Below, piece after piece: positions 1 to 64,000 of a stretch of DNA of 64,000 nt (positions within the stretch are counted from its first letter, which is position 1; each line of letters starts with the position of its first letter). The position numbers and the translations under genes are program-made. The stretch is taken from positions 186,001 through 250,000 of the forward strand of contig NZ_CP120373.1 of NCBI RefSeq assembly GCF_029892065.1, written 5' to 3'. The notes under the pieces were generated by a model. The model worked only from the letters and a program-made list of their open reading frames with translations. It was not told the origin of the DNA and ran no database searches. This DNA is from Sinorhizobium garamanticum (GTDB taxonomy: Bacteria > Pseudomonadota > Alphaproteobacteria > Rhizobiales > Rhizobiaceae).

Positions 1-696
1 ATGATCGCGTTTCGCGACGAGATGGTCGAAAAATACGATCTCGACCTGGTCGTCCATACCAACCCGCGCGGGGCGGCAGAAAACGTGACCCCCTTCTCGC
101 ACGGCTCGGCGCTCTATACCGACATCATGAAGACCGAAGCACTGCGCCAGGCGCTTGATGCCGGCCAGTACGATGCCGCCTTCGGCGGGGCACGCCGCGA
201 CGAGGAAGCAAGCCGTGCCAAGGAGCGCATCTATTCGTTCCGCACGCCGGATCACCGCTGGGATCCACGCAACCAGCGCCCCGAGCTCTGGAACATCTAT
301 AACGGCATGATCCGCAAAGGCGAGAGCGTGCGCGCCTTCCCGCTCTCCAACTGGACCGAGGTCGACATCTGGCGCTACATCCAGGCGGAAGAAATCCCGA
401 TCGTGCCGCTCTACTTCGCCAAGAAGCGTCCGATCGTCGAGCGCGATGGCATGATGATCCTTGCCGAAGATCCGCGTCTCGAACTTCTTCCTGGCGAATT
501 GAAGCGCGAGGAAGTGATCCGCTTCCGCACGCTCGGCTGTTTCCCGCTGACGGGCGCCATCCGCTCCGGCGCTACGACGCTCGACGACATCGTTTCCGAA
601 CTTGAAACCGCGACCGTCTCCGAACGGCAGGGACGCGCCATCGACCGGGACCAGTCCGGCTCGATGGAAAAGAAAAAACGCGAGGGATATTTCTGA
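1..696 (+). CDS. cysD: Sulfate adenylyltransferase subunit 2 (CysD), 5'-truncated by window
   Basis: C-terminal part of the small subunit of ATP sulfurylase, which with CysN adenylates sulfate to APS in sulfate assimilation. Seen: 'TDIMKTE', 'FGGARRDEE', 'KERIYSFR', '[10 protein letters not shown]' and the C-terminal '[12 protein letters not shown]', all diagnostic of CysD. The frame is open from base 1 and the first methionine aligns about 70-80 residues into a ~300-residue family member, so the true start and the PP-loop ATP-binding motif lie outside the window. The stop overlaps the cysN start by one base (TGATG), indicating translational coupling in a cysDN operon. Confidence 0.96.
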
Positions 697-2198
697 TGAC
701 CGCACCCGCAATCGCGAACGCCGCCCTGAACGACACAACCGCAGTGTTGGCCTATCCGGCGCAGGAACCGGTGCGCGCCACCCGCGATTCCCGCCCGCTT
801 CGCCTCATCACTTGCGGCAGCGTCGACGACGGCAAATCGACGCTGATCGGCCGGCTGCTGTGGGACACCAAGGCGGTCAAGGAAGACCAGGCCGCGACCC
901 TTCAGCGCGATTCCAAAGGCAAGCAGAACGATCTCGGCCTCCCCGATTTCGCGCTGCTTTTGGACGGGCTGCAGGCCGAGCGCGAACAGGGCATCACCAT
1001 CGATGTCGCCTATCGCTACTTCTCGACCGACAAGCGCTCCTTCATCGTTGCCGACACACCCGGTCATGAGCAATATACGCGCAACATGGCGACCGGCGCC
1101 TCGACCGCCGATCTCGCTGTGCTGCTTGTCGATGCGCGCGTCGGCCTGCTGGAGCAGACCCGCCGTCACGCAACGATCGCAACACTGATGGGCATCCGCC
1201 AGTTCGTGCTTGCCGTCAACAAGATTGACCTCACCAACTACGACCGCTCCCGCTTCGAGCAGATCTCGCACGAGTTCAAGGAACTCGCCCTGTCGCTCGG
1301 CGTGCGGCAGGTCACGGCGATCCCGGTTTCGGCGCTCAAGGGCGAGAACGTCGTCTACGACGGCCGCGCCTCCATGCCCTGGTATGATGGCCCGACTCTG
1401 ATCGAGGTTCTCGAACTCGCAACGACCCGCTCTGCGCAGACCGTCGGATTCCGCCTGCCCGTGCAGCGCGTCTCGCGTCCGGGCGAGAGCTTCCGCGGCT
1501 ATCAGGGCACGGTTGCCGGCGGATCGGTGAAGCCCGGCGATTCCGTCGTGATCCTGCCGTCCGGCATGGTTGCCAACGTCACGAAGATCATCACCTTCGA
1601 TCTCGTGCGTAATGCCGCCGTTGCCGGCGACGCGATCACGCTGGTGCTCGACCGTCAGGTGGACGTTTCGCGCGGTGACGTGATCGCGTCGATCGACAGC
1701 CAGCCGATGACCGGGCTCGCCTTTGACGCCCAGCTGGTCGCACTGCAGCCGGAGGGTATCCAGCCCGGCAAGCGTTATTGGCTGAAATCCGGCAGCCGCC
1801 GTCAGCGCGTGCAGGTTCAACCCGCAAGCCAGCTCGACCTGAAGAGCGGCAAGTGGAACCATGCGGACGAGCTGCCGATGAACGCCATCGGCAAGGTTCA
1901 TCTCGTCTTCGATGAACAGGCGATCTTCGACGCTTACGAACAGAACCGCACCACCGGCGCCTTCATTCTGATCGATCCGGACACCAACAACACGATTGCC
2001 GGCGGCATGATCACCGCCAAGCGCGCCGCCCTTGGCGGCATCCATGCGGAAGAAAGCCGGGTGATTCTGTCGCTGCCCGCGGAGCTTGCCGACCAGTTGA
2101 TGGCAACGGAACTCTTCGCGGGTCGCCGCGAGGACGTAGAGGTCCGTCGCGTCACTGCCGGCAAGGCGGCCGAAATCATCGACGCGATCGACGGCTGA
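696..2198 (+). CDS. cysN: Sulfate adenylyltransferase subunit 1 (CysN), GTPase
   Basis: Large GTP-hydrolysing subunit of ATP sulfurylase; GTP hydrolysis drives APS formation with CysD. Seen: an EF-Tu-like G domain with P-loop GSVDDGKST (residues 41-49), DTPGHEQY (120-127) and NKID (175-178), followed by beta-barrel domains; 500 residues is normal for a stand-alone CysN. There is no C-terminal APS-kinase domain, so this is not the fused CysNC/NodQ form used in Nod-factor sulfation; it is the housekeeping assimilatory enzyme. It overlaps cysD by one base and is followed by a strong terminator. Confidence 0.97.
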   Translation: MTAPAIANAALNDTTAVLAYPAQEPVRATRDSRPLRLITCGSVDDGKSTLIGRLLWDTKAVKEDQAATLQRDSKGKQNDLGLPDFALLLDGLQAEREQGITIDVAYRYFSTDKRSFIVADTPGHEQYTRNMATGASTADLAVLLVDARVGLLEQTRRHATIATLMGIRQFVLAVNKIDLTNYDRSRFEQISHEFKELALSLGVRQVTAIPVSALKGENVVYDGRASMPWYDGPTLIEVLELATTRSAQTVGFRLPVQRVSRPGESFRGYQGTVAGGSVKPGDSVVILPSGMVANVTKIITFDLVRNAAVAGDAITLVLDRQVDVSRGDVIASIDSQPMTGLAFDAQLVALQPEGIQPGKRYWLKSGSRRQRVQVQPASQLDLKSGKWNHADELPMNAIGKVHLVFDEQAIFDAYEQNRTTGAFILIDPDTNNTIAGGMITAKRAALGGIHAEESRVILSLPAELADQLMATELFAGRREDVEVRRVTAGKAAEIIDAIDG

Positions 2199-2212
2199 CC
2201 GCTAAACCATCG

Positions 2213-2249
2213 AAGGGGCAAGGGGCCGTTCGGCCCCTTGCCCCTTTTT
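2213..2249 (+). terminator. Rho-independent terminator after cysDN
   Basis: A perfect 15-bp stem (2213-2227 paired with 2232-2246) with a GTTC loop, ending in a run of T residues at 2245-2249. It sits 14 bases after the cysN stop codon and ends the cysDN transcript. Confidence 0.93.
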
Positions 2250-2331
2250 CATTGGTCCAGCCGTCGCTTCATCTCTTCCAAGCCGTCCAGGTCGCCCTAG
2301 CTTTTCGGCAGATGACGCGAGGAGCCGCCCC

Positions 2332-2523
2332 ATGCTTGGTAACGACAGGAACGAAGTGCCCAAAGCTGCTGCAGAGGGCCGCATGATGACGATCGAAGCG
2401 TTTGCGCGGAAATACCGCCTGGATGAGGAAGAGGCCCATCGGCTGGAAGACGAATTCGGGTCCACTGCAACCGAACTGGTTCTGCTCAAGGCCGCGCGAC
2501 GCAATGGACTTCCTGAGGAGTGA
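2332..2523 (+). CDS. Small conserved-type hypothetical protein (63 aa)
   Basis: Unrecognised 63-residue protein, acidic and helix-rich ('LDEEEAHRLEDEFG'), with no signal peptide or membrane segment. A GAGGAG-like ribosome binding site lies just before the ATG (cgaggagccgccccatg), which supports translation. It lies alone after the cysDN terminator and is convergent with the next small gene. The codon use resembles its neighbours. Function unknown; it could be a small soluble regulatory or structural protein, but nothing in it shows which. Confidence 0.55.
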   Translation: MLGNDRNEVPKAAAEGRMMTIEAFARKYRLDEEEAHRLEDEFGSTATELVLLKAARRNGLPEE

Positions 2524-2542
2524 GGAGCCCATTGCGGATTGG

Positions 2543-2686
2543 TCAAGCGCGCCGCTCGATCGGGGCCAGTTGCATCGTTAGCGGCGGCGGGTCGCCGTTA
2601 CGCCAAAGTTGATAGCCGACGACGCTGCCGATGATGGCCGACCAGATGACGATTTCGCGCAGTGTGAAAATTGGTTCCTTCAACAT
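2543..2686 (-). CDS. Small single-pass membrane protein (47 aa)
   Basis: Short protein starting 'MLKEPIFTLREIVIWSAI', with one hydrophobic helix (about residues 11-27) and a short polar tail. The ATG at 2686 is preferred over one 69 bases upstream because a GTGAGG ribosome-binding-like sequence precedes it. No family recognised. Likely an inner-membrane micro-protein if expressed; the call rests only on the RBS and the helix. Confidence 0.45.
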   Translation of the reverse strand: MLKEPIFTLREIVIWSAIIGSVVGYQLWRNGDPPPLTMQLAPIERRA

Positions 2687-2937
2687 CACGACCTCACGGC
2701 AATGCGTTTGTTGAAGGGATAGTGGCGCTGATCGTTCACCCTGAATAGATAACATTTGGTTTACGGTCTATTTCAAAGTGAACAACAAGGCGCGGGTCGC
2801 GTCGGCCCAGGCCGCCGGAACGAAGCGGCCGAACCTACCGCGCCGATCAGGTTCCTACGGACCATGAACGCCGCGCCGCCAATCGCGCGGACCTCGCGGC
2901 CGCACCGGCAAAATGTTCTGTAAGTGATTGATTTAGC

Positions 2938-3014
2938 TGGTCGGAGTGGCGTGATTCGAACACGCGACCCCCACGTCCCGAACGTGGTGCGCTACCAGAC
3001 TGCGCTACACTCCG
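2938..3014 (-). tRNA. tRNA-Pro (anticodon CGG), CCA encoded
   Basis: The reverse complement folds as a complete cloverleaf: acceptor CGGAGTG/CACTCCG, anticodon stem CCACG/CGTGG around the loop TTCGGGA (anticodon CGG, reading CCG proline codons), and the T-arm with GTTCGAATC. The discriminator A is followed directly by a genomically encoded CCA (2938-2940). Confidence 0.97.
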
Positions 3015-3303
3015 TGACCAGCGGCGCCTCTATAGAACAGCATTCTCGATTTCACAAGCGCCCATCGCAAAAAAGAATGCCGTTTGGCGCAAAATTTCGA
3101 GCAGTGGAAAAAACGACGGCCGTCTCGCGCCGAGCGGCAATAGGGCGTTTCTGCAACGCTTCATATTTTCCTGACACCCGGCGGCCAGGGCGGATTTTCT
3201 TTCGCGCGCTTTGGCGCTAGAGGCTCAGCGGAAAGCTTGGAAATCCGGGGGATACGGGCTTCCGCGCCGCACATTTCAGAACGAGACCCAAAGGGACAAA
3301 AAC

Positions 3304-3717
3304 ATGAACTTCCGCATGATGACGGTCGCCGGCTTTGTGCTGGCCCTTGCCGGCTGCACGACGACTTCAGGGGTGGCAAAAAACGCCGTCGAGACACAGT
3401 GGCTCGGCAAGCCCGCGGGCATCTTCTTCGCTCAATTCGGCCCCCCGATCGCCGACGTCGAAACCGGCGACGATACCGTCTATAGCTGGAAAGGCGGCTA
3501 TAAGACCCGCAAGATCCCGGCCGAGTATGAAAAGACGGCGGACGGCAAACGCGGCAAGCGCATCTCCGCCGCCCGCACCGAATACTTGAGCTGCTCCGTA
3601 CAACTCACAGTCTCCTCCGACTACGTCATCCGCGCCGTCCGCCTCGTCGGCGATCGCAAGCGCGCCAACGGGCCGAGCTGGTGCGAAGAGTTTCTGGGCG
3701 GCGCCAAGGCGGAGTGA
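3304..3717 (+). CDS. Putative outer-membrane lipoprotein (137 aa)
   Basis: Small lipoprotein of unknown function. Seen: an N-terminal signal sequence 'MNFRMMTVAGFVLALAGC' ending in the lipobox LAGC, so Cys18 should be lipidated. The mature part carries 'W.GKP.G.FFAQFGPP' and 'DDTVYSWKGG', a pattern found in small lipoproteins of the SmpA/BamE-like kind, and two later cysteines. The ATG at 3304 is chosen over upstream in-frame starts because it places the signal peptide at the N-terminus. A terminator follows 27 bases after the stop. Envelope role inferred only from the lipobox. Confidence 0.8.
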   Translation: MNFRMMTVAGFVLALAGCTTTSGVAKNAVETQWLGKPAGIFFAQFGPPIADVETGDDTVYSWKGGYKTRKIPAEYEKTADGKRGKRISAARTEYLSCSVQLTVSSDYVIRAVRLVGDRKRANGPSWCEEFLGGAKAE

Positions 3718-3744
3718 GGTTCACCTCCGCAACGACTCGACGAC

Positions 3745-3770
3745 CCGCCGGCGAAAGCCGGCGGTTTTTT
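3745..3770 (+). terminator. Rho-independent terminator after the lipoprotein gene
   Basis: Perfect 8-bp GC stem CCGCCGGC/GCCGGCGG (3745-3752 with 3757-3764), GAAA tetraloop, then six T residues (3765-3770). Confidence 0.93.
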
Positions 3771-3990
3771 GCGACCCGCGGGCGTTGGCACTTCCCCAGA
3801 AGCTTCTTCGGACACGGTCTCGAACGGCACGATCCGCTGTAAGATCGAGTTGCTCGTCGCCGCTGCGATCACCCCGCCCCATGACCCCGATCGTGACACC
3901 GGTCAGTGCCGCGTAATTCAGTCTTTCCATCGGAGCAGCATGGGCATAGGCTCCAAGTCCCGCGTTTCCCCGAGACTCCCGGAGCTCCCC

Positions 3991-5610
3991 ATGCGTGACC
4001 TGCACCTGCCCGGCCGTTCCGTCGTCATGGGCCGGCATGGCGCCGCTGCCACCTCGCATTTTCTTTCCACGCTCACCGCCATCGAGACTCTGCGCCGCGG
4101 CGGCAACGCCGCCGATGCGGCGATCGCCGCCTGCGCGGTGCAATGCGTAGTGGAGCCGGGCTCGACCGGCATCGGCGGCGACAATTTCGTGCTTTTCGCC
4201 CCCGCCAGTACCAATCCGGCAGGCACCGCAAGGGGCGGCAAGGTCTATGGCCTGAACGGCTCGGGCCGCGCGCCCAGAAGCCTTACTGCCGAGCATCTTT
4301 TGAGGCAGGGATTGAACGAGATCGCGCTGACCTCGGTGCATGCCGTCACCATCCCCGGCGCGGTCGACTCCTGGAGCAAACTGAACCAGCGCTTCGGCAC
4401 CATGCCGCTCTGCGAGCTGTTGCAGCCCGCCATCCGCCATGCCGAGGAAGGCTTTGTGGTGACCGAGCGTGTCGCCACCGATTGGCGCCGCAACGAAGGC
4501 AAGCTGAAGGCGGATGCCAACAGTGCGCGCATATGGTTGAAGGGGGGCGGCCGCGCCCCGAAGGCCGGCGCGGTCTTCCGCCAGCCCGAGCACGCGAAAG
4601 TCTTCCGCGAGATCGCCGGCAAGGGCCGCGATGGCTTTTATACCGGCTGGGTTGCCGAGGACATCGTTGCCTACTTGCGCAGCCTGGGCGGCATGCATGC
4701 GCTGGAGGATTTCGCCACGCAAGAGGCCTTCTGGGTCGAGCCGATTTCGACGACCTACCGCGGCATCGAGCTCCTCGAGATCCCGCCGAGCGGCGCCGGC
4801 ATCACGACATTGCTGATGCTCAACATCCTGAGTGGCTTCGACCTCAGCAAATACGATCCGGTCGGCGTCGAACGTTTCCACATCGAAGCCGAGGCCACGA
4901 GGCTGGCTTTCGAAGCGCGCGACAAATATGTCGCCGATCCCGCATTTGCCGACGTGGCGGTGCAGAAGTTGCTCTCCGCCGGCTTTGCCGACGAGCTTCG
5001 CGGGCGCATCGACCTGAAGAAGGCCATGCCGGCGCTGGGCTCCACCTCCGGCACCACCACGTATCGCGATACGGTCTATATCAGCGTGGTCGACGAGGAG
5101 GGCAATGCCTGCTCCTTCATCAACTCGCTGTTCTGGTCCTACGGCACCGGCCTCAGCAGCCCGAAGACCGGCGTGCTCTTGCAGAACCGCGGCACCGGTT
5201 TCAGCGTCGATCCCGCGCATCCCAATTGCGTGGCGCCCTGGAAGCGCCCGCTGCACACGATCATCCCGGCAATGGCCATGAAGGACGGCCAGCCCTGGCT
5301 CTGCTTCGGCGTAATGGGCGGCGGCTTCCAACCGGTCGGCCAAAGCCATGTGCTGACCAACATCCTCGATTTCGGGATGAATGTGCAGGAGGCCATCGAC
5401 TGCGCCCGCGGCTTCCACCAGATGGGCCGCTTCGAGGCGGAGCGCGGCATCCGCGAGGATGTGCTGAACGGCCTCGCGGCACTGGGCCACGAGATCAAGA
5501 TGGCCGAGATGCCCCATGGCGGCGGCCAGGCAATCATGATCGATGCGGCAAACGGCGTGCTGCAGGCCGGCTCGGACCCGCGCAAGGACGGCTGCGCGCT
5601 GGCTTACTGA
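3991..5610 (+). CDS. ggt: Gamma-glutamyltranspeptidase-family Ntn hydrolase
   Basis: Gamma-glutamyltransferase/hydrolase family (539 aa), an N-terminal-nucleophile enzyme that self-cleaves and then transfers or hydrolyses gamma-glutamyl groups. Seen: 'GGNAADAAIAA' and 'STGIGGDNF' in the large chain, the autoprocessing region with the likely nucleophile Thr361 in 'YRDTVYISVVD', and 'KRPLHTIIPAM' in the small chain. The form is the YwrD-like branch with one extra residue after the threonine compared with E. coli GGT. No signal peptide is evident, so it may be cytoplasmic. The start at 3991 has a GGAG seven bases upstream; the open frame extends 222 bases further but without family similarity. 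Confidence 0.9.
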   Translation: MRDLHLPGRSVVMGRHGAAATSHFLSTLTAIETLRRGGNAADAAIAACAVQCVVEPGSTGIGGDNFVLFAPASTNPAGTARGGKVYGLNGSGRAPRSLTAEHLLRQGLNEIALTSVHAVTIPGAVDSWSKLNQRFGTMPLCELLQPAIRHAEEGFVVTERVATDWRRNEGKLKADANSARIWLKGGGRAPKAGAVFRQPEHAKVFREIAGKGRDGFYTGWVAEDIVAYLRSLGGMHALEDFATQEAFWVEPISTTYRGIELLEIPPSGAGITTLLMLNILSGFDLSKYDPVGVERFHIEAEATRLAFEARDKYVADPAFADVAVQKLLSAGFADELRGRIDLKKAMPALGSTSGTTTYRDTVYISVVDEEGNACSFINSLFWSYGTGLSSPKTGVLLQNRGTGFSVDPAHPNCVAPWKRPLHTIIPAMAMKDGQPWLCFGVMGGGFQPVGQSHVLTNILDFGMNVQEAIDCARGFHQMGRFEAERGIREDVLNGLAALGHEIKMAEMPHGGGQAIMIDAANGVLQAGSDPRKDGCALAY

Positions 5611-5718
5611 AGCGTTCCTATCCAAGATGCTTCAACGAGGATGACCTCAGGTCAGCGGGGTTTGAGGTTCCGCCGCCCGCTTACCGCCGGCGGCAGTCAC
5701 ATACTCGCATCGAACGGC

Positions 5719-6663
5719 CTAAATCACCGAGATAACCCTGCCGGCCGCGTCGAGACGACACGTGATCCGCGCCCGACGGACCTGGACTGCACCTTGCCGT
5801 GCGTAGTCTACGCGCACCACGAGAGGGGCGGCGAGCGTGCCGCGGCCATCCCGCTGCAGAGGACCGGCGCTTGCCGCGCCCACCCGCACGGCGCCAAGGG
5901 GCGACGCAGCCGACGCGATCGCCTCAAGGCAGACATCAACCACCGCGCGTGGTATGGCTGGGATCGCCCCAGTTCGAACTGGGTCCAGTAAGCGGTAGCC
6001 CGGTTCGCCTCGCTCGTTTCCGGCCCGCCTCACTCTTAATGGCAACAGGATGCGTGGCAGGGCGGCGCCCGGTCGTGCGGCGCTTGCGGGAGGGCCTCCG
6101 GTGATCGCAGTTGGAGTGCCGGTGACCGGGCTGGCAGTGCTACTGACAGTCCCACTAATGTTGCCACTTACGCTCCCGCTGACACTTACGCTCCCGCTGA
6201 CACTTGCGCCGCCACTGACACTCCCGCCGGCACTTCCCAGCGACCCGGTTCCCGCGGTCGGGCCACCTGAAACCGTTCCCGGAACGGTCCCCGCTCCCAC
6301 ACCGCTCGACGACACGGCACCCGAACCAGGTGCTGTGACCGACCCACCTGAAGGCGCCGCAGGAGTGCCTTTGCTTCCACCGTGCGATGAACCGCCTTTC
6401 AAACCGGCACCCGCCGATTTGCCGCTGCCCTTACCGCCACCTTTGCCACTGACGCCAACCGTTGATCGCCCATTCTTGGCTACCGAGACTCCAGCCGTTG
6501 CTCCGCCTGCCTGGCCGACGCTCGTGCTAACCGAAGCGCCATTCGTGCCGACCCCCACGCTGACACCGACTCCGGTACCACCAACCCGAACGCCGGCGCC
6601 AAGAGCCGAGGCAGGGCCGATCACAACTGTGATCAACAACGTGACCGCTAGATTCGCGTGCAT
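5719..6663 (-). CDS. Exported Gly/Ser-rich low-complexity protein
   Basis: 314-residue protein with a clear signal peptide ('MHANLAVTLLITVVIGPASA'). It then has about 190 residues almost wholly of Gly, Ser, Val, Thr and Ala with short SGSV/SGNISGTV-type repeats, and a different C-terminal domain (about residues 220-314) rich in Arg, Ala and Val with two cysteines ('VVDVCLEA', 'ARITCRLD'). The C-terminal domain is not low complexity and is probably the functional module. The start at 6663 is favoured by a GAGG about eight bases upstream. It lies 53 bases downstream of the coiled-coil gene on the same strand, so the two are probably co-transcribed. Function unknown; cell-surface or periplasmic by inference. 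Confidence 0.7.
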   Translation of the reverse strand: MHANLAVTLLITVVIGPASALGAGVRVGGTGVGVSVGVGTNGASVSTSVGQAGGATAGVSVAKNGRSTVGVSGKGGGKGSGKSAGAGLKGGSSHGGSKGTPAAPSGGSVTAPGSGAVSSSGVGAGTVPGTVSGGPTAGTGSLGSAGGSVSGGASVSGSVSVSGSVSGNISGTVSSTASPVTGTPTAITGGPPASAARPGAALPRILLPLRVRRAGNERGEPGYRLLDPVRTGAIPAIPRAVVDVCLEAIASAASPLGAVRVGAASAGPLQRDGRGTLAAPLVVRVDYARQGAVQVRRARITCRLDAAGRVISVI

Positions 6664-6716
6664 TGCCGTGTTCCTCATCTCCGGGCAAATCAGTCCTCGC
6701 ATTGCCCCCACCTCCG

Positions 6717-9233
6717 TTACCAAAGCCCGCTCACTGGCAAGCGCTCGGGCAGCAGCGCGTCGGGGAGCGCAATCGTCGCCGGTCGGACCACTCGCGTTGG
6801 CTCGCGGACCTGCACCCTGCGAATTTTCCGCGATCCCGAATCACGGGCCGATGGGGTACCCTTCGGTTGAGCGGCCTTTGCACGTTCAGTTGTACGATTA
6901 CCGGCCCGCGCCTTCGGTTTCTCAATTTTCTCCACGCGGCGCTCAGTTCGAGCTTTGAGGCTATCCCGCTCCTCACGCGCCGCCAGATCGCGGCCATCGG
7001 CGCGCTCGCGCTGCTTCAACGCCGTGCGCTGCGCCGCCAGGACCCGGGTCAATTCTTCCTTCGCCGCGTCGCGTTCGCGGCGAGCAGCGTCGAGGTCGCG
7101 CGCGAGCGATCTTGCCTTCTCGAACTCCAATGCCAGCGCTTCGCCTGCCCGTCTTGCCGTCGCCTCGGCACGCTTTCGAGCCTCCACCGCGGCAGCCTGC
7201 TCAGCGGCGGTAAGATTGGCACGAGCCTCGAGGGCGGCTACCGATTGGCGCGCTGCCGCGAGATCCCGTTCGTAGGCTCCAAGCTTATGCCGCTCCTCAT
7301 CAAGGGCTCGTTTCGCATCGGCCTCTTCCCGGCGAGCAGCATTGAGGTCACGCGCGAGCGATCGTCCCTTCTCGGACTCCAATGCGAGCGCTTCGCCTGC
7401 CCGGCTTGCCGTCGCCTCGGCAAGCTTTCGAGCCTCTACCGCGGCAGCCTGCTCAGCCGCGGTGAGATTAGCGCGAGCCTCGAGGGCGGCTACCGATTGG
7501 CGCGCTGCCGCGAGATCGCGTTCGTAGGCTCTAAGCTTATGCCGCTCCTCATCGAGGGCTCGTTTCACATCGGCCAGCGCCACCTCCCCAACGTGCCGCG
7601 CTCTCAGCGCGGCGGCCTCTGATCGGCTCGCTCCAGCAGCTTTCGCCTTCAAATCCTCCATCTCGCGCCGCACCGTCGTCAGATCGCGGCCATTGGCCCG
7701 CTCGCGCTGCTCCAACGCAGTGCGCTGCGCCGCTAAGACCTGGGTCAATTCCTCCTTTGCCGCGTCGCGTTCCCGGCGAGCCGCGTCGAGGTCGCGGGCG
7801 AGTGATCTTCCCTTCTCGACCTCCGACGCTAGCGCGTCACCAGGCCGCGCTGCCGCTGCCTCGGCAAGCTTTCGAGCCTCTACCGCGGCAGCCTGCTCAG
7901 CCGCGGCTAGATTGGCGCGAGCCTCGAGGGCTGCTACCGATTGGCGGGCGGCCGCGAGATCGCGTTCGTAGGCCCTAAGCCTATGCCGCTCCTCATCGAG
8001 GGCTCGTTTCGCATCGGCCCGTTCCCGGCGAGTAGCGTCGAGGTCGCGCGCAAGCGATCTTCCCTTCTCCGATTCCAGTGAGAGCGCTTCGCCTGCCCGC
8101 GTTGCCGCCGCCTCGGCAAGCTTTCGAGCCTCTACCGCGGCAGCCTGATCAGCCGCGGCGAGATTGGCGCGAGCCTCGAGAGCTGCTGCCGATTGGCGGG
8201 CGGCCACGAGATCGCGTTCGTAGGCTCCGAGCCTATCCCTCTCCTCATCAAGGGCACGTTTCGCATCGGCCAGGGCCACCTCCCCGGCTTGCTGCGCTCT
8301 CAGCGCGGCGGCCTTGGATCGGATCGCTCCACCAGCTTTGGCCCTCAAATCCTCCATCTCGCGCCGCACCGTCGTCAGATCGCGAGCAAGCTCTTCAGCT
8401 CTCTGGCGCTGCTCTCCCAGGGCTCGTTCTTGTTCAACCGCCGTATCAGCAACTCTGCGCGCCTGCGCAGCAGCGTCGTCGCGCGCGCGCCGCATCGCAT
8501 CGAGCTCCCCCCTGGCAGCGGCCAGATCCCGGCGGAGAATTTCCTCACGCGCACCACCAGCCGTTTGTGCATCGTTCTTGATTGCGTCGACGTCCTTGCG
8601 CGCCGCGAGGAGCTTTTGTTCCAGCGCAGCACTCTTGGCGCGTTCGCGCGCGGCTTTCTCATTGGCCTCGTTGACCACTGCGTCCGCAGTTTCCCTCGCT
8701 TCTACTGTGGTATCCGCTGCCTGATCGAGTTGAGCGCTCATGGCTTTCAGGTCAGCCCACGCGGCACTAAGCTCCTGCGTCAAGGTGGCGCCCAGCTGAC
8801 GTTCCGTCTGCGTTTCCCGGCGGGCCACTTCGAGCTCCCTGCGAGTGGCCGCCAGATCATGAAGCAAAGCTTGGACCTTCGACCGTTCTCGCTTCAGAGC
8901 AGACAATAGCTCCGCCGCCGACGGCGCCGCCACCGGCGATAGCGCCACGGGCGGACGCCTTTCGGCATGGGTGGACGATGGCTGCCTTACTGGCGCCGGT
9001 GTTGGTCGTTGGGCAATTATGACTGCACGTTCCCGGCTGCCGCCTCTGGCATCGGATGCCGGCTCACTGATTGCCGGAGACACGAGCAGCAGAACAAGAC
9101 AGAAGGGAGTGAAGAAGCAGGCCGCACTGACCGACCTCTGCCGCATGCGAAACCACGAAACTGCCGCGGTTCGACAGCCCCTGGAGACGAATGCAGGGTT
9201 GCCGAAGATCGGCTCGGATAGCTTGATATCCAT
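6717..9233 (-). CDS. Exported or membrane-anchored coiled-coil protein with nested repeats
   Basis: 838-residue protein. An N-terminal hydrophobic segment ('FFTPFCLVLLLVSPAISEPA') lies after about 40 residues, so it is exported or anchored with a long N-region. The rest is Ala/Arg/Glu-rich predicted coiled coil. Four copies of an exactly 84-residue unit (12 heptads) occur as two tandem pairs; each pair sits inside a 232-residue unit that is itself duplicated (bases 7686-8381 and 6990-7685). The tail is basic and Pro/Arg-rich. The start at 9233 is chosen because GGAGG precedes it by seven bases. 'Kinesin-like' or 'SMC-like' names would reflect only composition; function unknown, possibly a periplasmic spacer or scaffold acting with the downstream Gly-rich protein. 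Confidence 0.8.
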   Translation of the reverse strand: MDIKLSEPIFGNPAFVSRGCRTAAVSWFRMRQRSVSAACFFTPFCLVLLLVSPAISEPASDARGGSRERAVIIAQRPTPAPVRQPSSTHAERRPPVALSPVAAPSAAELLSALKRERSKVQALLHDLAATRRELEVARRETQTERQLGATLTQELSAAWADLKAMSAQLDQAADTTVEARETADAVVNEANEKAARERAKSAALEQKLLAARKDVDAIKNDAQTAGGAREEILRRDLAAARGELDAMRRARDDAAAQARRVADTAVEQERALGEQRQRAEELARDLTTVRREMEDLRAKAGGAIRSKAAALRAQQAGEVALADAKRALDEERDRLGAYERDLVAARQSAAALEARANLAAADQAAAVEARKLAEAAATRAGEALSLESEKGRSLARDLDATRRERADAKRALDEERHRLRAYERDLAAARQSVAALEARANLAAAEQAAAVEARKLAEAAAARPGDALASEVEKGRSLARDLDAARRERDAAKEELTQVLAAQRTALEQRERANGRDLTTVRREMEDLKAKAAGASRSEAAALRARHVGEVALADVKRALDEERHKLRAYERDLAAARQSVAALEARANLTAAEQAAAVEARKLAEATASRAGEALALESEKGRSLARDLNAARREEADAKRALDEERHKLGAYERDLAAARQSVAALEARANLTAAEQAAAVEARKRAEATARRAGEALALEFEKARSLARDLDAARRERDAAKEELTRVLAAQRTALKQRERADGRDLAAREERDSLKARTERRVEKIEKPKARAGNRTTERAKAAQPKGTPSARDSGSRKIRRVQVREPTRVVRPATIALPDALLPERLPVSGLW
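6990..8381 (-). repeat. Tandem 696-bp coding duplication containing four 252-bp repeats
   Basis: Inside the coiled-coil gene, two adjacent 696-bp units (7686-8381 and 6990-7685) encode near-identical 232-residue blocks beginning 'DLTTVRREMEDL'. Each block holds two tandem 252-bp subunits (8019-8270, 7767-8018, 7323-7574, 7071-7322) that begin 'ADAKRALDEER' or a close variant. All copies stay in frame and in heptad register. Confidence 0.9.
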
Positions 9234-9945
9234 GACTGATCCTCCGGCCAGGCGCGATTGACACAAAAGTCATGCGCGCACAGCGCTGGTGATCTTCAGG
9301 GGTATCGTTCAGTCTAGCACAGCTGGTTCGTGGCGATGCCCTTCCAATAGGGCTAGGTATCCGCCAATTGGCTTAATCCATCCGCATTACCTGAACGCCT
9401 TGAGCCGCCGTCGCAGTCGAGAGTCTGCAAGGGCCTGAACGCACTGGTTGAGGAGGGATGGCCGACGGAGGGACCGGTGATCTGCGAACCACGCGAATGA
9501 GCAGGACAGGGCGGCGAACCGGCCTTGGAACTGGCTGGGGCGCCTGGATTCCCAGCTAAGGATTCAGCCCTTTTCAAGCCTTTGAGAAGGCCTCAATATC
9601 CTGATCACCTAAAGTGCTTGTACCACACTCCCGTACGACAGTCCGGCAAGACATTTCTGGGTGACAGCGACAATTGCACCATGCCCGGCTCAGGCTGCGT
9701 GCCTTGCGGGCCCGCGCATTTACCCGGGGGCTGCCCCTCTGGACTCCTATCGCGGGCAGCTGTCCTATGCGGTGCTCGGGCACTGCACACGTTCCAAGTT
9801 CCAGTGGATACACTATGCGATCTTCGAAGCACAAAACGAGAACTTCGTCTATTTACGATCGCAACTATAGGTGACCGTCAGCGCGGTCTACCTTGCAAAT
9901 CAGACTTGCTTCAGCGATGCTCTCTTTCTCACTCGGAGGGCCGTC
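9234..9945. other. Non-coding stretch carrying a tRNA-Gln 3'-end copy
   Basis: About 700 bases with no convincing gene on either strand; the short open frames here lack RBS and recognisable composition. The only structured signal is the 20-bp tRNA-derived repeat at 9532-9551. I looked for integrase or recombination-directionality remnants and saw none. Confidence 0.6.
9532..9551 (+). repeat. Putative attachment-site copy: last 20 nt of tRNA-Gln
   Basis: tggctggggcgcctggattc is identical, and in the same orientation, to 61673-61692, the last 20 nucleotides (T-arm, acceptor and CCA) of the tRNA-Gln gene. Identity stops abruptly at both ends of the 20 bases. A direct repeat of a tRNA 3' end lying on the downstream side of that tRNA is the usual signature of an element integrated at the tRNA. 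Confidence 0.7.
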
Positions 9946-11082
9946 ATGGGGTACGTCGAGATCACTGGGCACGTTGATATTTTCCAGTATTGGCCTCATG
10001 GCGCGTCCGATGTCGATACACTAAAATTCATCCCCGATCTGACCACCGCGACCTATTTTTCAGACGGAGTGACGTTGAAGGTTGGTACCTTCTTCGAGCG
10101 CGGCGGCACCTTCCAGCCGGATGACAACAAGCCAGGCGACGAGCGGTTCCGGTCGATCCTGCGCCGGAGCGGGGGCGCTTCCTTTTCGGTGCGCCTGCAG
10201 GGCATCGATGCACCGGAGACCCACTACTCGCCGAACTACCGCGAAGGTATGTTCGACGGGGATTATGGCAAGTGGATTGCCAAGCACGTGGCGCGGCAAA
10301 TGTCCTACCGGCAGCCCTACGGCAAGCTGTCGACCGATTTTTTCGCCAATAGCATTCGCTCCAAACTTGGCGTGGGCCCGTTCGACAGGGACAGTCCGGA
10401 AGTTCTAGTACCGGCGAAGTTGAAGATCTTCGCGGACAGCATCAATGGTGCGGCCGATGTCTATGGGCGCGTCGTGGGCTATGTGACGCTCTCGCAGAAT
10501 GGGCAGGACGTCGTGCTGAACGATGTCGCGTTGCAAGAAGGTTTCGCCTTCTGCTCGTTCTACGGCAGCATGACGGTCGCGGAAATGCAGCGGCTCACGG
10601 AACTCTATGCATCACACGGGACGAGTGGGGCAAGGCGATCGCAGTTGCGCAGCAATCTCTCAAGCCATCTGCGCGATTTCGAGCCTGGGCTCTGCACGTC
10701 CCGGTCAATGCGGGACACCGACCAAGACGACAACGGCTCCAATTCAATCCGTGGTACGGATTCCTTCCGCTCCAAATGCTTCGATCCCAAGCTCTACCGG
10801 CGCTGCGTCGACTGGGTCGGTCGAAGGGAGGCATTGGGCGAGCCGACGACGCTTCTCGACTATATGCGCGGTAATGACGAGGAAGTCGTCATGCTAGCTG
10901 ATTTCACCGCCGCCAATGGCGACTGGTCGCTTGCCCGGAAACTGTCGATGGGCTCCCTCATCGGGCCGGACGGCACGTTCCGCTACAAGCCGGGTGAAGT
11001 GGTGTTCGAAGCCCGGCCGGTGACGATCGTCGACGACCAGAAACGGCCGCTGCCAGCGAGCTTCCTCACACCCTACCCGTAA
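9946..11082 (+). CDS. Staphylococcal-nuclease-like (SNase/TNase) domain protein
   Basis: 378-residue protein with an SNase-type OB-fold core. Seen: 'SVRLQGIDAPET', giving the Arg83, Asp88, Glu91 counterparts of nuclease Arg35, Asp40, Glu43, and 'DVYGRVVGYV', with Arg175 matching Arg87; 'LNDVALQEGFAF' continues the fold. The first calcium-ligand aspartate appears replaced ('SDGVTLKV' instead of a DGDT pattern). The segment between the two motif blocks is unusually long and an extra ~150-residue C-terminal region is unassigned. No clear signal peptide. The start at 9946 has GGAGGG upstream. It is the first gene inside the putative island. Nuclease activity is inference. Confidence 0.75.
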   Translation: MGYVEITGHVDIFQYWPHGASDVDTLKFIPDLTTATYFSDGVTLKVGTFFERGGTFQPDDNKPGDERFRSILRRSGGASFSVRLQGIDAPETHYSPNYREGMFDGDYGKWIAKHVARQMSYRQPYGKLSTDFFANSIRSKLGVGPFDRDSPEVLVPAKLKIFADSINGAADVYGRVVGYVTLSQNGQDVVLNDVALQEGFAFCSFYGSMTVAEMQRLTELYASHGTSGARRSQLRSNLSSHLRDFEPGLCTSRSMRDTDQDDNGSNSIRGTDSFRSKCFDPKLYRRCVDWVGRREALGEPTTLLDYMRGNDEEVVMLADFTAANGDWSLARKLSMGSLIGPDGTFRYKPGEVVFEARPVTIVDDQKRPLPASFLTPYP

Positions 11083-11423
11083 GTTCGGTCTGTTCGCATT
11101 CGCGCAGGAGGCCCGCCCAAGAGGTCTACGTTGCCAGCTAGCGCAGGTGTCGCAGCATCGAGCATTCCCGATCCATATCGAGCCCATCTAACGAGGAGTG
11201 TGGACCTGGCGTCTTGGTCGGCCTGTGCCGGCTTCTGCATATGCCCGGGCTCTGCCGACCATGAGAGTCGCACGCTTGTTCGCAGTTCTTATGAGGTCGC
11301 CATCTTGTCAGGGACGTTTCGTCCCACCTGTGATGTCCGCGTAGGGGCCGCCGATCGCCCGGTGCTGCCGGCGCCCCACGGCGACAGAGAACGGCTTTGG
11401 ATCTCCGCACAACTCGTTGTTCG
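11083..11423. other. Convergent intergenic region
   Basis: 341 bases between the converging nuclease-like and patatin genes. I see no gene, RNA gene or clear terminator hairpin with a T-run here. Confidence 0.5.
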
Positions 11424-12380
11424 CTAGCGTGGCCACAAAGATCGATCGTCGAAGAACCACGCTGCGCGTTCCTGCCCGTTTTGCAGCAGGCGCTCGATCA
11501 CCGGGCTGGAGCGGTCCAGCTTTGAGGGATAGTCCAGGTCACCCGCGAGTTCGACGACTCGGATCATGATAGGTTTGTAGCGTGCGCCAAGTGACGAATG
11601 CTCGGCGAGAAGCTCATTGATTTTCGTAATGAAATACAATTCCTGAGCGAGTGCCAGGTTGCCAGACAGCTCATTCCGGCGGTCGATAATCTCTGGCATC
11701 GCCCGTGGCTCGCTGTTCCGCTGCTGCGGGTTGATCTGTACCACCCAGATCTCGTCTGGCCGCTCCGGCAACTCGGTGAATTCGCGCACTGGCGGATTGC
11801 GGCTGAAGAGCCCATCCCAGAAGAGCGTGCCGTGAGCCTGCACGGCACGGAAGAGCGGGGGAACCGCGGCCGAGGCGATCAGCTCGTCATAGGTCAAGCT
11901 CTCGCCCTCGAACGCCACACCGAGGCCGTGAATGATGTCCGTGGCCCCGATCAGGAGCTTCGGCCGCGCGCGACGATGGGGCTCGCTCGGCAACGACGCA
12001 AGGTCGAGGTGACGGCTGAGAAGGTCGCGCAACCGCGGCTCGGCCACAGGACTATAGAGGTAAGGGCTGATCTCGGCGCTGACCGGGAGGCGTGCCGACG
12101 ACACTGCCCAGAAATTAGCCACCGCATCAAGGATGTCATGCACCTTGAGGTCGCGCCAAAAGTCGATCAGGCGGCTCCTCGCCTCGTCCGCCCCACCGCG
12201 GATCAAGCCGGACCACACCAACGCGGCGCACATGGCACCGCCCGATGTCCCACTCAAGGCAATGAGCTGGTAACGATCACGAAACCCGGGCGCCAATAGG
12301 CCACTCAGCACACCCGCAGCAAAGGCAGCATGGCTGCCCCCTCCTTGGCAGGCTATCGCGATTTTAGGAGCCAGCGACAT
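11424..12380 (-). CDS. Patatin-like phospholipase
   Basis: 318-residue patatin-family serine hydrolase, expected to cleave acyl groups from lipids. Seen: the oxyanion-hole loop 'CQGGGSHAAF' near the N-terminus, nucleophile elbow GTSGG (44-48, Ser46), and the Asp-Gly of the catalytic dyad in 'LFWDGLFSRNPP' (Asp189). No signal peptide or membrane helix, so cytoplasmic or delivered by another route. The start at 12380 places the glycine loop at the usual distance from the N-terminus. It stands alone, convergent with the nuclease-like gene. Confidence 0.88.
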   Translation of the reverse strand: MSLAPKIAIACQGGGSHAAFAAGVLSGLLAPGFRDRYQLIALSGTSGGAMCAALVWSGLIRGGADEARSRLIDFWRDLKVHDILDAVANFWAVSSARLPVSAEISPYLYSPVAEPRLRDLLSRHLDLASLPSEPHRRARPKLLIGATDIIHGLGVAFEGESLTYDELIASAAVPPLFRAVQAHGTLFWDGLFSRNPPVREFTELPERPDEIWVVQINPQQRNSEPRAMPEIIDRRNELSGNLALAQELYFITKINELLAEHSSLGARYKPIMIRVVELAGDLDYPSKLDRSSPVIERLLQNGQERAAWFFDDRSLWPR

Positions 12381-12584
12381 GCGAAACACAACCCTCGTTA
12401 ATTTCGTCAACTTACGTGCCCGCGATAGTAGCGGCGGTGCTCGTCGAAGACTAGATCAGAGCCTATTCAATTCGCTCTCGCCGATCCGGTCCGCCCACGC
12501 CGCCGAACTCAAGCGATGGCGAAGATCACGTCGTTGGCGGTGTTGGCTGAGGTGGCAAGCAAGTCGGCTACCCCGCATCGAATT

Positions 12585-12761
12585 TGTCGCGTGCCGGGCG
12601 CTCTCTTCATCCTGTCGACCGACGGCGCGTTCGCCGGCACCATCGAGATGGAAACGGAAATTCGCGGTCCTGCCGACTTTGCGCTAGACAATGCAAACGG
12701 GACGATGTGGATACCGGCCACGCTCGACAATCAGGTGGTTGTGATCCGATTGAGCGATTGA
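12585..12761 (+). pseudogene. Remnant of an SMP-30/gluconolactonase-type beta-propeller gene
   Basis: The frame reads 'ALFILSTDGAFAGTIEMET' then 'GPADFALDNANGTMWIPATL' and 'NQVVVIRLSD' before its stop. This is the last-blade pattern of SMP-30/NHL-like propellers (GPADfalD...l.iP...nqV). Only about 60 residues of a family near 300 residues remain and the upstream sequence does not continue the fold, so it is probably a 3' fragment of a deleted gene. An 81-residue open frame starting at 12516 covers it but has no good RBS. Confidence 0.5.
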
Positions 12762-12842
12762 TCCAGTCGAATGGTTGTTTGGCGCACAGGAGTGATCGGG
12801 TATAAGCAAAGAGTGATCATCCGCGCCGAATGAACGAACAGC

Positions 12843-13196
12843 TCAGCGTTGTTCAATTTCATGTAGGAAGTTCTCCAGCACGTTCCTGCTTTGGGCCAGT
12901 TTTTCCGCCTTCTGGTCGGCAAGGCGAATTTGTTCATGCAGAACGTTGCGAAGTTCATCACACGGTTCAAAGACGAGGCCTTCTCCTCTCACGCACGGCA
13001 AAAACCGCCGAATTGTCGCAAGAGTCATGCCCGCTGAGCCGAGCAGCCTAATCCGCTCCACGGCGCGCAGCTCGGCCGGATCGTAATCCCGGTAACCGCT
13101 TGTGGTGCGCTGCGGCTTCAGCAACCCTTCGGCCTCATAATAGCGCAGCATGCGAATGCTCACGCCTGTGCGCTTTGACAGTTCGCCTATTTTCAT
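12843..13196 (-). CDS. MerR-family transcriptional regulator
   Basis: 117-residue MerR regulator. Seen: the N-terminal winged-helix 'MKIGELSKRTGVSIRMLRYYEAEGLL', the 'SGYRDYD' wing, a long dimerisation helix, and two cysteines ('FLPCVRGEGLVFEPCDEL') that may bind a metal or sense redox or electrophiles. It is divergent from a class IV aminotransferase gene, and the shared promoter has the stretched spacer that MerR proteins untwist. It should therefore activate that gene and repress itself. Inducer unknown. Confidence 0.92.
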   Translation of the reverse strand: MKIGELSKRTGVSIRMLRYYEAEGLLKPQRTTSGYRDYDPAELRAVERIRLLGSAGMTLATIRRFLPCVRGEGLVFEPCDELRNVLHEQIRLADQKAEKLAQSRNVLENFLHEIEQR

Positions 13197-13202
13197 TTCA
13201 TG

Positions 13203-13236
13203 CCCTTGACTCTGACAGCGCTGTCAGAGGTTAAGG
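13203..13236 (+). promoter_or_regulatory. MerR-type promoter/operator with 19-bp spacer
   Basis: -35 TTGACT (13206-13211) and -10 TTAAGG (13231-13236) are separated by exactly 19 bp. The spacer holds the palindrome CTGACAGCGCTGTCAG, and the whole element CCTTGAC...GTTAAGG is nearly symmetric. This over-long, palindromic spacer is the hallmark of MerR-activated promoters. It drives the gene at 13277. Confidence 0.85.
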
Positions 13237-13276
13237 CGGTTGCTCTTTGGTTTGAACCCACTCAGGAGCAAAAATC

Positions 13277-14092
13277 ATGTCTGCTGAAGCAAGCATTTAC
13301 CAAGCCCAGATAAATGGCCGTCCGGCCACCTCTGCCGAACTGATACCCTTGGCCTTTGCAGGATTTGCGCACTTCACGGCGATGCAGGTGCGAAACCGCA
13401 GGGTCAAAGGACTGGATCTCCATCTGGCACGCCTACGCAAAGCATCACTTGAGTTTTTTGGAAGAGCCCTGCCCGATGAACAACTGCAATCCTATATCAA
13501 AACGGCAATCGATGGGGGCCCGGAAGACCAGTCGTTGACGGCAACTATCTTTTCTCGCAACGGCGAGTTCACCGCCGACAGTATGGACGTGGAGCCGGCG
13601 GTTCTCGTCCGCACAGGAGCGCCGTCCGATGGCCCAAAGGGTCCGCTAAGGCTGAGTGCAGTGGATCACGAGAGGCCGCTGACCGCCATTAAGCATGTTG
13701 GCGAGGCCGGCAAAACCTACTACCTGCATCATGCCATACGCCAAGGGTTTGACGACGCCGCTTTCGTTGACAGGCGCGGGCGATTGAGCGAGGCAACAAT
13801 TTGGAACCTCGTCTTTTGGGATGGTGAAGCTGTTATCTGGCCGAAGGCGGCGATTTTGAACGGCACCATGATGGCCATTGTTCAGCGACAACTGGATCGC
13901 CTTGGTATTCCTCAGCGCAATGAAGAAATCGCCCTCGATCGCCTTGGAGGCTTGTCCGGCGCGGCGGTGATGAACTCATGGACGCCCGGCGTCGCAGTAA
14001 CTGGCATTGCTTCCAACGCGATCCCAGAGGCAAAGCCGTTCATAAGCCTGCTTCATAAAGCCTATGAGGCTGAACCGGCCAATTTCCTTTAG
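13277..14092 (+). CDS. Class IV (BCAT/ADC-lyase fold) aminotransferase family protein
   Basis: 271-residue fold-type IV PLP enzyme. Seen: 'RVKGLDLHLARLRKAS' near the N-terminus, a probable PLP-lysine region 'AIKHVGEAGKTYY', and the family signature 'LSEATIWNLVFW'. Substrate unclear: branched-chain, D-amino-acid or 4-amino-4-deoxychorismate-lyase-like activities all share this fold. AGGAG nine bases before the ATG fixes the start. Its only visible partner is the divergent MerR gene, whose promoter drives it, so it is probably induced by a small molecule or stress rather than being housekeeping. Confidence 0.85.
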   Translation: MSAEASIYQAQINGRPATSAELIPLAFAGFAHFTAMQVRNRRVKGLDLHLARLRKASLEFFGRALPDEQLQSYIKTAIDGGPEDQSLTATIFSRNGEFTADSMDVEPAVLVRTGAPSDGPKGPLRLSAVDHERPLTAIKHVGEAGKTYYLHHAIRQGFDDAAFVDRRGRLSEATIWNLVFWDGEAVIWPKAAILNGTMMAIVQRQLDRLGIPQRNEEIALDRLGGLSGAAVMNSWTPGVAVTGIASNAIPEAKPFISLLHKAYEAEPANFL

Positions 14093-14222
14093 GGTCCTTA
14101 ATTCCCGCATGGATGCGTTCAGGTAAGGTTGGCATGAGGAACCAATCTTCCCACCTACCGAATGGTAGCTTCGGGTCGATACTGTTGGAAAAGTCCCCTA
14201 CATCAAAGGCTAGATCGGACGA

Positions 14223-14846
14223 TCACTTCCGCCGGACATCGAGGCCCAGGGCCTCGGCGATAATGATCGTCTGGTCGATCGTGATGATCGCCTCCTTGAG
14301 GCGAACGTTTTCCGGCTCGATCGCGCTGAGGTCGCTGCCCCGAAGATCGCAGGCGGAAAAGTCCACGCCGTGCAGCCAGGCGCCGGAGAGATCGACATCC
14401 CGCAGGGAGCCTCCCTTGCAGGAGGCGCCCGTGAGATCCGCCTCCCGCAGGCGGGTGTCCTTGAAGGAGGCGCGGCCGAGCGCCGCGCCCGGCAGGCCGG
14501 CGAAGGACCAGTCCCCGCCCGAAACCTGCATCTGGTCGAACTCGCAGGCATCAAACATGCTGCCGACGAACTTGCACTCCGTGAAGCGGCTGTCGAAGAA
14601 CTTGCAGGAGACAAAGGTGCAGTTCACGAAGGCGCTCGCCTGATGCGACGAAGCATTGAAGCGGGCGCGCCGGAAGGTGCATTCGTGGAAGACCACGCCG
14701 ATGGTCTGCGCCTCGGTCAGGTCGAGATCGACGAAGAGCGTGTTCTCATGACGCTCGCGTTCGATCTGCCGGCCATACCAGTCCGCGCCGGCAATGGTGG
14801 TGTCGGTTTTCGGCGGCGCTTCGCCATATCGTCGTTCAGCCATCAT
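14223..14846 (-). CDS. Pentapeptide-repeat protein (Qnr/MfpA-like architecture)
   Basis: 207-residue right-handed quadrilateral beta-helix protein. Seen: successive five-residue repeats with central Phe/Leu, such as 'FVNCTFVSCKFFDSRFTECKF', 'ADLTGASC' and 'VDLSGAWLHGVDF', from about residue 38 to 175, with a short break near residue 105-115. That two-block layout and length recall gyrase-protecting Qnr proteins, but many pentapeptide proteins have other roles. No signal peptide. A GAGGA sequence precedes the ATG. Monocistronic next to a regulator remnant. Confidence 0.8.
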   Translation of the reverse strand: MMAERRYGEAPPKTDTTIAGADWYGRQIERERHENTLFVDLDLTEAQTIGVVFHECTFRRARFNASSHQASAFVNCTFVSCKFFDSRFTECKFVGSMFDACEFDQMQVSGGDWSFAGLPGAALGRASFKDTRLREADLTGASCKGGSLRDVDLSGAWLHGVDFSACDLRGSDLSAIEPENVRLKEAIITIDQTIIIAEALGLDVRRK

Positions 14847-14855
14847 CGTCCATCC

Positions 14856-15320
14856 TCAGCGCCGCCTGAACGGCCTCAGCTTGCCGCTTGCGAAAACGCA
14901 AATGGCCGAAGCAATATCTATCGAGAAAATGCCCTCGAGGCGATATCGTGGCGACACTGCCTCAACGATCTGCTCGGGTAGTGGGCGCGATCGCCGTGAG
15001 ATAGGCGTTTGGCGTTATTGCGCGGAAGTCCCGGTAGCGGGGGCAGATTGCCGGATTGACGAAACGATCCTCGATCTGGATCGGCAGCCCGCTCTCGAAG
15101 TGAACCATGATCGAATGGAAGATACGCGCGCCTGAGGCGAGCCGTGCGTCAAATCGGCTCAAAGGGTACCCGCGTGAGGGATCGTAATGCTCACAGTCGG
15201 TCGGGATCGGCCGCCCCGGTCCCGTCTGCTTTCCACATTCATCATTAGGTGAGCGGCAGCTTGAGGTTGATGCCCTCCACCATTTGCTATCTCTTCCTCA
15301 AGGCAGATCAAGACAGATGG
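14856..15320 (-). pseudogene. Decayed HutC/GntR-type (UTRA domain) regulator
   Basis: The reverse strand encodes 'RIFHSIMVHFESGLPIQIED' and 'RFVNPAI...TPNAYLTAIAP', the ligand-binding UTRA core of HutC-like GntR repressors, between about 14970 and 15162. Right after 'APTTR' the family continuation 'EQIVEAVSPRYRLEGIF' appears in another frame, showing a frameshift near 14975; that frame ends at 14856. The segment upstream to ~15320 may hold more degraded HutC ('EEEIANGGGHQPQAAAHL'), but the DNA-binding domain is missing. Not functional as read. Confidence 0.65.
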
Positions 15321-15521
15321 TAGCCTGATCGTTCTGAATGGATCGCCATCACGCACTTTGTCAAAGGTGAAGCTTTGATGGAGAAACTGAAAAACAGCTG
15401 AGTAAGTCTGTTACCAAACTGACATCGGAGCCCCCTAAAGAGTGCCCCCAAGCGGCGCTTGAGCGGGACGGGCGGACTTCCTGCACGGCGCATTTGCAAC
15501 CGTTGCCCGAGGCCCTGTCCC

Positions 15522-16358
15522 ATGAAGATCGTCCAGATCAGCGACACCCATCTCAGCCCCTCCAAGACCCATTTCAACGACAATTGGGAACCCGTTGCCC
15601 GCTGGATCGCGGCGGTCGAGGCTGATCTCGTCGTCCATACGGGCGACCTCACGATCGATGGCGCCGATCAGGAGGAAGACATCGCCTTCTCGTTGGAGCT
15701 AATGGGCAAGCTGCCGGTTCCGGTGCTGATCGTGCCCGGCAACCATGACGTCGGCCACCTGCCCGGTTCGGACCAGCCGGTCGACGCGCATCGGCTTGGT
15801 CGCTGGCGCAAGCTCGTCGGGCCTGACTATTGGGCCTGCGACCACGGCAACTGGCGGCTGATCGGCCTCAACAGCCTGCTTCTCGGCTTGGAAGACGCGG
15901 AGGAGGAGAAGCAGTTCCAATGGCTGGAACAGGCGCTTGCCGCTCGCAGTGGCCGCCGCGTCGCGATCTTCGCGCACAAACCGCTCTTCGTCGACGAGCC
16001 GGGCGAAGGCGATACCGGCTACTGGAGTGTGCGACCAGGTCAGCGGCGGCGTCTCTACGAGCTGATGGCGGAGAACGACGTCGCACTTCATGCGAGCGGC
16101 CATCTGCACTGGGCCTGGCGGGGCCGGCACGGGGGCGCTGACCTCGTCTGGGCGCCGCCGACCTCCTTCATCATCGACACGCTGGAGCGGGAAATGCCCG
16201 GCGAGCGCCTCGTCGGTGCGGTTCTCCATCACCTCGGCGAAGAGCGCATCGACAGCGAAATCGTCGTAGTGCCTGGATTGACGCCCCACGTCATCGATCA
16301 CGTGATCGAAGAGATCTATCCACGCCACGCCAAGACGCTCGCGGAGGCGGCGCAATGA
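15522..16358 (+). CDS. Calcineurin-like metallophosphoesterase (GpdQ/CpdA-like)
   Basis: 278-residue binuclear-metal phosphoesterase. Seen in order: 'ISDTHL' (Asp8, His10), 'VHTGDLT', 'VPGNHDVGH', 'IFAHKPLF' and 'ASGHLHWA', the five metal and phosphate ligand blocks. Length and motif spacing resemble GpdQ glycerophosphodiesterase and cAMP phosphodiesterase CpdA. It is the first gene of an operon with an ABC importer and overlaps the ATPase start by four bases (ATGA), so it likely acts on the imported substrate, for instance a phosphodiester. Cytoplasmic; no signal peptide. The exact substrate is inference from context. Confidence 0.9.
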   Translation: MKIVQISDTHLSPSKTHFNDNWEPVARWIAAVEADLVVHTGDLTIDGADQEEDIAFSLELMGKLPVPVLIVPGNHDVGHLPGSDQPVDAHRLGRWRKLVGPDYWACDHGNWRLIGLNSLLLGLEDAEEEKQFQWLEQALAARSGRRVAIFAHKPLFVDEPGEGDTGYWSVRPGQRRRLYELMAENDVALHASGHLHWAWRGRHGGADLVWAPPTSFIIDTLEREMPGERLVGAVLHHLGEERIDSEIVVVPGLTPHVIDHVIEEIYPRHAKTLAEAAQ

Positions 16359-17521
16359 GCATCCTTTCGCTCCACAACATCACCAAATCCTTTGGCGGCA
16401 ACGCGATCCTCAAGGGCGTGAGCCTGGAGGCGGATGAAGGCGAGTTCATCGCGCTCGTCGGCCCCTCCGGCTGCGGCAAGAGCACATTGTTGCGTATCGT
16501 CGCCGGGCTGGACCATGCGGATGGCGGCGAGATCGTCATCGGCGGCGGCGAGATCTCGTCGGTCGCGGCAGCCGACCGTAACGTCGCCATGGTGTTCCAG
16601 TCCTACGCCCTCTATCCGCATCTGACCGCCGGACAGAACATCGCCGTGCCGCTCGCCATGCGCCGGCTTACGGTGGCCCAGCGCCTGCCTTTCATCGGCA
16701 ATCTTCTTCCCGGCCAGCGCCAGATCCGTGCCGACATTCAGCGGCAGGTCAAGGAGATGGCGGCCTCCCTAAAAATCGACCATCTGCTCGACCGCAAGCC
16801 CGGCCAGATGTCGGGCGGGCAGCGCCAACGCGTGGCGCTTGCCCGCGCCATGGTCCGCCATCCGAGCGTCTTCCTGATGGACGAGCCGCTCTCCAATCTC
16901 GACGCGAATCTGCGCGTCCATGCCCGCGGCGAGATCGTCGAGCTGCACCGCCGCGCCGGCGTGCCGACGCTCTATGTCACCCACGACCAGTCGGAGGCGC
17001 TGTCAATGGCCGACCGCGTGGCGGTGATGATCGGCGGCACGCTGCTGCAGTTGGCCTCGCCGCAGGAGATCTATGACGATCCCGCGCATATTGAGGTCGC
17101 CCGCTTCCTCGGCCAGCCGCGCATCAATGTCATGGAAACGCGGATGGACGCGTCTGGCACAGTGCGCTTCGGCGCGCTGACGCTGGCGGCCGACGGTGTC
17201 TCTTCGAGCGAGACGCCGGTCCTGATCGGCGTGCGGCCCGAATTCGTCCGTCTCGGCGCACGGGCGGACGGCATACTCAGGGCTCGCATCGAGCGGACCG
17301 AGTTCCTCGGCTCCGAGGTGATCGTGCATGCGCGCCTCGACGCCATTGGCGAGGCAATTGTCGCCAAAGTCGGACCTGCCGAAGCGGCGACGCTTGTGGC
17401 CGGCATGCCGGTCTCCGTCGATATCGAACCGGATCGCGCGATGCTCTTCGCCGTGACCGGCGAGCGCCTCAGGGCGAAAACGGTCAACGTCGCCTCGGTT
17501 CGGGAGAAGGCCCGTGGCTAG
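16355..17521 (+). CDS. CUT1-type ABC importer ATPase (UgpC/MalK-like)
   Basis: 388-residue nucleotide-binding subunit. Seen: Walker A GPSGCGKST (36-44), Q-loop Gln82, signature MSGGQ (152-156), Walker B FLMDE (173-177), H-loop His210, and a C-terminal TOBE domain with 'IGVRPEF'. An insertion of about 20 residues ('TVAQRLPFIGNLLPGQRQ') lies before the signature compared with MalK. It powers the permeases encoded next; the order phosphoesterase-ATPase-permease-permease-binding protein is tightly overlapping. Confidence 0.95.
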   Translation: MSILSLHNITKSFGGNAILKGVSLEADEGEFIALVGPSGCGKSTLLRIVAGLDHADGGEIVIGGGEISSVAAADRNVAMVFQSYALYPHLTAGQNIAVPLAMRRLTVAQRLPFIGNLLPGQRQIRADIQRQVKEMAASLKIDHLLDRKPGQMSGGQRQRVALARAMVRHPSVFLMDEPLSNLDANLRVHARGEIVELHRRAGVPTLYVTHDQSEALSMADRVAVMIGGTLLQLASPQEIYDDPAHIEVARFLGQPRINVMETRMDASGTVRFGALTLAADGVSSSETPVLIGVRPEFVRLGARADGILRARIERTEFLGSEVIVHARLDAIGEAIVAKVGPAEAATLVAGMPVSVDIEPDRAMLFAVTGERLRAKTVNVASVREKARG

Positions 17522-18425
17522 CGTCGCGACCGAAATGCCGATCTTGGCTGCCGACCGGCGCGAGGGGCGGATCGCCTGGCTGCTTGCCGCTCCGGCGATT
17601 GCTCTCCTGTTCCTCTTCATCCTGCTGCCGACGCTTGCCGTCGTCGTCCTCGGTTTCACCGATTTCGAGCTCGGCTTCGGCAGCTTCCGCTTCGTCGGCT
17701 TCGAGAATTATGCGGAGCTCATCGGCGACCGCACCTTCCGCCGATCGCTCTGGAACACCGCCGTCTACACGGCGATTGTCACGCCGGTCTCGATCGTGCT
17801 GGCGCTCGCGATCGCGATGCTGATCGAGGCGGAGACGCGCGCCAGGACCTTCTTCCGCACCGTTTATTTCCTTCCCGTAGCCTCGCTCCTCGTCGCCATG
17901 GCGACGGTCTGGCAGTTCCTCTTCCATCCGACGATCGGGCCGATCAACGCCTTCCTCGCGGAGTTTGGCATTGCCGGGCCGAACTGGCTCGGCGCCTCCG
18001 GCACCGTGCTCTATGGGCTCTCGATCATCGGCATCTGGCAGTCGGTCGGCTTCAACATGGTCCTGTTCCTCGCCGGCCTCACCGCCATCCCGCGCGACCT
18101 TTATTCCGCCGCCGAAGTGGACGGCGCCAGGTCCTGGTTCGACCGCTTCCGGCTCGTCACTTGGCCGATGCTCGGACCGACGACGCTCTTCGTGACCACG
18201 ATCAGCATCATCAATTCCGTCAAGGTCTTCGAGACAGTGAAGACGCTCACCGAAGGTGGCCCGAACAAGGCCTCCGAGGTGCTGCTCTTCACCATCTACC
18301 AGGAAGGCTTCGTCTATCTCAGGGTCGGCTACGCCTCAGCGATGACCGTCATCTTCCTCGCAATCCTCGTCGTCCTGATGTTCCTGCAGTACCGCGTCCT
18401 CGACCGGAAGGTGCATTACGCATGA
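17514..18425 (+). CDS. ABC importer permease, UgpA/MalF-like
   Basis: 303-residue inner-membrane permease with about six helices. Seen: the EAA loop 'YSAAEVDGARSWFDRFRLVTWP' region that docks on the ATPase, and the 'TEGGPNKASEVLLFTIYQEGF' motif typical of CUT1 subunit 1. It starts with GTG at 17514, overlapping the ATPase end by eight bases, and overlaps the next permease by four (ATGA). Confidence 0.95.
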   Translation: MASVATEMPILAADRREGRIAWLLAAPAIALLFLFILLPTLAVVVLGFTDFELGFGSFRFVGFENYAELIGDRTFRRSLWNTAVYTAIVTPVSIVLALAIAMLIEAETRARTFFRTVYFLPVASLLVAMATVWQFLFHPTIGPINAFLAEFGIAGPNWLGASGTVLYGLSIIGIWQSVGFNMVLFLAGLTAIPRDLYSAAEVDGARSWFDRFRLVTWPMLGPTTLFVTTISIINSVKVFETVKTLTEGGPNKASEVLLFTIYQEGFVYLRVGYASAMTVIFLAILVVLMFLQYRVLDRKVHYA

Positions 18426-19258
18426 CCGCGCACAGAATTTCTCTCGGCCGCGTGCTGCGGTTCACGCTCCTGTCGCTTGGCGCGCTCATCTTCCTCGCGC
18501 CCTACATCTTCATGATTTCGACGGCCGGCAAGGCGCAGAGCGAAATCTTTTCCTCCTCGCTCTCGCTGATCCCCGAACAATGGTCCTATGTCGAGAACTT
18601 CACCAAGGCGCTGTCACGCGTCTCGATGACGACCCTGCTTTTGAACGGCGTCATCGTCTGCGCGCTGATCTTTACTGTCCAGGTGCTCGTCGCCGTCCCG
18701 TGCGCCTATGCCATGGCGAAGCTCAAGTTCCGCGCGGCGCGCTTCATGATGGTGCTTGTGATGCTGGGGTTGTTGGTGCCGATCCATGCGACCGCGCTGC
18801 CGCTCTATGTCGCCTTCGACCGCCTCGCAGTGCTCAACAGCTACACGGCGCTCGTTGCGCCCTTCTCCATCTCGGTCTTCGGCATCTTCCTGTTCCTGCA
18901 GTTCTTCCGCGCGATCCCCGACGACCTGATCCACGCCGCTCGCCTCGACGGCATGTCGGAGGCCGGCATCGTCGCGCGCGTCGTCGTCCCGAACGCCTGG
19001 CCGGCGATCACCGCCTTCGCGATCTTCTCAGTGGTGGCGCATTGGAACGACCTGTTCTGGCCGCTCGTGGTCGTCACCAATCAGGACTATGCGACCCCGC
19101 CGCTCGGCCTTCTCTATTTCCGCGCAGCCGAAGCCGGCGACGACTACGGCGCACTGATGGCCGCCACGCTGATCATCACCCTTCCCCTCATCGCCGCGTT
19201 CCTGATCGCGCAGAAGCGCTTCGTCGAGGGCATCACCATGACCGGTCTCAAGGGCTGA
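18422..19258 (+). CDS. ABC importer permease, UgpE/MalG-like
   Basis: 278-residue second permease, about six helices. Seen: EAA-loop 'HAARLDGMSEAGIVARVVVP' and a C-terminus ending 'FVEGITMTGLKG', the usual MalG-type ending. The ATG at 18422 overlaps the previous stop and gives a standard N-terminal helix; a longer upstream open frame is out of frame with family similarity. It forms a heterodimeric channel with the preceding permease. Confidence 0.95.
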   Translation: MTAHRISLGRVLRFTLLSLGALIFLAPYIFMISTAGKAQSEIFSSSLSLIPEQWSYVENFTKALSRVSMTTLLLNGVIVCALIFTVQVLVAVPCAYAMAKLKFRAARFMMVLVMLGLLVPIHATALPLYVAFDRLAVLNSYTALVAPFSISVFGIFLFLQFFRAIPDDLIHAARLDGMSEAGIVARVVVPNAWPAITAFAIFSVVAHWNDLFWPLVVVTNQDYATPPLGLLYFRAAEAGDDYGALMAATLIITLPLIAAFLIAQKRFVEGITMTGLKG

Positions 19259-19281
19259 CCGGTTTAAACCAGGAGAGCGTC

Positions 19282-20547
19282 ATGAAACATTTCAGGCAAC
19301 TTCTTGCCGCCGCGGCGGTGTCGATGACCTTGGCCATTCCGGCTCACGCCGAAACAGTGCTGACGGTGCACTACCCGATGCCCGGCTTCTTCAAGGACGT
19401 GATGGACACGATCTCTAAGAAGTTCATGGAGGAAAATCCGGGCATCAAGATCACCTTCGCCAATCCCTCCGCCACTTACGAGGAAGGCATCCAGACAATC
19501 ATGCGCCAGGCCGGCACGGCCGAGATGCCCGACATCACCTTCATCGGCTTGAACCGCCTGCGCATGGTCAACGAGCGCGACATCCCGGTCGATCTCGGAC
19601 CCTTCATCGCGAAAGACGGCAACATGGCCGAGCAGGGCTTCTCGGAGAACATCCTGAAGCTCGCCCAAGTGAACGGCAAGCAGGTCGGCCTCGCCTTCGC
19701 GACCTCCAACCCGATCATGTACTACAACGCCGATCTCGTGCGAAAGGCCGGCGGCAACCCGGAAAATCCGCCGAAGACCTGGGACGAGGTGATCGCGCTC
19801 GGCGGCAAGATCAAGGCGCTCGGCGACGGCGTCGAAGGCATCGACTTCCGCTGGCAGGGCGACGACTGGATGTTCTCCGCCCTCCTCTTCGGCGCCGGCG
19901 GCCGTATGCTGAACGAAGACGAGACCAAGGTCGCCTTCAATGGCCCGGAAGGCCGCAAGGCAATCGAAGTACTCGACCGCATGGTGAAGGAAGGCGGCCT
20001 GCCGGTGCTGACGAAACAGGCCGGCGAACAGGCCTTCGTCGCTGGCAAGGTCGGCTTTGCCTTCCAGACGACCGGGGCGCTACGCAACACGATCAAGAAT
20101 GTCGGCGGCAAGTTCGACCTTCGCACGGCGCATATTCCGCTGATCGATACTGTGAACGGCAAGCTGCCGACCGGCGGCAATGCCGTCGTCATCCTCACGC
20201 GCGACGCGGAAAAGCAGGAAGCGGCCTGGAAATTCGCCAAATTCGCCGCCGGTCCCTACGGCGCCTCGGTCGTTGTTCCCGGCACCGGTTACGTGCCGAA
20301 CAACGAACTCGCCGCCAAGTCGCCGGAATACCTCGCCAACTTCTATAAGGAGAACCCGCTCTTCCAAGCCGGCCTCGAGCAGATGCCCCGGATGATCCCG
20401 TGGTACGCTTTCCCCGGCACCAACGGCGTCAAGGTGACTCAGGCGATCGTCGAGAACCTGTCACGCGTCGTTGAACAGTCGGCAACGCCTGAGGAAGCGC
20501 TCGATGATGCGGCCGCCGAAGTGGAAAGCCTGCTGCCGCGGAGCTGA
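19282..20547 (+). CDS. ABC importer extracellular solute-binding protein (family 1)
   Basis: 421-residue periplasmic binding protein. Seen: signal peptide 'MKHFRQLLAAAAVSMTLAIP' with cleavage after 'AHA', 'FMEENPGIKITFANPSATYE', 'NPIMYYNADLVRKAG' and 'PPKTWDEVIALGGKI', all typical of CUT1 carbohydrate or glycerol-phosphate binders. AGGAG precedes the ATG. Unusually it is the last gene of its operon. With the phosphoesterase upstream, a phosphorylated polyol or phosphodiester ligand is a reasonable guess but not shown. Confidence 0.93.
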   Translation: MKHFRQLLAAAAVSMTLAIPAHAETVLTVHYPMPGFFKDVMDTISKKFMEENPGIKITFANPSATYEEGIQTIMRQAGTAEMPDITFIGLNRLRMVNERDIPVDLGPFIAKDGNMAEQGFSENILKLAQVNGKQVGLAFATSNPIMYYNADLVRKAGGNPENPPKTWDEVIALGGKIKALGDGVEGIDFRWQGDDWMFSALLFGAGGRMLNEDETKVAFNGPEGRKAIEVLDRMVKEGGLPVLTKQAGEQAFVAGKVGFAFQTTGALRNTIKNVGGKFDLRTAHIPLIDTVNGKLPTGGNAVVILTRDAEKQEAAWKFAKFAAGPYGASVVVPGTGYVPNNELAAKSPEYLANFYKENPLFQAGLEQMPRMIPWYAFPGTNGVKVTQAIVENLSRVVEQSATPEEALDDAAAEVESLLPRS

Positions 20548-20567
20548 CGGACACAAAAACCGCGAAA

Positions 20568-20599
20568 AGGCCACCCGTTGGGAGACCGTCGGGTGGCCT
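20568..20599 (-). terminator. Terminator hairpin between convergent binding-protein and lacI-type genes
   Basis: A 10-bp stem AGGCCACCCG/CGGGTGGCCT (20568-20577 with 20590-20599). Read on the minus strand it is followed by TTTTCGCGGTTTTTG, so it acts mainly as the terminator of the LacI-family gene; it may also block plus-strand readthrough. Confidence 0.75.
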
Positions 20600-20611
20600 C
20601 GTCGTCTGTGG

Positions 20612-21598
20612 CTATGAAACGGCTCGGACGGTCTCGCCCAGATAGAGCCGGTGGTCGAGGCAGAGATGCCGGCACTCGGAAGCATTTTCGGCGATGTCGA
20701 GCAGCATCGCGGCGGCCGCAACGCCCATGTCGGTGTCGGGCATCGCCATGGTCGTCAGCGTCGGGTTCATGAGGCGACCGATCGCAATACCGTCGAAGCC
20801 CGCGACCGAGACGTCGCTCGGCACCGACAGGCCCTCCCGGCGAAGCGCCGCCATGACGCCCACCGCCAGGAGATCGTTTGACGCGATGATCGCCGTTGGC
20901 CTGTGTCTCTCCATGACGCCGGCGAGCTCCAGATGCTCGTAACCGTGAACGAAGGGGATCTCCATCGCCGGGAATGGCGCGAGTCGGGCGTCCTGCATCG
21001 CCGCACAATAGCCTTCGTAACGCAGGCGCGCGCGGTCGGAGGAGGTGAAATAGCCGGAGACGAACAGGATGCGGCTGTGCCGGTGCGCCAGGATGTGGCG
21101 AGTAATCTCGTAACCGGCGCGGTGATTGTCGACGGTCACCGCAGAGGGAAAGCGTGCAACCGGTCGATTGTTGAGGAGGATCGTCGGCGGCAGGGCTGCC
21201 GATAGCGCCCGGCTGGTCTCGGCATTGCATAGCGTGAGGATCAGCCCGGTCGGCCGCTGCTCCAGGAGCGCGGCAACCGCCGCGGCTTCCGAGGCCGGGT
21301 TATAATTCGACTGAGCGATCAGGACTCCGTGCTTGGCAGCCTGCAGGCGATGCTGGATGCCGGCCAGCGAGGCGGCAAAGACGGGATTGGTCACGCTCGG
21401 CACCAGCACGCCGACGACCGGACGGGTACGAACGCCAGCGGCACCGGCCGAAGACGGTGGCCGGTAGCCGAGCTCGGCCGCAGCCCGGCGCACACGGCGC
21501 ACCATCTCGGCGCTGACTGGCCCGTCGCCTTTAAGCACGCGGGAAACCGTTGCCAGCGAGCAGCCGGCATGGAACGCGATCTGTTGCAAGGTCACCAT
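20612..21598 (-). CDS. LacI-family transcriptional regulator
   Basis: 328-residue LacI/GalR repressor. Seen: N-terminal helix-turn-helix 'VTLQQIAFHAGCSLATVSRVL', hinge 'ELGYRPPS', then a periplasmic-binding-protein-like effector domain ('VGVLVPSVTNPVFAASLAGI', 'VTVDNHRAGYEITRHIL', 'VAGFDGIAIGRLMNPTLTTM'). It faces the end of the metallophosphoesterase/ABC operon, so it probably controls that operon in response to its substrate. The small palindrome CAAGC-GGC-GCTTG at 15449-15461, upstream of that operon, is a possible but unproved operator. Confidence 0.93.
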   Translation of the reverse strand: MVTLQQIAFHAGCSLATVSRVLKGDGPVSAEMVRRVRRAAAELGYRPPSSAGAAGVRTRPVVGVLVPSVTNPVFAASLAGIQHRLQAAKHGVLIAQSNYNPASEAAAVAALLEQRPTGLILTLCNAETSRALSAALPPTILLNNRPVARFPSAVTVDNHRAGYEITRHILAHRHSRILFVSGYFTSSDRARLRYEGYCAAMQDARLAPFPAMEIPFVHGYEHLELAGVMERHRPTAIIASNDLLAVGVMAALRREGLSVPSDVSVAGFDGIAIGRLMNPTLTTMAMPDTDMGVAAAAMLLDIAENASECRHLCLDHRLYLGETVRAVS

Positions 21599-21830
21599 CC
21601 ATTCCGCCTATCGCGATTTCATGACAGCGGATTGATGGACCGCGACGATACTCGTGGACGATCCGGCGCCCGCGAGTCCTTTCTCGAGAATCAATGAAGC
21701 GCCCGAGCTAGCCGAGGGCCGCCTCTTCAACGCCAATCCACAAATGCCGTGTGGAAAGACCCGCACCGCGCCCGCGATTGGGCGAGATCGCGCGGCAGCC
21801 ATTATGCTTAGTCGTCTTTCGAGCCCGCCG

Positions 21831-22253
21831 TCAGCCGTGAAATACCACGGAGAAGAAGATGAAACCCGCAGCTACGATCAGGGAGACAAGGTAGAGCAAG
21901 GCACGACTTAACGGCCGCTCGGCGAGATGTGCGCGGCGCGGGTTCTGAGGGTCATACCGCACGTCGACGCTCGCCCCGATCGGCGCGCCCGAGTGGGAGA
22001 GCTCCGAGTCGAACTCGTGCGTGCGCCCCGCTGCATCTGTGAAGCCGATGATTGCGGTGTCATAGTCTTCCCCACGCGACACCCTGACGATCCGGCCCTT
22101 GGTTGACGTCCCAAACCGTCGAAGCTGCGAATCGCGCTGGAGCCTTCGTGCGGTGTCCAATGTAAGGCCCACTCCGACCATCAGGAAGAGCACGCGGACA
22201 AAGCGAAAGTCTTCTGCGAACCATGCATAAAGCGCATTGAGGAGTTGCAACAT
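21831..22253 (-). CDS. DUF3592-type membrane protein
   Basis: 140-residue protein with a hydrophobic helix near each end ('FRFVRVLFLMVGVGLTL' and 'SRALLYLVSLIVAAGFIFF') flanking a soluble beta-rich segment 'KGRIVRVSRGEDYDTAIIGF...VRYDPQNPRRAHL', the DUF3592 pattern. Function of the family is unknown. The start at 22253 is chosen over 22289 because the first helix then follows at once; neither start has a strong RBS. Same strand as the LacI gene but 232 bases upstream. Confidence 0.7.
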   Translation of the reverse strand: MLQLLNALYAWFAEDFRFVRVLFLMVGVGLTLDTARRLQRDSQLRRFGTSTKGRIVRVSRGEDYDTAIIGFTDAAGRTHEFDSELSHSGAPIGASVDVRYDPQNPRRAHLAERPLSRALLYLVSLIVAAGFIFFSVVFHG

Positions 22254-22729
22254 CTCGGACCAGCACCAAGTCGGAGCACATCTTAGCATCTATTTGTTCT
22301 GCGCAAGTGACGCACGATGTGACCGACAGCCAAGCGCATGCTGATGCCGACCAGCGCGAACCGTCCCGCGGCGTCCTTTCGCGTATGAACTCGAGTTGGG
22401 CAGCTATGTCGGAGCGGGAACGGTTTCTTGTTCCCGCCCCAGTAAGAGTTGGTGCCCGAAGCCCAATCGAACCTTCGGATTCAGGTGTATAATGGGGACT
22501 GGGATTGAACCAATGGTGGCTACGACTGTTGGCGCCGCGCCACCGAGACAAATTGTCGGCAACCGACCGAGCACGGGATGATCGTCGGGATATGGCCGAC
22601 GATGTGTGATGAGACACCAAGGAGGGCAACCGGCAGCGGACTGAGGCGCCCGGCTCAATCCCGAACAAGGCTGCTTGAAAGGCCGAGAGAGCGGCGGTCT
22701 TGGGATACAAAGCTTCAGGGAGGACCAAC
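22254..22729. other. Intergenic region upstream of the ATPase-less ABC operon
   Basis: 476 bases without a convincing gene. It must hold the promoter of the operon starting at 22730. A TATAAT at 22488-22493 lacks a matching -35 at normal distance, so I do not call it. No tRNA or terminator is evident. Confidence 0.5.
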
Positions 22730-24214
<1,485 letters not shown>

Positions 24215-24282
24215 GGCAGGGTTCGTTGTACCCGATCGCCTGCGTGCCGCGCGGTAGCGCTGCTATACCCCGGGCCGCACTA

Positions 24283-24332
24283 CCCCTCCCTGTCCAGACC
24301 AGGGCGTATGCCCCAGCCTGGATAGGGAGGGG
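24283..24332 (+). promoter_or_regulatory. Intercistronic stem-loop after the binding-protein gene
   Basis: CCCCTCCCT (24283-24291) pairs with AGGGAGGGG (24324-24332) and the interior (TCCAG/CTGGA and CAGGGC/GCCCC) extends the stem. There is no T-run, so it is more likely an mRNA-stabilising or attenuating hairpin that keeps binding-protein expression above that of the permeases. Confidence 0.65.
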
Positions 24333-24393
24333 AGTTCTGTCCCGAAGGATTCTGAGAGCGGAACTTTAATGTCGAGGCGAACCGAGAAGTGAC

Positions 24394-25494
24394 ATGAAAA
24401 CAGCGCGCCTGGCCGAATGGATGGATCGCCACAGCGGCCCGATCTTCGTGCTGCCAGCGGTCTTGCTCATCCTCGCATTCTCGATCTTCCCGCTGGTCAT
24501 TTCGGCATGGCTCGCCTTGTCGCAGTTCCGGTTGGGGATTGGCGGCTACGAGATCCGGTTCGTCGGTCTGTTGAACTTCAAGAAACTGCTTACCGGCTCC
24601 CAGCAGTTCCACTTCCTTGGAACGTTTGCCGAGATTCCGCTCCTTGGTTGGCTTATCGTCGCTTTGGTGTTCGGCACACTTGCGGTCGCGGCAGGGCGCT
24701 ATGTCACCCTCGGCAGGGTCTCGGTCATCGGCGTCGTCGGTCGTCTAATCTCATTCACGCTGATCGGCGCGCTCGCCGTCCTGTTCGCCACCACGCTTGG
24801 CGGCCAGATCGGCTCGTTATCGACGACGCTGTTCTACGTCATTGTGGGGGTCACTTTGCAATTTCTGGTCGGCACCGGGCTTGCTTTCCTGTGCGCCCAG
24901 AACATCCGGGGGCGGTCGTTCTTTCGGCTGGTGTTCTTCGTTCCGTTGATGGTAACCCCGGTGGGCACCGCCTACACATTCCGTATGCTTGCCGACACGA
25001 CGGTCGGCCCGTTCGCGCCGATCTGGGGCTGGCTCGGTCTCGGCAACTTCGCCTGGGCAGCGGATCCATGGACGGCGCGGCTGGTCATAGTGCTCGGCGA
25101 TAGCTGGCAGTGGATTCCCTTTATCTTCATCGTCATGCTGGCAGCCTTCGAGAGCCAACCGCGCGACCAGGTTGAGGCCGCCCAAGTCGATGGCGCTTCT
25201 ACTTTCCAAATCTTCCGGGACATCACCTGGCCGTCCGTCGCCCCGGTGGCGGCGACCGTCGTCCTCATCCGCGTCATCGAGGCGTTCAAAATCGTCGACT
25301 TGCCCAATGTTCTCACCAATGGCGGACCGGGCATCGCCACCGAGTCGTTGACGCTACACGCCTTCATCGAATGGCGCGCGCTCAATCTCGGTGGTTCGGC
25401 AGCCATCGCTTATCTATTGCTCTTCGTCGCGACCGTGCTCTGTGTCTCCTTCGTCAACATGATCGTCGTTCCGATGCGGAGGTCGCGCCAATGA
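24394..25494 (+). CDS. ABC importer permease 1, enlarged
   Basis: 366-residue permease, about 60 residues longer than typical CUT1 subunits. Seen: an N-terminal helix 'IFVLPAVLLILAFSIFPLV', an inserted region with two or three extra hydrophobic segments ('LLGWLIVALVFGTLAVAAG', 'LISFTLIGALAVLFATTLGG', about residues 85-135), then the standard core with EAA loop 'QVEAAQVDGASTFQIFRDI' and 'NGGPGIATESLTLHAF'. It overlaps permease 2 by four bases. Confidence 0.92.
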   Translation: MKTARLAEWMDRHSGPIFVLPAVLLILAFSIFPLVISAWLALSQFRLGIGGYEIRFVGLLNFKKLLTGSQQFHFLGTFAEIPLLGWLIVALVFGTLAVAAGRYVTLGRVSVIGVVGRLISFTLIGALAVLFATTLGGQIGSLSTTLFYVIVGVTLQFLVGTGLAFLCAQNIRGRSFFRLVFFVPLMVTPVGTAYTFRMLADTTVGPFAPIWGWLGLGNFAWAADPWTARLVIVLGDSWQWIPFIFIVMLAAFESQPRDQVEAAQVDGASTFQIFRDITWPSVAPVAATVVLIRVIEAFKIVDLPNVLTNGGPGIATESLTLHAFIEWRALNLGGSAAIAYLLLFVATVLCVSFVNMIVVPMRRSRQ

Positions 25495-26516
25495 GGATAT
25501 TCGAGCCGAAGGCCGTCGGAACCATGGCGCCGGCCACCAAGCTGGTCGTGTATGGCATACTGGGGCTGTGGACCTTGATCGTGCTGTTTCCTCTCTACTG
25601 GGTGCTGATAACTTCCTTTAAATTGCCGATTCATGTGTTTGATGGGCCGAACTATTTGCCATTCATTGACTTCCTTCCTTCTCTCCATGCTTGGCGCTAT
25701 ATCTTTTTTGATCTGGGGCGCGACACTTTCCGGCCCTATGGCAACTCCCTCATCGTCGCCGCCACTTCTACGGCACTGGCTGTCACAGCCGGCGCGCTCG
25801 CCGCTTACGCACTGTCGCGGATCGAATTTCGCCCGCGGCTACTGTCGATTGGCGTCTTTCTCCTGGTGATGTCTGCTGCCATCGTTGCCGTCGCCCTATC
25901 CGGTGCCGATTGGCGCATTGCTGCGGCGTCGGGCGTCGCGCTCTTCGTGCTTGCCGCGCGAGCGACCCGGCGCCTGCCCTCCCCGCAGCTTGGCAACGCG
26001 GAGATCCTGTTCTGGATGATCTCCCAGCGGATTCTGCCGCCGGTCGTCACCGTGGTGCCGATTTACGTGATGCTTCAGCAAGCTGGGCTACTCGACACGC
26101 GCACCGCGCTGGTGCTTACATACACGACTGTCAACCTCCCGATTGTCGTTTGGCTGATGTACGACTTCTTCATCTCGATTCCGCGCGAACTGGAGGAATC
26201 GGCGGCGATCGACGGCGCCTCGCGCTTCCGCATCTTCCGCGAGATCGTACTGCCGCTCGCCAAACCCGGACTGGTCGCGACCGCGCTTCTCGTCTTCATC
26301 CTGGCATGGAACGAGTACCTCCTGGCACTCTTCCTCTCCACGGTAAAAGCGCAGACCATTCCCCTCCTTGTGGCCGCCCAGAACGCCACGCGCGGCCCGC
26401 AATGGTGGTATATGAGCGTGTTGATCACCATTATGATCCTGCCGGTGATCGCCCTGACCATCCTCCTTCAGCGCTTCATCGCCAAAGGGCTGCTGCTCGG
26501 CGCGCTAAAGGGGTAG
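25491..26516 (+). CDS. ABC importer permease 2, enlarged
   Basis: 341-residue MalG-type permease. Seen: 'IVLFPLYWVLITSFKLP', a core with an extra hydrophobic stretch ('LSIGVFLLVMSAAIVAVALS' and 'IAAASGVALFVLAARATRR', about residues 120-165) placed before the usual 'SQRILPPVVTVVPIYVM', EAA loop 'ELEESAAIDGASRFRIFREI' and the terminal 'GLLLGALKG'. The ATG at 25491 overlaps the previous stop. Both permeases of this pair carry matching extra helices, suggesting co-evolution of an enlarged membrane domain. Confidence 0.92.
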   Translation: MRIFEPKAVGTMAPATKLVVYGILGLWTLIVLFPLYWVLITSFKLPIHVFDGPNYLPFIDFLPSLHAWRYIFFDLGRDTFRPYGNSLIVAATSTALAVTAGALAAYALSRIEFRPRLLSIGVFLLVMSAAIVAVALSGADWRIAAASGVALFVLAARATRRLPSPQLGNAEILFWMISQRILPPVVTVVPIYVMLQQAGLLDTRTALVLTYTTVNLPIVVWLMYDFFISIPRELEESAAIDGASRFRIFREIVLPLAKPGLVATALLVFILAWNEYLLALFLSTVKAQTIPLLVAAQNATRGPQWWYMSVLITIMILPVIALTILLQRFIAKGLLLGALKG

Positions 26517-26523
26517 TGTTGCG

Positions 26524-26562
26524 ATGACCATCGTCCTTGACCGGTTGACGTCGACGGGGTGA
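26524..26562 (+). pseudogene. Possible 5' stub of the missing ABC ATPase gene
   Basis: Seven bases after permease 2, an ATG opens 'MTIVLDRLTSTG' and stops. The first nine residues resemble the start of CUT1 ATPases (M.I.LD.LTK.FG), exactly where an ATPase gene would be expected. The sequence beyond belongs to a different, opposite-strand gene fragment, consistent with a deletion or rearrangement join. Only 12 codons support this, so it is tentative. Confidence 0.35.
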
Positions 26563-26571
26563 TTGGAAACG

Positions 26572-26720
26572 TCAAGGTCGCGCTCCAATAACCTGAGATC
26601 CATTGACGACGAACCGTACATCATTGGCCTGACAGATTTCGCCAAGTGCATCGAGATCAACGGCATGGCCCGAAAACGAATACCCCCAGGTCACGCAGTC
26701 GCGCGGCTCGCCGGCGACGG
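26572..26720 (-). pseudogene. Fragment of a class V aminotransferase
   Basis: The reverse strand reads 'TWGYSFSGHAVDLDALGEIC' and 'NDVRFVVNGSQVIGARP'. This is the region of class V (cysteine-desulfurase/selenocysteine-lyase fold) enzymes around the PLP-binding Asp ('SGHR.DL.ALG..C...VFVVDG.Q..GA.P'); here that Asp is Asn. Only about 48 residues of a ~400-residue family are present, with a stop right after, so it is a remnant. Confidence 0.5.
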
Positions 26721-26761
26721 TCGCGGCAGTCTCGGCCGGACGGTCCCTTTCCAGCGGCCCG

Positions 26762-27496
26762 TCACGCATGATGGGTCGTTCCCGTGTAGGCGATGGCCGG
26801 GCGGCCCGACTGGGCGGCGGTTCGCAGCCTGGCCGCGATCGCGAAATGGATCAGGAGGAAGATCGGAACGAGCGTCGCCGGGACCAACACCCACGGCACG
26901 GTCGTCATGGCGAGTGTGCCCGGTCCCTCGGTGAAAACACGGAACGCCGTACCGGGCGCGGAGAGCACGCCGAGGAAGATCGCCACCAAGAGGTCGAGCG
27001 CGCCGAACGCGTTCCACACAGCGAGCCAAGTCCGGCGTACGTTCAAACCGAATGCCAGCATCGCCGCCAGCGGGAGGGCGAAGGCGCCTGTGATCATATC
27101 GCCGAGGCCTGCAGACGGCGCGAATGGCGCCGACAGCCGCCCGCCCGCGTAAAGAAGCAGGAAGAAAAGACCGCCGAGCCTCACGGCATTCAGCCCCACC
27201 AGAACCGGCAACGGCACGGCGAGAAGCGCGTCGCGAAATTGCGGGACAAGGAGCCAGCCGCCGAACAGCATCACGAGCAGGCCGGTGAACGGCAACAGGT
27301 TGGCCGGAACCTGGCCCAGGACACCCGGCGCCAACCAGCCGAACGCGGCAACGGCGACGATGATGGCGAGCCATGCCGCCGCCGCGGCGAAGGCGGCAAG
27401 CCGCTTTCCGGTACTCGCCGTCGACAGACCGACCACGGCGCCGACCACGGTCGTGTAGGCGGCGGTGACAAAGATTGCTGCGATGAGGTCGAGCAT
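26762..27496 (-). CDS. Polytopic inner-membrane protein, unknown function
   Basis: 244-residue protein with six or seven hydrophobic helices spread over its whole length ('MLDLIAAIFVTAAYTTVVGA', 'LAAFAAAAAWLAIIVAVAAF', 'LLPFTGLLVMLFGGWLLV', 'LGDMITGAFALPLAAMLAF', 'VPATLVPIFLLIHFAIAA'). No catalytic or transport motif recognised. It lies downstream of another membrane-protein gene on the same strand and divergent from a TetR regulator, which probably controls both. Confidence 0.7.
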   Translation of the reverse strand: MLDLIAAIFVTAAYTTVVGAVVGLSTASTGKRLAAFAAAAAWLAIIVAVAAFGWLAPGVLGQVPANLLPFTGLLVMLFGGWLLVPQFRDALLAVPLPVLVGLNAVRLGGLFFLLLYAGGRLSAPFAPSAGLGDMITGAFALPLAAMLAFGLNVRRTWLAVWNAFGALDLLVAIFLGVLSAPGTAFRVFTEGPGTLAMTTVPWVLVPATLVPIFLLIHFAIAARLRTAAQSGRPAIAYTGTTHHA

Positions 27497-27550
27497 GTCA
27501 GTCTCCTTCTTCCTGCGCGGGGCGTCTGACGTGAACAGTCGACCACCGAG

Positions 27551-28061
27551 TTAGAAACCTGATGAACTGCGCTCCCCGGCCCTCCCGGACGCCCTCAGAC
27601 GCCAGCCAGGTTTGAAGACGGCGAGCGCCAGCGCCAGTACGAGCAACGTGCTTGCAGCCGCCGAGGCAATCAGAAGCGGCAGCCGCTCGCCATCGCCCAA
27701 CAGGCGCGGCGCCGGCCCAGCCACCGCATCGGCCGTAGCACCCAGTGCAGGCACAAGCACGATCAGCACCGCGCCAGTTAGGATCACCACAATCGCCAGC
27801 TTGATGGTGATCCACCAATATCTGAACAGACCCCAGGGCGTCAGCAGGCCGAGAGCCAGTCCGGTCGCAAGGGCGATCAGGGCGAGTAGCCACTCACCAA
27901 CCAGCTGGGCGGCCGGATAGATGGTCACCGGCTCGGCTCCACGGATGCTAGCGATTCCGAGCGCGACCAGCACCAAATCTGCCCAGCACGCTGACGCTTG
28001 CCGCCACATGCGCCGTCAAGAGGAGCTTTCGCCAAGATTGCGGAAGCGTCATGGACAGCAT
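27551..28061 (-). pseudogene. Frameshifted four-helix membrane protein
   Basis: Reading from ATG at 28061, which has AGAGAGG upstream, gives 'MLSMTLPQSWRKLLLTAHVA' then 'ASVSVLG'. The natural continuation 'ADLVLVALGIASIRGAEPVT' lies in a second frame, which stays open to 27551 with three more helices. The two halves make one plausible four-helix protein joined by a one-base frameshift near 27975. The 152-residue frame starting at 28009 ('MWRQASACWADL') is the artificial product of this shift. Either a recent mutation or a sequencing error. Confidence 0.65.
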
Positions 28062-28127
28062 TTTGAACGCCTCTCTGCCTCAACGGCCGGCAGCCGACTT
28101 GTGCTGCCGAACGACTTGTATGAAAAT

Positions 28128-28140
28128 GAACACTATGTTC
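28128..28140. promoter_or_regulatory. Palindromic operator in the tetR/membrane-gene divergent region
   Basis: GAACA-CTA-TGTTC is a perfect inverted repeat located between the divergent TetR gene (start 28222) and the membrane genes (start 28061). Size and position fit a TetR-family autoregulatory operator; the assignment is inference. Confidence 0.55.
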
Positions 28141-28221
28141 GAAATTACAATGGACGGAGGGCCCGCGATGTTCGCTAACGGACAAATCTGCTGCGCCTGT
28201 CCGGGAATTGTTGGTTGACCA

Positions 28222-28818
28222 ATGGCAGGCATGACGGACCGCCGCACGGCACGCACGCAAAAGGCTCTTCACGGCGCGCTGATGTCCCTGATCTTGCGCA
28301 AAGGCTACGAGGCCGTCACGGTCCAGGACATCATCGACGAAGCCGATGTCGGCCGCTCCACTTTCTATTCCCACTATGCGGGCAAGGAGGATCTGCTGCG
28401 CAGTGGCTTCCAGGCGTTGCGGATGGAACTGGCGCAGACTCAGCACGCTGCTGGCGCGACATCCGACGGTTCCCGCGGCGAACCCCTCGGATTCAGTCTC
28501 GCCATGTTCGAACATGCCGGCGAATACAAGCATATTTATCGGGCGCTCGTCGGCGAGCGTGGGGTGGTGGTCGCGATCAACGAAATTCGACGCATCCTTT
28601 CTGAGATTGTAAGAAAGGAGTTGTCAGGCATGCAGAAAGACGCAGCGGTCCCCCGCGAAGTCCATACTCAATTCGTCGTCGGCACGTTTGTGACCGTGCT
28701 GACGTGGTGGCTTGAGCGGAGGCCCAAGCTGGCGCCGCCTCAGGTCGACGCAATATTCCGCCGGCTGGTGCTAAACGGCATCGAACCGTCGCCTTGCGCC
28801 ACATCTCATCAAGAGTGA
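28222..28818 (+). CDS. TetR/AcrR-family transcriptional regulator
   Basis: 198-residue repressor. Seen: 'RTQKALHGALMSLILRKGYE', then 'AVTVQDIIDEADVGRSTFYSHYAGKEDLL', the canonical TetR helix-turn-helix (about residues 8-60), followed by an all-helical ligand domain. It is divergent from the two membrane-protein genes, with a perfect palindrome in the shared intergenic region, so it probably represses them and itself. Ligand unknown. Confidence 0.92.
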   Translation: MAGMTDRRTARTQKALHGALMSLILRKGYEAVTVQDIIDEADVGRSTFYSHYAGKEDLLRSGFQALRMELAQTQHAAGATSDGSRGEPLGFSLAMFEHAGEYKHIYRALVGERGVVVAINEIRRILSEIVRKELSGMQKDAAVPREVHTQFVVGTFVTVLTWWLERRPKLAPPQVDAIFRRLVLNGIEPSPCATSHQE

Positions 28819-29280
28819 GTTCCGTTGAGGACCAAATCATCGCGTGCGGATTGTTGTATCTGTGTCATTCAGTTTGACCTGCACGAGTGACGCTTTTCCT
28901 CGCTCTACGCTCCTTCCGCCGTTCAAAGATAGAGGTCTGATCAGGGCTGACCTTCGAAGGTCCCAGGTATTTGTAGTCGTTGGGCCACCAACACTGGAGG
29001 AGGCGAACTATAGGTTGCTTGTTGCTTATATGTTAACGTTCGGCCTGTCGTCTTCCGTGAGGGGGTCCTATGGACAGGAAGCTTGCGGCTATCCTAGCGG
29101 CCGACCTCGTTGGCATAAGATTTCAATCATGATCCTGGAGATGTAGACAGAAAAACCACGAATTTGGGCGCCCGAGGAGCGCACCGGAAGGACGGATTTG
29201 CGCCCCTTTGAAACGAGAGACCGATCCATCCAGGCGGATAGAGTCCGTCCGCGGCTTTCAACCACGAGGAGGAGAAAAAC
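28819..29280. other. Intergenic region with a cyclase gene stub
   Basis: 462 bases between the TetR and DJ-1-type genes. Apart from the cyclase remnant at 29070-29132 and a GGAGGAG ribosome binding site for the next gene (29269-29275), nothing is recognisable. Confidence 0.5.
29070..29132 (+). pseudogene. N-terminal stub of a class III adenylate/guanylate cyclase gene
   Basis: Reads 'MDRKLAAILAADLVGIRFQS' then stop. Rhizobial cyclases of the CyaA class III type commonly begin M(D/E)RKLAAILAADVVGYSRLM. The match covers the first 15 codons and then breaks off, so this is the truncated start of such a gene. A GGGGG run precedes the ATG. No product expected. Confidence 0.6.
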
Positions 29281-29877
29281 ATGCCAGGCAAGAAGATTCT
29301 CATGCTTACCGGTGATTTCACCGAAGAATACGAAATCTTCGTCTTCCAGCAGACCATGGAGGCCGTCGGTCATACGGTCCACGTCGTCTGCCCGGACAAG
29401 AAGGCCGGCGACATCCTTAGGACGTCCCTGCACGACTTCGAAGGCGACCAGACCTACACCGAGAAGCTTGGCCATAATGTCGTCATCAACAAGACATTCG
29501 CGGAGGCAGAGACTCAACTCGATGAGTATCACGCGGTCTACTGCGCCGGCGGCCGTGGCCCGGAATACATCCGGACCGACAAACGCGTGCAGGCAATCGT
29601 GCGGCACTTCCACGAAAAGCAGAAGCCTATCTTCACGATCTGCCACGGCGTGCAGATCCTGATCGCGGTCGACGGTGTCCTGCGCGGCAAGAAGGTCGGC
29701 GCTCTCGGCGCCTGCGAGCCGGAAGTCACGCTGGCTGGCGGGACCTATATCGACCTCTCCCCCACGGAGGCCTATGTCGACGGCACGATGGTATCTGCAA
29801 AGGGCTGGACGGCCCTTGCCGCCTTCATGCGGGAGTGCCTTAAGGTTCTCGGCACCGAGATCTACCACAATAAATAG
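29281..29877 (+). CDS. DJ-1/PfpI-family protein
   Basis: 198-residue class I glutamine-amidotransferase-like protein. Seen: 'KKILMLTGDFTEEYEIFVF', 'CAGGRGPEYI', and the nucleophile elbow 'PIFTICHGVQIL' (Cys121, His122), the PfpI/DJ-1 signature. Family members act as glyoxalases, chaperone-deglycases or peptidases. Cytoplasmic. GGAGGAG before the ATG gives a strong RBS, and a GC-rich hairpin follows the stop. Monocistronic, so its partner process is unclear; stress protection is the usual role. Confidence 0.9.
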   Translation: MPGKKILMLTGDFTEEYEIFVFQQTMEAVGHTVHVVCPDKKAGDILRTSLHDFEGDQTYTEKLGHNVVINKTFAEAETQLDEYHAVYCAGGRGPEYIRTDKRVQAIVRHFHEKQKPIFTICHGVQILIAVDGVLRGKKVGALGACEPEVTLAGGTYIDLSPTEAYVDGTMVSAKGWTALAAFMRECLKVLGTEIYHNK

Positions 29878-29882
29878 AGTAC

Positions 29883-29912
29883 GAGCCCGGCCCACGATCG
29901 TGCGCCGGGCTC
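29883..29912 (+). terminator. Hairpin terminator between the PfpI and M24 genes
   Basis: A perfect 9-bp stem GAGCCCGGC/GCCGGGCTC (29883-29891 with 29904-29912) just after the PfpI-family stop, followed by a weak CGTCTTTC tract. Located between convergent genes. Confidence 0.7.
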
Positions 29913-29939
29913 CGTCTTTCGCAAGAGTTTCGCCTCCCG

Positions 29940-31127
29940 CTATACCGCCCCGGCGTTCCAGCCGCGCCCTCTGTTGCCGAACATCTCGTATCCGTCATTC
30001 GTGACGGCGAGCGTGTCCTCGAGCTTGATGAAACCGCGCTCCGGGTGGAGCATCGTCGTCTCGACGGAAATAACCATGCCTGCCTCAAGGGGCCTGTCCG
30101 CGTCCACGCCCTCATAGGCGACCGGGTGGTTGGTCATCAGGAATGGTGCTTCGTGGCTGATGAGACCCATGCCGTGGCAGAAGAAGTCGGTAAAAGCGGC
30201 CGACGGCGAGCTTTTCAGCATCTTTTCCGCCGCCGCAATCATCTCACTGCCTGCAGCCCCGGCCTTGACCTTGGCGAAGGCCGCCTGTTGGATGGACTCG
30301 ACTTCAGCGAGCAGGTCCTCCAGCTGCGCATCCGGCTCGCCGAGCACGCCCATGCGGCAAAGGTCACCGATATAGCCGTGATAATTGCCCCCGGAATCGA
30401 TCGAAAGCACCTCGCCCTTCGCCCACGCCTGCGGCGAGGCCGCACGGTTGTGACTGGCGCCGAGGGTCAGCAGGCAATACTCGAAATGCAGCCCGCGATT
30501 GGTCTCCTCTCGCCTGAGCCGTTCAATGATCTCCGCCTTGGTGGATCCCTCCCGTGCCACCGCGATCGTGGCGAGCATGGAATCCGTGATGAGCTCGGAG
30601 GCGAGCTTGAGTTTTTCCAGTTCCTGCGGTGTCTTGATCGCGCGCAGTCGCTCGAGCGCGTGCGTGGCATCAACGAAACGCGCACCTTCAAGACGAGAAG
30701 CCAGCAGATCCCGCGCATCGGAGGGCAGGAAGGGCGGCTCGATGCCGATGCGAGCACCCGCCTTACCGATCTTCTTCAAGTGCTCCACCGCAAGCGCTGC
30801 AGCGTCGAGCGTACCCCATGTCGCCGCATGGACAGCGGGCGTCCAGAACGGGTTGTTCTGGTGTTCACCTCCCTCCATGCGGTTGCCAACATAGGCCGAG
30901 TGGTCGGGCGAGCCCTTCTCGTAAACGACGATCGGCAGATATCGGCTGTGGCCGATCGCATCCATCGCCGCGAAGAAGATGAACTTGTAGCCGCCCAGCA
31001 GGTACTGCGTGTTGTGCTTGGACGTGGCGAGCAGCACGTCGATACCCGCCTCCTCCATCAGCCTGTCGAGTTTCGCCGCATCGAAGGGCGGCTCCACCGC
31101 CCGCGCTTCGCTTGCACTGGTGTTCAC
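29940..31127 (-). CDS. M24-family (Xaa-Pro aminopeptidase/creatinase-like) metallohydrolase
   Basis: 395-residue pita-bread enzyme with an N-terminal creatinase-like domain (about 1-165). Seen: the five metal ligands Asp244 ('LSIDSGG'), Asp255 ('IGDLCR'), His318 ('FFCHGMGL'), Glu356 ('SVETT') and Glu370 ('IKLEDT'). Activities in the family range from proline peptidase to creatinase-type C-N hydrolysis, so it may act on a small amide rather than peptides. Last gene of a four-gene operon with a cupin and the Tm-1-like pair. Confidence 0.88.
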   Translation of the reverse strand: MNTSASEARAVEPPFDAAKLDRLMEEAGIDVLLATSKHNTQYLLGGYKFIFFAAMDAIGHSRYLPIVVYEKGSPDHSAYVGNRMEGGEHQNNPFWTPAVHAATWGTLDAAALAVEHLKKIGKAGARIGIEPPFLPSDARDLLASRLEGARFVDATHALERLRAIKTPQELEKLKLASELITDSMLATIAVAREGSTKAEIIERLRREETNRGLHFEYCLLTLGASHNRAASPQAWAKGEVLSIDSGGNYHGYIGDLCRMGVLGEPDAQLEDLLAEVESIQQAAFAKVKAGAAGSEMIAAAEKMLKSSPSAAFTDFFCHGMGLISHEAPFLMTNHPVAYEGVDADRPLEAGMVISVETTMLHPERGFIKLEDTLAVTNDGYEMFGNRGRGWNAGAV

Positions 31128-31161
31128 GGATTTTCTCCCAGAAAGCCGTTGCCGCGCGCCC

Positions 31162-31575
31162 TTAGGCGCCAGGCGGGATTAGTCGGAAATCTGGCAGATC
31201 CCGAAGCGCACGCTCGGGGCCGGCCGGCGAATAGACCACGAAAAGCTGCATCGGGCCGGAACCCGTGTTTTTCGTCGAGTGGAACCGGCTTTCCGGCACA
31301 TAGATCGTGCAACCGGGCCCAACCTTCTGCGTCACCGGATTGCCGTTCTCGTCCTCCACCATCTGCTCGCCCTCGCCCGAGATGACGAAAATGATCTCTT
31401 CCGCGCCCGGATGATTGTGACGCGCATGCCCCTCGCCGCTCGGCAAATCCACCACACCGCCCGAGAAGCGTTCGGCCTCGTTCACCTCCGGCGCGACCGT
31501 CAGCGCAAGCCGGCCCCAGTCGAAGCCAAAGCTGTCGACATCCTTCGGGTATAGAAAATATTTGTCCTTTGCCAT
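31162..31575 (-). CDS. Cupin-domain protein
   Basis: 137-residue single-domain cupin. Seen: motif 1 'HARHNHPGAEEIIFVISGEG' with metal-binding His-X-His and Glu, and motif 2 'VPESRFHSTKNTG' with the last His. Small cupins act as isomerases, dioxygenases or ligand sensors; the metal site is intact. It lies 30 bases downstream of the TIM-barrel gene and 34 bases upstream of the M24 gene, firmly in the operon. Confidence 0.88.
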   Translation of the reverse strand: MAKDKYFLYPKDVDSFGFDWGRLALTVAPEVNEAERFSGGVVDLPSGEGHARHNHPGAEEIIFVISGEGEQMVEDENGNPVTQKVGPGCTIYVPESRFHSTKNTGSGPMQLFVVYSPAGPERALRDLPDFRLIPPGA

Positions 31576-31604
31576 GCCGCGGCCTCCTCCGCATCTTGCT
31601 CGCT

Positions 31605-32447
31605 TCAGACCACCGTACTGATGGCAAGCGCCTTGAAATCTTCCGTTTGCTTGCGGATCGCCACTTCGGCCGGCAGGCGCTCCATGGAACTTGCTCCGTA
31701 GAAACCGTGGCAGGCCCGGCAGCGCTCCAGAATGTAGCGCGCGTCGTCGGGCATCGAGATCGGGCCGCCGTGGCAGAGCACGATGACGTCCTTGCGCACC
31801 GACCGAGCGGCCGTTGCAATCGCCTCGATTTCCTTCACGCAGTCGTCGAGCGATTTGGCGGAGGTGGCACCGATCGTGCCGCCGGTCGTCACCCCCATAT
31901 GGGCGACGACGATGTCGGCGCCGGCGACCGTCATGTCGATCGCCTCTTGAGCGTTGAAGACATAGGGCGTCGTCAGCATGTCGAGCCGGTGCGCCGTCGC
32001 AATCATCTCGACTTCGAGGCTGTAGCTCATGCCCGTTTCCTCGAAGCTCTGCCGCATCGAGCCGTCGAAGAGGCCGATGGTTGGGAAGTTCTGCACGCCG
32101 GAAAAGCCCATGGCCTTCAGTTCGCCCAGGAACTGGGGCATCAGCACGAAGGGATCGGTGCCGTTAACGCCGGCCAGCACCGGTGTCTTCTTGACGACGG
32201 GCAGCACCTCGACCGCCATTTCCTTGACGATCTCGTTGGCATTGCCATAGGCGAGCAGACCCGCCGCCGAGCCGCGCCCCGCCATGCGGTAGCGCCCCGA
32301 ATTGTAGATGACGATCAGGTCGATGCCACCCGCCTCCTCGGCCTTGGCGGAAATGCCCGTGCCGGCGCCACCGCCGACGATCGGCACGCCGGCCGCGATC
32401 ATGGCATGGAATTTCTCGAGAATGTTCTTGCGGGGTATGGCTGGCAT
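31605..32447 (-). CDS. TIM-barrel 'PEP hydrolase' family protein (Tm-1 C-terminal-like)
   Basis: 280-residue predicted TIM barrel of the family named phosphoenolpyruvate hydrolase, the C-terminal half of the plant Tm-1 virus-resistance protein. Seen: '[20 protein letters not shown]', '[18 protein letters not shown]', '[11 protein letters not shown]', '[13 protein letters not shown]' and '[12 protein letters not shown]', characteristic barrel-strand ends. The start at 32447 lies ten bases after the upstream UPF0261 gene. The true reaction is not established for this family; a C-C or phosphoester chemistry on a small carboxylate is possible. Confidence 0.85.
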
Positions 32448-32457
32448 CGATGTCTCT

Positions 32458-33654
32458 CTATGGGTTGGCGATGTCTCGGTAAGCCGCGACGGCGGCTTCG
32501 GCGAATTGCGGATCGTTGATGTGGAGCGGCAGGCGGATGATGCGGCGCGCGTGCGTCTGCTCGACTGTCGCCTCGAGCGCCTCGAAGAGGGCGGCGTCGG
32601 CCGCCGGATCGAAGAAGGCGCCGCCCTCGATGTCGAGCGCCGAAACACCCTTTTCCGGGATGAGAAAGCGCACGGGGCCGCGGCAGAGATTGAGCTTTTC
32701 GCCGATCCAGTGGCCGATTTCGGTGCATTCCGCCGCCGTCGTGCGCATGAGCGTGACGTTCGGGTTGTGGCAATAGAGGAGGCGGCCCGCATAACGCTCC
32801 GGTACCGTCTCCGGCGCCCAGAAGTTCACCATGTCGAGTGCGCCGACCGAGCCTACATAGGGAATGCCCTTGCGAGCGATCGCGCCGAACCGGTCTTCAG
32901 TTGCCTGCAGCACGCCGCCGAAGAGCAGGTCGCAGACCTCCGTCGTCGTGATGTCGAGCACGCCGGCGAGAATTCCGCTGTCGGCGAGCTTCTCCATGGT
33001 CCGACCTCCAGTGCCCGTGGCGTGGAAGACCATACAGTCGTGGTCGACCTTTAGCCGATCGACAATCGCGGTAACGCAAGGCGTCGTCACTCCGAACATG
33101 GTGAGGCCAAGCGCCGGCTTGGAGGCCGCGGCCTCAGCTGGTCGGTTCGCCATAGCCGTGATCGCCTCGGCGGCATTGTGCAGAATGACGCGGCTTAGCC
33201 GATTGAGCCCGGCCATGTCGGTGACAGAGGGCATCATCACGATGTCGGACACATCGACATAGGGACCGACGTCGCCGGAGGCGAGCGTCGAGACCATGAC
33301 CTTCGGCAGGCCGAGCGGGAGCTGCCGCATGCCGGCAGTAATGATCGAGGTGCCGCCGCCACCGCCGATGCCGACGACGCCCGCGACATCGTCCCTCCCA
33401 GGCAGGAAACGGGAGAAGGCAAGCCCCATCGCCGCGACCGCCGTGCCGCGATCGTCGCCGGACAGCACCGCCTGTTCCCCCTCGGGATGCGCAGCCGCCA
33501 CAGTCGCCGCCGACACGTCGACGGGCACAGTCGGCCGCCGGGTGCCGACGTCGACGCGCAGCGGCTTTCCGCCGGCCGCCGCGACGCATGCCGCAAGATA
33601 AGCGAGTTCCTCGCCTTTCGTGTCGGCCGTTCCGACGACGTAGATATGCTTCAT
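32458..33654 (-). CDS. UPF0261/Tm-1-like ATP-binding domain protein
   Basis: 398-residue UPF0261 protein, the N-terminal half of plant Tm-1. Seen: '[16 protein letters not shown]' at the N-terminus, the glycine-rich '[18 protein letters not shown]', '[18 protein letters not shown]', '[14 protein letters not shown]' and '[10 protein letters not shown]', all family hallmarks probably forming an ATP site. With the adjacent TIM-barrel gene it reconstitutes the two-domain Tm-1 layout as separate proteins. First gene of the operon, divergent from a TetR regulator. Confidence 0.9.
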
Positions 33655-33743
33655 CTCCCCTCCCCAGCGGTACAGGGCATTTCGCCCGCCACACCATCCG
33701 TGCCGGCCGATTGATCGGCTCTTGCAAAATTATGAGACCCGCG

Positions 33744-33756
33744 TATCGTAACGATA
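33744..33756. promoter_or_regulatory. TetR-type operator palindrome upstream of the Tm-1-like operon
   Basis: TATCGT-A-ACGATA is a perfect 13-bp inverted repeat in the divergent region, ending on the A of the chosen tetR start. A second palindrome GCCGAT-TG-ATCGGC lies at 33706-33719. Either could bind the TetR regulator; inference from position. Confidence 0.55.
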
Positions 33757-34388
33757 TGCACATCTCACGTCAACAAACCGAATCCGCCGAGCGCGGGCCG
33801 CGTGCCCGAACTCGAAAACTGATGCTCGAAACGGCAACGCGGCTCATGCAGTCCGGCGTCACGCCCTCCGTCAGCGAGGTCGCGGAAGCCGCCGAAGTCT
33901 CGCGGGCGACGGCTTACCGGTATTTTCCGAGCCAAGCGGCGCTGGTTCATGCCGTGGTGGACGAGGCGCTCGGGCCGATCCTGGACTGGAAGGCGGACGT
34001 TCCGGATGCGCGCGCCCGAGTCGGCGACCTGATCAAGACGGCCATGCCGCGCATCGACGAGTTCGAGGCGACTTTCAAGGCGGCGCTCAAACTCTCGCTC
34101 GACCAGTGGGCGCAGCGCCAGGCCGGCACGCTCGGCAGCGAGCCGCAGTTTACCCGCGGCCATCGCGTCGAGCTGTTGCGTGACGCGATAGCGCCACTCA
34201 CGGGCACGGTGCCCAACGACGCCCGCGAACGTCTCGTCCAGGCCTTGTCCCTCGTCTTCGGCATCGAGGTTCTGGTTGTGCTCAAGGACATCTGGGGTCT
34301 CACCTCAGAACGGGCGCAGTCGGTCGCCGAATGGGCAGCTGCGGCGCTCGTCGACGCAACGATCCGGGAAGCGGGAAACGGCGCATGA
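33756..34388 (+). CDS. TetR-family transcriptional regulator
   Basis: 210-residue regulator. Seen: 'RTRKLMLETATRLMQSGVT' and 'SVSEVAEAAEVSRATAYRYFPSQAALVHAVV', the TetR DNA-binding domain, then a helical effector domain. It is divergent from the UPF0261/TIM/cupin/M24 operon, which it probably represses. The start at 33756 is preferred because it leaves the palindrome upstream; an in-frame ATG at 33732 is possible. No clear RBS for either, so leaderless or weak translation is possible. Confidence 0.88.
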   Translation: MHISRQQTESAERGPRARTRKLMLETATRLMQSGVTPSVSEVAEAAEVSRATAYRYFPSQAALVHAVVDEALGPILDWKADVPDARARVGDLIKTAMPRIDEFEATFKAALKLSLDQWAQRQAGTLGSEPQFTRGHRVELLRDAIAPLTGTVPNDARERLVQALSLVFGIEVLVVLKDIWGLTSERAQSVAEWAAAALVDATIREAGNGA

Positions 34389-34754
34389 AATCGACGACCT
34401 TTCGAGTAGAGACGGAACTGGTTTGACCAATTTAATTCGGTCGCGGTTTCCGCCGCTGTTATACCAGTCTTGTTTGATCGAACTACCGGAACACTTGTGT
34501 GAAATACTCAAATTCTGCAACGATATGAGAGTTACAGGATTTGCGAGGGCAGAAACGAGGACGCGACGCACCCTTGACGATGGGCATCTTTGGTACTACC
34601 AGATGCCACCTACCAGAATTCAGGCGCGAGATCTGAAACGGGCAAAAAGGGGTCGAGGAGGGCCCATAACAAGCATCCACCCAAGAGGATCGGAAGGCCG
34701 GAACGGAATGCCCGCAACAACCGCGGGAGGGATGCAAAAATGGGAGGGAACCTT
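34389..34754. promoter_or_regulatory. Regulatory region of ABC operon A with two TGGT-N3-ACCA operators
   Basis: 366 bases without a gene. It holds TGGTTTGACCA (34419-34429) and TGGTACTACCA (34591-34601); the latter is framed by the inverted repeat GGCATCT/AGATGCC (34583-34589, 34601-34607). The spacing of 172 bases and the flanks (C...AATT and T...GA) recur at 44801-44811 and 44968-44978. These match the symmetric TGGT...ACCA sites used by FadR/FCD-type GntR regulators, so the GntR protein encoded at 41908 is the likely binder. Confidence 0.65.
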
Positions 34755-36065
34755 ATGCGCAAAACTGTGACCGGTCTCTTGGCCGGTATCGGCTTGACAC
34801 TCGCCAGCGGAACATCCGCGCTGGCGCAGGAACTGACGATCTTCTGGGCCGAGTGGGACCCGGCTAACTATCTCCAGGAACTGGTGAACGAGTATGAAGC
34901 CGAGACCGGCGTGACGGTCACGGTGGAAACCACGCCGTGGGCCGACTTCCAGACCAAGGCCTTCACCGAATTCAACGCCAAGGGCTCGGCCTACGACATG
35001 GTCGTCGGCGACAGCCAGTGGATCGGTGCGGCGTCCGAAGCCGGCCACTATGTCGACCTCACCGACTTCTTCAACAAGCACAAGCTAACCGAGGTCATGG
35101 CGCCGGCAACGGTGAAATACTACGCCGAATATCCGGCGAACTCCGGCAAGTATTGGTCGATCCCGGCTGAAGGCGACGCCGTCGGCTGGTCCTACCGCAA
35201 GGACTGGTTCGAAGACCCGAAGGAGATGGCAGCATTCAAGGAGAAGTACGGCTACGACCTCGCTCCGCCTAAGGACTGGAAGCAACTGCGCGACATCGCG
35301 GAATTCTTTCACCGTCCGGACGAGAAGCGCTACGGCATCGCGATCTACACCGACAACTCCTATGACGGCCTTGTCATGGGCGTCGAGAATGCAATCTTCT
35401 CCTTCGGCGGCGAGCTTGGCGACTATGCCAACTACAAGGTCGACGGCATCATCAACTCGGAGAAGAACGTAAAGGCGCTGGAGCTCTACCGCGAGCTCTA
35501 CGGCTTCACGCCTCCGGGCTGGGCGAAGAGTTTCTTCGTTGAGAACAACCAGGCAATCACCGAGAACCTGGCGGCGATGAGCATGAACTACTTCGCCTTC
35601 TTCCCGGCGCTGGTGAACGAGGCCTCCAATCCGAACGCCAAAGTGACCGGTTTCTTTGCCAACCCGGCCGGCCCGGACGGCCACCAGTTCGCAGCCCTCG
35701 GCGGCCAGGGCATCTCGATCGTCTCCTATTCCCAAAACAAAGAAGAGGCGATGAAATTCCTGGAATGGTTCGTCAAAGACGAGACCCAAAAGCGTTGGGC
35801 CGAGCTTGGCGGCTACACGGCGAGCGCCAAGGTGCTCGAATCCGAGGAGTTCCAGAACGCGACGCCCTATAACAAGGCCTTCTACGAGACGATGTTCAAG
35901 GTGAAGGACTTCTGGGCGACGCCGGAATATGCCGAATTGCTGATCCAGATGAACCAGCGCATCTATCCCTACGTCACGGCCGGCAAAGGCACGGCGAAGG
36001 AAGTGCTCGACGCGCTGGCTGCAGACTGGAAGGCCACGTTCGAGAAATACGGACGAAACAAATAG
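34755..36065 (+). CDS. ABC operon A: extracellular solute-binding protein
   Basis: 436-residue periplasmic binding protein. Seen: signal peptide 'MRKTVTGLLAGIGLTLASG' cleaved after 'ALA', then 'ELTIFWAEWDPANYLQELV', 'TPWADFQTKAFTEFNAKGS', 'VVGDSQWIGAASEAGHYVDL' and 'GWSYRKDWF'. It is clearly paralogous to the binding protein at 59838-61163 (same W.A.WDPAN, GDSQWIG and Y.YRKDWF blocks). GGGAGG precedes the ATG. First gene of a six-gene operon; the ligand is probably a sugar acid or polyol, judging by the adjacent epimerase/dehydratase cluster. Confidence 0.94.
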   Translation: MRKTVTGLLAGIGLTLASGTSALAQELTIFWAEWDPANYLQELVNEYEAETGVTVTVETTPWADFQTKAFTEFNAKGSAYDMVVGDSQWIGAASEAGHYVDLTDFFNKHKLTEVMAPATVKYYAEYPANSGKYWSIPAEGDAVGWSYRKDWFEDPKEMAAFKEKYGYDLAPPKDWKQLRDIAEFFHRPDEKRYGIAIYTDNSYDGLVMGVENAIFSFGGELGDYANYKVDGIINSEKNVKALELYRELYGFTPPGWAKSFFVENNQAITENLAAMSMNYFAFFPALVNEASNPNAKVTGFFANPAGPDGHQFAALGGQGISIVSYSQNKEEAMKFLEWFVKDETQKRWAELGGYTASAKVLESEEFQNATPYNKAFYETMFKVKDFWATPEYAELLIQMNQRIYPYVTAGKGTAKEVLDALAADWKATFEKYGRNK

Positions 36066-36075
36066 CAAGTGCCCC

Positions 36076-36096
36076 CTGGAGGGGGCTCTGCCCCCT
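36076..36096 (+). promoter_or_regulatory. Intercistronic stem-loop after binding protein A
   Basis: Perfect 9-bp stem GGAGGGGGC/GCCCCCTCC with a TCT loop, ten bases after the stop codon, followed by only three T residues. It probably protects or attenuates mRNA so that binding protein exceeds permease. Confidence 0.75.
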
Positions 36097-36220
36097 CCGT
36101 TTACATATTTGCGTTCCCGCGTCGATGGCGCGGCTTGAGCGGGCGCGGCGCCCGGGACATTTACTTCGCGCATCGTGATGCCAGTGTCGGCATCCTGCGC
36201 CGAACTCTCGGAGGAGGAGA

Positions 36221-37129
36221 GTGTTGGCCACCGTAGTCATGACATCGCTCGACGCGAAGTCGCGCGCCGCCTCACGCGGCATGAGCGACATGAAGATCCG
36301 CAACCTGTTCATCATTCCGACGATCCTCTTCCTGATCGTCTTCAACATTTTTCCGCTGATCTATTCGCTCGGCTACTCCTTTACTGATTTCCGCGCTTCG
36401 ACGAACGTGTCGGCCAATTTCGTCGGGTTGCAGAACTATCGCGAGTTGCTCAACGACCCATTCATCTGGTCGAACTTCGCGATTACAGCGAAATACGTGA
36501 TCGTCTCGGTCTCGGGTCAGGTGGTCGTCGGCTTCGGTACCGCGATGCTGCTCAACCGCGACATTCCGCTCAAGGGCCTGCTTACCACGCTGCTGCTCCT
36601 GCCGATGATGCTCTCGATGGCGGTCGTCGGCCTCTTCTGGAAGCTGCTCTACGACCCGTCCTTCGGCATCATCAACTATGCGCTTGGCTTCGGCTCCTTT
36701 GAATGGCTTTCGAACCCCGACATGGCGCTCTATGCCGTTGCCATCACCGACATCTGGATGTGGTCGCCCTTCGTGATGCTGCTCTCACTTGCCGGCCTAT
36801 CGGCCGTGCCAAAGCATCTCTATGAGGCCGCCGCGATCGACCGGGCGGGACCGTTCTACACGTTCTTCCGCATCACGCTGCCGCTCGTCGCCCCCATCCT
36901 GATGATCGCGATCATCTTCCGCACAATGGAGGCTTTCAAGACCTTCGACATCGCCTATATCCTGACGAGCCAGCCGACGACCGAAGTGATCTCGATCCGT
37001 CTCTACAAGATGGCTTTCCAGGAATGGCAGACCGGGCGCTCCTGCGCGCTCGCCTACATCGTGCTGATCATGGTGCTCGCCATCACCAACATCTACGTCA
37101 AGTATCTTAACAAGGTAAAGGAGCGCTGA
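36221..37129 (+). CDS. ABC operon A: permease 1
   Basis: 302-residue MalF/UgpA-type permease with about six helices. Seen: 'NLFIIPTILFLIVFNIFPLIYSL', 'VGLQNYRELLNDPFIW', and the EAA loop 'HLYEAAAIDRAGPFYTFFRI'. The GTG at 36221 follows GGAGGAG closely; an in-frame ATG at 36239 is an alternative start. The C-terminus 'INIYVK.LNKVK.R' pattern is shared with permease 1 of operon B (58789-59766). Confidence 0.93.
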   Translation: MLATVVMTSLDAKSRAASRGMSDMKIRNLFIIPTILFLIVFNIFPLIYSLGYSFTDFRASTNVSANFVGLQNYRELLNDPFIWSNFAITAKYVIVSVSGQVVVGFGTAMLLNRDIPLKGLLTTLLLLPMMLSMAVVGLFWKLLYDPSFGIINYALGFGSFEWLSNPDMALYAVAITDIWMWSPFVMLLSLAGLSAVPKHLYEAAAIDRAGPFYTFFRITLPLVAPILMIAIIFRTMEAFKTFDIAYILTSQPTTEVISIRLYKMAFQEWQTGRSCALAYIVLIMVLAITNIYVKYLNKVKER

Positions 37130-37130
37130 G

Positions 37131-38090
37131 GTGGCTGCCGTCCGAACCCGCTCCGAACGCGCGCTGAACCGGCTGGCGATCGCCGCCGTGCTGGTCATCA
37201 CGCTGATTTTCCTCGCGCCGATCTACTGGATCACGTCGACGGCATTCAAGCCGCGCAACCTAGCCACGACCATTCCACCGACGATCGTCTTCGAGCCGGA
37301 GATATCACCTTTCGTGAAGCTCTTCACCAAACGTTCGCAGATGCGCGGAGCGCCGACGCCGGAAGAATATGCTGCCGCCCCGTGGTGGGAGCGGCTCGTG
37401 TTTGATGGCGGCGAGAAGGTGGTGCGCTCCGGCCGTGGTGATATCCAGTTGTCCGGCTATCCGAACCGCTTCATGAACTCGCTGATCGTCGCTATCAGCT
37501 CGACGGTGCTCGCCGTGGGCATGGGGACATTCACGGCCTACGGCTTCTCGCGCTTCAAGGTGAAGGGGGAAGCGGATTTGCTCTTCTTCATCCTGTCGAC
37601 GCGCATGCTTCCGCCCGTGGTCGTGGCTATTCCAATGTTCCTCATGTACCGCGCCGTCGGACTTAACGACACGCACTGGGGCCTCATCATCCTCTACACC
37701 GCCTTCAATCTCTCCTTCTCGGTCTGGCTCATGAAGGGTTTCATCGACGAGATCCCGAAGGAGTATGAGGAGGCAGCGCTCGTCGACGGCTACACGCGTA
37801 TGGAAGCCTTCTTCAAGATCGTGATCCCGGAAGCCGCCACCGGCATCGCCGCGACCGCCGTCTTCTGCTTCATCACGGCCTGGAACGAATATGCCTTCGC
37901 GCTGATCATGACGAACCGGCGGGCGCAGACCGCACCGCCCTTCATTCCGAGCCAGGTCGGCTCCGGCCTGCCAGACTGGACCGTCATTGCTGCCGGCACG
38001 TTCATGTTCCTTCTGCCGGTCGCCATCTTCACCTTCCTGCTCAGGAACCATCTCCTGCGCGGCATGAGCTTCGGGGCGATCCGCAAATGA
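37131..38090 (+). CDS. ABC operon A: permease 2
   Basis: 319-residue MalG-type permease with a GTG start one base after the previous stop. Compared with MalG it has a periplasmic insertion of about 50 residues ('KLFTKRSQMRGAPTPEEYAA' to 'DIQLSGYPNRF', roughly residues 60-115). Seen: 'TRMLPPVVVAIPMFLMYR', EAA loop 'EYEEAALVDGYTRMEAFFKI', terminal 'LLRGMSFGAIRK'. The same insertion position and terminal 'RGxxFGAxRK' occur in operon B permease 2, showing a common subfamily. Confidence 0.93.
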   Translation: MAAVRTRSERALNRLAIAAVLVITLIFLAPIYWITSTAFKPRNLATTIPPTIVFEPEISPFVKLFTKRSQMRGAPTPEEYAAAPWWERLVFDGGEKVVRSGRGDIQLSGYPNRFMNSLIVAISSTVLAVGMGTFTAYGFSRFKVKGEADLLFFILSTRMLPPVVVAIPMFLMYRAVGLNDTHWGLIILYTAFNLSFSVWLMKGFIDEIPKEYEEAALVDGYTRMEAFFKIVIPEAATGIAATAVFCFITAWNEYAFALIMTNRRAQTAPPFIPSQVGSGLPDWTVIAAGTFMFLLPVAIFTFLLRNHLLRGMSFGAIRK

Positions 38091-38290
38091 CCTTCCGTGC
38101 CTTGAACCAGAAATACCTCGAGCCCGGCGCGCAGCTCCTGATGATCTTCGGCATCATCGCGCTCTGCCAGCCCTGGAACCTCTTCCTCCACCGCTACGGA
38201 CTAACGATCACGCTCATCGGCCTCATCGGTTTCATGATCACGTCGAAGATCCCTCCGGAAGAAAAACGAGAGGAGAGCGGCCATTCATGA
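38087..38290 (+). CDS. ABC operon A: small two-helix membrane protein
   Basis: 67-residue protein overlapping permease 2 by four bases and the first ATPase by four, so it is translationally locked into the operon. Two hydrophobic helices ('AQLLMIFGIIALCQPW' and 'YGLTITLIGLIGFMIT') are joined by a short loop. It ends in a charged tail after 'SKIPPE'. The protein at 57630-57839 in operon B has the same position, size, QP(W/F) motif after helix 1 and SK(I/F)P motif after helix 2. Not a known core ABC component; likely an accessory membrane subunit. Confidence 0.85.
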   Translation: MTFRALNQKYLEPGAQLLMIFGIIALCQPWNLFLHRYGLTITLIGLIGFMITSKIPPEEKREESGHS

Positions 38291-39396
38291 CGCAGATTGA
38301 ACTAAGGGGAATCGAAAAGTATTTCGGCGCCGTCCAGGTCATCAAGAATCTCAACCTCGCCATCGCGGACAACGAGTTCATCGTGCTGCTCGGCCAATCG
38401 GGTTGCGGCAAGACGACAACGCTACGCGCTATCGCCGGTCTCGAGACGATCGACGAGGGCGACATTCTCATCGACGGCCAGCCGGTGCAGCATATGAAGG
38501 CGTCGGACCGGGACATCGCCATGGTGTTCCAGTCCTTCTCGCTCTATCCGCACATGACGGTGTACGAAAATATCGCCTTCCCACTGCGCGCCACGCGCAT
38601 GAGCAAGGGCGACGTCGACACGGCGGTGCGCGAGATCGCGCGCGTGCTGCGCATCTCTGACCTGCTCGACCGCAAACCGTCGGCGCTCTCCGGCGGCGAC
38701 ATGCAGCGCGTGGCGATCGGCCGGGCCCTCGTGCGTCGGCCCAAGGCCATGCTGATGGACGAGCCGATCGGCGCCCTCGACGCGAAGTTGCGCGAGGAGA
38801 TGCGCGCCGAAATCAAGCGGTTGCACATCAAGCAGGGCTCGACGACCATCTACGTGACGCATGACCAGGTCGAGGCCATGGCGCTTGCCGACCGCATCGT
38901 CATCATGCACGAGGGCATTCTCCAGCAGGTCGGCAGCCCTTCCGAGGTCTATGCCTACCCAGCGAACATGTTCGTCGCCCAGTTCGTCGGAAGCCCTGTG
39001 ATGAACATGGCGAAGGCGACCGTCAGAGAGACGGACGGGCATGCCAGCGTGCATGTCAGCGACGCGAACAAGGGCTTCGACTTCCCGGCCGCCCTGTCCA
39101 ACCGCCTCTCCGACGCCAAGGCCGAGAACGGTAACCTGACGCTTGGCGTTAGGCCCGAGGGTGTGCTTGTCTCGCGCGAAGCCCGCGATGGCTTCATACC
39201 CGTCGAGGCGCACATTATCGAACCGCTAGGCTCGCACGACATCGTTGACCTCAAGGTGGGCGACCAGATGCTGCGCGCCCGCACGAAGAGCGGTTTCGTG
39301 CCCGGTGCGGGCGAAGCCGTCTGGGCGCGCATCGATCCCGCCCAGGCTCACTTCTTCAACACCGCGACCGGCACGTCGCTGGGGATCAGACTCTGA
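38287..39396 (+). CDS. ABC operon A: ATPase 1 (LSGGD type)
   Basis: 369-residue MalK/UgpC-like ATPase. Seen: Walker A GQSGCGKT (36-43), signature LSGGD (134-138) with Asp in place of the usual Gln, Walker B MLMDE (155-159), 'YVTHDQVEAM' H-loop, and a TOBE domain ('LGVRPEGV'). It overlaps the next ATPase by one base. Having two different ATPase genes suggests a heterodimeric motor. Confidence 0.94.
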   Translation: MTQIELRGIEKYFGAVQVIKNLNLAIADNEFIVLLGQSGCGKTTTLRAIAGLETIDEGDILIDGQPVQHMKASDRDIAMVFQSFSLYPHMTVYENIAFPLRATRMSKGDVDTAVREIARVLRISDLLDRKPSALSGGDMQRVAIGRALVRRPKAMLMDEPIGALDAKLREEMRAEIKRLHIKQGSTTIYVTHDQVEAMALADRIVIMHEGILQQVGSPSEVYAYPANMFVAQFVGSPVMNMAKATVRETDGHASVHVSDANKGFDFPAALSNRLSDAKAENGNLTLGVRPEGVLVSREARDGFIPVEAHIIEPLGSHDIVDLKVGDQMLRARTKSGFVPGAGEAVWARIDPAQAHFFNTATGTSLGIRL

Positions 39397-40475
39397 TGGC
39401 GCATATCGAACTCAAGGGCATCACCAAAATATTTGGCCACCACACGGCACTGAAGAACCTGAACCTCGAAATCGCCGATGGCGAGTTCTTCGTGCTGCTC
39501 GGCCAGACCGGCGCCGGCAAGACGACGACGCTGCGCCTGATCGCCGGCCTCGAAAAGCCGACGGACGGCAAGGTCTTCATCGACGGCGAGGACGTGGCGG
39601 ACTGGAGCGCGGCCGAGCGCGACGTGGCGCTCGTGCTGCAGCAATATTCGCTCTATCCGCGCTACACGGTGCGGGAGAACCTGGAATTTCCGCTGAGACC
39701 CCGCATTCGTCGGGTCGAGCCGGCGGAGATTCAGGAACGCGTTGCCCGCGTAGCCAAGACGCTGCGCATCGAGCACCTGCTGGACCGCAAGACGGATCGA
39801 CTTTCCGGCGGCGAGATGCAGCGCGTCTCGATCGGCCGTGCGATCGTGCGCAAGCCGCGCGTGTTCTTGATGGACGAGCCGCTATCAGCGCTTGACGCCA
39901 AGCTGCGCGAGGCGCTGCGTACGGAGCTCAAGAACCTCCAGATGAACCTCGGCGCGACTTTCCTCTTCGTCACCCACGACCAGATCGAGGCGATGTCGAT
40001 GGGCGACAAGATCGGCGTCCTCAACAACGGCCAGCTCGTGCAGACCGGCACGCCGCAGGAGATCTACCGCAATCCGGTCAACACTTTCGTCGCGCGCGCC
40101 GTCGGCTCACCACCGATGAACCTGATCTCCGGCACGCTTGCCGGCGACGAGGCCGTCGCCAGCGAAGGCTACCGCCTGCCGCTCGGCAGCGGGCACGGTG
40201 CGGCGACGGACGGGCGGCCGCTCACCTTCGGCATCCGTCCCGAGGACCTCTTTCTTGACATCGGCGCGCCGGGCGAGGCCCGCGTGCACGACGTGGAAAA
40301 CCATGGAGTCGAGAAGATCGTGACGCTCCGCACCGCCGGCGAGACGCTGCTGCAGGCAACCGTGCCAGCCCAGACGAGCCTCGCGATCGAGGAGACCGTG
40401 CGCTTCTCGTGGAACCCGGAGAAGGTCGTCCTCTTCGACGGTGCGAGCGGCGTCAGCCTGCGACACGCCAGCTGA
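39396..40475 (+). CDS. ABC operon A: ATPase 2 (LSGGE type)
   Basis: 359-residue second ATPase. Seen: Walker A GQTGAGKT, with Ala where ATPase 1 has Cys, signature LSGGE (136-140), Walker B FLMDE, 'FVTHDQIEAM', and a TOBE domain ('FGIRPEDLF'). It corresponds to the LSGGE ATPase at 55529-56536 of operon B. Last gene of the operon, followed by a 12-bp perfect stem-loop. Confidence 0.94.
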   Translation: MAHIELKGITKIFGHHTALKNLNLEIADGEFFVLLGQTGAGKTTTLRLIAGLEKPTDGKVFIDGEDVADWSAAERDVALVLQQYSLYPRYTVRENLEFPLRPRIRRVEPAEIQERVARVAKTLRIEHLLDRKTDRLSGGEMQRVSIGRAIVRKPRVFLMDEPLSALDAKLREALRTELKNLQMNLGATFLFVTHDQIEAMSMGDKIGVLNNGQLVQTGTPQEIYRNPVNTFVARAVGSPPMNLISGTLAGDEAVASEGYRLPLGSGHGAATDGRPLTFGIRPEDLFLDIGAPGEARVHDVENHGVEKIVTLRTAGETLLQATVPAQTSLAIEETVRFSWNPEKVVLFDGASGVSLRHAS

Positions 40476-40481
40476 TCACCC

Positions 40482-40510
40482 TTACCTGATTGCTTTTTGC
40501 AATCAGGTAA
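40482..40510 (+). terminator. Stem-loop at the end of ABC operon A
   Basis: A perfect 12-bp inverted repeat TTACCTGATTGC/GCAATCAGGTAA (40482-40493 with 40499-40510) with a five-T loop, six bases after the stop. No T-run follows, so it may be a weak terminator or an RNA-stabilising end. Confidence 0.6.
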
Positions 40511-40638
40511 TAACGACCTCCGTGAATGATGCGTAGGTCGCCATGAAGTCCATCTCTACATCCCACGCCTTCTCGTTCTTTTCCAAATGGCGTTTCGAGC
40601 ACCGCCTGCTCGACCGCGCCGGATCGGGACTGAGCCTG

Positions 40639-40910
40639 GAGCCCTTCAGGGTTAAATGGAAACGGTTCTGTTGGCTCAAACGGAGTCGGATGGTCGACCG
40701 GTCGGCGCGCGGCGTAGCCAAAGCATACGTCCAAGCCGGCCGGCCGATCAGGCGGCCCGTTTCAGCCAACCCGAAGGGCCGGGCATCTTTCCGCCAGGCT
40801 CAGAGGCGATCGGCTCGGACGTACATCCGGGTACGCCCCTTCGCCGATCGCCTCTGCCCTGACGAAAACCTGCTCCGGCAGAACTGCTTCCATTTAACCC
40901 TGAAGGGCTC
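40639..40910. repeat. Composite palindromic intergenic element (RIME-like)
   Basis: The 23-bp arms at 40639-40661 and 40888-40910 are perfect inverted copies. Between them lies a second hairpin, CAGAGGCGATCGGC (40801-40814) pairing with GCCGATCGCCTCTG (40843-40856). The mosaic of palindromes resembles rhizobial intergenic mosaic elements. It fills the gap between ABC operon A and the dehydrogenase gene and touches the latter's stop codon; probably it forms RNA structure at both transcript ends. Confidence 0.7.
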
Positions 40911-41884
40911 TAGGCCGGAAACCGACGGCGATAGCGATCGACCACTTCGGGATTGCGCAGATTGACCGGCAGATCGCCCTTGAGGATGCGCAATACCTCG
41001 CCCGCCGCCCCCGTGCCCATGCGCATCATGCTTTCTTCCGTGATGCCCGCGAGGTGGGGAGTGACGATGACATTGTCGAAGGTGAAATAGGGATGGTCGA
41101 GCGGCAGCGGTTGGGTCGAGAACACGTCGAGCGCCGCACCGCCGATCCTACCCTCCCGCAGCGCCTCTATCAGCGCCGCGTCCTCAACGACCGGGCCGCG
41201 CGACACGTTGACGAGGATCGCGCCCGGCTTCATGCGCGCGATGCGCGCACGGCTGAGAAGGTCGGTCGTCTCTGGCGTCAGCGGGCAGCAGAGCACGACG
41301 ATGTCGGCGGTAGAGACCAGATCGTCAAGTGACAAGAAGCGCACGTCCTCGGGCAGGCCTTCCGGCGAACGGCTGTTGGCGATGACCTCCATGCCGAAAC
41401 CGTATTTCGCGATCTTGAAGATCGCCTTGCCGACATTGCCCATGCCAATGATGCCGATCGTGCGGCCGCCGAGGTCGACCGCCCGGTCGGAATGGCCGCG
41501 TCCCGCCGCCCAGCCGCTCGCCCGAAGGTCGCGGTCCATCGGGCGGAACTGCCGGAGCAGCGCCAGCGTCACCATAAAGACATGCTCTGCAACCGTCGGC
41601 GCATTGACGGCCGGCACGTTGGCGACGAGCACGCCGGCCCGGGTCGCCACGTCGATGGGGATCATGTCGAGCCCCGCGCCGTGCCGAACGGCAGCCCGCA
41701 GCGCTGGTGCATCGTCGAAGAAGGCCGGCGGGATCGGCGCACGCACGATCACGATCTCCGCACCGCGTCCTTCACGAAGCAACGTTTCGGGATCGGGAGC
41801 GGACGCAATACAGAGATTGCCCGCGGCCTTCAGCATAGCCTCGGCCGCCGGGTGCAGGGCATGCGTGGAAAAGATGAAGCTCAT
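40910..41884 (-). CDS. D-2-hydroxyacid dehydrogenase family protein
   Basis: 324-residue NAD(P)-dependent dehydrogenase of the phosphoglycerate/glyoxylate-reductase superfamily. Seen: Rossmann motif GMGNVG (147-152), 'VNVSRGPVV' (Arg229) and 'TPHLAG' (His277). The catalytic Glu of the usual (D)VF..EP is Gln258 here ('DVFSTQPLP'), which may alter proton relay or mark a subfamily. Likely reduces or oxidises a 2-keto/2-hydroxy acid in the same pathway as the upstream dehydratase and epimerase. It lies 23 bases after the GntR gene. Confidence 0.88.
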   Translation of the reverse strand: MSFIFSTHALHPAAEAMLKAAGNLCIASAPDPETLLREGRGAEIVIVRAPIPPAFFDDAPALRAAVRHGAGLDMIPIDVATRAGVLVANVPAVNAPTVAEHVFMVTLALLRQFRPMDRDLRASGWAAGRGHSDRAVDLGGRTIGIIGMGNVGKAIFKIAKYGFGMEVIANSRSPEGLPEDVRFLSLDDLVSTADIVVLCCPLTPETTDLLSRARIARMKPGAILVNVSRGPVVEDAALIEALREGRIGGAALDVFSTQPLPLDHPYFTFDNVIVTPHLAGITEESMMRMGTGAAGEVLRILKGDLPVNLRNPEVVDRYRRRFPA

Positions 41885-41907
41885 CGCCCCTCCCCGTCGA
41901 TTGCGCC

Positions 41908-42600
41908 CTATTCGGCGGCCGTCGCCGATCCCCCGATAAGGCCCTTCCAGTAACTCTCGGCCCCTTGAAGGTGCGCATTCATGAGCGCCTGGGCGAGATT
42001 GCCGTCGCGGGCAAGCAGCGCCTCGTAGATGCGAATATGCTCCTCGTGCGAGCGCCGGCTGCGCGCGATATCGCCGAAATAGATCGGCAGGCGCTGTTCG
42101 CCCATCGTGTAGTAGACGCTGCAGACGCGATAGAAGACGCTGTTTTTGGTGGCGCGCACGATCTCCAGGTGGAAATCACGGTCCTCCCGGGCCAGCCCTT
42201 CGCCTGCCGCGATCTTGGCTTCCGATGCCGCGAGGATCTCCCGCAGGCGCTCGTAGTTCTCCTCCGTCGCCCGTGCGCAGGCGAGCTCAGCGGCCTTGAT
42301 CTCGTGGATCTTCCGCAGTTCCACCGTCTCGTAAATAAGGATCGGATCGAGTGGCACGCCTGCGCGTGCGAAGAGCGCCATCGCCTCGACGCTCGCCTCC
42401 GTCGTCGTCAGGTAGATTCCGGATTTCGCGCGGCGCTCGACGATGCGCATCGCCTCCAGAATCGCGAGCGCTTCGCGGATCTGGCCGCGGCTGACGTTGA
42501 AATGCTCCGCAAGCTCCCGTTCCGAAGGCGTGCGGCCGTTGCCGCTCGAATTGGAGAAGAGATGTGCCGCCAGGTCGGAGAGGAGTGAGTTTTCTTTCAT
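41908..42600 (-). CDS. GntR-family regulator, FadR/FCD subfamily
   Basis: 230-residue regulator. Seen: winged helix 'TPSERELAEHFNVSRGQIREALAIL' and an FCD effector domain with metal-type ligands ('EDRDFHLEIV', later 'HEEHIRIYEAL'). A GTG six bases upstream, overlapping the dehydratase stop, is an alternative start. Located within the catabolic operon, so it is autoregulated. FCD regulators bind TGGT-N3-ACCA-like palindromes; such sites lie upstream of ABC operon A (34419, 34591) and in the epimerase divergent region (44801, 44968). Confidence 0.92.
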   Translation of the reverse strand: MKENSLLSDLAAHLFSNSSGNGRTPSERELAEHFNVSRGQIREALAILEAMRIVERRAKSGIYLTTTEASVEAMALFARAGVPLDPILIYETVELRKIHEIKAAELACARATEENYERLREILAASEAKIAAGEGLAREDRDFHLEIVRATKNSVFYRVCSVYYTMGEQRLPIYFGDIARSRRSHEEHIRIYEALLARDGNLAQALMNAHLQGAESYWKGLIGGSATAAE

Positions 42601-42605
42601 CGTCA

Positions 42606-43772
42606 CTATCTTCGCGCGTGGGCTTTCAGAACCTGTTGATTGATGGTGAAGCCCAGGCCGGGTTTATCAGGAATCTCTATCATGCCGTCCGTCACGGACA
42701 CAGTCTCCTCGACAAGGTCATGAATCATCGGGTTGGCGCCGAGCGAATATTCGATGATGAAACTTGCCGGGGAGGCCGCACAGAGGTGCAGGCCCGAGAA
42801 GAAGCAAGGGGCGCCTGCCCACAGATGCGGTGCGAAACGGAGGTTGAAGGCACTGGCGAGCGCACCGATGCGCATCGCCTCCGTAATGCCGCCACAGAAG
42901 GCCGGGTCGGGCTGAAATATATCGGCCGATCTCATGATGGCAAGGTCGCGGAAGGCAAAACGCGTCGCCTCGCTCTCGCCGGCCGCAATCGGCACGTTGC
43001 CGGCCGCGCGCACCTCCGCCATGCCGGGCTTGTCGTCGGCGATCACCGGCTCCTCGAACCAGGCAAGATCGCAGTCCTCGACGAGCTGGATGAAGCGCTT
43101 CGCCTCGGCGACCGTGTAGGTCCCATGCGCATCGACCATCAGGTCCACGCCGGGGCCTAGCGCCTTGCGCGCCGCCTTGACGCGTGCGGCCGAGACATGC
43201 GGCGCATGGTCCATGGCGCCGACGCGCATTTTCACCGACTTGAAACCGCCGGCCGCGATGTAGGACTGGAGCTGGTCGCCGATCTTCTCGGCGTTTTCCC
43301 AGCCGCCGGAAGCATAGGCCGGCAGCCGGTCCGCCTTGCGGCCGCCGAGAAGCTTCCACACCGGGACGCCCAATGACTTGCCGAGAATGTCCCAGAGGGC
43401 GATGTCGACCGCACTGATCGCAGCGACGGAGAGGCCCCGCCGTGCAATCTCCGGCATCGCATGGCCCGACATCGCCGCGGTCTCGTGGCGCACGCCGTTG
43501 TAGAGCATCTCCCAGATGGCGGAGATGTCGGCCGGGTCGCGCCCGACGAGCTTGGGCCCCACCTCGTGGTTCAGCATGTGTACGAGCGTGCGGTAAGTGC
43601 CGGCGCTGCCGGCTGCGTTCTTGCCTTCGCCCCAGCCGACGATGCCGTCGTCCGTCTCGATGCGCAGGATTGCGGCGTCGAAGGTCGCCAGCCGCCCGAA
43701 GTCGCTGCGGTGCTGGTGGCTCGCCTCGATGGGGATGCTGACCCACCAGGCCTCTACGGTCTTGATACGCAT
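42606..43772 (-). CDS. Mandelate racemase/muconate-lactonising enzyme family protein
   Basis: 388-residue enolase-superfamily enzyme, probably a sugar-acid dehydratase. Seen: Lys181 in 'SVKMRVG' (K-x-R instead of K-x-K), metal ligands Asp214 ('LMVDAHGTY'), Glu240 ('WFEEPV') and Glu266 ('GESEAT'), and His316 ('FAPHLW') as the second base. The enzyme abstracts the alpha-proton of a carboxylate, usually dehydrating an aldonate to a 2-keto-3-deoxy acid. The start at 43772 has GGGGAG upstream. It lies between the epimerase and GntR genes in the operon. Confidence 0.9.
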   Translation of the reverse strand: MRIKTVEAWWVSIPIEASHQHRSDFGRLATFDAAILRIETDDGIVGWGEGKNAAGSAGTYRTLVHMLNHEVGPKLVGRDPADISAIWEMLYNGVRHETAAMSGHAMPEIARRGLSVAAISAVDIALWDILGKSLGVPVWKLLGGRKADRLPAYASGGWENAEKIGDQLQSYIAAGGFKSVKMRVGAMDHAPHVSAARVKAARKALGPGVDLMVDAHGTYTVAEAKRFIQLVEDCDLAWFEEPVIADDKPGMAEVRAAGNVPIAAGESEATRFAFRDLAIMRSADIFQPDPAFCGGITEAMRIGALASAFNLRFAPHLWAGAPCFFSGLHLCAASPASFIIEYSLGANPMIHDLVEETVSVTDGMIEIPDKPGLGFTINQQVLKAHARR

Positions 43773-43821
43773 GTCGAATCTCCCCCTCACGGCGCGCTGG
43801 CCGCAAGGGCACACCCGGTCG

Positions 43822-44709
43822 TCACTTGATCAGCGGCAGGATGGTTTCTGCGGTGATCCGCATCTGATCGTCGTAGAACTTCTCGGTGAGCAGGCTCGAG
43901 CCGTGGTCCTGGATGAACTTCAGCTGCTCCGGCGGGATGTCGACCGGGTTGCGCTCAACCATATCCGGGTACTTGGCGGCCGGCGTACGGTCGACAGGGG
44001 CGACGAACTCATTGGTCACGGCGCCGTCGTAGCCGATCTCCTTCAGCGTGCCGATGATCTTCGGCCAGTCGAGTTGACCGAGGCCGGCGGCAAAGCGGTT
44101 GTTGTCGGCGACGTGGAAGTCGAATAGGCGATTGCCCGCGAGGCGGATCGCGTCATACATGTTTTCCTCCTCGATGTTGAGGTGGAAGGCGTCGAGGCAA
44201 ACGCCGCATTCAGGGCTGACGGCATCGGCAAGCGCCAGCGCCTGAGCAGCGCGGTTGAAGAGATAGGTCTCGAAGCGGTTGAGTGGCTCGATCGCCAGCC
44301 GTATGCCCATTTTCTGCGCATGGGCGAAGCATTCCTTGGTAGCATCGACCACCCACTTCCACTCTTCCTCCTCCGTCGCATCCGGCACGATCTTGCCGAC
44401 GGTCGCCGGCACCAGCGTGACGATCTCGCCCTCGAGTTCGCTCACCATGGTGATGACGCTCTTTACGTAGTCGACGGACTTGGCGCGCTGGCCCTCGTCC
44501 TTGGCGGCGAGGTTGCGTTCGCCGAGCGTCAGCGTCACCGCACCCCAGCAACGGATGCAATGCTCCTTCAGGGTCGCGCGCGTCTCCTTGACATCGTACT
44601 GCGTTGGCTCGCCGGAAATTTCGATGCTCTCGTAGCCGTATTTCTTGATGCGCTTCAGCGTGACGGCGAGCGGTTCTGCCCGCATCCAGTTGTGCGTCGA
44701 AAGGTGCAT
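43822..44709 (-). CDS. Sugar phosphate isomerase/epimerase family TIM-barrel protein 1
   Basis: 295-residue protein of the xylose-isomerase-like/AP-endonuclease 2 barrel superfamily. Seen: 'GIRLAIEPLNRFETYLFN' (Glu ligand), 'CGVCLDAFHLNIEE' (Asp, His), 'FDFHVADNNR' and 'GAVTNEF' (last Glu), the metal set of D-tagatose/L-ribulose 3-epimerase-type enzymes. First gene of the minus-strand catabolic operon, divergent from a second epimerase; operator-like palindromes lie between them. Exact sugar unknown. Confidence 0.88.
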   Translation of the reverse strand: MHLSTHNWMRAEPLAVTLKRIKKYGYESIEISGEPTQYDVKETRATLKEHCIRCWGAVTLTLGERNLAAKDEGQRAKSVDYVKSVITMVSELEGEIVTLVPATVGKIVPDATEEEEWKWVVDATKECFAHAQKMGIRLAIEPLNRFETYLFNRAAQALALADAVSPECGVCLDAFHLNIEEENMYDAIRLAGNRLFDFHVADNNRFAAGLGQLDWPKIIGTLKEIGYDGAVTNEFVAPVDRTPAAKYPDMVERNPVDIPPEQLKFIQDHGSSLLTEKFYDDQMRITAETILPLIK

Positions 44710-45044
44710 GACCGTCCTCCCAGACTCTTGCGGCTACCGCGGCGCCCGGACGGGCGGTGCGGGCCTCCTCCTTGCCGGCCGCGCCTGCCTAGTGGCAATC
44801 TGGTGTGGCCAATTATTGTTGATCGAAGCTCTAGCGCAATTTTTCTCCACCCGCAAGACGTCGAGCGCGGCGGCTATTTATCCTCATTTTCGGTTATTTA
44901 TCGCGGAGTGTCAGATTATTTGCCTTGAGTTGCCTCCGGGGCACTGGCTTGACCAGACTATCAGATTTGGTATGACCAGATCGCGGCGACCGGGAGGAGA
45001 CGGGACGCCGCACCAATGCCCGAAGGAGGCCGGAGGGAGGAGAC
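44710..45044. promoter_or_regulatory. Divergent control region with TGGT-N3-ACCA operators
   Basis: 335 bases between two divergent epimerase genes. It holds TGGTGTGGCCA (44801-44811, flanked C...AATT), TGGCTTGACCA (44945-44955) and TGGTATGACCA (44968-44978, flanked T...GA). The first and third repeat the flanks of the two sites before ABC operon A. These suggest one regulon, controlled by the GntR/FCD protein at 41908-42600. Confidence 0.65.
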
Positions 45045-45896
45045 ATGAAGATCGGCATGTGCATGTTTCTGTGGACGACGAGCGTCGGCCGGAAACACGA
45101 GAAGCTGTTGCGCGACCTCAAGGAAACGGGCTTCGACGGCGTCGAGATCCCGATCTTCGGGGGCACGCCTGACGACTACCGCCGGCTGGGCGGGCTGCTC
45201 GACCAGATCGGGCTGGAACGCACCGCCGTGTCCGCCATCGGCGACCCGTCGATGAACCTGATCTCGCCGGACGCGGCGACCCGCAGGCGCGGCATCAACT
45301 ACATGAAATGGGCGATCGACTGCGCGGATGCGCTCGGCGCCAACACCTTGAGCGGGCCGCTACATTCGACAATCGGCCAGTTCTCCGGCAGCGGACCGAC
45401 CGCCGCGGAACTCAAGCGTTCGATTGTCTCGCAGCGCGCGATCGGCGACCACGCGGCCAAGCGCGGCGTGACGATCGGACTTGAGGCGCTGAACCGCTTC
45501 GAATGCTACCTCGTCAACACCATGGACGACCTCTCCGCCCATATCGACGCGATCGACCATCCGAACATCCGCGCCATGTACGACACGTTCCACAGCAACA
45601 TCGAGGAAGCCGACCCGATAGACGCCTTCACGCGCAACAAGGATCGGATCGTCCATGTCCACATCTCCGAGAACAACCGCGGCGTACCGGGGCGCGGCAA
45701 CATCCCCTGGACGGAGACATTCAAAGCGCTGCGCGCGAGTGGCTATGACGGCTGGCTGACGATCGAGGCCTTCGGCCGCGCGCTGAAGGACCTCGCAGCG
45801 GCGACCAAGGTCTGGCGCGACTTTGCCGAGACGCCGGAAGCGGTCTACCGCGACGGCTACCGCCATATCCGCGACGGGTGGCAGGCGGCAGCGTGA
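45045..45896 (+). CDS. Sugar phosphate isomerase/epimerase family TIM-barrel protein 2
   Basis: 283-residue xylose-isomerase-like barrel, D-psicose/D-tagatose 3-epimerase type. Seen: 'GVTIGLEALNRFECYLVN' (Glu), 'RAMYDTFHSNIEE' (Asp, His), 'VHVHISENNRGVPGRGNIPW' (His, Arg) and 'GWLTIEAF' (Glu). The 'HISENNRGVPGxGxxxW' loop is typical of ketose 3-epimerases. A GGAGGAG RBS precedes the ATG. It is divergent from and presumably co-regulated with epimerase 1. Confidence 0.9.
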   Translation: MKIGMCMFLWTTSVGRKHEKLLRDLKETGFDGVEIPIFGGTPDDYRRLGGLLDQIGLERTAVSAIGDPSMNLISPDAATRRRGINYMKWAIDCADALGANTLSGPLHSTIGQFSGSGPTAAELKRSIVSQRAIGDHAAKRGVTIGLEALNRFECYLVNTMDDLSAHIDAIDHPNIRAMYDTFHSNIEEADPIDAFTRNKDRIVHVHISENNRGVPGRGNIPWTETFKALRASGYDGWLTIEAFGRALKDLAAATKVWRDFAETPEAVYRDGYRHIRDGWQAAA

Positions 45897-46108
45897 TGGG
45901 CGCCCTTCGAAGCATAGGCCAGCGCCTGGCGCTTTCTTCGCCCGCTTCATCGGCTCGAGGAATAAGTCGAATTTCGCAATGGCTTAATGGACCGTGAGCG
46001 CCGTCTTATCGTCCGGCCCGCTCTATGATGCCGTTGAAAGACGGATGCCGGAGTTTGTTGTCGTCGGTTCTCACGCAGCTGTACTCGGGGACGCTTTTTC
46101 GGCTACCC

Positions 46109-46561
46109 CTAAATCTTCTCCTGGGCGGCGAACCAGGCGGAGATCTCGGGCATATTGCGCTCAAATCCACCGGGTATGAAAAGATTGAGCAGCCGCGCGG
46201 TCGTCTTTCCGGTGTTTCGGAAATCGTGGACGACGCCGGCCGGTATTCTCAGGAACGTTCCCGGTGTGCAGCGCCACCAGCAGTCGTCGACGAGGATTTC
46301 GGGCACACCTTCGAGCACGTAGAAAACCTCGTCGTTTCCGGCATGGCTGTGACCGCCGACACCCTTCAGACCAGTCTTGAGAATCCACTCTGACACGGAA
46401 TAGGCGGCCTCCGTCTCGGCTTCGTCGGCCTTGAATACGCCCGTGAGCAGGCCGAGCCCGTAGTGCCGCCCTTCCCCCGGCTTCAGAATGATGACGTTGC
46501 GGCGGCGGTGCGGCGGACTGTCATCCCCTATGCTGTTCTTTGAGAGAGATCGCCGAGCCAT
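46109..46561 (-). CDS. Cupin-domain protein
   Basis: 150-residue cupin. Seen: motif 1 'GGHSHAGNDEVFYVLEGVPE' (His, His, Glu) and motif 2 'RIPAGVVHDFRNTG' (His), so the metal site is complete. The N-terminal 20 residues are basic and polar. Single gene with no obvious partner; role could be sensing or a small-molecule isomerase/oxygenase. It runs in the same direction as the VOC gene upstream. Confidence 0.82.
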   Translation of the reverse strand: MARRSLSKNSIGDDSPPHRRRNVIILKPGEGRHYGLGLLTGVFKADEAETEAAYSVSEWILKTGLKGVGGHSHAGNDEVFYVLEGVPEILVDDCWWRCTPGTFLRIPAGVVHDFRNTGKTTARLLNLFIPGGFERNMPEISAWFAAQEKI

Positions 46562-46666
46562 CTGCCTGCTCCGTCATTGATTGCGCAATTACTATGCGGC
46601 ACGCCATTCGGGCCTATTACATCTCCAAAGGCTGCATTCTTTCATGTCGATTTTGGTCCACCGCGT

Positions 46667-47116
46667 TCATGCACCGGTCTCCTCGTTCCAGCGGCGCTGC
46701 ATTTCTTCAGGCGCCACATCTTCGATCTTCTGCGAGAGCATCCACCGATGGCCGAAAGGATCGACGACCATGGCGACGCGCTCGCCATAGGCTTGATCTG
46801 CAGCGGCACGTAGAACGACGGCCCCCGCCTCGACGGCCCGGGCAAGATCGGCATCGACCGACAACGTTGCGAGGTGGAAGGTTACGGGAGAGCCACCGAT
46901 CGTATCGGGGCTTAGTGCACCGAAGTCGGGATACTCGTCGGCGATCATGACCGTGCTTTCGCCGATCTTGAGTTCCGCGTGCCCGATCCGACCATCACGC
47001 GGGTCGGTCATTCGGAAAAGCTCTTCGGCGCCGAAGGCGCGGCGATAGAAGTCAATCGCTTGCCGCGCATTCTTGACGACGAAATAGGGCGTCAGGGATG
47101 AAATCGAGGTGGACAT
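46667..47116 (-). CDS. VOC-family (glyoxalase/bleomycin-resistance fold) protein
   Basis: 149-residue vicinal-oxygen-chelate protein of the PhnB-like type. Seen: 'LTPYFVVKNARQAIDFYRRAFGAEEL', 'AELKIGESTVMIADEYP' and 'VDPFGHRWMLSQKIEDV', the paired beta-alpha-beta-beta-beta units. Such proteins bind or modify small toxic molecules. It is divergent from a TetR gene with an AT-rich repeat between them, so it is probably inducible. Confidence 0.88.
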   Translation of the reverse strand: MSTSISSLTPYFVVKNARQAIDFYRRAFGAEELFRMTDPRDGRIGHAELKIGESTVMIADEYPDFGALSPDTIGGSPVTFHLATLSVDADLARAVEAGAVVLRAAADQAYGERVAMVVDPFGHRWMLSQKIEDVAPEEMQRRWNEETGA

Positions 47117-47136
47117 GGGCGACCCCTTGTCGCTGG

Positions 47137-47170
47137 CGTATAATTACGTTACGTTACGTTTTATAATTAA
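47137..47170. promoter_or_regulatory. AT-rich operator with triple ACGTT repeats between VOC and tetR genes
   Basis: The 54-base divergent spacer contains three direct ACGTT repeats (47147-47161) inside a region bounded by TATAATTA on one side and TTATAATTA on the other. The quasi-symmetric block is a likely promoter/operator for both genes. Confidence 0.55.
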
Positions 47171-47767
47171 ATGAGTCAAGAGCACATGAGCCTACCGAAA
47201 CGACGCGGAAGACCGCCGAGCCAAATGGCGAGGGCGAGGGTCCTGAAAGCGGCGCACGACATATTGACCGAGGATGGATTTGGCCGTTTGACGGTCGAGG
47301 CCGTTGCCGCGAAGTCCGGCGTCGGCAAGCCGACGATCTACAGGCAATGGGCGAACGCCTCCGAACTTGCCATGGCTGCCTTGATGTCAGGAGATACGGG
47401 CGCCTTCGACGAAGGCGGGACAAATCTGCGATCGGCGCTCACGGCGCAAATGCGATCGCTGATCCAGGCTTTTGCGACGACCAGAGGGCGCCAAATCGCC
47501 ATGACGCTCGCCGCCGCCGACCCCGACAGCGAATTTACCAAGGCCTTCCGCAACCAGGTCATCCTCTCGAGCCGCGAGGCGGGTCGCGCCCTGTTGCTCG
47601 AGGCAGCCGCGCGGGGAGAGATTATGCTGCCGCAAGACGTCGATGTGCTGCTCGACATGATTTACGGCCCTGTCTTCTACCGGCTGCTCGTCGGACATCG
47701 CCCGCTCGACGCGAGCTTCGCCGACAACATCGTCGCGATCGCGCTAGAAGTCGTGGCGAGCTCCTAG
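47171..47767 (+). CDS. TetR-family transcriptional regulator
   Basis: 198-residue regulator. Seen: basic 'PKRRGRPPSQMARARVLKAA' and HTH 'LTVEAVAAKSGVGKPTIYRQWANASELA', then a TetR C-terminal helical domain ('VDVLLDMIYGPVFYRLLVGH'). An in-frame ATG at 47186 ('MSLPKRRG') is an alternative start. It is divergent from the VOC gene, which it probably represses. Confidence 0.9.
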   Translation: MSQEHMSLPKRRGRPPSQMARARVLKAAHDILTEDGFGRLTVEAVAAKSGVGKPTIYRQWANASELAMAALMSGDTGAFDEGGTNLRSALTAQMRSLIQAFATTRGRQIAMTLAAADPDSEFTKAFRNQVILSSREAGRALLLEAAARGEIMLPQDVDVLLDMIYGPVFYRLLVGHRPLDASFADNIVAIALEVVASS

Positions 47768-48196
47768 CGACGGGCAAGAGCTACCCGGCCGACGGCCGAT
47801 GTTCCCGAATGTCATGCGATCTTTTTAGGACAGAACAAGAACATCCGGCTGGTTCTCGCCGCCTAGAGCCGGCTCGTCCCAGACGCGCTACGCGCGGTGA
47901 GGAAGGTGAGAATCGACCCACTCCTGACCTTCCCACTTCGCCAAAAAATCAGCAAAGGGTGTGGAAACCGTGCCATATGGCGCACCCGTCGGAACGGCGT
48001 GATTGCGGCAACGAGGGGACGTCGCCCCGCCTATGCTCGAGGGCTGCTCACTCTAACGTCTGGTCCGCTCCGCGGCCGTTGAATGGAAATCGCTACGAAG
48101 CGCGCGGGCAGACTTTAACCCTCCGCGCCTGAGCATCATCCAAATTCATAGAATCACCACAGGACGGTGGTCGTCGAGCGAGTTTTCAGCAGCCTA
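47768..48196. other. Intergenic region with no recognised feature
   Basis: 429 bases between a TetR gene and the end of a peroxiredoxin-like gene. The short frames here lack ribosome binding sites and domain similarity. I see no terminator with a T-run and no RNA gene. Confidence 0.5.
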
Positions 48197-48838
48197 TTAA
48201 TGTGTAACTTGGGAAGCTGCCGACATCAATTCCTCAGGATTCGGTGCCCTGAACGTATTGACGCCATCCTCCAAAACTTCAGTGAAGCTCCAGCGTACGA
48301 TGCCCCCTCGGTCGATCAGGAACTGACCGACAAGCTGCCCCTGGCTGGAAGCCATCGCCTGCTGATCGGCTTCCGTAATCTCATACCCTTCCTTTTTGTT
48401 GAGAAACTCGTCCATTGCCATGACATCCATAGGCTCGGGCATCTCGCCCGGGAGATGGACCCGTATCGCCATGACCGTGTCCATCCCGACCTCGCGCAAG
48501 CCGAAAGCACGGTGCGAGGCCCGCTCCGGGTCGGATGCGGCGAGAAGATCGGGGGCCGGGTGGTAACGGAAATAGAGCCGCGCCCGCTCGACCGGCGTAA
48601 TGACCACCGCCAGGCATTCGACGCCTTTCTCGCGCAGGGCCGGCTTGAGTTGCGCCATCGCCGCGACATGGCGCCGGCAGAACGGACAGTGTAGGCCGCG
48701 AAACATACCGATCAATAACGGGTTACGGCCTCGAAAATCATCGAGCGCGATCTTGCCGTCGCGCGATATCGCATCGAGCACTATGTTCGGGGCCTGGTCG
48801 CCCGGCTGCAGCGGGCGGCCGACACTACTCGTGGACAT
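48197..48838 (-). CDS. Peroxiredoxin-like (AhpC/TSA fold) protein
   Basis: 213-residue thioredoxin-fold protein. Seen: 'GDQAPNIVLDAISRDGKIAL', then the active-site segment 'FRGLHCPFCRRHVAAM' with Cys51 and Cys54, a CxxC instead of the peroxiredoxin TxxC, and 'ASDPERASHRAFGLREVGMD'. This belongs to the peroxiredoxin-like branch, which may act in peroxide reduction or disulfide exchange. No signal peptide. Monocistronic. Confidence 0.82.
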   Translation of the reverse strand: MSTSSVGRPLQPGDQAPNIVLDAISRDGKIALDDFRGRNPLLIGMFRGLHCPFCRRHVAAMAQLKPALREKGVECLAVVITPVERARLYFRYHPAPDLLAASDPERASHRAFGLREVGMDTVMAIRVHLPGEMPEPMDVMAMDEFLNKKEGYEITEADQQAMASSQGQLVGQFLIDRGGIVRWSFTEVLEDGVNTFRAPNPEELMSAASQVTH

Positions 48839-49168
48839 GGACTACCTCCTCGCCCCGGATCAGTCAGGAAAAGGCACCACACCCAGCTTCGGCGTTGAGC
48901 CTATGCTGGGGGCGCAAAACTTCCTGCGCCAGAGCAAATACAGCGTTCGGCCTCTGCCATATTGTCGAGGTCGTGATTACGCGCTGCAGACCCATCATAA
49001 CACGAAAAAGCGTCCGCGGGTCGCCCGCTAGCCGTCTCGCGCGCCGCGGTAAACTGTGGGTCGTCTCAACTCACTCGGCGAACCCTTCGAACGTTAGACT
49101 AACACAACGCGAGATGGGCTACGCAACTCAGAGAGGCACGCGGAGCGACCCCCTCGTGAAATATCTGA
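48839..49168. other. Intergenic region with no recognised feature
   Basis: 330 bases between the peroxiredoxin-like gene and the end of the dha cluster. No gene, RNA or clear hairpin terminator seen. Confidence 0.5.
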
Positions 49169-50161
49169 TCAGCCTTTCCAGCGCAGCGCCGCGGTGTCGA
49201 CCGGCGCGTCCCATAGCGAAAGCTCTCGTTCCTTGAGGCGCGCAACGGTGATAGACAGGCCCGCCATGTCCAGCGAGGTGACATAGGTTCCGACCAATGA
49301 CCGGGCGACCGTGGCGCCCAGGCTCTGAAGCCGCGCTCGGACGGAGTTGTAAGCGAGATAAAGCTCCGATACCGGCGTGCCGCCGAGGCCATTGATGAAG
49401 AGCAGCAGGTTGTCACCTCGGTCCGGTGCCAGATCGCTCAGGATCGCCCCGAGCATTGCTTCCACGATTTCGTCGGCGGTCGCGAATGTGACCCGCGCAC
49501 GTCCCGGCTCTCCATGAATTCCGACGCCCATCTCCATTTCGTCTTCGCTGAGCACGAAGGTCTCCCGCTCCGTGTCGGGTACGGTCACGCCGCCAAGCGC
49601 CACGCCCATGGTGCGGATGCGGCCGTTCAGGTCCTCGCCAAGCGCACTCAGTTCTTCGAGCCGCCAGCCTGCCTCCGCCGCTGCTCCGAGCAGCTTCTCG
49701 ACCACGAGCGTCCCCGCAACGCCTCTCCTGTCCTGGCTCCGCTTCGACCCGCCGGGATTGACGTCGTCGCGCACAATCACGGTGGCGATCCGGTGCTGCG
49801 CGGCGAGCTCGGCGGCCATCGCGAAGTTCATGACGTCGCCGTCATAATTCTTGACGACGAGCAAACATCCGGCGCCGCGATCCATTTCCCGGATCGCGGC
49901 CACGATCTGGTCCGGCGTCGGAGAAGTGAAGACGTGCCCGGTACAGGCAGCGTCCAGCATGCCCTTCCCGACGAAGCCGACATGCATCGGCTCGTGCCCG
50001 GCGCCGCCGCCCGAAATGAGAGCGACCTTGCCCGGGCAAAGACTTCGCCGGCGAACGAATCTCCTGTCGGCTCCGAAGGTCACCAGCCGTTCATGGGCCG
50101 CGACGAAGCCCGCAAGGCTTTCCGCCACCAGCGTCTCGGCCCGGTTCATGAATTTCTTCAT
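49169..50161 (-). CDS. dhaK: Dihydroxyacetone-kinase subunit DhaK (PTS-type)
   Basis: 330-residue substrate-binding subunit that covalently binds a keto-triose or tetrose. Seen: 'MKKFMNRAETLVAESLAGF' start, 'ISGGGAGHEPMHVGFVGKGM', and the hemiaminal-forming His216 in 'GVGIHGEPG'. It lacks the DhaL domain, so it needs the DhaL encoded at 53054-53701 with DhaM as phosphate donor. Last gene of the phosphorelay cluster, 145 bases after a small unknown gene. Substrate may be dihydroxyacetone or a related ketose such as erythrulose. Confidence 0.92.
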   Translation of the reverse strand: MKKFMNRAETLVAESLAGFVAAHERLVTFGADRRFVRRRSLCPGKVALISGGGAGHEPMHVGFVGKGMLDAACTGHVFTSPTPDQIVAAIREMDRGAGCLLVVKNYDGDVMNFAMAAELAAQHRIATVIVRDDVNPGGSKRSQDRRGVAGTLVVEKLLGAAAEAGWRLEELSALGEDLNGRIRTMGVALGGVTVPDTERETFVLSEDEMEMGVGIHGEPGRARVTFATADEIVEAMLGAILSDLAPDRGDNLLLFINGLGGTPVSELYLAYNSVRARLQSLGATVARSLVGTYVTSLDMAGLSITVARLKERELSLWDAPVDTAALRWKG

Positions 50162-50306
50162 CGTGCCCCTCCCACGACGCCGTGCTCTCCTGCCCCGCGC
50201 AAAATCGCCGCAACGCTCCCATTCTCGGCACCGGGTGCTCTTGGTCGGAGTCGAACATAGACGGTCCTGCCGGAGGCAGCGATGTACTGGAACACATCAC
50301 GACCCT

Positions 50307-50717
50307 CTAATCCATCGTTCCTACCAGTTTCGCCATGTTCCGGACGAGTTCCTCGATCGCTTCGTCGAACAGGCGGTTCTTCTTTTCATCGCCGAGGTCG
50401 GGAACGATCAGCGAGAGCTGTCGCAGCTTCTGCGAGCTTCCGAAATCCGGCAGCTTGCCGGGGTGCGCGGACTGATAGGCCTGAAGAAAGCGCTCCTGTT
50501 CACCGGGGCTGAAATGGCAGACCCGAAAGATCGTAGCGAGGTGACGCGCCGGCAGCGGGGTCGAATAGGCGGGACTGGTTACTTGCGTGACGAAGCTGCG
50601 ATGCTTGCTGAGCGCAACGGCGAGCCGCTGACGGGTGCCCGACGGTCGATTGTCGATGATCTGCGCCAGGATCGTCTTGTAGGCGATGATGGCATCTTCA
50701 ACCGTCTCGCGCGACAT
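50307..50717 (-). CDS. Unknown 136-aa protein in the dha phosphorelay cluster
   Basis: Not recognised. The ATG follows the EI stop with no gap (TGAATG), so it is translationally coupled. Predicted all-helical; the middle ('TRQRLAVALSKHRSFVTQV', then 'PLPARHLATIFRVCHFSPGE') looks like a lambda-repressor/XRE-type helix-turn-helix arrangement, with a charged C-terminal helix. It could be a DNA-binding regulator responding to phosphorelay state, or an adaptor. No signal peptide or membrane segment. Confidence 0.75.
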   Translation of the reverse strand: MSRETVEDAIIAYKTILAQIIDNRPSGTRQRLAVALSKHRSFVTQVTSPAYSTPLPARHLATIFRVCHFSPGEQERFLQAYQSAHPGKLPDFGSSQKLRQLSLIVPDLGDEKKNRLFDEAIEELVRNMAKLVGTMD

Positions 50718-52331
50718 TCATTTCACCTCCGCGGCAGCCCGGCCATCCGAGAACAAGCCGCCGATTGTGGATCTTATATCGGCCGCGCGATTGGGCGCCA
50801 CGGAGAAGTGGCGAAGGCCCGCAGCCATGAGCGCCGGGATATGCCAGGGGTCGGAGGCCATCTCGCCGCAGATCCCGATCGGTTTTTTCATCGCCTCGGC
50901 AAGCGCCACGCCCTGCGCGATTACCCTACAGACCGCCGGCGTGGCGGCGTCGTAAAGTGCGGAGACGCTTTGGTCGTCCCTTGCGGCCGCCGCAAGATAT
51001 TGCGCCAGATCGTTTGTCCCGAAGGAGAAGAAGTCTGATCGCGAAAAACGATCGAGCATCAATGCCGCCGCCGGAACCTCCACCATGATGCCGATCTCCG
51101 GCATGCGCGCCTGCAGCCCACGCCTGACAAGAGCGGCGCGCTCCTCTTCGAAGAACGCCTGCATCGCGTCGAACTCGTCCGGGATCGTCACCATCGGCAA
51201 GAGGACGCCGAGATCGCCGTGCACGGCGGCGCGCAGCAGCGCGCGCGCCTGGGCGCGGGCAAGCTCCGGCCGCGCCAGGAGCAACCGGATGCCCCTGAGG
51301 CCCATGAAAGATTCGCTCTTCTTGGCCCCAAGGCCCGGCAATGTCTTGTCGCCGCCGAGATCCAGCATACGCACGGTCACCGGCGCTTCGCCGGCCCAGT
51401 CCAATGCGCGGCGATAGATATCGTAGTGTCTTGCCTCATCGACGGCATCCGCGGCCGAAGTCAATAGAAATTCGGTCCGCATCAGACCGATGCCCGCGAA
51501 GGACGAGGAATCAATGGCCTTGAATTCAACCGGATCATTGATGATGGCGGATAGCCGGATCGCAAGGCCGTCGGCGGTCTTAACCGTTCCGCCGGTGCGG
51601 CGTGAGGCGATCGGCCTCGATCGAGCCATTCTCGACTTCGCCTCGCGAACTTGAGCATCCCCAGGCTCAATTACGACTCGGCCGTCATTCGCATCGACAA
51701 GCGCGCGAATGCCACCGGCGACTTCGAACCGCCCGGTTGCCACGACCATGGGGACCGAACGGCTGCGGGCGAGCATTGCTACGTGGCTGGAAGCGCTGCC
51801 TTCGAAGAGGACGATGCCGCCGCCGGCGGTCCAGTCATGCTGAAGGAAGAGGCTGGGCTGAAGGTCCTTACCGACGAAGACCGAACCCGGCGCGAAGTCC
51901 ACCAGGGGACGGCCGATGAGCGCACTGAGAACGCGATTGCGGATGTCGACGATATCGACGGCGCGGGCGCGGAGTTGCTCATCGGGTGCCGCCTCGATGC
52001 CGGCGATATAGTCGTTGAGCGCTCCTAGCCAGGCGAGTGCGGCGCCATCGCCTGTGACGATCCGGTCCTCGGCCATTTCGACGAGAGCCGGATCGAGCAG
52101 CATCTCGATCTGGAAGTCGAGAATGCCGGCGCTCTCCTCATCCGACCGATCCGCGAGAGCCTTGAGTTCCGCGACGGCAGTGGCGACGGCCTGCTGCAGC
52201 TTGTCGCCCTCCGCGGCCACGGAGTCACGCAGCGCAAGCGCCTCTGCGGTAACATCGACGGGGCGATGGACAGGCCCGACCCCGACACCTGGAGAGGCGG
52301 AGATTCCTGTGATTTCAAGCGCTTCGGCCAT
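50718..52331 (-). CDS. PTS enzyme I-type phosphotransferase (PEP-protein phosphotransferase)
   Basis: 537-residue EI that autophosphorylates from PEP and passes the phosphate to HPr. Seen: N-terminal 'ITGISASPGVGVGP', active-site His183 in 'GSASSHVAML', PEP-binding 'GIGLMRTEFLL', 'MEVPAAALMLD'-type barrel region ('IGIMVEVPAAALML'), 'FFSFGTNDLAQYLAAAARDD' and the catalytic 'ICGEMASDP' cysteine. It overlaps the HPr gene by 17 bases. Dedicated to the dha phosphorelay by context rather than to general sugar PTS. Confidence 0.93.
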   Translation of the reverse strand: MAEALEITGISASPGVGVGPVHRPVDVTAEALALRDSVAAEGDKLQQAVATAVAELKALADRSDEESAGILDFQIEMLLDPALVEMAEDRIVTGDGAALAWLGALNDYIAGIEAAPDEQLRARAVDIVDIRNRVLSALIGRPLVDFAPGSVFVGKDLQPSLFLQHDWTAGGGIVLFEGSASSHVAMLARSRSVPMVVATGRFEVAGGIRALVDANDGRVVIEPGDAQVREAKSRMARSRPIASRRTGGTVKTADGLAIRLSAIINDPVEFKAIDSSSFAGIGLMRTEFLLTSAADAVDEARHYDIYRRALDWAGEAPVTVRMLDLGGDKTLPGLGAKKSESFMGLRGIRLLLARPELARAQARALLRAAVHGDLGVLLPMVTIPDEFDAMQAFFEEERAALVRRGLQARMPEIGIMVEVPAAALMLDRFSRSDFFSFGTNDLAQYLAAAARDDQSVSALYDAATPAVCRVIAQGVALAEAMKKPIGICGEMASDPWHIPALMAAGLRHFSVAPNRAADIRSTIGGLFSDGRAAAEVK

Positions 52332-52662
52332 GCTTCTTTTCTTCATCGAAGTCGCGCTCGACGAGCGCCCTGAGGGCATGGATCGCTTCTGCGGCGCGTA
52401 AGCCGCGGGCTCGGATTTTCAGGATCGAACCCCTTCGAATCTTCGCCCCCATGATCTTGACGATGCTCTTGCCGTTCAGCCAGACGTTGCTGTCGTTGAC
52501 CTCGATCTCGACCGTGCAGGGAAACGACTTCGCGAGCCGCGTGAAAATGACCGACGGACGGGCGTGCAGTCCGAAGCCGTGTGTCACCTCGATCTCCGCC
52601 TGGCAGTAGCCGTGCGTGTCGACTGTCTCCGATGTTTTCCGTCGCGGCCTGTTGTCCATCAC
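52315..52662 (-). CDS. HPr-like phosphocarrier protein
   Basis: 115-residue HPr with an N-terminal extension of about 20 residues. Seen: phospho-accepting His33 in 'GLHARPSVIF' and the regulatory-serine-like Ser66 in 'NGKSIVKIMG'. Accepts phosphate from EI and hands it to DhaM. Overlaps both neighbours (4 bases with DhaM, 17 with EI). Confidence 0.92.
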   Translation of the reverse strand: MMDNRPRRKTSETVDTHGYCQAEIEVTHGFGLHARPSVIFTRLAKSFPCTVEIEVNDSNVWLNGKSIVKIMGAKIRRGSILKIRARGLRAAEAIHALRALVERDFDEEKKHGRSA

Positions 52663-53066
52663 GGTGACAGCTCCTCGGCCGTCGCCACGACGCGGGCGAG
52701 AGCCGCGCCGCCCGACGCTTCAGCGGCAGCCATCACCGCCCCCTCGACGAGTGGCGCATCGCAAATAACCACTCTTCCGGAACGCGGCTCTCCGAGCATT
52801 TCGATCGCCATTTCGCTGTTGGTCTCCGCCCCGCCGAGATCGACGAAGACGGCGACCCCGGCATCCGACCAGGCCCGCTCTAGCGCGGCCAGTATGCCGG
52901 CCGCATGCGTGCCGAGCCCGCCCTCGGCGTTGCCGCCTGACCAGGCGAGCGGCACGCAATCGCCGACCATCTGGCGCACCATGTCGGCGGCGCCCTCGGC
53001 GACGAGCGGAGAATGCGAGACGATGACGATGCCGACATTTGCAGATTTCGGGTTCATGCCGGACAT
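52659..53066 (-). CDS. dhaM: DhaM, EIIA-Man-type phosphotransferase subunit
   Basis: 135-residue EIIA(Man)-like domain. Seen: phospho-accepting His18 in 'IVIVSHSPLVAEG', 'AVFVDLGGAETNSEM' and 'LVEGAVMAAAEASGG', all typical of DhaM. In E. coli DhaM is fused to HPr and EI-like domains; here these are three separate genes. Donates phosphate to the ADP bound on DhaL. Start chosen after GGAGGAGCA; overlaps DhaL by 13 bases. Confidence 0.92.
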   Translation of the reverse strand: MSGMNPKSANVGIVIVSHSPLVAEGAADMVRQMVGDCVPLAWSGGNAEGGLGTHAAGILAALERAWSDAGVAVFVDLGGAETNSEMAIEMLGEPRSGRVVICDAPLVEGAVMAAAEASGGAALARVVATAEELSP

Positions 53067-53701
53067 TGCTCCTCCAAGAAACGGCAGATCGCTGCCGTCA
53101 GCAGCGCACAACTCTTCGCGCCCGGATCGACATGACCGATCGACCGGTCGCCGAGAAACGCGGCGCGTCCTCGCATCGCCCTCATGCCGAAGGTGAGGCT
53201 TGCCGCCCTTTCCGCCCGCTCGGAAATACCTGCCAGTCCCGCGCGCCTTAACACTTCGCCATGCACCGGGTAAAGCACATCGAGCAGCGTCTTGTCGCCG
53301 GGACCTGCCCGGCCACGACGAGCAACGGCATCGATTGCACGCTCGAGCGCGCGTGCAAAGTCATCTTGGACGTGCGTACCGCCCAACTGGCGGCCGATCT
53401 CGATCAGCAGTGTCCCGTAGAGCGGGCCGGCCGCGCCGCCGACGCTCATGACAAGAGTGAGGCCGATCTCCTCCAGGGCTTTCGGCAGGGGAAGCTCTGA
53501 GAGCCGGTTTCGCTCGGCATAGACCGCCTCCAAGCCACGACGCATGTTGGTACCATGATCTCCGTCGCCGATCGCCCTGTCGAGTTCCGACAGATGATCG
53601 GCATTGGTGGCAATCACCTCGCGACAGGCCTCGATCAACCCGCCTATGAGCGCTGCGTTTGCCGACACTACGGACACCTTCTTCCAACCCTCCCCGATCA
53701 T
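53054..53701 (-). CDS. dhaL: DhaL, ADP-binding subunit of the PTS-type dihydroxyacetone kinase
   Basis: 215-residue all-alpha barrel that holds ADP as a cofactor and phosphorylates the ketose on DhaK. Seen: Mg-ADP ligands in 'LDRAIGDGDHGTNM' (Asp41, Asp46, Asp48), 'SVGGAAGPLYGTLL' and 'GDRSIGHVDPGAKS'. First gene of the DhaL-DhaM-HPr-EI-unknown-DhaK run, 144 bases downstream of the fused kinase gene. Confidence 0.93.
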   Translation of the reverse strand: MIGEGWKKVSVVSANAALIGGLIEACREVIATNADHLSELDRAIGDGDHGTNMRRGLEAVYAERNRLSELPLPKALEEIGLTLVMSVGGAAGPLYGTLLIEIGRQLGGTHVQDDFARALERAIDAVARRGRAGPGDKTLLDVLYPVHGEVLRRAGLAGISERAERAASLTFGMRAMRGRAAFLGDRSIGHVDPGAKSCALLTAAICRFLEEQCPA

Positions 53702-53845
53702 ACTCGCGATCGGTCGCCATCGTTAGAGCATGCCCAGCCCGGGATGAGGATAAAGTGTGCGCGGTTTTCCGCCCGCATCCCAGGCTAACTTCCTAGAATC
53801 GATCACGTTTATGATTTAGGTCGATCCGACCTATATCATCGCGAT

Positions 53846-55489
53846 CTAACGAAGCCCTGCCGCGACTTCGAAGACCGCGGCCACCGCCATGGCGCCCGGG
53901 TCCGGTACGCCGTCGAGATCCCGTTCGCCGACGTAAGAAGCGCGGCCGGCCTTCGCCTTCTTCATCGCCCGGGTCGCGTCGGCGCCGGCGCGCGCCGCGG
54001 AAGCCGCCGCGGCAAGACCGCCCGCTCTAAGCGCGCGCAGCGCCGGATCCAGAGCATCTACCATCGTTCGGTCGCCGACGGCCGCCCCGCCGTAGAAGGT
54101 CATCCGTTCGAGTCCCGCCAAGAGCGCACCCGCCATGTCTTTCGTGTCCGAATAGGCCTTGGCGGCGGCGGTGAAGAAGATTGACAGAAGCACGCCGCTC
54201 GACCCGCCCATGCTTGTGCTAAGAATGCTGCCGATCGACGAGAGCGTCGCGGCGATATCCTTCAGCGGCAGCCTTTCGATCTGCGCCAGAACGCTGCGCG
54301 AACCTGTCGCCACGGTCGAGCCGGTATCGCCATCACCGGCCCGGGAGTCGAGGTGGTTGAGCTCCGCCTCTAACGAGAGCAGATGATCGCAGATCGCCGC
54401 GATCAGCCGATCGGCCGCCGGATCGTGACTGGCGGCCACGGACGGAGTGGCGGGCATGGCAGTCACCGGCAGAACGGAGACATCATGCCGCTCGACGGCG
54501 GGTATCCAGGCATGCGGGCCGACAGGCGATGTCAGTGCTGCCTCACGCTCGCCGTCGAGCCGGATCAGGGAAAGCGAAAAGCCGTTCATGTTGAGCGCCG
54601 TCATCATCGGCGCCGGGCCTATCGTCAGCTTCACGCGCTCGGCGAGCGACGATGAAAGAACCGTGTGGGCGATCAATCCCATCTCGATCGGCGGCACGGC
54701 ACCAAGATTGTTGATGAGAAGCGCATAGTGGCCATCTACTGGCAAAGCCCTGGAAAGCCGCTCGGACATGATGGCAACAATGCTGCGCGCCTCCTGCAGG
54801 GCGATCCGTTCGGCGCCGGGTTCGCCATGGATGCCGAGGCCCAACTCCCCCTCGTCCGTCTCGAGCCGCTCCGCATGGGCCTGGCCCGGGATCGAGCACG
54901 ACGATAGCGACACGCCGAGCGAGACGATAGCGCGCGCCGCCGAGCGGGCGGCAGCGGCAATGGTCTCGAGACCCGCATCCTGCTCGGACAGGTGTCCAGC
55001 AATCTTATGGACGAAGAGCGTTCCGGCGACGCCGCGCGGCTGGGCGATATCCGGCAGCGCGATGTCGTCGGCAACGATCACCATCTCGACGCGAAAGCCT
55101 TCGACGCGCGCCTTTTCCGCCGCGAGCCCGAAGTTGAGGCGATCGCCAGTGTAGTTCTTGACGATCAGCAGGCAGCCCTTCGGCCCGGTCACCGCGCGAA
55201 TCGCGGTCAGCACCGCCTCGACGCTCGGCGAGGCGAAGATCTCGCCGGAAACCGCCGCAGTCAACATGCCTTTCCCGACAAAGCCCGCATGCGAAGGCTC
55301 ATGGCCGGCCCCGCCGCCCGAGATGACTGCGACCTTCGCCTTTTCCCATTCACCGCGCAGGACGACCTTGATGTCGGGATAGGCGTCAAGGCGCGCGAGT
55401 CTTCCGGCCGGCGCCGTCTGCAGCAAGCCATCCAGCGCTTCGGTGACGATGTTTTCCCTGCGGTTGAAAAAGTGCTTCATTGTTTTCAT
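53846..55489 (-). CDS. Fused DhaK-DhaL (ATP-dependent dihydroxyacetone/ketose kinase)
   Basis: 547-residue single-chain kinase. Seen: DhaK domain (about 1-330) with 'ISGGGAGHEPSHAGFVGKGM' and the covalent-binding His221 ('GLGIHGEPGAE'). After a linker near 340-365 comes a DhaL domain with 'LDSRAGDGDTGSTV' and 'AVGDRTMVDALDPAL'. Such fusions use ATP directly. Homologues phosphorylate dihydroxyacetone or D/L-erythrulose. An alternative start at 55480 ('MKHFFNR') fits family N-termini. It sits between ABC operon B and the PTS-type kinase set, so it probably handles the imported polyol-derived ketose. Confidence 0.92.
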   Translation of the reverse strand: MKTMKHFFNRRENIVTEALDGLLQTAPAGRLARLDAYPDIKVVLRGEWEKAKVAVISGGGAGHEPSHAGFVGKGMLTAAVSGEIFASPSVEAVLTAIRAVTGPKGCLLIVKNYTGDRLNFGLAAEKARVEGFRVEMVIVADDIALPDIAQPRGVAGTLFVHKIAGHLSEQDAGLETIAAAARSAARAIVSLGVSLSSCSIPGQAHAERLETDEGELGLGIHGEPGAERIALQEARSIVAIMSERLSRALPVDGHYALLINNLGAVPPIEMGLIAHTVLSSSLAERVKLTIGPAPMMTALNMNGFSLSLIRLDGEREAALTSPVGPHAWIPAVERHDVSVLPVTAMPATPSVAASHDPAADRLIAAICDHLLSLEAELNHLDSRAGDGDTGSTVATGSRSVLAQIERLPLKDIAATLSSIGSILSTSMGGSSGVLLSIFFTAAAKAYSDTKDMAGALLAGLERMTFYGGAAVGDRTMVDALDPALRALRAGGLAAAASAARAGADATRAMKKAKAGRASYVGERDLDGVPDPGAMAVAAVFEVAAGLR

Positions 55490-55528
55490 CCAATTGCTTC
55501 TCGACTTCTCTGCGAAACGATCGGCGCC

Positions 55529-56536
55529 TTAGCGCAGCCGCTCGCCGTCTGTTCCGAAATAAAGGGGCTGTCTCAGCGAGAGGTTTATCCGATCGCCCGG
55601 TTTGATGGAGAGATAGGGGTCGGCGAGAGTCACGAGCTTGTGGCCTTTCACCCGGATGTGCAGGTGGTTCTGGTCGCCGAGGTGCTCGATCCAGTCCACC
55701 TCGGCATTGCCCTCGGTGTCCGTGGCGATCTCCAGATGTTCGGTCCGCGCGCCAATCGTGCGCGCACCGGTAGGTGGCGCGGCTCCCGGCAGGAGGTCTA
55801 CGGGAAGCAGGTTTATGTGCGGCTGGCCGAGGCGCGCCGCGACATGCAGATTGGCCGGGTCCGCATAGATCTCCCGCGGCGTGCCGATCTGCACGAGCCG
55901 GCCCTTGGACAAAATGCCGATGCGATCCGCCATCGTCATCGCCTCGACCTGGTCATGGGTAACGTAGAGCAGCGTCGAGCCCAGCTCCTTTTGGATCCGC
56001 TTCAGTTCCAGCCGGAGTTCGGCGCGCAGCTTGGCGTCGAGCGAAGACAGCGGCTCGTCCATCAGATAGATCGCCGGCCGCCGAACGAGCGCCCGGCCGA
56101 TCGCGACACGCTGCATCTCGCCACCCGAAAGCCGCGTCGAGCGGTTTTCGAGCTTGTGCTCGATGCGGACCATGCGCGCGACCTCGCGCACGCGACGGTC
56201 AATCTCATCACTGCTCAGCCGCCGAGCCGGGGATCGCAGCGGAAAAGCGAGATTGTCGTAGACGCTCAGATGCGGATAAAGCGAATATTGCTGGAAGACG
56301 AAGGCCACGTCCCGCTCGGCGGGCGATTGCCGGCTGACATCGCGACCGGCGATCGTCACCCGCCCGCAATCCGGCCTTTCGAGCCCGGCGATCAAACGCA
56401 GGGTCGTCGTCTTGCCGGCGCCTGTCGGCCCGAGGAGGACCACGAATTCCCCGTCTCTTATGGTCAGCGACAGATCGTCGACCGCGACCGTGTCGCCGAA
56501 GGCCTTGCCTATGCCGTGAAGAACGACCTCAGCCAT
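55529..56536 (-). CDS. ABC operon B: ATPase 2 (LSGGE type)
   Basis: 335-residue ATPase. Seen: Walker A GPTGAGKT (36-43), signature LSGGE (136-140), Walker B YLMDE, 'YVTHDQVEAM', and a short TOBE region. Its Ala in the P-loop and Glu in the signature match ATPase 2 of operon A. It overlaps the preceding ATPase gene by eight bases. Confidence 0.94.
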   Translation of the reverse strand: MAEVVLHGIGKAFGDTVAVDDLSLTIRDGEFVVLLGPTGAGKTTTLRLIAGLERPDCGRVTIAGRDVSRQSPAERDVAFVFQQYSLYPHLSVYDNLAFPLRSPARRLSSDEIDRRVREVARMVRIEHKLENRSTRLSGGEMQRVAIGRALVRRPAIYLMDEPLSSLDAKLRAELRLELKRIQKELGSTLLYVTHDQVEAMTMADRIGILSKGRLVQIGTPREIYADPANLHVAARLGQPHINLLPVDLLPGAAPPTGARTIGARTEHLEIATDTEGNAEVDWIEHLGDQNHLHIRVKGHKLVTLADPYLSIKPGDRINLSLRQPLYFGTDGERLR

Positions 56537-57626
56537 GGCGCGCCTCCGCATAGAGAGAGGAGGCGATCGCCCTGCCTGAGATGCAGTCGAAGACGGCGAG
56601 CTTTGCCGGATTGAATTCGAGCCCGACGGTCTCGCCAAGCCTGAAGCTGCGGTCCGCCGAAACGCGCGCCTTGACGATGCCGGCGGCGGTCTCCACGGCG
56701 ATGATCTGGTTGGTGCCGTGATATTCACTGCCATAGACAGCGCCGCGGATGGGGGATTGATCGCTGAAGCGGATATGTTCCGGACGGACGCCGAGCGCCA
56801 TTTCGCCCGGCGCCACGTCCTCCCCCACCTCCGGCACGGCGACTTCGACAGCGTCGAGGAATATCGATCGCGTCCCTCTTTTGAGTCCCGAATGGAAGCG
56901 CATGAAATTCATCGGCGGCGAGCCGATGAAATCGGCGACATACATCGAGGCCGGACGATTGTAGATTTCCTGCGGCGTGCCGAACTGTTCGATCACGCCG
57001 TGGTTCATAACCGCGATCTTGTCGGCCATCGCCATGGCTTCGTGCTGGTCATGAGTCACGTAGACCGTTGTCGCGCGGATGCGATTGTGCAGCTCGCGCA
57101 GCTCATGGACCATGACCTCGCGGAATTCCGCGTCGAGCGTGCCGAGTGGCTCGTCCATCAGGAAGCACTTTGGCCGCCGGACGATCGCTCGACCGAGTGC
57201 AACACGCTGGCGGTCGCCGCCGGCAAGGCCCGAGACAGACCGGTCGATGATGTGATCGATCCTCAAGAGCCTCGCGGTCTCCTCGACGCGGGCGCGGATT
57301 TCCGTCCTTGGCACGCCCTGCGACAGGAGCGGGAAACCGATGTTCCGGCGTACATTCATGTGCGGATAAAGCGCGAAGAGCTGGAAGACGAAGGCGATGT
57401 CGCGGGCGCTCGCCCGGTTAAAGGTGACGTCCTCGCCGTCGAGATAAATCTTGCCGCTCGTCGGCAGCTCAAGCCCGGCAATCATCCTGAGTGTCGTTGT
57501 CTTGCCGCAGCCCGACGGCCCGAGCAGCGCCAGAAACTCACCGTCCTCGACCGTGAAACTCGAATCCTCGACGGCGACAAAATCACCGAACTGCTTGCGG
57601 AGGTTTACGATCTTGATCTCGGACAT
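56529..57626 (-). CDS. ABC operon B: ATPase 1 (LAGGD type)
   Basis: 365-residue ATPase. Seen: Walker A GPSGCGKT (36-43), signature LAGGD (134-138), Walker B FLMDE, 'YVTHDQHEAM', and TOBE 'LGVRPEHIRF'. The Cys P-loop and Asp signature match ATPase 1 of operon A. Begins three bases after the small membrane gene. Confidence 0.94.
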   Translation of the reverse strand: MSEIKIVNLRKQFGDFVAVEDSSFTVEDGEFLALLGPSGCGKTTTLRMIAGLELPTSGKIYLDGEDVTFNRASARDIAFVFQLFALYPHMNVRRNIGFPLLSQGVPRTEIRARVEETARLLRIDHIIDRSVSGLAGGDRQRVALGRAIVRRPKCFLMDEPLGTLDAEFREVMVHELRELHNRIRATTVYVTHDQHEAMAMADKIAVMNHGVIEQFGTPQEIYNRPASMYVADFIGSPPMNFMRFHSGLKRGTRSIFLDAVEVAVPEVGEDVAPGEMALGVRPEHIRFSDQSPIRGAVYGSEYHGTNQIIAVETAAGIVKARVSADRSFRLGETVGLEFNPAKLAVFDCISGRAIASSLYAEARHG

Positions 57627-57629
57627 CGC

Positions 57630-57839
57630 TTACTCCGGAAATTTCGAGACGACGATGAACATAACGGTTCCAGTCAGCAGCATCGCCAGCGAATAGGTGT
57701 AGAGCGCCAGCAGGAACGGCTGGAACAGCATCAGGAAGCCCGCGGCGATCAGCGCCGTCGCGATGCTTTCCATCGGGCCGCGCCTGAGGAGGAACGGTCG
57801 CTTGCGGGATGCAGGGGTCAATTCTTGCGGGTTCGTCAT
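57630..57839 (-). CDS. ABC operon B: small two-helix membrane protein
   Basis: 69-residue counterpart of the protein at 38087-38290. A 22-residue polar/basic N-terminus precedes two helices ('SIATALIAAGFLMLFQPF' and 'YSLAMLLTGTVMFIVV'), ending 'SKFPE'. It overlaps permease 2 by four bases (ATGA). It shares the G-x-x-x-L-x-QP(W/F) and SK(I/F)P motifs with the operon A protein although overall identity is low. This points to a conserved accessory subunit. Confidence 0.85.
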   Translation of the reverse strand: MTNPQELTPASRKRPFLLRRGPMESIATALIAAGFLMLFQPFLLALYTYSLAMLLTGTVMFIVVSKFPE

Positions 57840-58792
57840 TTGCGGACCGCTCCGAAGGTGATGCCGCGCAGCAATTGCTTGCGCAGGATGATGGTGAAGA
57901 CGAGAATCGGTATGAGGAAGATCGTCGTGCCGGCGGCAACCGCCGGCCAATCCTGGCCGCCCTCGCCGATGATCGTCGGTATGAACGGCGGCGCGGTTTG
58001 CGCCGCGCCCGAAGTCAGGAGTACCGCGAAGGCATATTCGTTCCAGGCGAAGATCAGGCAGAAGATCGCCGTTGCGGCGATGCCGGTCGTCGCCTGCGGC
58101 AGCACGACCTTCCAGAAGGCCTGCAGCCGGGTATAACCATCGATCATCGCCGCCTCCTCGTATTCGCGGGGAATCTCGTCAATGAAGCCCTTGAGCAGCC
58201 AGACGGCGAGCGAGACGTTGACGGCGGTATAGAGGAGGATCATGCCGAGCGCCGTATCGGAAAGTCCGAACTGGCGGTACATGAGGTAGATCGGGATCGC
58301 CACCGCGATCGGCGGCATCATCCGTGTCGAAAGAATGAAGAACAGTAAATCGTCGGCAAGCGGCACGCGGAAGCGCGAGAAGCCATAGGCAGCAAGCGTT
58401 CCCAGAGAGACGGCAAGGAAGGTCGAGCCGAAGGCGATTACGAGCGAATTGCCGAAGCGGGGCCAGTAGTTCGAAGGACCGGCGATGACCATGTTGCGGC
58501 CGCGGGTGATCTCGTCGCACGCTCCCGTCGGGGCGGGGAGCGACTGGATATAGTCCGGCGTCTGCCTGGTGCGCGTCGTGAACAGGTTGCAGAAACCCTC
58601 GAGCGTCGGCGTGAACACGATCTTCGGCGGATAGCTGATCGAGTCAGGCGGCGACTTGATGCTCGTCAGGAAGATCCAGGCGAGCGGGACCATCGTCACC
58701 AGCGCATAGAGGATGACGATCGTACCGGCGATGCGCTTCACGGTCGGCGTCGGCTCGACCACGGAATGGGCGGTGGTGTTGACCGAACTCAT
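57836..58792 (-). CDS. ABC operon B: permease 2
   Basis: 318-residue MalG-type permease with an enlarged first periplasmic loop ('LEGFCNLFTTRTRQTPDY' to 'NYWPRFGN', with a Cys in each part). Seen: 'TRMMPPIAVAIPIYLMYR', EAA loop 'EYEEAAMIDGYTRLQAFWKV', terminal 'LLRGITFGAVRK'. Subfamily features match operon A permease 2. Overlaps permease 1 by four bases. Confidence 0.93.
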   Translation of the reverse strand: MSSVNTTAHSVVEPTPTVKRIAGTIVILYALVTMVPLAWIFLTSIKSPPDSISYPPKIVFTPTLEGFCNLFTTRTRQTPDYIQSLPAPTGACDEITRGRNMVIAGPSNYWPRFGNSLVIAFGSTFLAVSLGTLAAYGFSRFRVPLADDLLFFILSTRMMPPIAVAIPIYLMYRQFGLSDTALGMILLYTAVNVSLAVWLLKGFIDEIPREYEEAAMIDGYTRLQAFWKVVLPQATTGIAATAIFCLIFAWNEYAFAVLLTSGAAQTAPPFIPTIIGEGGQDWPAVAAGTTIFLIPILVFTIILRKQLLRGITFGAVRK

Positions 58793-59766
58793 CGCTGTTT
58801 CACCTTGTTGAGCGCTTTGACGTAGATGTTCGCGAGGCCGAACACGGCGACGAAAAGGATGATCGCGAAGGCGGACGATCGTCCGGTGAGCCAGCTTTCG
58901 AAGGCCTCGCGCTTCAGCGTGATCGACGCGACCTCGGTGGTCGAACCGGGCCCTCCACCCGTCAAAAGCATCACCATGTCGAACATCTTGAAGTTCTCGA
59001 TGCCGCGGAAGAGCACCGCGAGCATGATGAAGGGCAGTGCCATTGGCACGGTGATCGACCAGAATTGCCGCCAGACGGAAGCGCGGTCGACCTCGGCCGC
59101 CTCGTAGATGTAGTCGGGTATCGACCTGAGGCCGGCGAGGCAGATCAGCATGACGTAAGGCGTCCACATCCAGGTATCGACGATGATGATCGCCCAGGGT
59201 GCCAAGCTCACCGAACCGAGCATCTCGAAGGATGACGGCGGAATGCCCGTGAAGAACGAGACGATATAGTTGAAGAGGCCGATCTGCGGCTGGTAGAGGA
59301 ACCGCCAGAAATTACCGACGACCGCCGGCGACAGCATCATCGGAATGAGGATGACCGTCGTCCAGAATGCGTGGCCGCGGAACTTGCGGTCGATGAGGTA
59401 GGCGAGTGCGAAGCCGATGACCGTCTGCAGGAGGATCGTCCAGAAAACGAAATGCGCCGTCGTCTGCATGGCGATCCAGATGTCCGGATCATTGAGCACC
59501 CGCTGGTAGTTACGCAAACCGACGCTCTCGACCTCGGCGTTGGGGCGGTTGGCGCGGAAATTCGTGAAGGACAGGTAGACCGCCCAGATCAGCGGAAAAA
59601 TATTGATCGCAAGCAGCAAGGCGATCGTCGGCGTTATAAAGAGCCAGGCGATGGCGCGATCCGAAAGGCCGCGCACCCGGTCCGCGATCGTTGTCGGCGT
59701 AGCGCAAGCAAGCATGTCGGCGGATCGCTCCGCAATGGTGGAAGGGGCATCGGTCACGGACAACAC
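58789..59766 (-). CDS. ABC operon B: permease 1
   Basis: 325-residue MalF-type permease. Seen: 'WLFITPTIALLLAINIFPLIWAV', 'VGLRNYQRVLNDPDIW', EAA loop 'YIYEAAEVDRASVWRQFWSI', 'LTGGGPGSTTEVASITLKREAF' and a C-terminus 'NIYVKALNKVKQR' like operon A permease 1. Start codon uncertain: GTG at 59766 or 59757, neither with a strong RBS. Confidence 0.92.
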   Translation of the reverse strand: MLSVTDAPSTIAERSADMLACATPTTIADRVRGLSDRAIAWLFITPTIALLLAINIFPLIWAVYLSFTNFRANRPNAEVESVGLRNYQRVLNDPDIWIAMQTTAHFVFWTILLQTVIGFALAYLIDRKFRGHAFWTTVILIPMMLSPAVVGNFWRFLYQPQIGLFNYIVSFFTGIPPSSFEMLGSVSLAPWAIIIVDTWMWTPYVMLICLAGLRSIPDYIYEAAEVDRASVWRQFWSITVPMALPFIMLAVLFRGIENFKMFDMVMLLTGGGPGSTTEVASITLKREAFESWLTGRSSAFAIILFVAVFGLANIYVKALNKVKQR

Positions 59767-59798
59767 CTGAATTCAACGAAGGATAGGGTTCGGGGACG

Positions 59799-59822
59799 AC
59801 GGCCCGGACCTTGCCGGGCCGT
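59799..59822 (-). promoter_or_regulatory. Intercistronic stem-loop after binding protein B
   Basis: 9-bp perfect stem ACGGCCCGG/CCGGGCCGT (59799-59807 with 59814-59822) in the 71-base gap between the binding-protein stop and permease 1. No T-run on the minus strand; likely sets relative expression, like the equivalent hairpin at 36076-36096. Confidence 0.65.
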
Positions 59823-59837
59823 GTTCCTGAGGGAAGC

Positions 59838-61163
59838 CTAAAGCTTGCCTTCGTCCTCGAAGATTTCCTTCCAGTCATTGACCAGCGCGTCGAGCGCCTC
59901 TTGCGCCGTGCCTTGGTCGGCGACGACATAGTCATGCAGGCGCTTCTGCATGGCCTGCATCAGGATGGCGTAGGAGGGCTCCTGCCAGAAGTCCTGCACC
60001 TGGTTCATCGCGACGAGGAAATCGGCCGCGAAGGGCTGGCTGGCCTTGAAGGACGGATCGTTCAGGACCGCATTGTGCACGGCGTAGCCGCCGAGCGCCC
60101 ACCATTTCTTCTGAACATCGGGCTGGGCGAACCATTTGATATAGGCGAGCGCGCCGTCCATGTTGTCGGTGTTGGCGACCACGGACATCCCCTGCCCGCC
60201 GAGCGTCGAGGCGGCGACCTTCTGCTTGGGATTGACGAAGAAGCCGATCTTGTCGCCGCCGACCTTCTCGTCCTTGTAGAGGCCGGGGAAGAAGGCGAAC
60301 CAGTTCATCGCCATCGCCACCTGGCCGGATTTGAAGGCGTCGAGCCCCTCGCCCATGTAGCTGTCGGTATAGCCGGGCGGCTGACAGCATTTGTAGAGCG
60401 CCTTGTAGGCTTCGAGCCCCGCCACGGCGTCCGCGGAATTGACGGCGCCGTCCATCTCGTATTTGCCGCCCGCCTGCTCGTATTTAAAGCCGTAAGGGTA
60501 GAGCGCCGAAGTCGCGCCCATGGTGATGCCCTCGGAGGCGCGTTCGGTGAAGATCGCCGCACCATAGACCTTCTGGCCATCGATTTCGCGACCGGTGAAG
60601 AATTCGGCGACCTGCTTCAGTTCATCCCAGGTCTGCGGCGGGCCGAGGTCGCGGCCGTATTTCCCCTTGAACTCGGCCTGCAATTCCGGTTTGGCGAACC
60701 AATCCTTGCGATAGAACCAGCCGTTGGCGTCGCCCATGGCCGGCAGCGCCCAGTAGTTCGGCGTGCCTTTCGGCCAGGTGGAATAGGCATTGACCGCGGC
60801 TTCGGCGAAGTCGCTCATCTTGATTCCTTCCTTGTCGAAGAAATCGTTGAGCTTGACGTAGTAGCCGTTTTCGGCGGAACCGCCGATCCATTGGCTGTCG
60901 CCGATCAGGAGATCGCAGAGCTTGCCGCCCGAATTGAGCTCGTTGAGAATGCGGTCGGCGAAGTTCGGCCAGGGCACGAACTCGAACTTCATCGTCGTGC
61001 CGGTCGCTGCGGTAAAATCCTTGGAGAGCTCGACCAGCGCATTCGCCGGATCCCAGGCTGCCCAGCACAGCGTCAATTCATCGGCCTTCGCCATTCCCGG
61101 TATCGCCGTCGACAGCACGAGTGCCGACGACATGCCCATCAGGGCCTTTGTCATCTTCCGCAT
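59838..61163 (-). CDS. ABC operon B: extracellular solute-binding protein
   Basis: 441-residue periplasmic binding protein. Seen: signal peptide 'MRKMTKALMGMSSALVLSTA' with cleavage after 'AKA', 'ELTLCWAAWDPANALVEL', 'LLIGDSQWIGGSAENGYYVKL', 'GWFYRKDWF' and 'MNWFAFFPGLY', all shared with operon A's binding protein. The start at 61163 has GGAGG five bases upstream; the longer upstream frame is not protein-like. First gene of operon B and, by inference, of the whole transport-plus-kinase cluster down to 49169. Confidence 0.94.
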   Translation of the reverse strand: MRKMTKALMGMSSALVLSTAIPGMAKADELTLCWAAWDPANALVELSKDFTAATGTTMKFEFVPWPNFADRILNELNSGGKLCDLLIGDSQWIGGSAENGYYVKLNDFFDKEGIKMSDFAEAAVNAYSTWPKGTPNYWALPAMGDANGWFYRKDWFAKPELQAEFKGKYGRDLGPPQTWDELKQVAEFFTGREIDGQKVYGAAIFTERASEGITMGATSALYPYGFKYEQAGGKYEMDGAVNSADAVAGLEAYKALYKCCQPPGYTDSYMGEGLDAFKSGQVAMAMNWFAFFPGLYKDEKVGGDKIGFFVNPKQKVAASTLGGQGMSVVANTDNMDGALAYIKWFAQPDVQKKWWALGGYAVHNAVLNDPSFKASQPFAADFLVAMNQVQDFWQEPSYAILMQAMQKRLHDYVVADQGTAQEALDALVNDWKEIFEDEGKL

Positions 61164-61672
61164 GCATTCCTCCCAGATACAGAACCGACCGACGCCGGCC
61201 TCGGAAAATTCTCCCTTGCTCACATGCCCAAGCCATACTCCCTCATGTTGAGCAATATGTTTAGTGATATACGTTTTACTAAACACATCAAGTGCAATTC
61301 GTCGCTGCAACGCAGCATGCGTAGCGAGGAGAGGGCCAGGAGGAGCAGCGTGCCGACGCTCCCGGTCACCTTTATTGTGGCCCACGAAGACCGTGCTTGC
61401 GTCGCTGACGTTTGGTAGTGTCACTAGGCGGCCTTGCCCGCCTCTTCGGCATCGGCACGAATGATTGCGGTGGCACTCGATTCCGTCTGCCGGGGCGGTT
61501 CTCGAGACCAGTGTATTTCTAAAGGGATGAGCAGGACTTGGTTAGCCTTCCTATAAGACAGCCGCGTACGACAGTCGTGTAAGGCAACCCTGTGCGACAG
61601 GGCCCCAAATTCGATACCCAGCTAAGTGAAGAGTGCTGGAAAACCTGAAGTTCCGGTTTGAAAAGGGAAACT
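61164..61672. other. Upstream region of ABC operon B up to tRNA-Gln
   Basis: 509 bases with no gene. It holds the inverted repeat at 61258-61285 and must contain the operon B promoter. It shares cgtacgacagtc (61564-61575) with 9632-9643 and cccagctaag (61616-61625) with 9551-9560, short matches near the other end of the putative island. No integrase gene or remnant seen. Confidence 0.55.
61258..61285. promoter_or_regulatory. Operator-like inverted repeat upstream of ABC operon B
   Basis: TGTTTAGT and ACTAAACA are perfect 8-bp inverted arms separated by 12 AT-rich bases, 95 bases before the binding-protein start. The size fits a dimeric repressor or activator site. No regulator gene lies next to it, unless the HTH-like protein at 50307-50717 is the binder. 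Confidence 0.6.
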
Positions 61673-61747
61673 TGGCTGGGGCGCCTGGATTCGAACCAGG
61701 GAATGGCGGTACCAAAAACCGCTGCCTTACCGCTTGGCTACGCCCCA
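61673..61747 (-). tRNA. tRNA-Gln (anticodon TTG), CCA encoded; putative integration site
   Basis: The reverse complement gives TGGGGCG...CGCCCCA acceptor pairing, anticodon stem around the loop TTTTGGT (anticodon TTG), T-arm CCTGG/CCAGG with GTTCGAATC, discriminator G and encoded CCA. Its last 20 nucleotides (61673-61692) recur as a direct repeat at 9532-9551. Confidence 0.97.
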
Positions 61748-62133
61748 ACTTAAGCTGGCGAGAAATCGTCTTGCCAAATCGAGCGCCTGATTAGCAAAGC
61801 TCGTGGCCCGTCACAATGCTTAACTTCACCTTCGACGCAGATTTATTTGGCCCGTAATCAACCGGTTCGACGCTAGCAGCTAACGTTGCGCGCAAAATTT
61901 CTACTGCATGTTTCCTTAGATCGCAGCCGATTTAAGGAAACATGCGGCAATTCAAAGTGCTACAGCGTCCTTTGCGCGTCTGAGAGACGCGCGGTGCTGT
62001 AGCGCCGGAAGCAGTTTTCTCCTATGGCCCTTTGGCCTATTGTCGCATCGCGCCCGCGCAGTGAGGTGAGGGCGGGCGCAGAGCCAATGACCATCATCGA
62101 GATCGAGTAGACGTGAAAGCCAGGAAGAGACGC
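61748..62133. other. Intergenic region holding one palindromic element
   Basis: 386 bases between tRNA-Gln and the MBL-fold gene. The main content is the element at 61903-62003. AGGA lies nine bases before the chosen MBL start. No other gene seen. Confidence 0.55.
61903..62003. repeat. ~100-bp double-hairpin intergenic element, copy 1
   Basis: First hairpin: tgcatgtttcctta pairs with taaggaaacatgc, around a short centre. After ggcaattcaaagt comes a second hairpin with outer arms gctacagc/gctgtagc and inner arms gcgcgtc/gacgcgc. Nearly identical to 63063-63164, same orientation. Elements of this type are scattered in rhizobial genomes. Confidence 0.85.
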
Positions 62134-63057
62134 ATGCAGGGACTGGATTTCGACCTCGACTTCAAACCAGCCTACGGCGAGGCGGTGCCTGTTGCCGACG
62201 GCGTACAGCGCATTACGGTCAACAATCCCGGTCCTTTCACCTTCCATGGAACCAACACCTATATCGTCGGTAAACGCTCGGTCGCCGTGATTGATCCGGG
62301 GCCTGACGACGACGCACATTTCCGTGCCCTGATGGCTGCTCTCGATGGCCGCGAGGTGACGCACATCGCCGTCAGCCATACGCACCGCGACCATTCCCCC
62401 CTCGCCCGGCGGCTAAAGGCCGCGACCGGCGCCGCGATCGTTGCCGAAGGCCCTCACCGCGCGGCCCGCCCCCTGCATGCGGGCGAGACCAACCCCTTCG
62501 CCGAAAGCTCGGATATGGATTTCATGCCCGACATCGCGCTTTCCGAAGGTGGGCGGGTGAAGGGCGACGGCTGGAGCCTGACGGCCGTGATGACACCTGG
62601 CCACACTGCAAATCACGCCGCCTTCGCGCTCGACGGCACCGGCATCCTCTTTTCCGCCGACCATGTCATGGCCTGGGCGACGAGCATCGTCGCGCCACCA
62701 GACGGCGCCATGGCCGACTATATGGCCTCGCTTGAAAAGCTGTTGCAGCGGGACGATCGGCTCTATCTGCCCGGCCATGGCGGTCCGGTCACCGACCCCG
62801 CGTCGTTCGTCCGCGCGCTTCGGGCACACCGCAAGATGCGCGAGCGTTCTGTGCTTGAACGCATCCGCGCCGGTGACCGGAAGATCCCGGACATGGTGAA
62901 GGTGATCTACGCTTCGACCGACCCGCGGCTCCATGGGGCCGCCGCACTTTCAGTCCTAGCGCATCTCGAAGATCTCGTGGAACAGGGCCGCGTCGAAACC
63001 GGCGGTCCGCCGTCGCTCCTGGGTGACTATCGGCTGGTGCCGGGCGGCGGCGGATGA
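62134..63057 (+). CDS. MBL-fold metallo-hydrolase
   Basis: 307-residue metallo-beta-lactamase-fold protein. Seen: 'FTFHGTNTYIVGKRSVAVIDPGPD', the zinc motif 'SHTHRDHSPLA', 'VMTPGHTANHAAF', 'FSADHVMAW' and 'YLPGHGGPV', followed by a C-terminal winged-helix-like segment as in LACTB2-type enzymes (RNA/ester hydrolase branch). The ATG at 62134 has AGGAAGA upstream; a GTG at 62113 is possible. Flanked on both sides by copies of the same palindromic element. Confidence 0.9.
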   Translation: MQGLDFDLDFKPAYGEAVPVADGVQRITVNNPGPFTFHGTNTYIVGKRSVAVIDPGPDDDAHFRALMAALDGREVTHIAVSHTHRDHSPLARRLKAATGAAIVAEGPHRAARPLHAGETNPFAESSDMDFMPDIALSEGGRVKGDGWSLTAVMTPGHTANHAAFALDGTGILFSADHVMAWATSIVAPPDGAMADYMASLEKLLQRDDRLYLPGHGGPVTDPASFVRALRAHRKMRERSVLERIRAGDRKIPDMVKVIYASTDPRLHGAAALSVLAHLEDLVEQGRVETGGPPSLLGDYRLVPGGGG

Positions 63058-63062
63058 TGACC

Positions 63063-63164
63063 ACTGCATGTTTCCTTAAATCGTACCCGATTTAAGGAAA
63101 CATGCAGCAATTCAAAGTGCTACAGCGTCCTTTGCGCGTCGAATAAGACGCGCGGCGCTGTAGC
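63063..63164. repeat. ~100-bp double-hairpin intergenic element, copy 2
   Basis: Same structure and orientation as 61903-62003: tgcatgtttccttaaatcg/cgatttaaggaaacatgca hairpin, aattcaaagt linker, then gctacagc...gcgcgtc/gacgcgc...gctgtagc hairpin. It lies between the convergent MBL and DUF1499-type genes and may end both transcripts. Confidence 0.85.
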
Positions 63165-63175
63165 CGGCCGCGCGG

Positions 63176-64000
63176 TCAATCGCCGGCAATGCCCAGAAGT
63201 TCGGCGTCAAGCGCCCTCAGGAACTCTTCGGCAAAGGCGGCGCCCATGCCGAGATCATGGGCGCCATGACGGGAGGCGACGCGCAAATCGACGAAAGTCG
63301 TCTCCGCCTCCTCCCGGAGCCTGATCAGTACATCGAAGCGGAAGCCGACGATCAGGGTACGCCATTCGCCCTGCAGCACGACGTCGGTGGCGCGCCGTCC
63401 CGGAAGCGCATCAAGATCCGGCACGGGACGCGCGGCCGGAACCGGAATGACGTCCGGCTCGCTGTTCGTATCCGCTCCAGCGCCGCGCTGAACGGCCAGA
63501 TCCCCAAGGTCTGCGCGGGCGTTGTCGACGCCGAGCTCCGCGGTGGTGGCGATACGCGTCTCCCCGACGACCTTGCGCACACCCTGGAACACGCGGTCGA
63601 GCGCACCGTCGTAGCGCCTGCCCGTCAAACCTGGATAGGCGGCGATTTGCGCCTCCCGATCCTGCGGCGTCACCGTCGGGTTGCGCGCGAGCCAGCTCTT
63701 TTCTGCCACGGGAGCCTTGATCCACGGCGGCGGCGTGACCGTGTCGGTGGTAACGTCGTAGATTTTTGGCCGCATCAGATATTGCACGGCACCGTAGCCA
63801 AGAAAGCCGAGCGGAGGGGCGGCATAGGCAAGCGCGGACAGCGACGCGATGCCGCCGACCGCCGCCACCTGCCACAGGCGGGCGAGCCCCGTTGCCGCGA
63901 GCAGCACGCCAGTCAGAGCAAGAACGCCCGACAGAGAGGCAAGCGCCAGAAAATGCGGCGTGGTCAATGGACCGAACCGGTGCGCCAGCAGCGACAGCGC
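63176..64000 (-). CDS. DUF1499-type membrane-anchored protein, 5'-truncated by window
   Basis: At least 275 codons, open to the window edge. Seen: two or three N-terminal helices ('FLALASLSGVLALTGVLLAA', 'VAAVGGIASLSALAYAAPPL') followed by a soluble DUF1499-like domain ('RPKIYDVTTDTVTPPPW', 'YPGLTGRRYDGALDRVFQGV', 'DLRVASRHGAHDLGMGA'). The in-frame TTG at 63967 is not the start: family-like sequence ('LSLLAHRFGPL') continues upstream to base 64000. Function of the family is unknown. Confidence 0.85.
   Translation of the reverse strand, partial: ALSLLAHRFGPLTTPHFLALASLSGVLALTGVLLAATGLARLWQVAAVGGIASLSALAYAAPPLGFLGYGAVQYLMRPKIYDVTTDTVTPPPWIKAPVAEKSWLARNPTVTPQDREAQIAAYPGLTGRRYDGALDRVFQGVRKVVGETRIATTAELGVDNARADLGDLAVQRGAGADTNSEPDVIPVPAARPVPDLDALPGRRATDVVLQGEWRTLIVGFRFDVLIRLREEAETTFVDLRVASRHGAHDLGMGAAFAEEFLRALDAELLGIAGD

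Follow-up and report, generated by a model that had tools for sequence, protein, structure and literature searches.

The window, a stretch of 64,000 nucleotides of the Sinorhizobium garamanticum genome, contains a 52-kb island of sugar-uptake and breakdown genes, whose two ends, judged by homology, belong to an island family with a tyrosine recombinase and represent its attachment arms. With a probability of about 0.8, we read it as a Rhizobiaceae tRNA-Gln(TTG) island that was inserted by tyrosine recombination and has lost its integrase while keeping its arms, which would make it similar to a CIME (cis-mobilizable element) and unable to excise alone.

The tRNA-Gln(TTG) gene was located by ARAGORN at positions 61673-61747 on the minus strand, and the 20-mer at its 3' end, TGGCTGGGGCGCCTGGATTC, is present in the same orientation at 9532-9551 (attL core) and at 61673-61692 (attR core, within the tRNA gene), with a repeat-to-repeat distance of 52,141 bp. 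The 6.83-Mb genome holds no third exact copy, in the window or outside it; versions with two mismatches occur at two more places, one in a tRNA-Gln(CTG) and the other in the distant repeat that belongs to it. The first-pass annotation had described this exact direct repeat, which was borne out, and had named many dispersed copies of the 20-mer as a possible objection, which the genome does not show. The short extra matches that it had noticed near both ends are real as well, since CGTACGACAGTC is present at 9632 and 61565 and CCCAGCTAAG at 9551 and 61617, and on sequence grounds both are portions of the two conserved attachment arms. Base composition, on the other hand, gives no help in recognizing the island, as the GC content of 0.621 inside is a small change from the values of 0.641 and 0.635 outside.

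When the locus was aligned to relatives, as had been suggested at first pass, the site was found to be empty in 7 of the 32 other genomes of the genus (one genome of the species itself is available), so the same gene order is not shared by all of them; in 24 of the 32, which were left unscored, nothing next to the tRNA matches the left flank, and one (G031) has a different 7.7-kb element at the tRNA-Gln site. In four of the empty genomes, the left-flank alignment continues until the core ends and the tRNA-side alignment begins with the core, the two matches overlapping by 20 bp (G027, G032, and G029) or 25 bp (G026), while the left-flank match stops about 45 bp (G015), 80 bp (G005), and 170 bp (G025) from the tRNA in the other three. 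In the empty-site relatives that were read, the 20 bp occur in the tRNA only. Since the left-flank match crosses the core and enters the tRNA in four of these seven relatives, we conclude that 52,141 bp were inserted. The element in G031, a prophage remnant using the same attB, was considered as a sister island and rejected, having another integrase and another right end. Right-arm traces in four further genomes (G008, G017, G028, and G019) look like scars rather than islands, because a search for a second exact copy of the core found none in them.

Immediately inside the two cores lie the left (P') attachment arm (9552-9662, plus strand), with three TAMGACA-type sites at 13-bp spacing (starting at 9621, 9634, and 9647), and the right (P, tRNA-side) arm (61516-61672, plus strand), with four such sites at the same spacing (61554, 61567, 61580, and 61593). 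Both were detected with profiles built from seven left arms and seven right arms of islands of other genera, the window being excluded from the building, at E values of 3e-22 and 2.6e-32, respectively; apart from these, the profiles gave weak cross-matches between an array and the arm on the other side (1.1e-4 and 0.0029) and one match at 0.36. The 13-bp spacing in each arm was reached by none of 2,000 shuffles, a result to be read with the motif and period having been picked after inspection of the arms. Four of the seven sites carry one mismatch, so that the arrays, which are presumed to be integrase arm-binding sites, are partly degenerate. The profile search thus finds homologous arms flanking the core on the left and on the right, matching a tRNA-Gln(TTG) family with an integrase of about 685 amino acids, and at the level of sequence both attL and attR are retained. 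Together with the empty sites, the arms support the original proposal of an island bounded by 20 bp at the tRNA-Gln 3' end.

Sister islands of 12.9 to 39.4 kb occupy the same tRNA in Mycoplana azooxidifex, Shinella sp. CPCC 101442, Rhizobium rhizogenes GBBC3284, R. setariae, Gellertiella hungarica, and Rhizobium sp. 18065. They resemble the window island in the core (up to two base differences), the left and right arms, the site arrays, and the orientation, but differ from it in having, at the right arm, a homologue of the integrase: each of the six has attL, attR, and this gene beside the tRNA-side arm, starting 143 to 179 bp inside the tRNA-side end. Two of the six integrases are damaged or partial, with an internal TGA in Gellertiella and a match over 243 amino acids only in Rhizobium sp. 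18065, and some sister islands may therefore be dead too. The Shinella and Mycoplana cargo examined is unrelated to that of the window, consisting of restriction/DNA-methylase type genes, an AAA ATPase, and transporters, and the 20 proteins examined from two of the sister islands, edges included, comprised no relaxase or secretion component. In Rhizobium altiplani, a right arm, core, and left arm adjoin directly, an arrangement that tandem elements would produce. Our search of the open-access literature on tRNA-Gln islands and CIMEs found no description of a tRNA-Gln(TTG) island family. These islands in other genera, as well as the carriage of the right-end operon elsewhere by relatives, went beyond what the first-pass annotation had foreseen.

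Unlike in the six sister islands, an integrase gene is absent beside either end of the window island, in agreement with the initial remark that none was visible. Of the places in the genome matching PF00589 (11 at an E limit of 1e-3), none lies in the window, and Pfam revealed no recombinase, transposase, relaxase, or secretion protein among 48 of the 52 predicted island proteins and four added open reading frames (ORFs); the proteins came from a home-made gene prediction, of which g33, g36, g54, and g55 were left out, and at least two real genes that it overlooked, those for MerR (12843) and an aminotransferase (13277), are among the added ORFs. PHROGs gave no match for nine small island ORFs, and the search for degraded recombinase sequence that had been proposed, made by tblastn with the cognate integrases, recovered no integrase piece in the window, where matches were at chance level only (E of 4 and above). 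The right-arm homology extends for 157 bp from the tRNA and breaks off where an integrase would be expected to start, and the arrangement in Mycoplana would place the start codon at about 61505, within the right junction (61473-61515) that separates the end of homology to cargo segment 6 (61472) from the start of the arm (61507-61516). Because no integrase remnant is left, loss after insertion is indistinguishable from insertion of an element that already lacked the gene.

A rival reading is a non-autonomous element, never self-mobile in its present form, whose arms and cargo came together at another place before a sister integrase then present inserted them in trans. The presence of both arms, a patchwork cargo, and the back-to-back arms in R. 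altiplani, which suggest tandems, are all compatible with it, but neither the genome itself (98.77% complete), where the best match to the cognate integrase scores 27.8 bits (30% identity over 159 amino acids), nor the 32 other genomes of the genus hold a close sister integrase; matches at E 1e-3 occur in 17 of the 33 genomes, the best full-length ones being 26 to 27% identical. The search of relatives covered part of the cargo, and an integrase-less copy may exist elsewhere. On this evidence we regard such an origin as unlikely. The alternatives first offered, an immobilized island or one mobilized in trans, fare differently: immobilization fits better, and mobilization in trans at present less so, since the genome yielded no integrase closely related to the cognate one. 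As a helper, we considered the second island of this genome, located at tRNA-Gln(CTG) (C1:461242-486255, with an integrase place at 466873), the core of which has 2 differences from TGGCTGGGGCGCCTGGATTC in 20 positions; when four arm motifs were sought with one mismatch allowed in the 3 kb surrounding each core, two isolated single matches appeared, and this candidate was rejected.

Between the arms, the cargo is a patchwork; 35 to 44 bp of the right junction and, on the left, about 180 bp are unassigned. At the junction of left arm and cargo (9798-9849, plus strand) lies a piece of dispersed sequence of about 50 bp, with many short matches throughout the genus, which in translation contains the end of an open frame (...YAIFEAQNENFVYLRSQL). 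According to Pfam, from which the gene contents of all six segments are taken, segment 1 (9852-15360) encodes an SNase-homologue protein, a patatin, MerR, a class IV aminotransferase, and a pentapeptide protein; positions 9852-11081 are 94% identical to contig C1 of genome G016, and the patatin gene is 88 to 90% identical to copies on Rhizobium and Sinorhizobium plasmids. Segment 2 (15361-21640; metallophosphoesterase, sugar-type ABC transporter, and LacI regulator) shows 78 to 88% identity to Ensifer, Sinorhizobium, and Pararhizobium plasmids among the matches listed, and segment 3 (21641-29200; solute-binding protein, two permeases, DUF3592 protein, and TetR regulator) has scarcely any plasmid match, with one plasmid record over 187 bp. 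Segment 4 (29201-45896) encodes DJ-1, M24 peptidase, cupin, PEP-hydrolase-like, UPF0261, and TetR proteins, an ABC transporter, a 2-hydroxyacid dehydrogenase, GntR, a mandelate-racemase-type enzyme, and two xylose-isomerase-like proteins. Its larger part (34573-45896) is 84 to 87% identical to Rhizobium and Phyllobacterium plasmids among the matches listed, with 80 to 83% within the genus from 41.7 to 45.9 kb, and positions 29201-34388 match the other way round, at 84% in Sinorhizobium fredii and 81% in Rhizobium and Phyllobacterium. Segment 5 (45897-49156; cupin, glyoxalase, TetR, and redoxin) is about 89% identical to S. meliloti plasmids over one third of its length and 95% identical to C1 of G016 over 1.2 kb, in two places.

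Segment 6 (49157-61472, minus strand), with dihydroxyacetone-kinase and PTS genes, an ABC transporter, and a solute-binding protein, is present at other places in 22 of the 32 other genomes of the genus, with up to 92% identity, and in its own genome inside the island only (E 1e-200); it also matches eight Sinorhizobium plasmids at 88 to 90% over 95 to 97% of the query. The homology ends at 61471-61472 in G008, G032, G025, and G009. One might suppose that no island exists and that an ordinary rearrangement between replicons ended at the tRNA by chance, given that the identity of up to 92% compares with 90 to 92% for the tRNA-side flank in the nearest relatives and that segment 6 is absent elsewhere in the genome. 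This we consider extremely improbable, because the two attachment arms at the edges, specific to the family and placed exactly, contradict it, as do the exact 20-bp repeat, the exact empty sites, and the separate places of the segments in relatives such as G023. A further, rather doubtful idea is that the arms act as a portable landing pad and that a visiting integrase moved the operons enclosed by them from other replicons to the chromosome; if so, integrase-less units would be a route along which catabolic operons of rhizobial megaplasmids reach the chromosome. The location of segment 6 on megaplasmids in the four relatives in which the replicon was matched, and inside the island only in its own genome, is consistent with this. 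Against it count genomes G009 and G008, in which the segment lies on the tRNA-bearing contig (3.97 and 6.48 Mb) and which are counterexamples to a megaplasmid operon throughout, and genomes G023 and G030, in which it is 92% identical and the tRNA flank 81% only, so that its similarity is out of step with that of the core genome.

For the tRNA island with a lost integrase, the course of events can be proposed as follows: (i) the 20-bp core in the attP of the island would have recombined with the 3' end of tRNA-Gln(TTG) by tyrosine recombination; (ii) the integrase, which starts 143 to 179 bp inside the tRNA-side end in the six sister islands, would subsequently have been lost and an operon gained, the dihydroxyacetone-kinase/ABC-transporter operon now starting about 40 bp inside the expected integrase point; and (iii) the remaining attL-cargo-attR unit would be immobile unless a related integrase arrives. 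As the arms survive without an integrase, such a CIME-like unit should not excise itself, and a newly arriving sister island might recombine with attL or attR and remove the cargo. The sister islands in other genera are a source of candidate matching integrases, and rescue of the stranded catabolic island in cis or in trans is directly testable.

Compared with known systems, the island is like the S. meliloti tRNA islands and prophages in being a tyrosine-recombinase island at a tRNA end with direct repeats, and differs in that no integrase was found, whereas all 88 site-specifically integrated sequences in the S. meliloti survey are reported to have an integrase gene (PMC11476347); island finders requiring an integrase would miss such elements. 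The microcin H47 island of E. coli, of 13 kb and with extensive imperfect repeats, is likewise bounded by direct repeats and without recombinase genes, and its excision is reported to have been shown (PMC3191183). With this precedent and 11 tyrosine-recombinase places elsewhere in the genome, the window island might be mobile without an integrase of its own, if unrelated host functions excised it at its direct repeats. We judge this very unlikely, since the repeats here are just 20 bp and since the tRNA-Gln(CTG) island, which shares 18 of 20 core bases, gave only the two isolated arm-motif matches. A CIME, as described in PMC5704250, has lost its integration and transfer genes and kept attL and attR, and it descends from a conjugative or mobilizable element (ICE or IME). 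The window island may or may not have such a descent; in the 20 sister-island proteins examined, no relaxase or type IV secretion system was seen. Like a CIME, the window island is cargo between attL and attR, with no integrase, no transfer genes found, and an occupied tRNA 3' end, and its recombination ends are fully readable though the recombinase is gone, making it a clean case of a stranded tRNA island.

The 3' end of tRNA-Gln(TTG) (61673-61747, minus strand) is copied at 9532-9551 in direct orientation, as the first-pass annotation had proposed, and the 20-bp repeat is exact. Across the whole genome (6,834,248 bp, three contigs; the window corresponds to C1:186001-250000), exact copies of this 20-mer are found only at the two island edges, and two copies with two mismatches both lie at one other locus. 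The extra short matches reported near both island ends are likewise real, being confirmed within the window. A second island, of 25 kb, is located at tRNA-Gln(CTG) of the same genome (C1:461242-486255; loci L003, L004, L077 and L078); it has its own 20-bp repeat, with 18 of 20 bases common to the TTG core, and contains a tyrosine-recombinase place at 466873. The TTG and CTG tRNA-Gln genes are thus both occupied.

The empty site anticipated in relatives was found in seven of the 33 genomes of the genus set, which includes our own. The tRNA side is matched in all 33 and the left flank, at least partly, in 29; the two matches overlap by exactly 20 bp in G027, G032 and G029 and by 25 bp in G026, while the left-flank match approaches the tRNA to within about 45, 80 and 170 bp in G015, G005 and G025, respectively. 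This score leaves out 24 other genomes, where the tRNA has no left-flank match next to it. In a sister species (G031, locus L045, C25:113000-122000), the same attB is occupied by the 7.7-kb remnant of a prophage, whose tyrosine integrase is broken. Repeats are also present around the island: a dispersed repeat of about 100 bp at 61901-62002 and 63063-63164 (query 502-603) has numerous copies in this genome and its relatives, and two pairs of 252-bp tandem repeats lie in the left-flank gene region (7074-8271), where relatives match these repeat parts at several offsets, so that the repeat number may differ among species.

The recombination anatomy of the island is visible in its attachment arms. 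Profiles made from seven right and seven left arms, with the window excluded, matched the window at 61516-61671 (right arm; E, 2.6e-32) and 9552-9662 (left arm; E, 3e-22); the other matches in the window up to an E value of 1 were two in which the array of one profile fell on the arm of the other side (1.1e-4 and 0.0029), plus a single match at 0.36. Each arm contains TAMGACA-like sites at 13-bp intervals in a single orientation, with four in the right arm of the window (5, 4, 4, 4, 3, 2 and 2 in the other islands) and three in the left (3, 3, 3, 2, 2, 2 and 2), and two of the other islands have one stray site beyond the left-arm array. In 2,000 Markov shuffles the 13-bp spacing never arose for either window arm, and for the others it arose in 0 to 4 of 2,000, a descriptive statistic since motif and period were picked after inspection of the arms. 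Judging from the known anatomy of tyrosine-recombinase attachment sites, these arrays are putative integrase arm sites. Exactly at the left junction (9798-9849), a piece of about 50 bp, an open-frame end (...YAIFEAQNENFVYLRSQL), has numerous genus-wide matches.

The right-end pattern, allowing at most one mismatch, was present in 4 of 394 family genomes, namely our own, Mycoplana azooxidifex, Shinella sp. CPCC 101442 and G139, the last with no second exact core found. The core-plus-left-arm pattern, run on a collection of 84,980 species from which our own genome is possibly absent, returned seven records: Mycoplana and Shinella again, Rhizobium altiplani, Gellertiella hungarica, R. rhizogenes GBBC3284, Rhizobium sp. 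18065 and R. setariae. Core-to-core lengths in the six islands with a tRNA-side end are 39,445 bp (Mycoplana), 38,352 bp (Shinella), 32,349, 32,964, 12,946 and 15,249 bp. Mycoplana and Shinella encode a 685-amino-acid tyrosine recombinase; the Mycoplana protein matches a PHROG integrase family (E, 4e-21) and scores 26.3 bits against DUF6538 and 23 bits against Phage_integrase, in each case slightly below the Pfam cut-off. All five further genomes hold a homologue: (i) R. rhizogenes, 92% identity over the full length; (ii) R. altiplani, pieces of 80-87% split over two contigs; (iii) Rhizobium sp. 18065, 51% over 243 amino acids; (iv) R. setariae, 50%; and (v) Gellertiella, 42% over 575 amino acids, containing a TGA. 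The distance between the tRNA end and the start of the integrase is 167 bp in three islands (Mycoplana, Shinella and R. rhizogenes), 155 bp in Gellertiella, 143 bp in R. setariae and, counted from the match start, 179 bp in Rhizobium sp. 18065. R. altiplani (L107:1900-2800), unlike the other members, has right arm, core and left arm in back-to-back order, with an additional degenerate left arm beginning about 250 bp ahead of the core and adjoining a dhaK-like gene, an arrangement suggestive of family members in tandem or of collapsed ones. The Shinella island (L128:10354-11388, L075) encodes an EH_Signature protein, a type III restriction-like protein and a DNA methylase, probably a defence cargo.

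In the window, right-arm homology starts 157 bp from the tRNA, which, given the Mycoplana arrangement, places the expected integrase start at about 61505. The first-pass annotation saw no integrase, and this holds: tblastn of both 685-amino-acid proteins against the window gave only chance-level matches (E of 4 and above). Some match to these integrases exists in 17 of the 33 genus genomes, the best full-length relatives having 26-27% identity (G017 and G024) and the best in our own genome covering 159 amino acids (30% identity, 27.8 bits). The G017 relative sits about 175 bp from a CTG-type core of that genome, and a preference for tRNA-Gln genes may therefore extend to the wider integrase family.

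Among 20 genus tRNA flanks (our own and 19 others, out of 33 genomes), the right-arm profile matched those of G019 (1.7e-6), G008 (1.9e-4), G017 (6e-4) and G028 (1.4e-3); weak left-arm matches were seen in G008 (0.035) and G028 (5.1). In these four, the search for another exact core was negative and the 17-20 kb beside the tRNA gave no integrase match better than chance, so the traces (L076, L052, L053 and L055) may be scars left by earlier members of the island family.

A Pfam scan of 48 of the 52 predicted island proteins and four other open reading frames revealed four sugar-type ABC-transporter gene sets, regulators of the LacI, TetR, GntR and MerR types, dihydroxyacetone kinase together with PTS components, and enzymes resembling sugar isomerases and mandelate racemase; mobility genes were absent from the scanned set. 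In a plasmid collection without chromosomes, the cargo segments match Sinorhizobium, Ensifer, Rhizobium and Phyllobacterium plasmids at about 76-90% among the matches listed, except for 21641-29200, where the match is nearly nil. Among those listed, the right part of segment 4 (29201-45896) is nearer to Rhizobium and Phyllobacterium plasmids than to the genus, and the left part nearer to S. fredii. Segment 6 (49157-61472) occurs in our genome in the island only (E limit, 1e-200), and a piece of at least 5 kb at 83-92% identity lies elsewhere in 22 of the 32 other genus genomes, often split and with weaker parts down to 76%. It is megaplasmid-borne in four relatives, probably S. terangae, S. 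sojae, S. fredii NGR234 and S. chiapasense, and on a different contig from the tRNA in G001, G016 and G023, but it shares the contig of the tRNA in G009 (3,967,005 bp) and G008 (6,476,459 bp); a megaplasmid location is therefore not universal for this operon. Its similarity among relatives is out of step with the core, reaching 92% in G023 and G030 versus 81% for the tRNA flank in both, and its homology stops at 61471-61472 (query 19772-19773) in G008, G032, G025 and G009. Cargo pieces lie apart in relatives, as in G023, where segment 6, part of segment 5 (45897-49156) and part of segment 4 occupy three separate places, which makes the island a patchwork.

A cis-mobilizable element (CIME), as defined in the excerpted text of PMC5704250, keeps attL and attR and has lost integration and transfer genes; this definition fits the island except on ancestry, a conjugative or mobilizable ancestor being unproven. 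Excerpts of other studies describe an integrase in 88 of 88 site-specifically integrated sequences of S. meliloti (PMC11476347), an E. coli island that lacks an integrase yet excises (PMC3191183), a potential island at tRNA-Gln(CTG) in S. meliloti AK555 (PMC6328675) and an O-antigen cluster adjoining tRNA-Gln in R. tropici (PMC3557214); the tRNA-Gln(TTG) family is not described in the excerpts of these five papers. The analysis identifies the recombination anatomy of the island and candidate helpers; the integrase-less island is confirmed, well explained and of a kind already known.
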